From NCBI RefSeq assembly GCF_000760515.2, contig NW_013546345.1:1-36043 (forward strand): a stretch of DNA of 36,043 nucleotides, in the 5' to 3' direction. This DNA comes from Mitosporidium daphniae. Taxonomy: Eukaryota > Microsporidia. The position numbers and the translations under genes are program-made. The notes below the pieces were generated by a model. That model saw only the letters and a program-made list of their open reading frames with translations, did not search any database and had not been told where the DNA came from. Below, piece after piece: positions 1 to 36,043 of the stretch (position 1 is its first letter; each line of letters starts with the position of its first letter).

Positions 1-2174
1 GCCGGTTTTGATGATTCTTTTCCAACAGCTCTTTCTAGCGCGTTCTCCACCTCTATCTCTAACAGCTCGGCAAACATCGATTACTATGCCGCAGCACATA
101 CATTCCAAGAGCAACTTCCGCCAAAACCCTCCATCCTGGTGGGAGGGACACTCAAAGAGTATCAGCAGCGCGGAGTTGCATGGATGCTTTCCCTGTATAA
201 CAACCGCCTCAACGGAATACTAGCTGACGAAATGGGCCTTGGAAAGACCATTCAAACGATTGCGCTTATCACGTATTTGGTGGAATGTAAAAGGCAAAAT
301 GGGCCTTTTCTTATCATCGTTCCCCTGTCAACGATTCCAAATTGGGTAAATGAGTTTGATAAATGGGCCCCTACACTCCTTCGCGTCGAGTACAAGGGTA
401 CCCCTGACCAGCGCAAGGCCCTGCAGGCCTCGATCAAGGGAAGTGCCCGCATGAATGTCCTTCTAACCACATACGATTACATCATCAAGGACAAGTCCTT
501 CCTTTCAAAAATCCCTTTTTTATACATGATTATTGATGAGGGTCACCGTATGAAGAATACAACCTCAAAGCTTTCGCTGACGTTGACGCAGTCTTATATC
601 ACAAAGTATCGCCTCATTTTAACCGGAACGCCATTGCAAAACAATTTGCCTGAATTATGGTCCCTGTTGAATTTTGTGCTTCCCAAAATCTTCTCTTCAA
701 GCAAGTCGTTTGAAGAGTGGTTTAATGCGCCTTTTGCAAATACTGGCGAACGGCTGGAGCTAAATGAAGAGGAGACCCTACTTATCATCCGAAGACTTCA
801 TAAGGTTCTGCGGCCGTTCTTATTGCGACGCCTGAAAAATGATGTTGAGGGGGATTTGCCCGATAAAATAGAACGTGTCATCAGATGTCCTATGAGTGCT
901 ATTCAATCGGAACTTTACCTATCTCTGCAAAAGAAGGCCACCAATCCAAAAAAAGGGGGAATCAGAGCATTCAACAATACTGTTATGCAGCTTCGTAAAG
1001 TATGCAATCACCCCTTTGTCTTTGAAGAAGTCGAGGCTACTTTGAATCCTACCAGGGCCAACAACGATCTTCTTTACAGAACAAGTGGAAAGTTTGAGCT
1101 GCTTGGTAGGATTTTACCAAAGATGAAGGCCGCATCTCACAAGGTCCTCATATTTTTCCAAATGACTTCTGTCATGACAATCATGGAGGACTTTCTCAAT
1201 TTGCTAATGATTTCGTATTTGAGGTTAGATGGTTCAACACCTGCTGCAGAGCGTTCTGTGCTTCTAAACAAGTTCAACGCACCAGATTCTCCATATGTAA
1301 TCTTCCTATTAAGCACACGAGCTGGTGGGTTAGGGCTCAATCTTCAAACTGCCGACACGGTCATCATTTTCGATAGCGACTGGAATCCACATGCTGATTT
1401 GCAGGCCCAAGATCGGGCCCATCGAATTGGGCAGACTCGCGAGGTCAGGATTTTCCGCCTAGTCACGGTCGATTCTATTGAAGAGGTATTTTTAAGTTTC
1501 ATTTTCTATTTTGTGATTTTATCTCCGCTTTGTGTTTCCCCTCTCCAATTTGGCATCCTTTTTTATTATAGGTAATTTTGGCGCGGGCCCAACACAAACT
1601 AGCCCTCGATGGTAAGGTGATACAGGCAGGGCGTTTCGACCACAAATCCACAAACGAAGAAAGAGAAGCTCTTCTCCGGGCAATTTTGGAGACAGAAGCT
1701 GCCTCTGTAGAGGAAGAAAAAAGAACAGAGTCTGCCATTCTCGAAAATGACGAGCTTAATGAAATGCTTGCGAGAGGAGATCACGAGCTCCAACTCTTCC
1801 AATCGATAGATAAGCAAAGAATAGCATCAAAGCCATCCCTAATTACCCGAGAGGAGCTGCCTAAAATATTCCTACATGAGACAATGAATGAGGCAGACGA
1901 TGACGATTTCCTTCCAGAACGAAGGCGTGCTCAATGGTCTTCCTCTTATGCAAAGGATGACCGTCTAACGGATGCCCAATGGCTGAAGAAGCTTGATGAA
2001 GACGACCAAGGCCCTATTGAAGGAGATAGCGATGAGATCGCCAACACTGCTGAAAATGACGATGTGATCGATAGCGGCGATTATGACGATAATTTAGAGG
2101 AGATTGAGGATGACATGGGTGATGAGGATGCTGACAACATTTCTTCATTGAGAATCAAGAGGCATTGTGCTTGA
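1..2174 (+). CDS. Snf2/Sth1-type chromatin-remodelling ATPase, 3' part
   Basis: Partial at the 5' edge. Exons <1..1485 and 1572..2174, with an 86-nt GTATTT..TAG intron; 695 residues are visible. This is the catalytic subunit of a SWI/SNF or RSC complex, which slides or ejects nucleosomes in the nucleus. The reading frame is open from base 1 and enters '[12 protein letters not shown]', the usual entry to a Snf2 ATPase. The Walker A stretch DEMGLGKT lies at residues 76-83, the DEGH box typical of Snf2/Sth1/BRG1 at 179-182, and motif VI ([11 protein letters not shown]) at about 468. Across the splice the frame restores the family's '[12 protein letters not shown]'. A SnAC-like segment follows ([19 protein letters not shown]) and then an acidic tail. 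The bromodomain of yeast Snf2 or BRG1 is absent before the stop. The N-terminal QLQ/HSA regions would lie left of the window. Snf2 and Sth1 cannot be told apart here. Confidence 0.95.
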
Positions 2175-2409
2175 ATATATAAATCTCCCCTTTTAATTGG
2201 CTGTCTCAATTAGCAGATAAGATAGTGACGACAATTAACGGGCCTGCTTTGCGGCCCTAACTTTGGCCAACATAAAAGTGCCATTGAATAGCCCGCGTCT
2301 TGTGTTGTAGTTTTTGTTTATTTCGAAAAGCGAAATTTTATTGGCCTAAGGTTGCCAAGCAATACCCATGGAATTGCTATTACACAGAAACCGCACTTGA
2401 AAAACTACA

Positions 2410-3951
2410 ATGACGGCTACAACCATTCATTATCAGGGGTTTTCATCCCTCCAGCAGCTTGCCTTAGAGGACAAAGATCGCGATGAACGCAACAAAAGCC
2501 AATTCGTTGATGTTATTTTGGATGAACTCATTACTGCCTCAATGGGCGATAATATATCCGCTGGCTCGCATTCTGAATTAGCATCCATGGTATCCCATAC
2601 TGATATTGTGATCCCGCCCACAAGCGTACTTGGAGAAAGCATTTTAGATGGCGCACTAGTGCCTGCAGAGCAGGAGGCTCCCTCAAAGTTTGCCACCTTT
2701 GGCGCTGTAGACGATGATAAAGCCGAGCGTTCTTTTGTGCAAGATGAAAAGCTTGTCCTTGCAAACGCTTTTTCTTCTGGTGTGAACTTGCTNAAGACAT
2801 TTATTGGTGCTGGAATCATTTCATTGCCATTGGCACTTGCCTCTTTTGGCCTTCTAACTGGTATAATCCTTCTTGTGATTGCAGGCTTTACGGCTCTACT
2901 TGGCCTTTATTTTTACATTTACGCTGCAGTACAGGTTGGCGGTAGGAATGTTACACCCCAGTCGTTTGCCTCGATTTCTTGGCCATTTCTTGGATATCTG
3001 CTAAGTATTTCCATCTTTTTCAAAAACATTGGAGTGGGTCTCGCATATCTTTTGCTGATTGGAAATATTATGTCCACGCTGATGCAAGGCTTTCTTGGTG
3101 GCTCAGGCTTTTGGACAAATCCCCGCATCTGGATTTCCACTTTTATGGTCGCCATCATCGGCCCGCTCAGCTTCCTACGGCGGCTGGACCATCTAAAATA
3201 TTCATCGTCATTGGGCCTTGTTTCTGTTGCCTATCTTTTGGGATTGTCTATTTTCCACTTTTTTGCTATTGGCATAAGTCCCTCATCGGCCGCTGTGATT
3301 CGACTGTTTGCCCCTTTTTCTATGAAGGCGCTTTCTAGATTTGGGATCTTTGTTTTTGCTTTTACTTGCCATCAAAATATTTTGCCAATTTATAATGAGA
3401 CTCGTCGAAATTCGATCAAGGAGCTAATGTATCTTTGTGCTGTCTGTGTTGCCATCAGCCTGGCCATTTATGTCTCTTACGGAACATTTTCATATCTCTG
3501 CTATGCAGACGTGCTTATCAATGGATCGATGTTCTCATACTATCCACAGGACGAAATTCCTTTCCAAATTGCCCGGGTCCTGTTTACCCTTTTGCTTGCC
3601 TTTTCCTATCCGCTGCAAGTTGTCCCTTTCCGCATGGCCTCGAATTTTTTGTTTAGAGGCGGAAAGAAGGAAACCATACTTTCGCATGTGCTTTTCACTT
3701 CCTTTATACTGGGGTTCACTTTTAGCATATCAATGTTCTTGCCGGACCTTTCCAACGTGCTCTCTTTGGTTGGGTCGATGACGTCCTCTGTGATTTGCTA
3801 CATTGTTCCCTCGCTGTTTTATCTTTCGATTACAAGTGGCCGCCCTTTCTGGGCTGCCAAAAGACATTGGGCCTGTTTACTGCTTCTTTTTGGCATGTTA
3901 GTGTTTCTATGTTGTACGTCCATGTCGATCATGAACTTTATTACAAATTAA
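2410..3951 (+). CDS. Amino acid transporter, AAAP/AVT (SLC38-like) family
   Basis: Single exon, 513 aa. A polar N-terminal tail of about 125 residues, probably cytosolic, is followed by roughly ten or eleven hydrophobic segments. The first segment carries 'KTFIGAGIISLPLALASFGL', the signature entry of the amino acid/auxin permease superfamily. Members exchange neutral or basic amino acids across the vacuolar or plasma membrane. Substrate and direction cannot be read from sequence. For an intracellular parasite, uptake or vacuolar recycling of host amino acids is a reasonable inference. The one ambiguous base (2793) is the third position of a CTN codon, so the residue is Leu whatever the base is. 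Confidence 0.88.
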   Translation: MTATTIHYQGFSSLQQLALEDKDRDERNKSQFVDVILDELITASMGDNISAGSHSELASMVSHTDIVIPPTSVLGESILDGALVPAEQEAPSKFATFGAVDDDKAERSFVQDEKLVLANAFSSGVNLXKTFIGAGIISLPLALASFGLLTGIILLVIAGFTALLGLYFYIYAAVQVGGRNVTPQSFASISWPFLGYLLSISIFFKNIGVGLAYLLLIGNIMSTLMQGFLGGSGFWTNPRIWISTFMVAIIGPLSFLRRLDHLKYSSSLGLVSVAYLLGLSIFHFFAIGISPSSAAVIRLFAPFSMKALSRFGIFVFAFTCHQNILPIYNETRRNSIKELMYLCAVCVAISLAIYVSYGTFSYLCYADVLINGSMFSYYPQDEIPFQIARVLFTLLLAFSYPLQVVPFRMASNFLFRGGKKETILSHVLFTSFILGFTFSISMFLPDLSNVLSLVGSMTSSVICYIVPSLFYLSITSGRPFWAAKRHWACLLLLFGMLVFLCCTSMSIMNFITN

Positions 3952-4040
3952 GCGATAATTTATTATGTGATAGAAAAGCCTAAATTTTAATAAACATCTA
4001 AATTTAAATTTTAAATGCATTGCACCGTTTTTTTATTCGC

Positions 4041-5508
4041 ATGTCTGGCTTTATCGAAGATGAGATTTGGGCACTGCATGTTGCTCCGCACAAAACTTAC
4101 ACTCAGAATGTACAGATGCCGTTTCGCATAACGATGGCTGCACTTGGACAAACTATCACCAGTCAAGCAAGGAGTTCTGTCATCCTCAGATTGGATGAGA
4201 CAGAGTATGTTCTCTGTTCCCTGACTGCTGGAAAGGTAAATTAAAACGGAAAATAATGTTTACGCATAGATCGAGCAGCAGCAGCTGTCGCAAACCATTG
4301 TTGCTGGAGAGAATATCACTCTGTTTACAGATGGCGAGAATACAATCCATCTAACGGGAAATTTTCTCTCCATGGAAGAGGGGCCCTCTTATGACGTTAA
4401 TGAAAACTATTCTGATGACGATGAATCGGAAGATGATGATGATTATGATGAGGACGATTCATTCATTGACGATGATTCTGAAGAGGAGGAAGAGCAGGGT
4501 AAAAGTCCAAAGATTGAGGAAATCGATAGCGAACCAAAAGGGTCCAAAAACAATGTTAAAGGCATTTCTTCCGACGAAGAAGAGCCTGAAGTTGAAAATA
4601 ACCTTCAATTTGAAGACTCTGCCGACTCTGATCTCTCAGAAGACATCGAGGATGCCTCCGAAGGGGACGAAGATGAAGACGAAGACGAAGATGATTTTGA
4701 CTCTGAAGACTATAGCTCCGAAGATGAAGATTCCTCTGAAGAGGAGGTCAAGCAAGAGGCTATCCCAAATAAGAGAGCATCACCGTCGCCCCAACCACAA
4801 CAACCAAACAAAAAGGGAAAGCAGGATATCCAAGTGTCTCAATCCGAAAAAGAGGCTCCCAAACAAGTGCCCAAAAAAGGTCAGCAAAATCAGACGCCTC
4901 AAAAGCATCAAACTCAACCGCAAAAAACCCCGTCTCCTGTGGGGCAAAAAAATCACGAGACTCCAAATAACAAGCAAACCCCAGTAGCAAAGCAGGATAC
5001 TCCAAATAACAAACAAAGCCCGGTAGCAAAGCAGGAGACTCCAAAACAGCAACAAAATGCCCCCAAAAAGCAAGATATCCCACAGAAACAAGAGACCCCA
5101 AAAAAGCACGATTCTTCTCCTCAGCAGCAAGGTACATCCCAGAAGCAAGATACGCCAAAATCATCCGGCGAATTCAAGAAAATTACGGGTGGCGTTGAGA
5201 TTAAAGACACGGTTCTTTCAAACTCAGATAAAAAGGTCAAGAAGGGCTCAAAAGTCCATGTTGTATACAAGGGCACATTGTCCAATGGCAACGTCTTTGA
5301 TTCCAACAATGAAAAGAATCTTTTTCAGTTCCAAGTGGGCAAGGGAAGTGTCATCAAGGGCCTCGATATTGGCGTTGAAGGAATGACCCTAAATAGCACC
5401 CGAATTGTTAAGATTCCAGCAGCCTTGGCATATGGAAGCAAGAAGCTTCCTGGAATCCCTGCCAATTCAGATCTCACCTTCCAGGTCCAGCTCAAGCGCA
5501 TTGATTGA
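4041..5508 (+). CDS. Nucleolar FKBP-type peptidyl-prolyl isomerase (Fpr3/Fpr4-like)
   Basis: Exons 4041..4235 and 4270..5508, joined in phase across a 34-nt intron; 477 aa. The start is the first in-frame ATG, 'MSGFIEDEIWALHV'. Residues 1-100 resemble the nucleoplasmin-like domain of Fpr3/Fpr4/FKBP39. About 105-225 is a long Asp/Glu-rich run with many Ser (CK2-type sites). About 225-365 is a Gln/Lys/Pro-rich linker containing two 39-nt tandem units. The C-terminal 105 residues are an FKBP domain: VVYKGTL, the FDSN aspartate, VIKGLD with Leu where FKBP12 has the pocket Trp, ALAYG, and DLTFQVQLKRID. Family role: prolyl isomerisation and histone chaperoning in the nucleolus. Order and length match fungal Fpr3/4 (about 390-480 aa). 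Confidence 0.93.
4960..5037 (+). repeat. Two 39-nt tandem units inside the FKBP linker
   Basis: Units at 4960-4998 and 4999-5037 encode TPNNKQTPVAKQD and TPNNKQSPVAKQE. A degenerate third copy follows (TPKQQQNAPKKQD). The repeat stays in frame and lengthens the disordered Lys/Gln/Pro linker. Confidence 0.85.
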
Positions 5509-5687
5509 AGAATAAATTAAATACAAAATTTTTACACCCAAATACGCCAAAATCTGCCCGGGTTTACACAATCACAATGTGTGGGTCTTTTTGTTGTTGC
5601 ATGGGTTAATTAAATCGCGATGGGATCTGATCTGCTTGATGATTGCTTCCTGCGCGCCTAAATTCTTTTACTTGCCGGAAATATAGC

Positions 5688-7688
5688 ATGTGCACCTCAT
5701 TATCCCCAAATAGATGGTTCGTTTTCGTCCTCTTGCTTTGGAACTGCCTTTATGTACAAGCAAAAGTCGATCAAGAACCCCGGTCAACAGCCCTTTGCTC
5801 AAATGTAAACAATACCTTTGAGAAGCCCTCAATTTCAAGCAGATCCCAAAATGCAAGTGCAATCGAAACAACAGACAAGATAATAGCAGCTTATAACCTC
5901 TCCGATCTCCCGCATATTTGCTTTAGTTTTCACGTCCCCATGCGTGCTTTTGCCTTTGATACAGAAGCACCCGAAATGCTTTTCAACAGCGAGGATGCGT
6001 TAAATATTTATCCCCCTTTGAATTGCAGCGAAATTGGGGCCAAGGTTAATTTTTCATGCTTCTGCGAAAATGAAACTGCACATTTGTACCTTCCTATGGC
6101 TTCAAATTCAGGAACCGGAAATTCCCACTTGAGGCCACAACCTGCACCATGTTCTTGCCTTGAATCATCTAAGCTAAACATTCCCGGACCAAACCTTAAT
6201 TACTGGTCTAATGAAACTCGAGCTGATTCGCATCAAAGTGTTGATGGCACGCCAAATCAAATTTTGCACCAAAACTTTCCCATTGCCATTGATTACAAAT
6301 TGGCTAACGAAAACTTGATAGCATTCACGTTGGAAGGGGCAAAGTTGAGCAAGCCGCTCCGTGTTGTTGCAGCGTATCTTCCCTCATGGCTGGTTTACCA
6401 AAAAGTCCCACAAAGTGCACTTGATTTCAAAGACAAAATCTCCAAACTAACCCACTTGATCTATTGTTTCGCTGGTATTGACCCCGAAAATGGGGCTGTC
6501 TCGTTCAAACCCAACGAATATGCGCATTATGAGTGGAATTCCATTAGCGATGAAGAATTGTCCTCCGAACAGGATGTTCCTGAATTTCGGGGAAACTTCA
6601 TTGCTTTATGGAAGGTTAAAAAGCTTAATCCGCTGTTAAAGCTTGGATTTTCCATCGGAGGCTACGTATATTCTACATCTTACTCTTCACTTATTTCCGA
6701 TGCAAAGTGTAGGATAGAAATTGTCAAGTCCATAAAAAGGCTTTTGGTGGAAGAATTCCCGTTTTTTGATTTCGTTGATTTTGATTGGGAACATTTGAAA
6801 ACGCCGCTTGATGCCGTGTATTTTGCAGAGATCCTCTTGCTACTGAAACTTTCTTTAGAGGGCACTGGAAAGCAAATTACGATGGCCGTTCCTTTTGGGA
6901 TAGAAACTTTCCTCACATCCGGGAATGGATTTCCGCATCAAGAAATATTAAATCGATGCGTTGATTTATTTTTTGTGATGACTTATGATTATGCTGGCAG
7001 CTGGAGCGAAAAATCGGGCCACAATTCTCCATTCTCGGCTGTGAAAAAATCTATATCCTCCCTTTTTGGTGTATTGGACACCTCCAAAATCGTCCTTGGC
7101 ATCCAAATAAGCGGAAAGATCTTTTACAACTGCTCTGGTTTCAATCAGCCATTCTCAAATGTTTACGTTCAGAAGAATGTGGATCCCAGTCCCACCAGCA
7201 AACAAAAACTCTCACACATCTTATCTCTCTCAAATTCAGCAAAATACCAGGGGACCTCAAAGAATTCTGGTGTGTTAAGTGCATCAAACCCTAAAAATCA
7301 TATTGTGGCAGGTAGTCTTGCCAAAGGGAGCGCAAATGAAGATATCGACCCTCGTTTGCTTGGGCTGTTAAACCCATCCATTACAGGCGAAAATGGCGAT
7401 CACAACATCAATTTGCCTCAAAATATACCATACACAAATATCATGAAAATCATTCAAACTTGTCCCGATTTAATTGCCCGTGCAGTGTTTTCGAATGACG
7501 CTTACATATTGCTAAGACTCTCGAAAACATCTAAAAGGACCATTCTTATTACATATATTTCGAGACTAGATGTTATCGAAAGGGCTCGACTAGCTTCTAA
7601 GAATGCATTGGCCGGAATGTTTTTTTGGGAGATCAGTAATGACCTTTCCGGAGACAACTCCAATGCATCTCTTATGGGTGCTGTTTAA
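5688..7688 (+). CDS. Secreted GH18 chitinase-like glycoside hydrolase
   Basis: Single exon, 666 aa from ATG 5688. An N-terminal hydrophobic stretch (FVFVLLLWNCLYVQA) is a signal peptide. Residues about 30-220 are a Cys- and Asn-containing segment with several N-glycosylation sequons that I do not recognise. The GH18 barrel starts near residue 225 (RVVAAYLPSW). It contains the substrate-shaping SIGGY, the complete DxxDxDxE catalytic motif as D361-F-V-D-F-D-W-E368, MTYDYAG and the closing 'AGMFFWEIS'. Glu368 should be the acid catalyst, so activity is likely. GH18 enzymes hydrolyse beta-1,4-linked GlcNAc. Here the substrate could be the organism's own spore or cell wall, or host chitin. About 110 residues of loop sequence (about 500-610) sit between strands 7 and 8. 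Confidence 0.92.
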   Translation: MCTSLSPNRWFVFVLLLWNCLYVQAKVDQEPRSTALCSNVNNTFEKPSISSRSQNASAIETTDKIIAAYNLSDLPHICFSFHVPMRAFAFDTEAPEMLFNSEDALNIYPPLNCSEIGAKVNFSCFCENETAHLYLPMASNSGTGNSHLRPQPAPCSCLESSKLNIPGPNLNYWSNETRADSHQSVDGTPNQILHQNFPIAIDYKLANENLIAFTLEGAKLSKPLRVVAAYLPSWLVYQKVPQSALDFKDKISKLTHLIYCFAGIDPENGAVSFKPNEYAHYEWNSISDEELSSEQDVPEFRGNFIALWKVKKLNPLLKLGFSIGGYVYSTSYSSLISDAKCRIEIVKSIKRLLVEEFPFFDFVDFDWEHLKTPLDAVYFAEILLLLKLSLEGTGKQITMAVPFGIETFLTSGNGFPHQEILNRCVDLFFVMTYDYAGSWSEKSGHNSPFSAVKKSISSLFGVLDTSKIVLGIQISGKIFYNCSGFNQPFSNVYVQKNVDPSPTSKQKLSHILSLSNSAKYQGTSKNSGVLSASNPKNHIVAGSLAKGSANEDIDPRLLGLLNPSITGENGDHNINLPQNIPYTNIMKIIQTCPDLIARAVFSNDAYILLRLSKTSKRTILITYISRLDVIERARLASKNALAGMFFWEISNDLSGDNSNASLMGAV

Positions 7689-7782
7689 AAAATAATTTGC
7701 AAAATAAAAGTAACCTGAACCGATGCTGCTTAAACTTTACATGCTGCAGTTGCCTCCCACTCCGATTGGCATATAAATAATT

Positions 7783-7790
7783 TTAGGGTT
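7783..7790 (+). promoter_or_regulatory. TTAGGGTT element upstream of TAF13
   Basis: An 8-mer 17 nt before the TAF13 start. The same 8-mer occurs at 18160-18167, 22327-22334 and 32755-32762, each within or beside an intergenic spacer. It resembles the telo-box found in promoters of several eukaryotes. Its function here is inferred only. Confidence 0.3.
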
Positions 7791-7806
7791 CTTTAATTTT
7801 AGACTC

Positions 7807-8173
7807 ATGTCTATGGCGTCTCAATCAATTGGCGGCAAGTCCTCGACAAGGAGGGTTGAAAAGCGCGTCCTTATCAAAGAACTGCGAACCATGTTATATG
7901 GCTTTGGCGATGTCCCTGTCCCAAGGCAGGATACGGTTGAGGTCGTTGAGGATTGTCTCTTTGATTTCCTAACCAGATTTGTAACTCTGCTTTTTTATGC
8001 TGTAGCTAACGCAGGCTTCAAAGGTAGCCAAGCCCCGTGGAGGGAAGGTTCGTACGGAAGATCTGCTTACAGTCCTTAAAAGAGACCCAAGAAAGCTTGG
8101 GCGCGTTGAGGAGCTTTTATTCATGAACGTAGAGCTGCGCAAAGCCCGAATGGCCTTTGAGACGGAAGAATAG
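7807..8173 (+). CDS. TAF13: TFIID subunit TAF13
   Basis: Exons 7807..7980 and 8006..8173, with a 25-nt GTAACT..TAG intron; 113 aa. It is a histone-fold subunit of TFIID, which pairs with TAF11. Recognisable blocks are KELRTMLYGFGD, the VVEDCLFDFLTRF helix, and after the intron EDLLTVLKRDPRKLGRVEELL followed by the C-terminal NVELRKARMAFE. Using the TAG at 8005 keeps the alpha-2 helix at the family's usual length (LTQASKVAKPRGGK). An alternative CAG acceptor at 8014 is also in frame but would delete three helix residues. The gene converges on uS8 with a 102-nt spacer. Confidence 0.92.
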
Positions 8174-8275
8174 CGCAAACCAAACATGGCCATTTAAAAT
8201 GTTAACGATGCTCCATTGCACATGCAAATTTTGGCTTAAATAAACAAACACTCGGTGGTGGGGCAATTAAAAAGT

Positions 8276-8668
8276 TTAATAGAAAAATCCAAGGATCTTT
8301 CCACCAATGTGGCGCTTGCGGGCAGCCTCGTGGTCCATGATACCTTGAGAGGTGGTCAATATAATCTTTCCAATCTGACGGCTCGGAAGAAGCTTATTGA
8401 TCCATTCCTCCATATTCTTCATTCCAACCGGGAAACGGGGTGAAATGACACCGCATTTGTTGAGGCGGCCATTGAGATGGATAACGATCTTTCCGCTGCG
8501 ATGATTATCGATAACCTCAAACTCGTTGATGTATCCCGACTTTTGCATCAAAGAGAGGAACTGGATGGTAACCTTTGAGGCCGGGCGCACAAGAACCTGC
8601 CTCTTGCCGCTGCGTTCAGCATTGCAAATCGAGTTAAGGGTATCGTTCAGAACGCTCACACGGACCAT
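8276..8668 (-). CDS. RPS22: 40S ribosomal protein uS8 (RPS22/RPS15A)
   Basis: 130 aa, exactly the family length. The start [14 protein letters not shown] matches the uS8 N-terminus, so the upstream in-frame extension is rejected. Hallmarks include [42 protein letters not shown], and the ending [22 protein letters not shown]. It is a core 40S protein that binds the central domain of 18S rRNA. A possible 38-nt 5'-UTR intron (8673-8710, GTACC..TAG on this strand) ends four bases before the ATG. Confidence 0.98.
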
Positions 8669-8981
8669 GACACTATTGAGTAAGTGAGTGTGAATAACAG
8701 CGCTTGGTACGATTCCAAAACTCCACACATTAAATGTCTATTTAATGGATGTAAAGAACCAGATTAGCATAAGACAAGAACACTTACGATTTATAGGATA
8801 AAATAAAACCCGAATTTACAAAAATAACCCACTTTAAAATGCAATGTTTAAATGGCGATTTTACCTTCTTTGACCTTCCTAAAGATAAAATCTCACTTTA
8901 ACAAATTCATCTCCTTATGCATCAGATTTTATCTAATGAGTTATTGTAAATATAAATAGGGCCATTTTGGGCTCTCTTCCC
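8669..8981. other. 313-nt divergent spacer between uS8 and the secretory kinase
   Basis: No protein or RNA gene is visible. It is AT-rich and must hold both promoters. On the minus strand it contains a candidate 38-nt 5'-UTR intron of uS8 (8673-8710). Further out there is a GTAAGT that pairs with an ATTAAATAG about 50 nt downstream. 'TAAATATAAATA' at about 8947 lies 30 nt before the kinase start and could serve as a TATA-like element. Confidence 0.4.
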
Positions 8982-10216
8982 ATGAAGATTCTTTTATTTG
9001 TGTTTCTGTTTCTATTGTTGGCTGCGTTAGGTTTCTGCTTTTTTGAAGAAAGCGTTTTGGAGGATAGCTCGTTTCCATCTCTTTTCGCGACAGAAGGAGA
9101 CTATGACGGCGATGAAAGCGAAAATTATGATGACGATGGTGATGGTGGTGATGATGATGAGTACTCATTAACTCTTCAAGTATCGTCCATTAATCCCCTC
9201 AGTGAGCCCGAAGGTTCCTCGGACGCAGTGATAGCCGCAAATAGAGACTCTTTTGGGACGCTTCTTTCGCTTCTAAAATCCCAAGTGTCCAACTCTGACC
9301 CCAATGCCAAGTATAAATTTGGCCGCGTCATAGGAAAGGGCTCCAAAGGTGTCGTGATGGAGGCCACTAATCGCTTTGCCGGTCAAAAGGTTGCATTCAC
9401 TGGTGATTTTATTTCGCTTTTCCTGTTGTTTTCATCATCTAATCCAAGTAGGTAATGAAAGGTTTAAAGTACTCATTCGTAGTACGCTGTGAAGATTCTT
9501 AAAATCAATACCCGTCGCAATGTTGTACATGCCCTGCGGGACCTTTATTTTTTGAACCACCTCGCTACGATTTCGTGGGTGCCGACCCCCGTGGATGTTT
9601 TTCTTCACAAGAAGCACTTTTACGTACGTTTGAAGCATTAAATTTAGTTGGTCCAACAGCTGGTGGACGGAGAGACACTTCGCACGGTCCCTCCACATTT
9701 GGTCTCTGAGCAAATGGCAAAGAGGATCCTGTATCAAATCATCTCGATGGCCTCATTCCTGCAGCAAAACAAAATTTGCCACAACGACATTTCCCTGTCC
9801 AACGTGATGATTGATCGTCAATCGCAGCGTATTTTGATGATCGACTTTGCAGATTCCAGCCTGATACATTCAAAAAATGCAAAGGCATCCACTTCTACAG
9901 CGATTTCCACGCTCAGTTATGGTTCGACCGGAATCAGTGCACCATCTGCCTCCACAAATGAGGCTACATTGGCTTTTATGAAGGTTTCGAATCATTCGGA
10001 ATCAAAAAACCAATTGCCGAAACGATCTCCCTTCTTGCCAAACTCGGTTTCTGGTCCAAAGTTCCTCTCTCTTTCTCGTTTCCAACACTTGATGATAAAA
10101 GAGGGGGACTGCAAAGATGGCGTTAAGTTAGAACGATTGGTCCACAATTGGATTAAGAAGACCCAGCTCTCTACCGGCGTCCAAGTGTTGAAAAGGTCAC
10201 TTTCGGAGTGTCTTAA
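8982..10216 (+). CDS. Signal-peptide-bearing protein kinase-like protein
   Basis: Best model: exons 8982..9389, 9483..9623, 9648..9936, 9963..10121 and 10158..10216 (introns 93, 24, 26 and 36 nt); 351 aa. The N-terminus MKILLFVFLFLLLAALGFCF is a signal peptide or signal anchor. A run of about 35 Asp/Glu/Gly residues follows, then a kinase fold: glycine loop GKGSKGVV, YAVKIL with the ATP-binding Lys, the catalytic loop HNDISLSNVM with Asp and Asn in place, IDFAD where DFG is usual, and a final 'DPALYRRPSVEKV' like the DPxxRPS close of a kinase domain. The first two introns are well supported. The last two end in GAG and AAG rather than TAG, so the stretch after 9850 is uncertain. Frame 2 is open again beyond 10216 to about 10312. 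It probably acts in the secretory lumen or outside the cell. I cannot assign a kinase family; HxDIS is reminiscent of fungal FunK1-type kinases. Confidence 0.75.
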
Positions 10217-10468
10217 AAAAAAATTTTGCTTAAATCCATTCTTAAACTTCCAATCTTCAATGGTGTCACACATTCCGACTTGATTGAACTACGGGGAGAT
10301 CGTCGCCATGCACCCCGCCGTTGACAATAAACGCCAACATTACAAATTTAAGCATTGTCCCCTAGTTGGGAGAGGCCGAGTTTTAATGGACCATGGATGC
10401 TCGTTTGCAACAATTCAATTTTATTGGCAGTCTTCAAATTTTAAAGTAATTCGATTCAACTCTGGCAG

Positions 10469-11246
10469 TTAGAAGAATCTGCGCACGCAATTGTAGCGGG
10501 AGCAGGAAAAACATGTTCTTGGCAGGTATTGGCAAAAGTAGCCAAATGGGCAATCGCAAGGCGGAGAAAAAGGGCACGGAACGCAACCACCCCACCCAAA
10601 TCCGCCTCTATCACCCCATCCAAACCCACCTCTATCGCCCCAACGGGGACGATCAAAATCTCGATTATTAAAATCGTCGTCACGTCTAAAACCGAACCCC
10701 CCTCTAGGTCCAAAATCAGCGACAGAAGCCGACGCATCCTGCTGATATGAGCCACCTTCACCAGAAGGCATTTGACCGTTTCCAAAAGAAGGACTATTGC
10801 TTGGAGTTTGATCATTTCCTAAAGAAACGCCATTACTCTGTGGAAAGCCTCCAAGAATGTTGACAGGTCCTGCACTTTGAGGAGTTGGTGAATTTGACTG
10901 AGATCCCATCTGATTCTGCTGCGGATTGCACGCTCCACCTATAATCACAAATGCAAAAAATACCATTTCCAGGAAAAATGTTTCCACTCGGAATTCCGCT
11001 TCCAGGAAAAATATTTCCACCTGGAATTCCGTTTCCAGATGGTATTGGTCCTTGAGAGGGGGGCAACGGGTTACCAGTGCTAGGTATGGACCCATGACCA
11101 GAGCTAGGCGGTTGCTGATTTTGCGGGGGATATTGTTTTCCAGCATTGGTGGAATATTGGGAAAAAGATGCCCCAATCGCTATCAGCAAGAGGAGAAAAA
11201 TCTGCACAACTTTATAGTGAAGGCGCTGACTGGAGGAGAGATACAT
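10469..11246 (-). CDS. Secreted protein with C-terminal eight-cysteine Opy2-like module (copy 1)
   Basis: Exons (minus) 11246..10964 and 10938..10469, with a 25-nt intron; 250 aa. The order is: signal peptide (VVQIFLLLLIAIGASFS), a Pro/Gly/Ser/Gln-rich low-complexity region with repeats of the GIPSGNIFPGNG type, a second Gly/Ser/Gln region, Arg/Gly/Trp repeats (WGDRGGFGWGDRGGFGWGG), and finally a 32-residue cysteine module with spacing C-x2-C-x5-C-x-C-x5-C-x6-C-x2-C-x4-C. The module shares GYxC, PRTCFSC and flanking residues with the proteins at 17848 and 28156. Its cysteine spacing resembles, from memory, the N-terminal domain of the fungal membrane anchor Opy2. No transmembrane segment follows, so it is probably secreted. 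It diverges from 6PGDH. Confidence 0.85.
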
Positions 11247-11473
11247 GAAACTTGGAGGCCGTTAATAATTTCGGCTTTTATACTTATCCAACTGATACTA
11301 GTGATCATCAGGAGCACCCCAACTAAGAAAAGCAGATATAAAAGGAACAAAAATTTTATTGAATTGGAAATTGTATTAAACTCGGAAGCCCAAAATTTAA
11401 ATTGGCACTCAATTTAGGTCACGTAAGGGGAGCGCAGGGGTAAAGTTTGCCTCAAATAAATTGCAATTTATTG

Positions 11474-13016
11474 ATGGCAAAGAAAGGAGCGGCAGTAGAC
11501 ATTGGAGTGATTGGAATGGCCGTCATGGGCCAAAATCTTGTCCTTAATTTCTTGGACCACAGCTATAACGTGGCAATATTTAATCGTACAAAGTCTAAGG
11601 TCGATCATTTTATGGAGAAATGGTCCACAATGATAGAGAGCGCTCAACCGGGCACTCCAACTCCTTCATCCTCTCTGGAGGAGTTCGTCTCTACAATGGA
11701 AGGGGGGCATAGAAAGATTATATTGATGATTCAGGCGGGAGATGCCATTGATGCTCTATTATCGGAACTAGTGCCACTTCTCTCCCCGGAAGATATTGTT
11801 ATTGATGGAGGCAATTCTCATTACGTCGATACTCAAAGAAGAGCAGCTTCGCTTTCATCGTCCCACAAAATTCGATATGTGGGGTGTGGAATTTCAGGCG
11901 GAGAGCTTGGTGCCAGATATGGTCCGGCATTAATGCCCGGAGGCTCTCTCTGCGCGTGGTAAGTGAGGTCGCCACTTATAAGCTAGGGAAGAAATAAAGG
12001 ACATGCTGCAAAAAATTGCAGCCAAGGGGCCGAAGGGGTACCCATGCTGCGAATGGCTTGGGCCAGATGCCTCTGGTCACTTTGTGAAAATGGTGCACAA
12101 TGGCATCGAATATGCCGATATGCAGATGATTTCGGAAATCTTTCATGTCGCAAAAAACGCCCTAGCGAAAGATACTCCTACAATCGCTTGTTTGTTTCAA
12201 AAGTGGGCTTCTTCTGAATATCTCTCCTCATATTTGATCGAGATCACTGCAAATATTCTTTTCTTTAAGGAAAGCGAGAATGACACTTCTCCCCTTATCT
12301 CTCGCATTCGAGACACTGCTGGTCAGGTAGTTTGGTTTTCTTTTCTTTAGAAAGGAACCGGGAAATGGACCGTCGAGGCGGCCCTTACTTTGGGCGTCCC
12401 AGGAACCCTTTTTTCGGAGGCAGTATTTGCTCGCTCGCTCTCAAGCTCAAAAAAAGAACGTCTTAACGCATCATTGCTCTTTCCAAAAAAAGAGCCGCCA
12501 TTTGACACGCCATTTGGGGACATTTCCCATATTTTGGGGGAAGCTTTGCTTGCCGCAAAGATCATCGCCTATTGCCAAGGATTTTCCTTGCTTATGAAGG
12601 CATCAAAAAACCATGGCTGGTCACTTTCTGGATCAACCATCTCAAAAATATGGCAGGGCGGATGCATTATTCGATCAAAACTGCTTGTTTTTTTTGAGGA
12701 TTTGGATGATCTCCAATTCGAAAATTTGCTGGTATCCAAATGGGCTTCTGAAAGATTGAAGGCTTCGATCGAGTCTCTTCGTACCATAGTCGGTCTTTGC
12801 GTTAGCACAGGTGTCCCCTCGCCTGTGCTGTCTTCGGCGCTCTCGTATTTCGATACAGCTACATGTTCATATCTGCCTGGCGCTGCTCTGATCCAGGCGC
12901 AAAGGGACTACTTTGGCGCGCATCAATACGAACTTGAAGCTACCCCCGGGCTCTTTCACCACACAAACTGGACGGGCTCTGGAGGCTCTGCCCTTTCCTC
13001 AACCTACCAAGTATAA
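11474..13016 (+). CDS. GND1: 6-phosphogluconate dehydrogenase, decarboxylating
   Basis: Exons 11474..11958, 11987..12326 and 12351..13016 (introns 28 and 24 nt); 496 aa, near the fungal length of about 490. It catalyses NADP-dependent oxidative decarboxylation of 6-phosphogluconate to ribulose 5-phosphate in the cytosolic pentose phosphate pathway. Visible marks: Rossmann GMAVMGQNL, IDGGNSHY, GISGGELGARYGPALMPGG, the catalytic Lys in HFVKMVHNGIEYADMQ, KGTGKWT reconstituted exactly across the second intron, SEAVFARSLS, IWQGGCIIRS and AQRDYFGAHQYE. The start is the first in-frame ATG, giving MAKKGAAVDIGVIG. Retention of this gene indicates a working oxidative pentose phosphate branch for NADPH. 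Confidence 0.97.
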
Positions 13017-13143
13017 ATGAGAATTTAGAATAAACACGCACATTATTTTCCGATCTATCGATTGGCAATACAGTGATCGATAGCAACAAACAAACGCTGC
13101 ATAGATGGCAACCGTTAAAGGTATAACACTCGGAAATTGGTGC

Positions 13144-13160
13144 AAATTTTTAATTTTAAT
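13144..13160 (+). promoter_or_regulatory. AAATTT-type signal before the SGS gene
   Basis: AAATTTTTAATTTTAAT immediately precedes the start codon at 13163. Similar strings precede the starts of the Snu66-like, FKBP, Pab2, FHA and Rrb1 genes. AAATTT-like upstream signals are described in microsporidia. The role here is inferred. Confidence 0.4.
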
Positions 13161-13162
13161 TG

Positions 13163-13444
13163 ATGAAGTATCCGTCCTCGGCGAGAAACCCGGTCGATTG
13201 GGATGCCATTACCACATCCAGCGACGAAGAGAGCAGCGGAGCCAAGCAAGAAAAAGGAGAAGATCAGCTTAAAAATTTGTTCCAAAAGATATATGACCAG
13301 GGCACAGATGACACCAGACGGGCAATGATCAAGTCGTTGCAAGAGTCCGGCGGCACATGCCTATCGACCAACTGGAAGGATGTTGGATCGGCTCCGGTCA
13401 AGCCGTCGCCGCCAGAAGGTTGTGAAGCCAGAAAATTCGACTAG
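13163..13444 (+). CDS. Stand-alone SGS-domain protein (Sgt1 C-terminus-like)
   Basis: 93 aa, single exon from ATG 13163. Almost the whole protein is an SGS domain as found at the end of Sgt1: YPSSARNPVDWDAI, an acidic stretch, LKNLFQKIYDQGTDDTRRAMIKS, and LQESGGTCLSTNWKDVG. The TPR and CS domains of Sgt1 are missing, and the 146 nt upstream up to 6PGDH cannot encode a CS domain. In full-length Sgt1 the SGS part binds leucine-rich-repeat clients and Hsc70 and assists Hsp90. What an SGS-only protein does is unknown. An AAATTTTTAATTTTAATT stretch lies directly before the start. Confidence 0.88.
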   Translation: MKYPSSARNPVDWDAITTSSDEESSGAKQEKGEDQLKNLFQKIYDQGTDDTRRAMIKSLQESGGTCLSTNWKDVGSAPVKPSPPEGCEARKFD

Positions 13445-13463
13445 ATAGACGCTAAACCGCGAT

Positions 13464-13483
13464 TAAATTTTTAATTTTTAATT
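13464..13483 (+). promoter_or_regulatory. AAATTT-type signal before the Snu66-like gene
   Basis: ATTAAATTTTTAATTTTTAA lies about 10 nt before ATG 13491, in a 46-nt spacer that must contain both the end of the SGS transcript and the start of the next gene. Confidence 0.4.
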
Positions 13484-13490
13484 TACTGCC

Positions 13491-13940
13491 ATGGACGAGC
13501 CGTTGGTTTCACGGGGCGTTGCCTCCACACTCCGTCTGCTTATGGATCGGGGAGTCCTCCGTAGTGAATACGACCAAAAGCCGCCGTCCAAAAAAATAGA
13601 ATACAAGGACGAGCATGGACGATCGCTGACACCCAAGGAAGCCTTTAAGCTACTCTCGCACAAGTTCCATGGAAAGGCGCCTGGAAAACTAAAGGTGGAA
13701 AAGCTCTTGAAAAAGATTCAGACGGAAAAGGCTGTACTCGCAAAGCAGGTTGCCTCAATACCATCTACAAATGTCGAAATGATGGAAAAGGCAAGAATGA
13801 GCCAGGGGGCCGCCCATATTGTCGTTGCTAATAGCTCGATGATGTCTACCGCCACACGCTCCCACAAGCCTATCAATCGCAATAAAAAGGAAGCCAAGGC
13901 CGCAGTCCCAAAGAAGAAACTTCCTTTTGGCATGGTTTAG
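13491..13940 (+). CDS. Snu66/SART1 C-terminal domain protein
   Basis: 149 aa, single exon. It matches the end of SART1/Snu66, a U4/U6.U5 tri-snRNP protein: RGVASTLRLL, then YKDEHGRSLTPKEAFKLL and SHKFHGKAPGKLKVEKLLKK, with a basic tail ending KKKLPFGMV. Family members are usually 580-800 residues. Here the ATG sits just before the conserved block, and no upstream exon is possible because the SGS gene ends 46 nt away. The long N-terminal region that contacts other tri-snRNP proteins is therefore gone. This fits a reduced spliceosome in a genome with very short introns. Confidence 0.88.
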   Translation: MDEPLVSRGVASTLRLLMDRGVLRSEYDQKPPSKKIEYKDEHGRSLTPKEAFKLLSHKFHGKAPGKLKVEKLLKKIQTEKAVLAKQVASIPSTNVEMMEKARMSQGAAHIVVANSSMMSTATRSHKPINRNKKEAKAAVPKKKLPFGMV

Positions 13941-14080
13941 GGTTGGGAATGCGCAAGATTAAATTTGTAAATTTTCGATGAGAAATAATTTGAGGTTAAA
14001 TTCTTTTGTAATTGTCTCAACATACAACAAATGGGCTTCGGTTTGCTAATTGAAATATTTGATCAACAACCGGATTAGCG

Positions 14081-14902
14081 ATGGCATACATGCAAGATCC
14101 ATGCGAAAACCCTTATAAAAAGGCCAAAAAGCCGTTCGACGAGTTTATCGATTGGGGCGGTGCCTCCTCATCTGGGGCAACCACTCCAGGGTCGTCTTCC
14201 TCGGGTACGGGAACACCCAACTCTTTTTCTGGCCAAGATTCCCGTCAAATTTCGCCATTAGCATCCCCTTCAAACATGTACAGTGCCATTCCCGGACCAT
14301 ATTCTGATATATTTCTCTCTAATACCACCAATAATTTTCACGCAAGTAAATCCGTGCTCGAGGGCGATGATTCGTCTTCGCAAGGCGCCACATTGCCTTC
14401 GGATCCCAACTTCAGCTCGCAAATCCCCACCATTGTGCATCACAATACAGATCTAGATGCATCATTTCCATACATAGTGTCTCCTTTGAAAGGGCCATCC
14501 GAACATCATGTGTCAGAGGATGTGGCTCCTCCTCAGCAGGTGACGCTTTTTCCGCTTATTTCCAACGTATACACGCCACTAATTTATTATCCACCCACGG
14601 TAAAGAGAGCGCCAGCTTGTCCTCCTTTGCTACCTGTTTCTCAAAGAAATCCTGGCATCAAACGCGCTCATCCGTGGGATGGGCTGAGGCTGAAGGCGGT
14701 CAAAAATATCGAGCTTCAGGCACTTTCTCTGATTCGGAGCTGGGTCTTCTATAAGCAGGGAAAGAAGAAAGAATTCCCATTGCCAGTGGAGGTAGAAATT
14801 CCCATCGAAAAGGCCGACGGTAATTGCTTTGAAGACACGATTTGCATTGCCGACCCGGATCTCTATGCCCGGCTTGTGGATCTCGAGCAAAAGAACCGAT
14901 GA
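14081..14902 (+). CDS. Unrecognised protein with Ser/Pro-rich N-terminus
   Basis: 273 aa, single exon, function not recognised. Residues 1-160 are Ser/Thr/Pro/Gly-rich and probably disordered, opening with a small basic patch (NPYKKAKKPF). Residues about 165-273 look folded: a proline-rich stretch (YYPPTVKRAPACPPLLPV), then GLRLKAVKNIELQALSLIRS, an alternating FPLPVEVEIPIEK segment and an acidic C-terminal helix (DPDLYARLVDLEQKNR). There is no signal peptide or membrane segment. Codon use and spacing match its neighbours, so I take it as real. It lies between a spliceosomal gene and a CTD-kinase gene, but nothing links it to them functionally. Confidence 0.7.
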   Translation: MAYMQDPCENPYKKAKKPFDEFIDWGGASSSGATTPGSSSSGTGTPNSFSGQDSRQISPLASPSNMYSAIPGPYSDIFLSNTTNNFHASKSVLEGDDSSSQGATLPSDPNFSSQIPTIVHHNTDLDASFPYIVSPLKGPSEHHVSEDVAPPQQVTLFPLISNVYTPLIYYPPTVKRAPACPPLLPVSQRNPGIKRAHPWDGLRLKAVKNIELQALSLIRSWVFYKQGKKKEFPLPVEVEIPIEKADGNCFEDTICIADPDLYARLVDLEQKNR

Positions 14903-15015
14903 ATAAACAATACACCGATTTTAAGCACACGGTCCCAAGTGGCAACGTTGGAGATTTATGCGTGTATTAGGAAACTGTACAAAGTTGACACAGATGCAAA
15001 ACCTTAATGACAGCT

Positions 15016-17785
15016 CTACGATTTGCCTCCCTCTAATGAGGTTTCACTTGCGTTCCCATTTCGTCGGGTCCGATCGAAACGGTATGAAGGTCGGTAGTAA
15101 CTCCCAGATTCATAATGATGGCCATGTGGTTCTGGATGGCGATCGTGCTCGCGATGGCTAAAATCCCGAAATCCGCCTCTACGGTGTCGCTGATAATAGT
15201 GGTCGGGTGGTGGCGGTCTTTCTCTTTGATCCCAATCATCCGGAGCAGTCATGCGATACGGACGGTACTGGCGGAAATCCTCAGAGCGATCATCTTTAAA
15301 ACGATGATGATGATGATGCTCATGATGATGATGATGATGATTGTTGTTCTGATGGTAGGAGGAAAGGGGAGTTGGGCGGCGGTTCAGGTTATACTCAAAG
15401 GGAGAATAGCTCACCGCCGAAGATGATCGATGGCCAGAGTATGTTCGTGGTGAGGTGGATGTTTCGATTCCATCCATAGGGCGATGTGTTACGTTTGGTA
15501 GATCCTCTGTTTTCTCTCGATTGAGAATGGCAGAATTATGCTTTGTAGATACAGAATCACACGGCTGCGGTGACGACATTTTCTCGTCTGGTTTGACAGG
15601 TGGTCCAGAAGAGTATTGACGTGTAAAGGTAGCGGAGATAGAGACAGAGGAGGATGCAGGTGCAGCTGCAGCTGCAGCTGCTGACTCGACTGCCCCAGCA
15701 GCAGCGACAGCTGCATTCGTAGCATCGCGACGACGCTTTGCCAGCTCATGATAGGAGCATCCAGAAAAATGAGGCAATTCAGCGGTAGTCGCCGTCAGAG
15801 GCAGGGCTGTAGTAAATGCCGGATGCTCCAAGGCTTCCTTTGCCGATATTCTTGCATCCGGATCGATACTGAGCAGACGATGTACAAGATCAAGCATCTG
15901 GGCATCGCCAATCCGACTCTCATCAAGTGGATGCAACGGCTTTGCTTGATGCTCAGAAAACAAATTAGGAACTTTGGAGGAGTCAGGAAGATTGGCTAAA
16001 CTGCGCATTCCAGGCCGAGGCCAGCCAATGGTGTCAAAAATCAAAGTCAACTGATGCAGTTCAGACGTGCCCTGAAAGAGAGGCTGCCGTAAAAAAAGCT
16101 CTGCAACGATGCAACCAACACCCCACATATCAACTGCCGTTGTGTAATGTTGAGCGCCAAGCAACAGCTCTGGCGGCCGATACCATCTTGTGACAACGCC
16201 TGGCGTCATCGATGCAGCACGATGGGGGTCGAACGTCCTGGAAAGGCCAAAGTCGGCAATCTTTACCTCCCCTCGATTCCCGACAAGGATATTTGCGCCT
16301 AGGGTTAGGGAATCAAATTAAAAGAAAACACGCATTGCAGAACACAGGTCGGAGACGAAACAAAAAGAGGTCAAAATACGATATCCAGACTTACTTTTGA
16401 TGTCGCGATGCAGCAAGTTTTTTGAATGTACATAGGCAACACCTTGAAGCAGTTGTTTCGCATAGTACTTGATTTGGGGCACATTGAACCGTATGTTTGG
16501 TGCATCTAGAAGGCCAACCAGGTCATGCTCCACAAACGGGAAAACAATGAAAAAAGTCGGCGGGCCTTGTGAACTTGCCGTAGAGAGCGCAAGTTCCTGA
16601 ATGGAAATGACATTTTGATGGTTCATACGCTTAAGGATCCTTATTTCCCTCAAAGATGTAATTGGAAACTAAACATAAGCTCGTTGCTAGATACCCCTTC
16701 GCCATTAGGCATTGGAAGGATGCGCTTCAGTGCCACTAGGCGCCCAGTGGCTCGATGACGTGCGCGGTGCACCTCGCCAAATGTTCCTTCACCAACCTAC
16801 CGGAAATAAAAACGAAATCAAAAGACTATGGTGCGGAGGCAAAAGAAAGATGGATTACCTTGTCCAAAAAGACATAATCATCTACCGGTGAAATGCCTTC
16901 AAACTTGTGGTTGACACCGTAATAACTTTGTAGCACCATGGGCCCAAATGTTCCATATGGAATGGCTTCCTTAGCAGGAACCCCGGCCTTTGCAGATGGC
17001 TGCCTTAAAGGCTGTGCTGCTTCTGTTCGTTTTGTCGCCTTAGATAATGGAGCAGACATCATTGGCGAAGAGGTCGTGGTTTCAAATGGGTCAAAGTACG
17101 AAGTAGCCACTTGCATTGAGGAAGTAGATGCGGAATGAACAGGTGTCTTTGCCTTTGGCTGCTTCGCATCTTGAAAAGTTTCTTTCTTGCTAAAAATGGG
17201 CTCTTGGCCTTTTATATCCCCTGCTCCAGTAAAGCTTCGCTTTGTTAAAGACTCTCCCTTTGATGCAGAAATTGGAGCAGGCCCATTCTTTGGGCAACAC
17301 AATGAAAAGGGCTGTTCTTCAACTGCAGGTAGCATTTTCTTCATCTCATTTTTAATAGGTGGGATTGTTGTTATGGAGGATTCTCTGTTTATATCATATG
17401 ATGTCCTTTTGGACTCAAGATTCTCAGCATCAACCCCAACAATGTCTATCGGTGAGGAGGGCCTCTTTTTTTTTATCTGCGGATAATCTGGCGAAAATGC
17501 CATTTTGAGATCCTTTTTAGAGAACAAATTTTCCGCCGGTTCAATGGAATGCACCAGCTTGCTAAAGACGGTGGAAATGCTAGAGTCCTTTGGTTCGTGT
17601 ATCTTTCTCGTTTTGCGCAAAAGCAAATCCCTGAGTTCCTGCAAAAGATGCTTAGAAACAGATAACGAGACAAAATCGGAAAACTTTCTTGTGCGCCGCT
17701 CATCTCTGATAGATGATGGAGCCGAATTCTTTTCCTCCCCGTCGGTTGAGGAAAAAGAGGGGCACGACGACGAGAGTGCCGCCAT
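15016..17785 (-). CDS. Cyclin-dependent kinase of the CDK9/Bur1-Ctk1 type with His-rich tail
   Basis: Exons (minus) 17785..16859, 16796..16695, 16668..16395 and 16298..15016 (introns 62, 26 and 96 nt); 861 aa. Residues 1-290 are a Ser/Lys-rich extension. The kinase domain runs from about 300 to 590: VGEGTFGEV at 310, VALKRIL, GFPITSLREIRIL (PITALRE-type C-helix), HRDIKSANILV at 430-440, DFGLS at 450, VVTRWYRPPELLLG, and ending SIDPDARISAKEALEHPAF. This set is typical of transcriptional CDKs that phosphorylate the Pol II CTD. CDK9/Bur1 and CDK12/Ctk1 cannot be separated with confidence. The C-terminal 270 residues are low-complexity, with an 11-His cluster split by one Glu at about 745-765 and Arg/Asp/Tyr-rich sequence after it. 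The cyclin partner is not in this window. Confidence 0.92.
15303..15342 (-). repeat. CAT trinucleotide run encoding poly-His in the CDK
   Basis: On the plus strand this is a run of ATG/GAT triplets. On the coding strand it reads His6-Glu-His5 preceded by Asn3. It creates spurious Met-rich open frames on the other strand. Confidence 0.85.
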
Positions 17786-17788
17786 TCC

Positions 17789-17802
17789 AACTAAAAATTA
17801 AT
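17789..17802 (-). promoter_or_regulatory. ATTAATTTTTAGTT just upstream of the CDK start
   Basis: The same 14-mer is found at 31697-31710, five bases before the SmD1 start. Its TTTTTAG looks like the 3' splice sites of this genome, so it could be the end of a 5'-UTR intron rather than a promoter. Confidence 0.35.
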
Positions 17803-17847
17803 TCAATTTGTAAATTGCAATTTTATTTTCAATGATTGCAGATCAAC

Positions 17848-18105
17848 CTAAACGGCAAAAGGTCCCCCCCTCCTTCCATTGTCATCTCCACGCTCACCAG
17901 GCCCAAAGCGCGAAAGTCGCTGGCAGAATCGTCTGGGACAGCTAAAACAAGACCTTGGTATATATCTGCACACATAGCCAAAGGGGCAGTTGCACGGTGG
18001 TATGAAGAGTGGACATTGAACACATCGTGTTGGCCCAAATTGGTCAGTCCCGCAATATGAAAAGGCAAGTGCTAAAAGAGCAATAAAATAAAGGAGAGCT
18101 TTCAT
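17848..18105 (-). CDS. Small secreted protein with eight-cysteine Opy2-like module (copy 2)
   Basis: 85 aa, single exon. A clean signal peptide (MKALLYFIALLALAFSYC) is followed almost at once by the module with spacing C-x2-C-x6-C-x-C-x5-C-x6-C-x2-C-x4-C. It includes CPFGYVCRYIPRSCFSC, nearly identical to the same stretch of the 10469-11246 protein. A charged Gly/Arg/Asp-rich tail of about 20 residues follows. This is the minimal form of the family: no low-complexity region and no membrane anchor. It is transcribed away from the CAP protein gene across a 203-nt spacer that carries TTAGGGTT at 18160-18167. Confidence 0.9.
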   Translation of the reverse strand: MKALLYFIALLALAFSYCGTDQFGPTRCVQCPLFIPPCNCPFGYVCRYIPRSCFSCPRRFCQRLSRFGPGERGDDNGRRGGPFAV

Positions 18106-18159
18106 TTTATATGTGCCCAGAATGTATGTTTCCCGTTATATAGAAATCGATCAAATATA

Positions 18160-18167
18160 TTAGGGTT
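18160..18167 (+). promoter_or_regulatory. TTAGGGTT element in a divergent spacer
   Basis: One of four copies of the 8-mer in intergenic positions. It lies between cysteine-rich copy 2 (minus) and the CAP gene (plus). Function inferred. Confidence 0.28.
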
Positions 18168-18308
18168 TTCCATTTGTAATTTTTGCTGATCATCAATAGA
18201 CCGGATAATTGCGAAAGAATCACCAAATCTTGTTTTGAAGCATCCACATGTGATATCAGTGGCTTTATTAAGGGCGTTTACACCAAACGAGACAATGCGG
18301 ACTTTTAG

Positions 18309-19138
18309 ATGCTGCTGATGTTCCTTGTGTACATTGTTGCATTTCTTTTACCCAAAAAAGCATACAACCTTTCTGCAAGAATCCCATTTGACGATGAAGC
18401 TCCGATATTGCAGTTTGGCCCTAGTCAACCTTGGAAATGGAATGAAAGATCTCTTATTTTGCAGGGAGATACTATGCCTCCTACGCCACGACAGATTCCG
18501 ATTCAAAGAAATGATATTCCAGATTCGATTCCTGCAAAAGGCACGCTATGGACGGGTGAAAATGGCGTGTGGATAATAAGGGGCTCTGAGCAGAACACTC
18601 CGGATCAAAGTAAAGGAACAAGTCTCTCTTTAAGACAACCACAGAGTGAGCAAAAAAGAAATTCCGATCCGCTCTACTTGAGCCAAATTACGCTAACGTT
18701 TCAGCTTCTGGCGCGTGTTAACGGGGAAAGAACATCTAGAGGATTGAAGCCGCTCTGTGCAAATAAGTACACATTCGCATTGATGACATAACTAGGAAAC
18801 TCGTGTCATCATCCACGCAGCATTCCGTGTTGATGGCCAAAATGGGTGAAATGAGCCACCAGCTTCCGGGAGGACCTTCGTTAGGAGAAAGGGTCACCGA
18901 GGCAGGATTTGAATGGAGATCAATTGCAGAAAATATTGCAGCAAAAGTATCCGATGTAGATGATGTGATGCAGGCATGGATGAACTCGCCAGGTATATCA
19001 AGTCTACATTTGATTTTAGGGCATCGACAAAACATCCTTGGGTCTTTTGAATATTTCGGTGCAGCACAGGTAAGCCAGTTTTGGACACAGGACTTTGCAA
19101 CAAGCTCAAATCAAGGCACCACAAACGAGTGCATGTAA
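18309..19138 (+). CDS. Secreted CAP/SCP (PR-1/Pry-like) protein
   Basis: Exons 18309..18766, 18796..18992 and 19020..19138 (introns 29 and 27 nt); 257 aa. The first 18-20 residues (MLLMFLVYIVAFLLPKKAY) are a signal peptide. Residues about 20-135 are a Pro/Gln/Ser-rich stretch I do not recognise. The CAP domain begins at about 136: LLARVNGERTSRGLKPLCANKKL, then MSHQL, ERVTEAGFEWRSIAENIAA, WMNSPGHRQNIL and FWTQDFA. His of MSH, Glu of AEN and His of GHR match the CAP cavity residues. Family members (yeast Pry1-3) bind sterols and fatty acids in the extracellular space. The second intron is in frame without a stop, but removing it restores the canonical NSPGHRQNIL. Confidence 0.9.
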
Positions 19139-19329
19139 ACTTTAACGTGTGATCGTGCAAGAAACGAGCCGATAACATAACATATGCGGTAAATAGGCGA
19201 ATCTATTGCGGCTATTAAAGAATTAAAGTTAATTATTTGAAGTAAAATTTAATCGATTTTTACAATTCGAAACAAAGTTTCGGAATTGTCACTGCAAATA
19301 TATTCGTGATCCGGCCATTCATTGGGAAG

Positions 19330-20522
19330 ATGCCAGCGTTATCAGCAGAACAAGTTGAACGTTTGAGGGTAGTCGATTTACGAGAAGAACTCTCCAGCAG
19401 GGGCCTCCAAACTTCTGGTTTAAAAAAAGATCTTGTAGCAAGGCTTTTGGAAGCCTTGCAGGGCGAAGGATCTAGTCAAGATGGTGCATTGAGCCCAACC
19501 AGCAAAGGGGAAGATCTATCAGCACAAAGTTCTCCACAACAACAACCCTCTGGACAAATATCAGAGCAACCGGAAAGCCTTATTATTCGCAAACCCAAAA
19601 AAAAGGCACACGCAAGTGGTGATGGTGAGCATGATTTTTTGCAAGAAAAGCTGAAAATGGACCATACTCCTTCATCAGAAAAAATACTTGCGCCAGTTAT
19701 AGATACCATTGCACAGGATTCAAACATGGATATGGTAGATGTTGCACCCAGTGCAAACATACATGCGGTAGATGTTGCACCCAGTGCAAACATACATACG
19801 GTGTTTGAAGAAAGCACGCAAGAGCCTTTATCCACTGGCCCAACAGAGCCAGTTTCCATCGATACCCAGCCAATGCGCGTAGAGTGCGATCAGATGGCTC
19901 AGGCAGAAGATCTGGTCAAAGAATCTCAGCTCGAAGCTCCAACTCAAAGCTCCGACAAGGAAAATCAACAAATGGTGCACCACATTAAATCTGATGTGGC
20001 CGAGTCGAGAAACCCTCTTGCAATATTGTTTGAGGTCAACACAAAACTGGGTTCAGGTTTGAGAATATATCGCCCTAATGGTAGATTACCAATATATTTC
20101 AGAAAAGTCTCTTTCCATCACCAGGCTTCTTCCGCCATTTAGCGCGGCAGGGCTACAGCATCTGTTGGAAAGGTATGGAGAAGTTATGGACTTCTACCTC
20201 AATTTTGCAAAGTCTCAATGCTTTGTCAAGGTTTTTTCTGCCGTAATATTTTTAGTATTCCACTGAACAATCAGCAACGTATGCACTATCGATGCTGCAA
20301 AACCAAAGATGGCCCGAAAAACATGGCGAACTCCTATTTGTGACCTCGGTGCCCTTGGAGCAGATCCTTCAAACCATCGAACAGGAGTCAAAAATCACGG
20401 GTGCCTCCATGCAAAAGGGCTTCAATCGTGGCCAAAAGCGCACATTTGAGGAGATAGACCACGCGGAGGGCTATGCTGAGCGCGGTGAAAGAAAATATCA
20501 CCCTCAGACTATGCTGTTGTAA
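19330..20522 (+). CDS. Acinus-like SAP and RRM protein (ASAP complex)
   Basis: Exons 19330..20080, 20103..20230 and 20256..20522 (introns 22 and 25 nt); 381 aa. A SAP domain lies at residues about 8-42 (LRVVDLREELSSRGLQTSGLKKDLVARLLEAL). A 200-residue Gln/Ser/Glu-rich linker contains two 33-nt tandem units. From about 252 there is an RRM of the Acinus type: SLSITRLLPPFSAAGLQHLL, RYGEVMDFYL, KSQCFVKYSTEQSATYAL. Acinus joins RNPS1 and SAP18 in the ASAP/PSAP complexes at the exon junction. SAP plus C-terminal RRM is the animal Acinus order, but the protein is far shorter than human Acinus. The start is the ATG at 19330 (MPALSAEQ). Confidence 0.85.
19735..19800 (+). repeat. Two 33-nt tandem units in the Acinus linker
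   Basis: 19735-19767 and 19768-19800 encode VDVAPSANIHA and VDVAPSANIHT. They differ at only one or two bases, which points to a recent in-frame duplication. Confidence 0.85.
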
Positions 20523-20556
20523 ATTTTTTAAAATTAAATTCATTTTTGAAAAATTA

Positions 20557-22131
20557 ATGCCTTCCAAAAGGCAGCAAGGATCCGAAGATGAGGGGTCTTC
20601 CTTCGAAGACATATTCGATGACATTGAGGATGAAGACACCATATTTGATCCTTCTTTGCTTGATGGTTGCGATACCGAAGAGGACAGCGACCAACAAGAC
20701 GTTAATATGATGCATTCGAAGAAAGCGATTCCTTTATCTTCGATCGGAAAATTTTCCGATCTGAAGATTGAGGAGCAAGAACAGGACGAGCAGGAAGACA
20801 CTACTCCTAGGCGGACATATTTGCCATCAATGCATGTTGACAAGGACAACCAATTGGATGTAAATCCATCCGTATACAATTTGTTCCGGGAACTTACTAT
20901 CGAATGGCCCTGTCTTTCTTTCGACTTTTTGTCAACGGATGTAAATGAAAATGGCAATCTCTCTGTTTCAATAGTCGCTGGCAGTCAAGCCGCTTCGTCT
21001 TCAAAGAACAGACTGTATTACATCAAGGCTTCTAATCTCAAAGTGCTAAAGAAAAAGCATTCCATTGACTCTGGATATCTCTCTTCGTCATCAGATAACT
21101 CGTCCAGCGATGAGGACGAACACCAAGTAAATGTGAAATGCAAAGCGTCATCACCGGCTCTTTCCTCTATCTCTGTTCCGCACCAAGGCTGTGTGAATCG
21201 GGTTCGAGTCTCACGAGCAACAGGCATACCAGCATATGTCGCCTCTTGGTCGGATTTGGGGAAAATTTATATATGGAACTCTGAGGATCATCTTAGGCAG
21301 CTTGATGATCCTGTTAATTCTTTGAAATATTCATTTATTGGAGAAGATCTCAAGAAAAGGCATAAAGCGGTCAAAAACAACAGTACAGCCTCATTGGCCG
21401 TTATGACCGACCATGGCACTGATGAGGGATATGCCCTTGCGTGGTCAATAAAAGGGACACCCGGTCGAATCCTTTCCGGAGACTGCAGTGGCAAAATCGT
21501 CATGTCGCAATTGGGGGAAGCAACTTTTACGCCACTTGGAAAGCTCCTGAACCCCTCCTGTTCTGTCGAAGATTTATCTTGGAGTACGATTGAGGCTGAA
21601 ATTTTTGCCTCCGCCGATACTTCTGGGATGGTGAAGATTTGGGATACCAGACAGGCATTGAGCCCTGTTGCCACAATACATGCCAGCGCATGTGATGTTA
21701 ATGTTATAAGCTGGAATCCGTCATCAACCTTCCTTCTTGCCAGTGGCGCCGATGATGGTGAGTGGGCAACTTGGGATCTTCGGAAAGTATTTACTGCATC
21801 GCCAAGCAAATCGGACCCGCTCGTTTCGTTCAGGTGGCATCAAGCGCCAATCTCATCGATAGAATGGCATCCATGCGAACCATCTGTCATCACGGTCTCT
21901 GGATCCGACGATCAGTTGACAATCTGGGATTTGGCTGTGGAGTGTGAATCGTCGATGGATAGCCAACCTGAGGATGGTGTGCCTGCTCAGCTGATGTTTA
22001 TCCACCAAGGACAACGGGATATGAAGGAGGCCCATTGGGCCCCAGCGCAGACAAGGCATGCGGCTGCAAATGGCGTCATAGTGTCCACCTCTGCAACGGG
22101 ATTTCATATTTTTAAGCCGTTTAATATTTAA
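20557..22131 (+). CDS. Rrb1/GRWD1 WD40 protein (uL3 chaperone)
   Basis: 524 aa, single exon from ATG 20557. An acidic N-terminus (about 1-95) precedes the conserved VYNLFRELTIEWPCLSFDFL, which marks the Rrb1/GRWD1/RBAP48 group. Several WD repeats follow: HQGCVNRVRVS..YVASWSDLGKIYIWN, YALAWSIKGTPGRILSGDCSGKI, SVEDLSWS..ASADTSGMVKIWDTR, DVNVISWNPSSTFLLASGADDGEWATWDLR and ISSIEWHPCEPSVITVSGSDDQLTIWDL. The family escorts newly made ribosomal protein uL3 to the nucleolus for 60S assembly. The insert between the first strands (about 165-205) is Ser/Asp-rich. Confidence 0.93.
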   Translation: MPSKRQQGSEDEGSSFEDIFDDIEDEDTIFDPSLLDGCDTEEDSDQQDVNMMHSKKAIPLSSIGKFSDLKIEEQEQDEQEDTTPRRTYLPSMHVDKDNQLDVNPSVYNLFRELTIEWPCLSFDFLSTDVNENGNLSVSIVAGSQAASSSKNRLYYIKASNLKVLKKKHSIDSGYLSSSSDNSSSDEDEHQVNVKCKASSPALSSISVPHQGCVNRVRVSRATGIPAYVASWSDLGKIYIWNSEDHLRQLDDPVNSLKYSFIGEDLKKRHKAVKNNSTASLAVMTDHGTDEGYALAWSIKGTPGRILSGDCSGKIVMSQLGEATFTPLGKLLNPSCSVEDLSWSTIEAEIFASADTSGMVKIWDTRQALSPVATIHASACDVNVISWNPSSTFLLASGADDGEWATWDLRKVFTASPSKSDPLVSFRWHQAPISSIEWHPCEPSVITVSGSDDQLTIWDLAVECESSMDSQPEDGVPAQLMFIHQGQRDMKEAHWAPAQTRHAAANGVIVSTSATGFHIFKPFNI

Positions 22132-22463
22132 TAATACATTTATGACTCATTAGCATGCCGTCCGATTTACCTGCTTCCGGCCCCTTGTTTGATTGATTTT
22201 TGCATTGATCTGGTGATGTGCATGCTAATTGGCCAAGATGGCCGATTAGATTGCTGAAGACCTCATTAATGTTACAATGTAATGCAACTCACACATTGTG
22301 ATGAGTTTTCAAATTAATCACTCAAATTAGGGTTTGGTTACCAGCCACAATTCATCCCGCCAATGAGAGCTCGACTGGTCAGCTACTGAACAATACTTTG
22401 ACCCATTCTTTTATATTTTACCAAAAGACAAATAAGAGGACCTGCCTTTCTTCTTCTTATTCA
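22132..22463. other. 332-nt spacer with inverted repeat, before casein kinase 1
   Basis: No gene is visible. It holds a perfect 10-nt inverted repeat (ATTAGCATGC at 22149-22158 and GCATGCTAAT at 22220-22229), a TTAGGGTT at 22327-22334 and a pyrimidine-rich run just before the start codon. These are plausible promoter elements for the kinase gene only, since the upstream neighbour points the same way. Confidence 0.4.
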
Positions 22464-24183
22464 ATGTCAAGCAACCCACAACCAGCAGTAGCCGATCCTT
22501 TGGTACCTTCCTCGGCTAAGGGAGAATCCCCAGCGCGCCCTCCCAAGCCACTGGGAAAGCCCCTCAATCCCGATACACTCCAGCCTCATAAGGCAATGGT
22601 TCCTGTCCATCCCAATGATGCGGGATCAGATGCACAGCAGTATTCCTCATCTAGACCCTCTGTGGTCGGGCAGCATTTTCGAGTTGGCAAGAAAATCGGT
22701 GAAGGATCCTTTGGGACCATTTATGAAGGTAACCATGCATCACTACGGAACTATTGGCTTCATTCAACCTTAAAATTGAAACTAATTTTTAGGATTCAAC
22801 ATCATTGACAGTTATGCGGTGGCAATAAAATTTGAGCCCAGAAAAAGCGAGGCTCCTCAATTAAGAGACGAGTACAAATCTTACAAGATCCTTGCGGGAA
22901 CGGGTATTGATGGCGTTTTGATTGTTTTAGAAGGAATACCCAGGGTTTTCTATTATGGACAAGAGGGAACCTACAATTGTCTTGTGATGGAGCTTCTTGG
23001 ACATTCTCTTGAGTATCTGTTTGACTGCTGTTCTAGACATTTTACAATCCAGTCGGTTGCATTGCTGGCAATTCAAATGGTGCGACCTTTTTCTTACTTT
23101 AGATCACACGAGTGCAATCTATTCATGAGCATAACCTCATTTACCGGGACATCAAGCCAGACAACTTTCTTATCGGGAGGAAGGATAAATCGCACATCAT
23201 TTACATTGTCGATTTTGGGATGGCAAAGCATTATCGAGACCCAAAGACCCGAGTCCACATTCCATATAGAGAACGAAAAAGCCTTTCTGGAACGGCCAGA
23301 TATATGTCCATCAACACACATCTTGGCAGGGAGCAGAGCAGAAGAGATGATCTGGAGGCATTAGGAAATGTTCTACTCTATTTTCTCAGGGGGTCGCTTC
23401 CATGGCAAGGCCTTAAAGCACCTACCAACAAATTAAAGTATGAGAAAATCGGGGAGAAAAAGCAACAAGTATCCATTCTCGAGCTGTGCCTGAGATTTCC
23501 AGAAGAATTTTCAGCCTATATTTACTACGTTAGGAAGCTCGGGTTTGAAGATACTCCCGATTATGGATACTTGAAGGGCTTGTTCATTGACCTTGCGTCT
23601 CGTCTTGAGGTCCAGAATCCCTTTGTTTTTGATTGGACCCTCTCTGCTTCATCAAGCTTTGTCGTTGCCGAAGCGGCCGCATCTATCGGATACTCTACCC
23701 GGCTGGGGATATTTAGTGCTACTGGCCAGGCTATACGTAGATTGAAGCCTGGAGGTAAAAAGGGAAACTTTTTCAATTTTTGTAGATTCTCAACTACTTC
23801 TAAATAGCTCTTTTGATCAGAAAAACGAGAATTTATCGGCCGAAGCGAGGAAAGCCTCTACGGCTTCCATGCAGCCTGCTCTTCCCTCTTCGCTGTATGC
23901 GACAGGCGAATCCGGTGGAACTCCGGCCACCAAGAGTGAGCCACAAAGCGAAACCGACCACACCCAACCAAAGTCTTCTGTTGTTTTGTTTGCAGGATAT
24001 CGGCAACAGGAGGGCAGGGAAAAAGAGGCCGAACGAAAAGCAGACGAAGAGGGCATCTCATCAAAGCCCTTCAAACGCAAAAAAAGGGGCTTTTTTTACC
24101 AGCTATTTTCTTCTGTTTGGTGTTGCTTTCATTCCCCTTCATTTCATAGAAGTACATATAAATTTGATAAATTTACTGCTTAG
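22464..24183 (+). CDS. Casein kinase 1, membrane-associated (Yck/CK1-gamma) type
   Basis: Exons 22464..22728, 22793..22903, 22931..23079, 23103..23754 and 23786..24183 (introns 64, 27, 23 and 31 nt); 524 aa. After a Pro/Ser-rich N-terminus come [54 protein letters not shown] (restored across intron 2), [23 protein letters not shown], and [20 protein letters not shown] with the CK1-specific substrate-binding loop. The fifth exon adds a 132-residue tail, Ser/Lys-rich and ending near a WCCF dicysteine, which fits palmitoylation as in Yck1/2 and CK1-gamma. Without the last intron the protein would stop at 23807. The long open frame beyond favours splicing. Confidence 0.92.
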
Positions 24184-24306
24184 ACTGATGAGGGGGACCA
24201 TGCTTGAATATGCTCTTTTTCTACCATCTCTCATAAGGCGCCCACATTCACTGTAAATTTAATATATCTTGGCTTGGTAGAGCAACCAATAAAATTATAT
24301 TTATAA

Positions 24307-25491
24307 TTAAGATCCACGCTCTGCAGCTTCCTTTCTCCGACCGAGAAGGTATGAGTCTATCAAAATAATACAGAAGAAAGCCAATCCAAAATACGAAGAC
24401 AGCGAAAACATCTTCCAGCAGCTCGCTGGGGATGAATAATTGGCCCAATTTACTTGCCAGAGAAGAAAAGGGAGCAGTCCGCCATTTAGAAGGCCAAAAT
24501 AAACAAGCGATTGGCCATTGATCCAGCCAGCGATGTTGAATGAAAATATTGCCAAGGCAGAGAAAAGGGACAGCACTTTCGTTGGATTGGGCCCAAACTT
24601 GATGGCAGTTGATTTGACGCCAATTTTTACGTCGTCTTTGAGATCTTGGTATGCATAGATTGTATCATAAACCAATGTCCAGAGAATCCCGCCAAAGTAT
24701 AAAGGCAACATCGTTGGCAACATCGGATACAGCGCAGAAATTGAAAGTGGATCGGCCACGCACGCCAAAGGCAGCAAAACTGCAGGGTAGCCGACCAGAG
24801 CCCCCCAATTGAATGCAACGCCCAACATTAGCTGTGGATAATAAGTAATCCTCTTCATGAGTGGATAAATTATACATGGAAGAACAGCTGCAAATGAGAT
24901 AGCTGCTGCTAGAGGTGGCAACTGGGAAAGAATTCCCAATCCTCCAACGCATAGGACCCCCATAAATTTATATGCAGTAGCAATGGAAAGAGTTCCCGCA
25001 GCTAATGGGCGACCGGAGGTTCTCTCAACAAGCGAATCTATCTTACGGTCGTATATATCATTAAGGACACACCCAGCCGTTCTCATAAACACCGATCCGA
25101 AAAGGAACATTACTAAAAGCTTGGGATTGCAAAACACCAGTGTCGGTGTGGTTGAAAGCATCGAGTACGAGCCGAATTGAGTGCTCCAAGCGCAAGGAAG
25201 ATACAGCAGCCAAATCCCGGTAGGTTTAGTTATTCTTGACAAGTGCACCAAATTCGCCCACATTTTATTGTCCCGAGATGCGGAACTGTCCATCAATGGC
25301 TTCCGGGTTTCAGATGGAAAATTGACGGTTGAATATGCAGCATTCGCCTTATTGGCCACTAAATGGTGGGTGCGGTTGATTTTCGGAATTCTGGTCAAAT
25401 TGCTTGCATTATGCCACATTTTTTTTTGGGGGGCAAAATTTCTTCTCATGCCAAGGAAGGCCAAAGCATTGAATGAAAGAAGACACTGCAT
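24307..25491 (-). CDS. COQ2: 4-hydroxybenzoate polyprenyltransferase, mitochondrial
   Basis: 394 aa, single exon from ATG 25491. A basic, Ser/Asn-rich N-terminus of about 70 residues fits a mitochondrial presequence. The UbiA-type membrane core holds the first aspartate motif NDIYDRKID at about 144-152 and the second YAYQDLKDD, with 7-9 hydrophobic helices. Nearby GRPLAAG and KRITYYPQLMLG are COQ2 marks. It attaches the polyprenyl chain to 4-hydroxybenzoate in ubiquinone synthesis at the inner membrane. Its presence implies a quinone-using respiratory chain, unlike canonical microsporidia. Confidence 0.95.
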   Translation of the reverse strand: MQCLLSFNALAFLGMRRNFAPQKKMWHNASNLTRIPKINRTHHLVANKANAAYSTVNFPSETRKPLMDSSASRDNKMWANLVHLSRITKPTGIWLLYLPCAWSTQFGSYSMLSTTPTLVFCNPKLLVMFLFGSVFMRTAGCVLNDIYDRKIDSLVERTSGRPLAAGTLSIATAYKFMGVLCVGGLGILSQLPPLAAAISFAAVLPCIIYPLMKRITYYPQLMLGVAFNWGALVGYPAVLLPLACVADPLSISALYPMLPTMLPLYFGGILWTLVYDTIYAYQDLKDDVKIGVKSTAIKFGPNPTKVLSLFSALAIFSFNIAGWINGQSLVYFGLLNGGLLPFLLWQVNWANYSSPASCWKMFSLSSYFGLAFFCIILIDSYLLGRRKEAAERGS

Positions 25492-25623
25492 TGTGAAAAA
25501 CAGCAATAATGGCTGGAAATTGCATTAAATTACAAGTTTACAATTTGATGAGAATGGCCCCATTTCATTTTATCTAAATTTGAAAGTTTCATTTGCTTTC
25601 GTTTGCCCTTTTGACGTTATCAA

Positions 25624-27856
25624 ATGGATACCAACAAAGACGAATGCGATGTTTATGGCGAACCGTCATCAATTTCAAGCTATGACGATAACCTATATTG
25701 GGAAGATATCCCCGATGCCTTGGGTGAAGACAAGCCGTCATCGTCGTTTTGGAGCAGTCCCCCAGAGACGTCCAAAGACTGGTATTCAAATGACTCTTCC
25801 GACGAGTATTCGGGCGATCAGCTGCAAAAGCCCTATGCCATCATTTCACAATGTATGCTCCATCCGCTTATTGTAGACGACCAAGAAGGCATGTCTTCTA
25901 CCCCTTTGAGAGACGATGACGATGATGATGATGTTATTGATGACTCCTCGATATCTGGGGCCGATTGCAAAATATACACAGAATCGATATCGTATTTTGA
26001 AAAATTTATCAAATATATGGACAGCGATGTGTTTTTGAACAAGTAGCCATCAATTGTTACACGCTTACTTTTAGGTTGTATTTGGCAAAAAATCTGATTC
26101 CCCTCGCCAAGGAGCTGCAAAAGGAGGAAGATATTTTGCTTGTGCTTTCACACATTGACACGTTTTATATGGACTCTTCGGAGCTTATCAGACTGGAGTC
26201 GGTTTCGCATCTGTACGAATTTGGGGTGATCATCCTAAGGAAAGCCATTTCTCTCTCTAATGCCAACAGCCACAATGACATCATCGCTGCGATTGTGCAA
26301 ACCATATTTCCTCTAGGCCTTAATTTATTTTTGGACACATCTGATATTATTGTGGAGTGCGCCTGTGAAAACGTTTCGCTGCTGCTGCTTCAGTTTGACC
26401 TGAATTTGTTCTCGACATACCTGATGCCGCTCATTGATGAACTGTCGATCTCCATACATGAGGAGAACCTACTTGTAGCCTCGAAATTGATAGGCAATGT
26501 GTGCAAGCAATTTAAATTGAAAAAAAGTGAGGGAAAATCCTTTTTTTTGGACGTTGTTGAGGAAAAATTCATCCCAGTCATAAGGTCCTTTTCCACAAAG
26601 GCCTTCAAGGTCAGGGAGTCTGTGATTGAGACGATCTGTCAGCTTGCATCCATCATGGCTCCCGATAAAGCCGAACAAGACCTTTTGTTTATCTTTTCTC
26701 GCTTGTGCGATGACTCTTTGTGGAATGTTCGAAAATCTGCTGCAATCCATCTGCCAGCCTTTTCTTCCGTCCTAGGCAAGGAGTGCAAGATAAACAACAT
26801 CCTTCCAATTGTCCAAAGTCTGCTTAATGATGTTTCTAGACTCGTTCGCATGGCTATAAATAATAATCTTGGCCCGCTGATTTATTCGTTCCGCAACTGT
26901 GGAGCTATTCCAGAGCCCTTGATTTCTGCCTTTGTTGATTGTATCCCGGTCCCTGGATTTAACTCCTCGTCATTTAGAGGGGCCGAAACGGATACCATTG
27001 CTATCTCGTGTGCTTTCAACCTTCCAGCGGTTGTCTTTTCAATCGGCCCCGAAAATTGGAACCGCTATTTGAAAGGGCCATTTTCTTCGCTTGCAAAGCA
27101 CTGCGATTGGAGGATTAGGCGTCCCATTTCTTTTGCGCTCTATGAGATCGCAAAATTGCTGCCACCCTCCTCAATTACAGAAGACATTGTTCCAATTTTT
27201 TCAATCTACATCAATGACATTGATCAAGTAAAGCTTGGCGTTCTTCAAAATTTGTCCAATCTTTTTTCGATATTCACCTATGCCCAGTCGAAGCCTTTTC
27301 TTTCCAACCTTATTTTGCTAGTTGAAGATTCGGGGATAAACTGGAAATACAGAGCCTTCATTGCAAGGTATGGTCACCTTGAATTGATCTTTTAGCCAAT
27401 TGGGACGGTTTCTTCATATATTTCATTATTCGGAAATATATTCTTTCTTTTTGCCATTGTTTACTAGATTTTCGATAGACAAAATTTCGGCAGTCCGCAT
27501 CGCCGTAGCGGATTCAGTATGCCACACAATTTTAACCGCCATAGACTGCGTCTTTTATTTCATATTTCATTGCAAACAACTTGGACGATAATCTTGAGGC
27601 CTTTTTCAGGGCCATTGCCTTCATGGCCAAAGATAACAGATATCAGGTCAGAATTCAGTTTGCGAAAATCGCTTCAAAAATGGTGGAGCATCCGCTTTGG
27701 TCAAATGCCACTTTTAGAATGTATTTTATAAAAGAATGGCTGGAAAGTCTCCGAGGCCTTCAGAGCGACCCGGTCAAGAATGTCCAGCTATTTTACGAGA
27801 ATACTCTTAAAGAGAAAATTTGCAATTTTCAGACAGAACCCCTTTGCCCCAAGTAG
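25624..27856 (+). CDS. PPP4R1-like HEAT-repeat phosphatase regulator
   Basis: Exons 25624..26042, 26075..27367, 27396..27516 and 27545..27856 (introns 32, 28 and 28 nt); 714 aa. A 130-residue acidic N-terminus precedes HEAT-type helices to the end. The block 'SCAFNLPAVVFSIGPENWNRYL' to 'SLAKHCDWRIRRPISFALYEIA', then DIVPIFSIYINDIDQVKLGVLQNL and NWKYRAFIA, matches the PPP4R1 pattern more than the 15-repeat PP2A A subunit. Such proteins scaffold PP4 or PP2A catalytic subunits. The third intron is the least certain: a 28-nt GTATG..TAG joins AVADS to TASFISYF, and the downstream frame reads sensibly (IQFAKIASKMVEHPLW). Confidence 0.82.
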
Positions 27857-27991
27857 ACGATTCCTATTCTGTAGATAAGTTCGTAATTAAACTTATAGTT
27901 AAACATTGACCAAAATTTAGCATGTTTTGTTCCTGTTGTGAGCTGGTATAAAATAATATATATTTATATTAAAATATCTTCTCAGTCCAAT

Positions 27992-28109
27992 ATCTACGGC
28001 CATACACACTGGAAAACACCGGGTCTCGTCCGATCCCCGAAGTCAAGCCAGTGCTGGCGCAGTCAGTACTATGATGGGTGACCGCATGGGAATACTGCGT
28101 GCTGTAGGT
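27992..28109 (+). rRNA. 5S ribosomal RNA
   Basis: About 118 nt. ATCTAC at the 5' end pairs with GTAGGT at the 3' end. Internal landmarks of eukaryotic 5S are present: CGGCCATAC, AAACACCGGGTCTCGTCCGAT, AAGTCAAGC, and GATGGGTGACC..GGGAATACTG in the C-box/loop E region. It stands alone between protein-coding genes, not in a visible rDNA unit. Confidence 0.95.
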
Positions 28110-28115
28110 TCTGTC

Positions 28116-28120
28116 TTTTT
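28116..28120 (+). terminator. Pol III T-run terminator of the 5S gene
   Basis: Five consecutive T six bases after the end of the 5S stem, as expected for RNA polymerase III termination. Confidence 0.7.
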
Positions 28121-28155
28121 GTGTTTATATATTAACATCCATGCAAATTACGCTT

Positions 28156-28452
28156 TTATTGCTTTTCAACATCACCAAAATCCTTCTCGATCGCCGCATC
28201 ATTGAAAAGTATAGGTCTTGGCGCACAATATGCACGGGGACACGTAAAGCATGTTCTTTTGCTAATCCTACAAACATATCCCCTTATGCAAAATAGATTG
28301 CAGGCCACGATTGTTGGGCAAATAACACAAAAGCGGGATTGAAAGCCAGGCACTTGAGCGAAACTATGCTGTGAAACTGGAATTGACCAATAACAGTTTA
28401 AAAGTGCCGTTAGATAGATGCACAACACAGCCAGGCAAAGATGGATTTTCAT
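28156..28452 (-). CDS. Small secreted protein with eight-cysteine Opy2-like module (copy 3)
   Basis: 98 aa, single exon. Signal peptide MKIHLCLAVLCIYLTALLNC. After about 20 residues comes the module with spacing C-x2-C-x5-C-x3-C-x5-C-x6-C-x2-C-x4-C, sharing RGYVCR, KRTCFTCPR and the terminal AYC with the other two copies. The tail of about 22 residues is acidic and lysine-rich. It is the most divergent of the three (the third gap is 3 rather than 1). The module occupies about residues 42-76. No membrane anchor is seen. Confidence 0.9.
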   Translation of the reverse strand: MKIHLCLAVLCIYLTALLNCYWSIPVSQHSFAQVPGFQSRFCVICPTIVACNLFCIRGYVCRISKRTCFTCPRAYCAPRPILFNDAAIEKDFGDVEKQ

Positions 28453-28525
28453 TCTTGTCTCTGCTTATTGTGTCGCCATTTATGCCCTGTTTACTGACAT
28501 AACAGAGTTTACTTCAATAAATAAG

Positions 28526-28785
28526 CTATTTATTGGTATGTTTTTCTGGAGGAGTGATATAAATCCCTTGTTCCTGCAGGGTTTTATCCATGTTTTTTTG
28601 GCGAAGGGCCACCTAATATAATGAACGGTTGATCGTACGGTGAGACAGGTTTTATATTCATTGAAAAGCGAATCGCACGATGGGATATTTGGCCGCCGCT
28701 TCAGAAAAGATTCGCTGTACCAGTAGTTGAAGCATTTTTCATATTCCCTTTTTTTTTCGGAGCATTGAGGGGCCAAGCTATCCAT
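28526..28785 (-). CDS. MDM35: Mitochondrial intermembrane-space protein Mdm35/TRIAP1
   Basis: Exons (minus) 28785..28639 and 28612..28526 (26-nt intron); 77 aa. It holds twin CX9C motifs: C-SEKKREYEK-C followed by FNYWYSESFLK, and C-DSLFNEYKT-C followed by LTVALRQKN. KREYEKCFNYWYSESFLK is the family core. TRIAP1/Mdm35 partners PRELI/Ups lipid-transfer proteins, which move phosphatidic acid and phosphatidylserine across the intermembrane space. Without the intron the second half would run into an unlikely frame, and the spliced length (77) fits the family. Start codons of this gene and the FHA gene are 48 nt apart. Confidence 0.92.
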
Positions 28786-28833
28786 CAATATGGAACGAGT
28801 GTCTTGGAAATTAAATTTTTATTTTTATTTGAA
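28786..28833. promoter_or_regulatory. 48-nt divergent promoter between MDM35 and the FHA gene
   Basis: The whole upstream space of two genes. Its core GGAAATTAAATTTTTATTTT is nearly the same as the GGAATTAAATTTTAATTTTA in the 49-nt divergent spacer at 32756-32804. This suggests a compact bidirectional promoter built on AAATTT. Confidence 0.45.
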
Positions 28834-30681
28834 ATGGTCAATTTCAACGCCGACATGGATGGCGCAAAAGAGCCCGGGTTGTCTGCCTCTATTGCAGATG
28901 AGGAGTGTTTCGGATCAATTGCAATTATTAGGAAAAACAAAGACACCGAAATATTCAAAATGCGTGAGCCAATGTGCATTATTGGAAGGTACAATTTAGC
29001 CTTTGCTTTCTTCTAATAGGGGTCCACAGTCTCATATTGTCATTAAAAAATCGATTGTGTCCCTCAAGCATGCCGTTATTACCACTTCCTCCGACAAGAG
29101 CAGTGCTCATATACAGAATGTTGGTGGAAACGGCTTGTATTTGAATAACATTTTTGTTCCAAAGATCGATCCCTCGACAAACGCTGCCACGGAGCCCCTT
29201 CCGCTCAAATCTGGCGATGTTTTTCACATATTCGGTACGAACGCTTTTATTTATCCTTGCTTGTAGGGCAAAAGTTTGAATTTAATCTTGATCCAGTCTC
29301 AGTCTCAGTCTCAGTCTCAGTCTCNGTCCCGGTCCCGGCCCCATTATCACCATCTTCAACCGTAACAAGGCTGAACACACCAAAGCGAAAAAATCCGCAA
29401 GATGGCAGCGATCAGATGGCTAGTGTTTCATCTCCAAGACGTGTAACTTTTGTTGATGAGATTTTATCTCCCCATGCCGACTCGATAAAGCCCAAAGATA
29501 TCCCGATTACCCAACAAAAGGCCCAAACTGAGCATGCTAATGAGGACCTGGTTTCTGGCCTCGCCTCGGAGCATTCTGATGGCACTGGAAGCGAGGTTTC
29601 TCAGCAAAATGGCATCACTAGTAATGGTGGTTCTGAGCATCATGCCGAAGGCTTTTCATTGGGCATTTCACAAGAACAAAAAGACGAATCTATCCTCGCA
29701 TCTGTCTTCTCAGACATAAAGGAGCCATCTTTAAGCTCCAATTTGGCCCCAAATCTTTCTCCTCTAATAGTGATAGAGAGGGCTATCAACGACCACACAA
29801 GCGATATTCAAATTGCCGATGATGGGCCTGTTGATACAAATGACCCCAATTCTTTCCAACACCGCAAAGTGCTGCCTCCAAACAAAAGTGATCATTCTCA
29901 ACTTTCTACGACAAATCCAGATTCTATTCTTGGAACTGATCAATCAATATCAGTTGTATCAGCTTCCATTCAGCTTCCTAAAGAAGATAAATTATCTTCA
30001 AGCTCGTCTGTGCAAGATATTCTATTACCAGTGATAATTGATCTTCCCCAAATGAATTGCAACATTGATGATGGACAGGTAAGTGCAAACGACAATTTGC
30101 CATCTGAGGATCGGAAAAAGTCCATCGAAACTGAGCCAGATGGCATTTCTTTTCAACATACTGGGCAGATCGTAACTGGGCTTTTAGAGACATTATCACC
30201 TCGACGATCCGAAAGGTTGACCAAACAAACGGACCTTAAGGGCCCTGGCTTTTCGTCACCTATGCCACAAAAACAACCTGAGAAGCTTTTGGCAATTGGT
30301 CATGATGTGGAAAATAACAACATATTTTCCTCAACGGAAGCTAATGGCGTTTTTACTTTAAAGACGAGAAGGCAACTTAAACGGCCTTTTTCTGATAAGG
30401 AAAATATCCCTGAAAACAGGATCGGAATTTCAAACAAAAACAATATCAACCATCAGCTCGAACTTTCCAAAGACATCTCTTTCATGAATAGCCATCAGCT
30501 CCTGTTGGAAGATAGGGTCCAGCATGTCATGTCAGAGCCGGATTTGCTATCAACTGGATGTAGCACGCCAATTTCTGATAAAACAGCCCCAAACAAGCAT
30601 TCGAGCGCAAGAACTCCTAGAAGTGCTATTTCTGTTCGCAAGTCTACACGAATAGCAGAAAAAGTTACACAAATTAAATAA
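28834..30681 (+). CDS. FHA-domain protein with PP1-docking RVTF motif and KEN box
   Basis: Exons 28834..28988, 29020..29234 and 29267..30681 (introns 31 and 32 nt); 594 aa. The FHA domain is at about 18-128: CIIGRGPQSHIVIKKSIVSLKHA holds the phosphothreonine-binding GR..S..H arrangement, followed by GNGLYLNN and SGDVFHIFG. A Val-Ser hexanucleotide repeat follows, then S-P-R-R-V-T-F with RVTF at 182-185, a PP1-docking motif. The long tail has CDK-type sites (LSPRRSERL, SARTPRS) and KENIP at 501-505, a KEN degron. N-terminal FHA plus RVxF recalls Ki-67 or NIPP1. The undetermined base 29325 is the wobble of TCN, so Ser is certain. Confidence 0.85.
29295..29337 (+). repeat. CAGTCT hexanucleotide repeat grading into CGGTCC
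   Basis: Five to six tandem hexamers encode alternating Val-Ser and then Val-Pro just after the FHA domain. The repeat includes the undetermined base at 29325, probably left by repeat polymorphism or assembly trouble. Confidence 0.8.
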
Positions 30682-30835
30682 TTGTCGATTACATCGAATT
30701 TCTAGCGCTCGTTTTGCACGTAAAAGAACTCGTGTTGTGATTTATTTCTATTTGACTATATGTACATAACAATCGCTTTTAGTTGGAGCTCCATAACTAT
30801 ACTGGGGAGCTTTGATATTGCGTTGGCTGCACAAG

Positions 30836-31615
30836 TTATGGCGAAAGAGACCTTGGTAGGATATAACTGAGTCTTGAGCTGAGAGATGGATACCTAAAGA
30901 GGAGAAAAATTATTGAAGTAAAAGAGTATCTTGGTGGAGGGATTATATTGTCTATGGAATGGGAGAGGATTTTCCCGTCTTTATCAAACGTAAAGTACGA
31001 ATATCCATTTACGATATGCTCCTGAGGAGGGCCCTTAGAGAAAAAGCGCTCTGGATACACGCCCTCTTCAAATCTTTTTTTAAAGTCCTTGAATGAGTGG
31101 TCATTGTGTGCATTGAGGAATTTCATACACAAATACAATCTTCTAGTGAGAGGATACATTATCACAAAAGACATGAAGGTAGGTGGATACCGGATAATTT
31201 TCATCTTCCATTGGATGGTAAGCAAATTGGACTCTTTAATAGCTGACTTGTCCGGGAAATTAACTATTTGAACATCAATTTTCGATTGTGTACATCGGCG
31301 ATTTCGATTGGAAGGTGTATTTTGATCAATTCCACACCAGAGCTTTGCAATGCTTAGATTTAGAAAAGAAAAAAAGCTTCTATAGGAGGAGAGGCCGTAT
31401 ATTCGCACGTTAAGTGGCTTGATTGATAGCAAAACATTTTCTTTGTAGTTTTCTGCGCTTGTCGAAAGATGGTGAGATGCGTTGAAGAAATTGAGAACAT
31501 CTGCTTGAGCGGCCAATATTGACTTGCCCAGCTGTATGTCTCGGGCCGGTGGGGACGGCTTGCCCAGCGATGTGAAGAGTCTGGATCGAGTAAAAGAAAA
31601 AACCTCAAATGTCAT
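30836..31615 (-). CDS. DUF2358/C6orf136-like protein, probably mitochondrial
   Basis: 259 aa, single exon. The N-terminus (MTFEVFSFTRSRLFTSLGKP) is basic and Ser/Phe-rich like a mitochondrial presequence. The body has LGKSILAAQADVLNFFN, YKENVLLSIKPLNVRIYGLSSYRSFFSFL, a TIQWKMKIIR strand and GYSYFTFDKDGKILSHSIDNIIPP. This order resembles the NTF2-like DUF2358 domain (strand, 'dGlI..H..d', Pro) from memory, with moderate confidence. The last 30 residues are hydrophobic/Ser-rich and unlike the family. It is transcribed away from SmD1 across 99 nt. Confidence 0.6.
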   Translation of the reverse strand: MTFEVFSFTRSRLFTSLGKPSPPARDIQLGKSILAAQADVLNFFNASHHLSTSAENYKENVLLSIKPLNVRIYGLSSYRSFFSFLNLSIAKLWCGIDQNTPSNRNRRCTQSKIDVQIVNFPDKSAIKESNLLTIQWKMKIIRYPPTFMSFVIMYPLTRRLYLCMKFLNAHNDHSFKDFKKRFEEGVYPERFFSKGPPQEHIVNGYSYFTFDKDGKILSHSIDNIIPPPRYSFTSIIFLLFRYPSLSSRLSYILPRSLSP

Positions 31616-31696
31616 GGAAATTGATAATTAACAAGTTTAATTCCCAATAAATAGTGAAATCTTTCGCATTTGCAGTTTATAACCAGGCTAATGGAC

Positions 31697-31710
31697 ATTA
31701 ATTTTTAGTT
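31697..31710 (+). promoter_or_regulatory. ATTAATTTTTAGTT upstream of SmD1
   Basis: Identical over 14 nt to the element before the CDK gene (17789-17802, opposite strand). It ends 4 nt before the ATG. A GT at about 31674 would make it the end of a 34-nt 5'-UTR intron. Confidence 0.35.
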
Positions 31711-31714
31711 TCAC

Positions 31715-32166
31715 ATGAAGCTTGTCCGGTAAGTGGTCCACCTGCAGTTTGTTTTTTCATCCATCGCATGGATTCTAGATTTTCTTCCCTTTCAAGCTCC
31801 CAATGTTAATTTTAGGTTCTTAATGAAGCTCAGCAACGAGACGGTCACCATTGAGCTGAAAAACGGGACTCTTGTTCATGGCACCATCACTGGACTCGAC
31901 ATTCATATGAACACACATCTCAAGACAGTCAAGGTTACAGTGAAGGGCAGGGATCCTGTCTCCGTAGATACGATGAGCGTCAGAGGAAGCACCATTCGGC
32001 ACTACATTCTCCCAGATGCGCTTCCATTGGACAATTTGCTAATCGACGATACTCCAAAGAGCGTTTCTAAGCGCAAAGAACCAGGTAAACTCCAAAACAT
32101 CTTATTTGCATAGTCGCCATCAGAGGCCGTGGACGAGGCAGAGGCCGTGGGCGGGGTCGCGCATAA
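31715..32166 (+). CDS. SMD1: Spliceosomal Sm protein D1
   Basis: Exons 31715..31728, 31816..32084 and 32114..32166 (introns 87 and 29 nt); 111 aa. The short first exon encodes MKLV plus two bases of Arg. The second gives [22 protein letters not shown] (Sm1), [22 protein letters not shown] (Sm2) and PLDNLLID. The third supplies the [14 protein letters not shown] tail, the substrate for symmetric arginine dimethylation that binds SMN. It is a core protein of the U1, U2, U4 and U5 snRNPs. The first intron is long for this window, with a perfect GTAAGT. Confidence 0.98.
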
Positions 32167-32536
32167 TTTGTATTATAAATGTATATTTCCGAAATCCTGG
32201 ACTTTTCTTTGAGTTCGATCTTTGTGTTTGTTTTCATTTTCCCAATTTCGATTTCTACTTTCCTGCAATCGATTTTTTTTCATGTAATCGATTTTTTCGC
32301 ATTAAAGCGTGTCTTTTGGGCGGGTCGGCTGCCACAATTCTTCCTTTTCAGGAACACACTGTGTGGTGCAGTTATGCCATCAATTGTCAGGAACTTCACA
32401 TTTTCTGTTGTGTAGAATCCGTTACATTGATGGTAGATTAAACCAGTCTTGAGAGTTGTCTTGGGGCCTGTATCTTTCCCCTTGCCATAGTATTTTGACT
32501 GACATTTTTATTCTTTAAATAAATGTGCGAGCTTTT
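32167..32536. other. 370-nt spacer after SmD1 with an unassigned minus-strand frame
   Basis: It starts with the SmD1 3' end, T-rich, with two copies of AATCGATTTTTT around 32265-32300. On the minus strand one frame is open from about 32510 down to a TGA at 32280 and reads like protein (for example IYHQCNGFYTTENVKFLTI), but it has no Met. It could be an exon spliced from the gene at 32755: a 65-nt GTCGAC..CAG would join in phase after SLAHLSYL. I cannot identify it. Confidence 0.3.
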
Positions 32537-32755
32537 CTATATTTCCTCAATCGATATGTCGACAAGGTAGCTGAGGTGCGCTAACGATCTTCTGGTGTTT
32601 TCCCCCAATTCTTGATGAATAGACGTTATTGTTTGAAGGCTTCCCTTGCTATCGACAATGGGGGCTTGTTGATGGATTTTTCTAATAATTCTATAGCAAT
32701 TCTCGAGAATCCTCTGGTAAGCAGAAATTAGATGCAGATGGATTTGCTGTAGCAT
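32537..32755 (-). CDS. Small unknown helical protein
   Basis: 72 aa from ATG 32755. It is wholly helical in look, with heptad-like Leu/Ile (HLHLISAYQRILENCYRIIR ... LGENTRRSLAHLSYLVDISI). There is no signal peptide and no Cys cluster. Size and pattern would fit a small subunit of a coiled-coil complex (DASH-, Mediator- or BLOC-type), but no family is recognised. Its start lies 49 nt from that of Pab2 on the other strand. The 3' end may differ if it splices into the frame at 32280-32510. Confidence 0.5.
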   Translation of the reverse strand: MLQQIHLHLISAYQRILENCYRIIRKIHQQAPIVDSKGSLQTITSIHQELGENTRRSLAHLSYLVDISIEEI

Positions 32756-32804
32756 TAGGGTTGCTTAAAAAATATCAGGAATTAAATTTTAATTTTATTA
32801 TTTA
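32756..32804. promoter_or_regulatory. 49-nt divergent promoter of Pab2 and the small unknown gene
   Basis: It contains TTAGGGTT (32755-32762, overlapping the minus-strand start) and GGAATTAAATTTTAATTTTA, similar to the spacer at 28786-28833. Confidence 0.45.
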
Positions 32805-33526
32805 ATGGCAGACGAAGGCGAAAGTATCAATAGGAATGCCGAAAATGTTTGACATTGTTTCCTATCGTTCGTAGGAGCTGGAGACGATGAAAAGGAAGCT
32901 TGTTGAGATGGAAGAGGAAGCCTTGAAGCTTCGAAAGATGCAGGAGGACTCTGAAAAGCAAGACGATGGTATTTCACCTGAAAAGGAGACCACCGATGCC
33001 CGCTCCGTGTACATCGGCAACGTCGATTATGGAGCCTCTCCAGAAGAATTGCAAAAACATTTTGAGTCCTGCGGTGTTATCCAGCGAGTTACCATTCTTT
33101 GTGACAAATATTCTGGACATCCAAAGGGGTTGCGTATATTTGGTTTATTGTAGGTTTGCCTATGTTGAGTTCAAAGATGAAGAGTCCGTTGCAGCTGCTG
33201 TGGCGCTTAGCGAAAGTGTCTTGCGAGGACGGCTGATAAAGGTGCTTCCAAAGCGGACAAATGTGCCTTTTTTCCAACTTGCCCAGCAAAGAGGTGGGTA
33301 CAGAGGCTACCATCGGGGTGGATATCATCACCCCCCTCCGCCTCAACCATACTATCCACCCGCATCTTATTACTACGCACCTCGGGGCTCAAGAGGAGGA
33401 TATGCATCCGCTAGAGGAGCTAGCAGGTATCCGAGGGGAGCCTCTGGGTATCGAGGCGGGCGAAGAGGAACCTCTGGGCATTCCAGCGCAGGCTCTCTAT
33501 CTGGCGACGAATCAGGTTCCAAATAA
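32805..33526 (+). CDS. Nuclear poly(A)-binding protein Pab2/PABPN1
   Basis: Exons 32805..32846, 32875..33128 and 33154..33526 (introns 28 and 25 nt); 222 aa. After [14 protein letters not shown] the spliced frame gives the family helix [23 protein letters not shown]. An RRM follows at about 57-133: [45 protein letters not shown] and [12 protein letters not shown]. The C-terminal 85 residues are Arg/Gly/Tyr/Pro-rich (RGG-type), as in PABPN1 and fission yeast Pab2. It binds nuclear poly(A) and controls tail length or exosome decay. The first intron begins GTTTGA and the second GTTGCG, both unusual at +3 but required by frame. Confidence 0.95.
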
Positions 33527-33621
33527 ATAAGGAAGCTTTTTTGAACCTTCAATGCCTCAAAATTGTAATTAAAAGCAAATTTAATGTTCCATTGCCAGGT
33601 GATCGCGAATATTTAAATTAA

Positions 33622-35145
33622 ATGGCTGGCCTGTGGAAATTGGCGGCACCATCTTTTTTAAACGCCACCTGTTTGGTGGGCATCCAAAAAAGGCTATACT
33701 CGACAAATGTTAGTTTCGGTCGTTGCTTATGAAATAGCCACTTGTGACAAAATTGGAAGAGCTGATCCCGATTAGAAGAAGGCTTGTTGAACGCATCAAA
33801 TCCGAGCATGGAAGCAAGATCTTGGGAAATGTTAGCGTCGATATGGTTGGTATTTGTATTTGATTTTTCTGTAGGCATATAACGGAATGAGAGGCATTAA
33901 GGCATTGATATACGAGACCTCTTTGCTGGACCCCGAAGAGGTACATATTGGCATTGCTGATCGCGATGCTAGGGCATCCGATTCCGAGGACTGACAATTT
34001 CGCAATGCAGGGAATTGCTGCCAAAGGCGCAGAATGGAGGCTCTGAACCGCTTCCAGAGGTCATTTTTTGGCTTCTTCTGACAGGCGAGATCCCAACATG
34101 CACGCAAGTCGAAGCGCTTTCCGATGATTGGGCTCGTCGCGCAGCAGAAAATCCCATCCCCGACTATGTGCTAGCTGCCATTGATTCTTTTCCGCCCTCT
34201 TTGCATCCAATGAGCCAGCTGAGCTCGGCCGTATTAATGCTGCAGAACAGGAGCGAGTTTGCACGTCAATACAAAGCTGGCGACCTAAAAAGGCAAAATT
34301 ATTGGCTCCCTGTTTTCGAGGATGTTAACAACCTAATTTCTCATCTTCCTCAACTGGCATCCAGGATTTATCGAAATGTATTTAAGAAGCATTGTCCGGT
34401 GGTCCCTGCCGATCCAAAAATCATAGACTGGGCGGGTCGCTTTGCCCAATCACTTGGGATTACAGATGGAAACTTTCTTGATCTGATGAGACTGTATATA
34501 TGTATCCACACAGATCACGAGGGTGGAAATGTATCTGCACATGCCATTCATCTGGTTGGCTCCTCGCTTTCGGACCCATATTTAGCCTATTCTGCCGGGC
34601 TCAACGGACTGGCTGGGCCTTTGCATGGCCTTGCCAATCAAGAGGTGCTCGAATGGTTGATGAAGATGAAACAATGCCTTGGCGAAGGCCCTACCGACGA
34701 GCAGGTTGAGGAATATTTATGGAAGTGTTTGAAAAATGGCCAAATTGTTCCTGGATACGGCCATGCTGTGTTGCGAAAAACGGACCCTCGATATCTTTGT
34801 CAACGCGAATTTGCGCTAAAAAACATGCCCGACGATCCACTTTTCAAAATCACCAGCCAGCTCTATAAGTTGGCACCAAAAGTATTGGCCCTTCATGGAA
34901 AGACAAAAAATCCTTGGCCCAACGTGGACGCCCATTCTGGAGTATTGCTGCATCATTACGGATTATCAGAGCAAGATTTTTATACCGTTCTGTTTGGAAT
35001 TTCACGAGCACTTGGCGCGCTTTCTGGGCTGATTTGGGATAGAGCCCTTCTTTTCCCAATTGAGCGTCCCAAAAGCCTTACATCTGAAGCGATAATGCAA
35101 ATGTTTGAAGGCCCGCAAATACCCGTGTCTTCATCATGCCGATAA
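33622..35145 (+). CDS. CIT1: Citrate synthase, mitochondrial
   Basis: Exons 33622..33708, 33738..33845, 33875..33940 and 33973..35145 (introns 29, 29 and 32 nt); 477 aa. The presequence [20 protein letters not shown] ends at a likely protease site in KRLYST. Spliced frames give [39 protein letters not shown] and [16 protein letters not shown]. Catalytic His residues lie in [13 protein letters not shown] and [16 protein letters not shown], and the Asp in [15 protein letters not shown]. It condenses acetyl-CoA with oxaloacetate in the TCA cycle. Together with COQ2 it shows a respiring mitochondrion. The three N-terminal introns cluster within 270 nt. Confidence 0.97.
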
Positions 35146-35388
35146 AGATAAAAACTTGAAGCTTTCCAGCACACTTAAACCTTAGCACCTTAATTTGAAC
35201 CCCATAAAGTGAGTCTCGTTTATTTCAGGCCTCTATCAATATGGGTGCCAGGGGCGTTGTGGCAGTGACCATAGGCTGCTAATTTGGGTGTGTTTTCCCG
35301 CAATAAACATTGACGCATGTGGTCCATTATCGGTGCGGGCGTCCTCAAATCGCAAAGCAAATTTCAAGTGGCGGCGCTATGCTGGGCT

Positions 35389-36040
35389 TTATCCGTCAAC
35401 TATTTTCAAAACAGTTGCACACATGGGTAGACCGACCAACCGAAAAAGCATTCGGTATTCCAGGTCAAATCCACCTGTATTTCCAATAAAAATCCATCTC
35501 AACGACCAGCATGGTATCCCAAATCGTGTTTGCCGCATTTTCAAAAAGTATCTTGCAACATTTTATCAATTTATTAACGGGCCATTAGAGGCCTCAACTC
35601 CTACGTCCATCTCGGCTACTTTTCCACAAATCCCATTGCCGATGCAGCCCGGTAAGAATTTCATTCGATAATTCAACTTCTTGCTCAATCCCCAAGCCAT
35701 TTAAACGGAACCGAATGACTGCTCCATTCACGATGTCGTCCCAGGTTAGCCGTCGATAATAGCACAGATTTACGCCAAAAAACTTTGAACAAAAAGACTG
35801 GGTCAGAGGATGTGAGACTTTTTTTGTATTTGATTGACACAAGTTGGGATCTGCTTCTCGAGCACTGTAAAGGTTATTGATGTGTAAAATATCGCTGGCA
35901 CAGCACGGGATAGTTCTTTGCAGAACGAAAAATATTATCTCAAAAGTGGTGAGAGAAGGACGAATATGAATTCCAATCGAATAAATTGTATCGGAGACAT
36001 AGCTGGTCAGAAAGTGGCAGCATTCGATACAAAAAAAGTC
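35389..36040 (-). CDS. Unrecognised protein, 5' part beyond the window
   Basis: Partial. Exon (minus) <36040..35628 is open in one frame with no Met, so the start is upstream or spliced. A 76-nt GTGGAA..AAG intron (35627-35552) would join in phase to 35551..35389. The second exon reads FLKMRQTRFGIPCWSLRWIF, then GNTGGFDLEYRMLFRLVGLP and a TAA. The first exon includes IGIHIRPSLTTFEIIFFVLQ and YYRRLTWDDIVNGAVIRFRL. Both parts look like folded protein and override a plus-strand open frame (35288-35671) that has no ATG near its start. The intron has a weak acceptor, so the junction is tentative. No family recognised. Confidence 0.45.
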
Positions 36041-36043
36041 TCA

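What the first reader, a model, noticed from the sequence alone, without database searches (positions are those of the whole stretch)
10469..28452. Three paralogous small secreted proteins share an eight-cysteine module
The proteins at 10469-11246, 17848-18105 and 28156-28452 (all minus strand) each have a signal peptide and one module with eight Cys, spacing C-x2-C-x(5-6)-C-x(1-3)-C-x5-C-x6-C-x2-C-x4-C, with GYxC and R(T/S)CF(S/T)C constant. Copy 1 adds about 180 residues of Gly/Pro/Ser repeats, copy 2 is nearly bare, and copy 3 is the most divergent. Three members in 36 kb suggest a larger dispersed family. The spacing recalls the Opy2 N-terminal domain (from memory), yet no membrane segment follows, so these look like soluble or wall/spore-coat forms, a possible undescribed secretome family.
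Basis: partly seen in the sequence, partly recalled or inferred. Interest (0 to 1): 0.8.

Follow-up and report, generated by a model that had tools for sequence, protein, structure and literature searches.

The report
Secreted Opy2-module proteins in Mitosporidium
A water-flea parasite placed among the microsporidia encodes a small family of secreted-looking proteins built on a cysteine module known from the yeast stress-sensing membrane protein Opy2, here without a membrane anchor, and they are candidates for its still unknown surface or spore-wall proteins.

Summary
Three minus-strand genes each encode a signal-peptide-like N-terminus and one eight-cysteine module with the stated spacing. 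The module is the Pfam Opy2 domain PF09463: all three match the full 35-position profile, and two of three pass the curated cut-off as whole proteins. The window belongs to Mitosporidium daphniae: copy 1 is public protein DI09_44p90, 250 aa, spliced through a 25-nt intron. A whole-genome search found four modules: these three plus one on another contig, embedded in Pro-Phe-Pro-Gly repeats. So the family looks small and mostly clustered, not large and dispersed. Two public proteins of unnamed origin are related: P0006 matches copy 3 over nearly its whole length (47%), and P0007 resembles the fourth member in layout. In the modules synonymous differences exceed nonsynonymous ones in 6 of 6 pairs, also without the cysteines. 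No transmembrane segment follows any module. Best reading: soluble, disulfide-rich extracellular or spore-wall proteins that reuse the Opy2 module. Location and partner are inferred. Whether a HOG/SHO1 pathway exists here could not be tested, because the genome search tool stopped answering.

The parts
10469..10938 (-). Copy 1, exon 2: Gly/Pro/Ser-rich linker, GGFGWG twice, C-terminal Opy2 module (module 10487-10585)
   Evidence: identical to the C-terminal part of P0005 = DI09_44p90
10939..10963 (-). 25-nt GT..AG intron of copy 1
   Evidence: removing it gives the public 250-aa protein letter for letter
10964..11246 (-). Copy 1, exon 1: hydrophobic signal-peptide-like N-terminus and Gly/Pro/Ile-rich repeats
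17848..18105 (-). Copy 2: 85-aa protein, signal-peptide-like start, Opy2 module 17923-18024, Arg/Gly-rich tail
28156..28452 (-). Copy 3: 98-aa protein, signal-peptide-like start, Opy2 module 28225-28329 with x3 between Cys 3 and Cys 4
18309..19138 (+). Neighbour: CAP (SCP/PR-1) gene, divergent from copy 2, in at least two exons; own hydrophobic N-terminus
   Evidence: ORFs 18309-18791 and 18833-19138; PF00188, 30.7 bits, on the second ORF; the first ORF has no Pfam match; that the two ORFs are one gene is inferred
27992..28110 (+). 5S rRNA gene that ends 45 nt from the stop of copy 3 and limits its 3' end
   Evidence: 106.9 bits

Best explanation
These are paralogous secreted proteins of Mitosporidium daphniae that carry one Opy2-type eight-cysteine module with no membrane anchor. 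Shown: module identity, paralogy, protein-level constraint, lack of a transmembrane segment, related layouts in two further public proteins. Inferred: the signal peptide is cleaved, the eight cysteines form four disulfides in the secretory pathway, and the module acts outside the cell as a compact binding or cross-linking knob. In members with low-complexity Gly/Pro/Phe arms (copy 1, the C70 copy, P0007) the arms space the knobs within an extracellular layer, most likely spore wall or cell coat; the near-bare forms (copies 2 and 3) would be soluble cappers or ligands of the same layer.
For: Pfam Opy2 over the full profile in all three copies and in P0006, P0007 and the C70 copy, though these three are under the cut-off. 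The C70 module aligns with copy 2 at 23 of 39 residues, E 3e-11 for that one comparison. In each of six proteins the strongest 19-residue hydrophobic stretch is at the N-terminus, and nothing like a transmembrane helix follows. Little room for a missed membrane exon after two copies: 62 nt from copy 2 to the ATG of the next ORF on the strand (319 aa, no Pfam match), 45 nt from copy 3 to a 5S rRNA gene; for copy 1 and the C70 copy the next ORFs lie 185 and 174 nt away. Repeats of 12 nt coding for PFPG flank the module in the C70 copy, and P0007 has a PFP-rich tail. Module codons: pS 0.80-1.01 against pN 0.21-0.33 in 6 of 6 pairs over 27 codons; without the 7 all-cysteine codons pS 0.65-0.89 against pN 0.30-0.47 over 20 codons. 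An orthology study found none of the polar-tube and spore-wall families it compared in M. daphniae except an aquaporin (PMC13174016, passages), so its wall proteins remain to be found.
Against: No expression, localisation or proteome data. Low-complexity Gly/Pro arms also occur in non-wall secreted proteins. Copies 2 and 3 have no such arms. The structure models were poor (mean pLDDT 53.7 and 62.5), so disulfide pairing is unsupported. Codon usage of copies 2 and 3 (-0.01, 0.00) is below all 11 training genes (0.16-0.39) and within the range of 16 shadow ORFs; copy 1 exon 2 and the C70 copy are in between (0.10; 0.14). The coding status of copies 2 and 3 rests on homology and constraint. The authors of PMC13174016 themselves warn that their method may miss divergent orthologues.
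Confidence: 0.45

Rival explanations
1. Secreted effectors: the small proteins are released into the Daphnia gut cell and bind host surface or cytoplasmic proteins.
For: Small, cysteine-rich, signal-peptide-bearing, lineage-restricted proteins are typical effector candidates (general knowledge); no relative confirmed in prokaryote or virus collections; a CAP gene lies next to copy 2.
Against: The module is constrained rather than fast-evolving, the yeast relative works on the fungal surface, and the repeats of copy 1 and the C70 copy look structural. No host-target evidence.
Confidence: 0.25
2. Soluble Opy2-like ligands or decoys that bind the mucin-type partner of an Msb2/Hkr1-like receptor of the parasite itself and tune a MAPK pathway.
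For: In yeast the cysteine-rich domain of Opy2 binds the HMH domains of Hkr1 and Msb2 (PMC13233613, introduction passage); the same module is present here.
Against: No membrane Opy2 among the 4 matches in the genome. Whether the genome holds Ste50 could not be tested; Sho1 and Msb2 were not searched for.
Confidence: 0.15
3. Convergent eight-cysteine modules that are not homologous to Opy2.
For: Short modules of 32-35 residues dominated by cysteines can score by spacing alone; copy 1, P0006, P0007 and the C70 copy are below the Pfam whole-protein cut-off.
Against: PF09463 is the only Pfam family reported for the module at E up to 10 (the tool drops most matches above about 0.1) and it is matched end to end; copy 2 scores 30.5 bits, 8 over the cut-off. 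The host is placed in Fungi.
Confidence: 0.1

Closest known systems
Opy2 extracellular cysteine-rich domain (Pfam PF09463; yeast Opy2, HOG pathway)
   Same: Full-length profile match with all eight cysteines; outside-facing location expected from the signal-peptide-like start.
   Different: No transmembrane helix, hence no cytoplasmic Ste50-binding tail; four copies in one genome; Gly/Pro/Phe arms in some members in place of the membrane anchor.
Microsporidian spore-wall and polar-tube proteins
   Same: Secreted, low-complexity Gly/Pro arms and cysteine cross-linking potential (general resemblance, recalled).
   Different: No sequence relationship was shown or specifically tested here; a published orthology study reports none of its compared families in M. 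daphniae except an aquaporin (PMC13174016, passages).

Membership tests
Opy2 domain family (PF09463) | Profile match over the whole 35-position domain at the curated cut-off | tested here: met
   Copies 2 and 3 pass (30.5 and 25.1 against 22.1 bits); copy 1 misses by 0.3 bit as ORF (21.8) and 0.6 as spliced protein (21.5), but scores 25.0 in the genome search. The C70 copy (13.3, or 16.2 in the genome search, E 0.1), P0006 (21.5) and P0007 (17.9) are under the cut-off and join through similarity to the others.
Opy2 domain family (PF09463) | Eight cysteines in the domain | tested here: met
   8 of 8 cysteines in all four M. daphniae copies and in both further proteins
Opy2 membrane anchor protein (the HOG-pathway protein itself) | Single transmembrane helix after the domain | tested here: not met
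   In six of six proteins the most hydrophobic window after the N-terminal one (0.52 to 1.71, highest in copy 3) overlaps the module and is raised by its cysteines; none lies after the module. No dedicated transmembrane predictor was available.
Opy2 membrane anchor protein (the HOG-pathway protein itself) | Cytoplasmic tail binding Ste50 | tested here: not met
   Inferred from the absence of a membrane helix: proteins end shortly after the module or in low-complexity arms; Ste50 binding itself was not tested
Opy2 membrane anchor protein (the HOG-pathway protein itself) | Domain binds the HMH domain of Msb2/Hkr1 | not testable with these tools
   Needs a binding assay; the one pathway part I asked for in this genome (Ste50 SAM) did not complete
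Microsporidian spore-wall proteins | Location in the spore wall | not testable with these tools
   Needs spore proteomics or immuno-electron microscopy

The most novel reading that the evidence does not exclude
The earliest-branching microsporidia built part of their spore wall or host-contact layer from a fungal osmosensor module freed from its membrane anchor: a secreted Opy2-module family, largely unannotated, that fills the place of the spore-wall proteins not found in M. daphniae.
Probability: 0.2. Interest if true: 0.65.

Novelty: new variant of a known kind. Interest (0 to 1): 0.4.

Why it matters
Mitosporidium daphniae sits near the origin of microsporidia (PMC7017984, passage), and its wall and invasion proteins are not recognised by homology to those of later species (PMC13174016, passage). 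A small, testable set of secreted proteins with a recognisable module gives concrete candidates. It also shows the Opy2 module outside a membrane receptor, which bears on whether the module was first an extracellular binding unit and only later part of the HOG pathway, or was detached from it.

Tried and rejected
Single-protein search of the large protein database with copy 2 (84 aa, without its first Met): no candidate. Searches of solved structures gave only insignificant matches: one with copy 2 (HiPIP, E 0.21) and three with alignment A3 (RING finger protein 31 at 0.045, RhTx toxin at 0.09, an antibody chain at 0.14); rejected. Two structure models were too weak to search with (mean pLDDT 53.7 and 62.5), so no fold search was run. 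Relatives in viral and prokaryote contigs: pattern matches in 1, 179 and 56 stretches, none confirmed by tblastn. Codon-usage scoring did not separate copies 2 and 3 from shadow ORFs, so it is not support; the copy 1 value printed was read in the wrong frame and is replaced by 0.10 (exon 2) and 0.17 (exon 1). A hydrophobic 77-aa ORF downstream of the C70 copy (L004:1972-2205) was considered as a possible membrane exon and rejected: it has its own ATG 174 nt beyond the stop and precedes an ORF with an aminotransferase match; its own only Pfam row was a weak TFIIE_beta one under the cut-off. That it is the N-terminus of serine palmitoyltransferase Lcb1 is recalled, not tested.
Full report
What is there. 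The three claimed genes are present on the minus strand. Each starts with a hydrophobic N-terminal stretch, as in a signal peptide, and carries one module with eight cysteines. The spacing pattern, set after seeing the copies, occurs 3 times in the six frames of the window and 0 times in 150 first-order Markov versions of it.

Gene structure and organism. Copy 1 spans two frames. Removing a 25-nt GT..AG intron at 10939-10963 gives a 250-aa protein identical to public protein P0005, named as hypothetical protein DI09_44p90 of Mitosporidium daphniae. NCBI taxonomy places this species in Microsporidia incertae sedis. Copies 2, 3 and the fourth copy did not turn up in the protein database: one search asked with copy 2 alone, with alignments holding all of them. 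They are probably missing from the public protein set; the tool's length limits and word filter mean that this is likely, not proven. Small genes missed in microsporidian annotation have a precedent in Encephalitozoon (PMC4589312, passages).

Family. The module is Pfam PF09463, Opy2, matched end to end in all three copies: 21.8, 30.5 and 25.1 bits against a cut-off of 22.1, and no other family was reported at E up to 10 (the tool drops most matches above about 0.1). The Pfam family searched against the whole 4.66 Mb assembly gave 4 matches (lower bound, six frames, no introns; 0 of 14 control genomes matched): the three here and one on contig 70 (16.2 bits, E 0.1, under the cut-off). The contig-70 match is weak by the Pfam profile but aligns with copy 2 at 23 of 39 residues with E 3e-11 for that single comparison. 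Its gene encodes 162 aa: signal-peptide-like start, acidic stretch, Pro-Phe-Pro-Gly repeats, the module, and more such repeats made of 12-nt tandem units. If four genes fell at random, three within 17.9 kb of each other would occur with probability about 0.0002 (simulation; the window was chosen for the cluster, so this is only indicative). That points to local duplication. Within the window the modules are no more alike than with the contig-70 copy (copy 1 shares 19 of 27 fixed positions with copy 2 and with the contig-70 copy), so the duplications are not recent. Searches of the genome with P0006 and the contig-70 protein, which could have found more distant members, did not complete.

Relatives. 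A profile search of 5.8 billion proteins found, besides P0005, P0006 (97 aa; E 1.9e-13; 2.3e-32, where it was itself in the query) and P0007 (143 aa, E 2.7e-6), both from ENA without a name; these were the only hits at E up to 10. P0006 aligns with copy 3 over 94 residues at 47% identity and shares its x3 gap, so it is probably its orthologue in another organism. Its organism is unknown, and a further M. daphniae paralogue outside the held assembly is not excluded. P0007 has an acidic linker before the module and a Pro-Phe-Pro-rich tail after it, like the contig-70 copy; the pair scores only E 2e-5 in a single comparison, the modules agree in 16 of 27 fixed positions, and P0007 lacks the GYxC motif. 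So the shared layout is suggestive, not proof of orthology. Scans of viral contigs and of prokaryote genomes confirmed no relative.

Constraint. Over 27 module codons in fixed register, synonymous differences per site are 0.80-1.01 and nonsynonymous 0.21-0.33 in 6 of 6 pairs of the four copies. Seven of these codons are cysteines, which the pattern itself demanded; without them the values are 0.65-0.89 and 0.30-0.47 over 20 codons, still lower for nonsynonymous change in 6 of 6 pairs. The copies are therefore old duplicates whose protein sequence is held. Codon usage did not help: copies 2 and 3 score below the 11 training genes and inside the range of 16 shadow frames.

No membrane anchor. 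The best hydrophobic stretch of each of the six proteins is N-terminal, and the next best overlaps the module and is raised by its cysteines. Copy 2 ends 62 nt before the ATG of the next ORF and copy 3 ends 45 nt from a 5S rRNA gene. Copy 1 and the contig-70 copy have 185 and 174 nt before the next listed ORFs. By this test these are not Opy2 membrane anchors.

Function. In yeast, the cysteine-rich domain of Opy2 binds the HMH domains of the mucins Hkr1 and Msb2, and Opy2 connects to Ste11 through Ste50 (PMC13233613, passages; also PMC9428294, passages; the primary paper PMC4719420 was not held). An anchorless module can keep the extracellular binding part alone. The Gly/Pro/Phe arms of copy 1, the contig-70 copy and P0007 suggest a structural role in an extracellular layer. 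A recent comparison found no orthologue of the polar-tube and spore-wall families it retained in M. daphniae except an aquaporin, with a warning that divergent orthologues may be missed (PMC13174016, passages), so the wall composition of this species is open. I rate a secreted, soluble Opy2-module family as about 0.9 likely, and the wall or coat role as about 0.45. An effector role (0.25) and a ligand or decoy role in the parasite's own signalling (0.15) remain open. The genome search for Ste50 did not complete.

Novelty. The module is known; the anchorless, repeat-armed, multi-copy secreted form is a variant that I did not see described in the listings of ten paper searches (PF09463 is named in 0 papers of that library). 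For most listed papers I saw titles and starts of abstracts only; passages were read in seven calls on six papers. These searches cover open-licence papers only, and the domain architectures of all Opy2 proteins in fungi could not be surveyed here.

Noticed in passing
window 18309-19138 +: A CAP (SCP/PR-1) secreted-protein gene lies divergently 203 nt from copy 2, possibly sharing its promoter region.
   Followed up: partly
window 5688-7688 +: GH18 chitinase-like gene with a hydrophobic N-terminus; the match covers residues 227-652 against a 317-position profile (120 bits), so it carries an insertion of roughly 110 residues.
   Followed up: no
window 10939-10963 -: Intron of only 25 nt, confirmed by the public protein.
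   Followed up: yes
window 27992-28110 +: 5S rRNA gene embedded among protein genes.
   Followed up: no
window 34210-35145 + and 24307-25491 -: Citrate synthase and a UbiA-family prenyltransferase, in keeping with a retained mitochondrion in this microsporidian relative (inference).
   Followed up: no
L004:1309-1797 +: Fourth family member on contig 70 with 12-nt tandem repeats coding for Pro-Phe-Pro-Gly on both sides of the module.
   Followed up: yes
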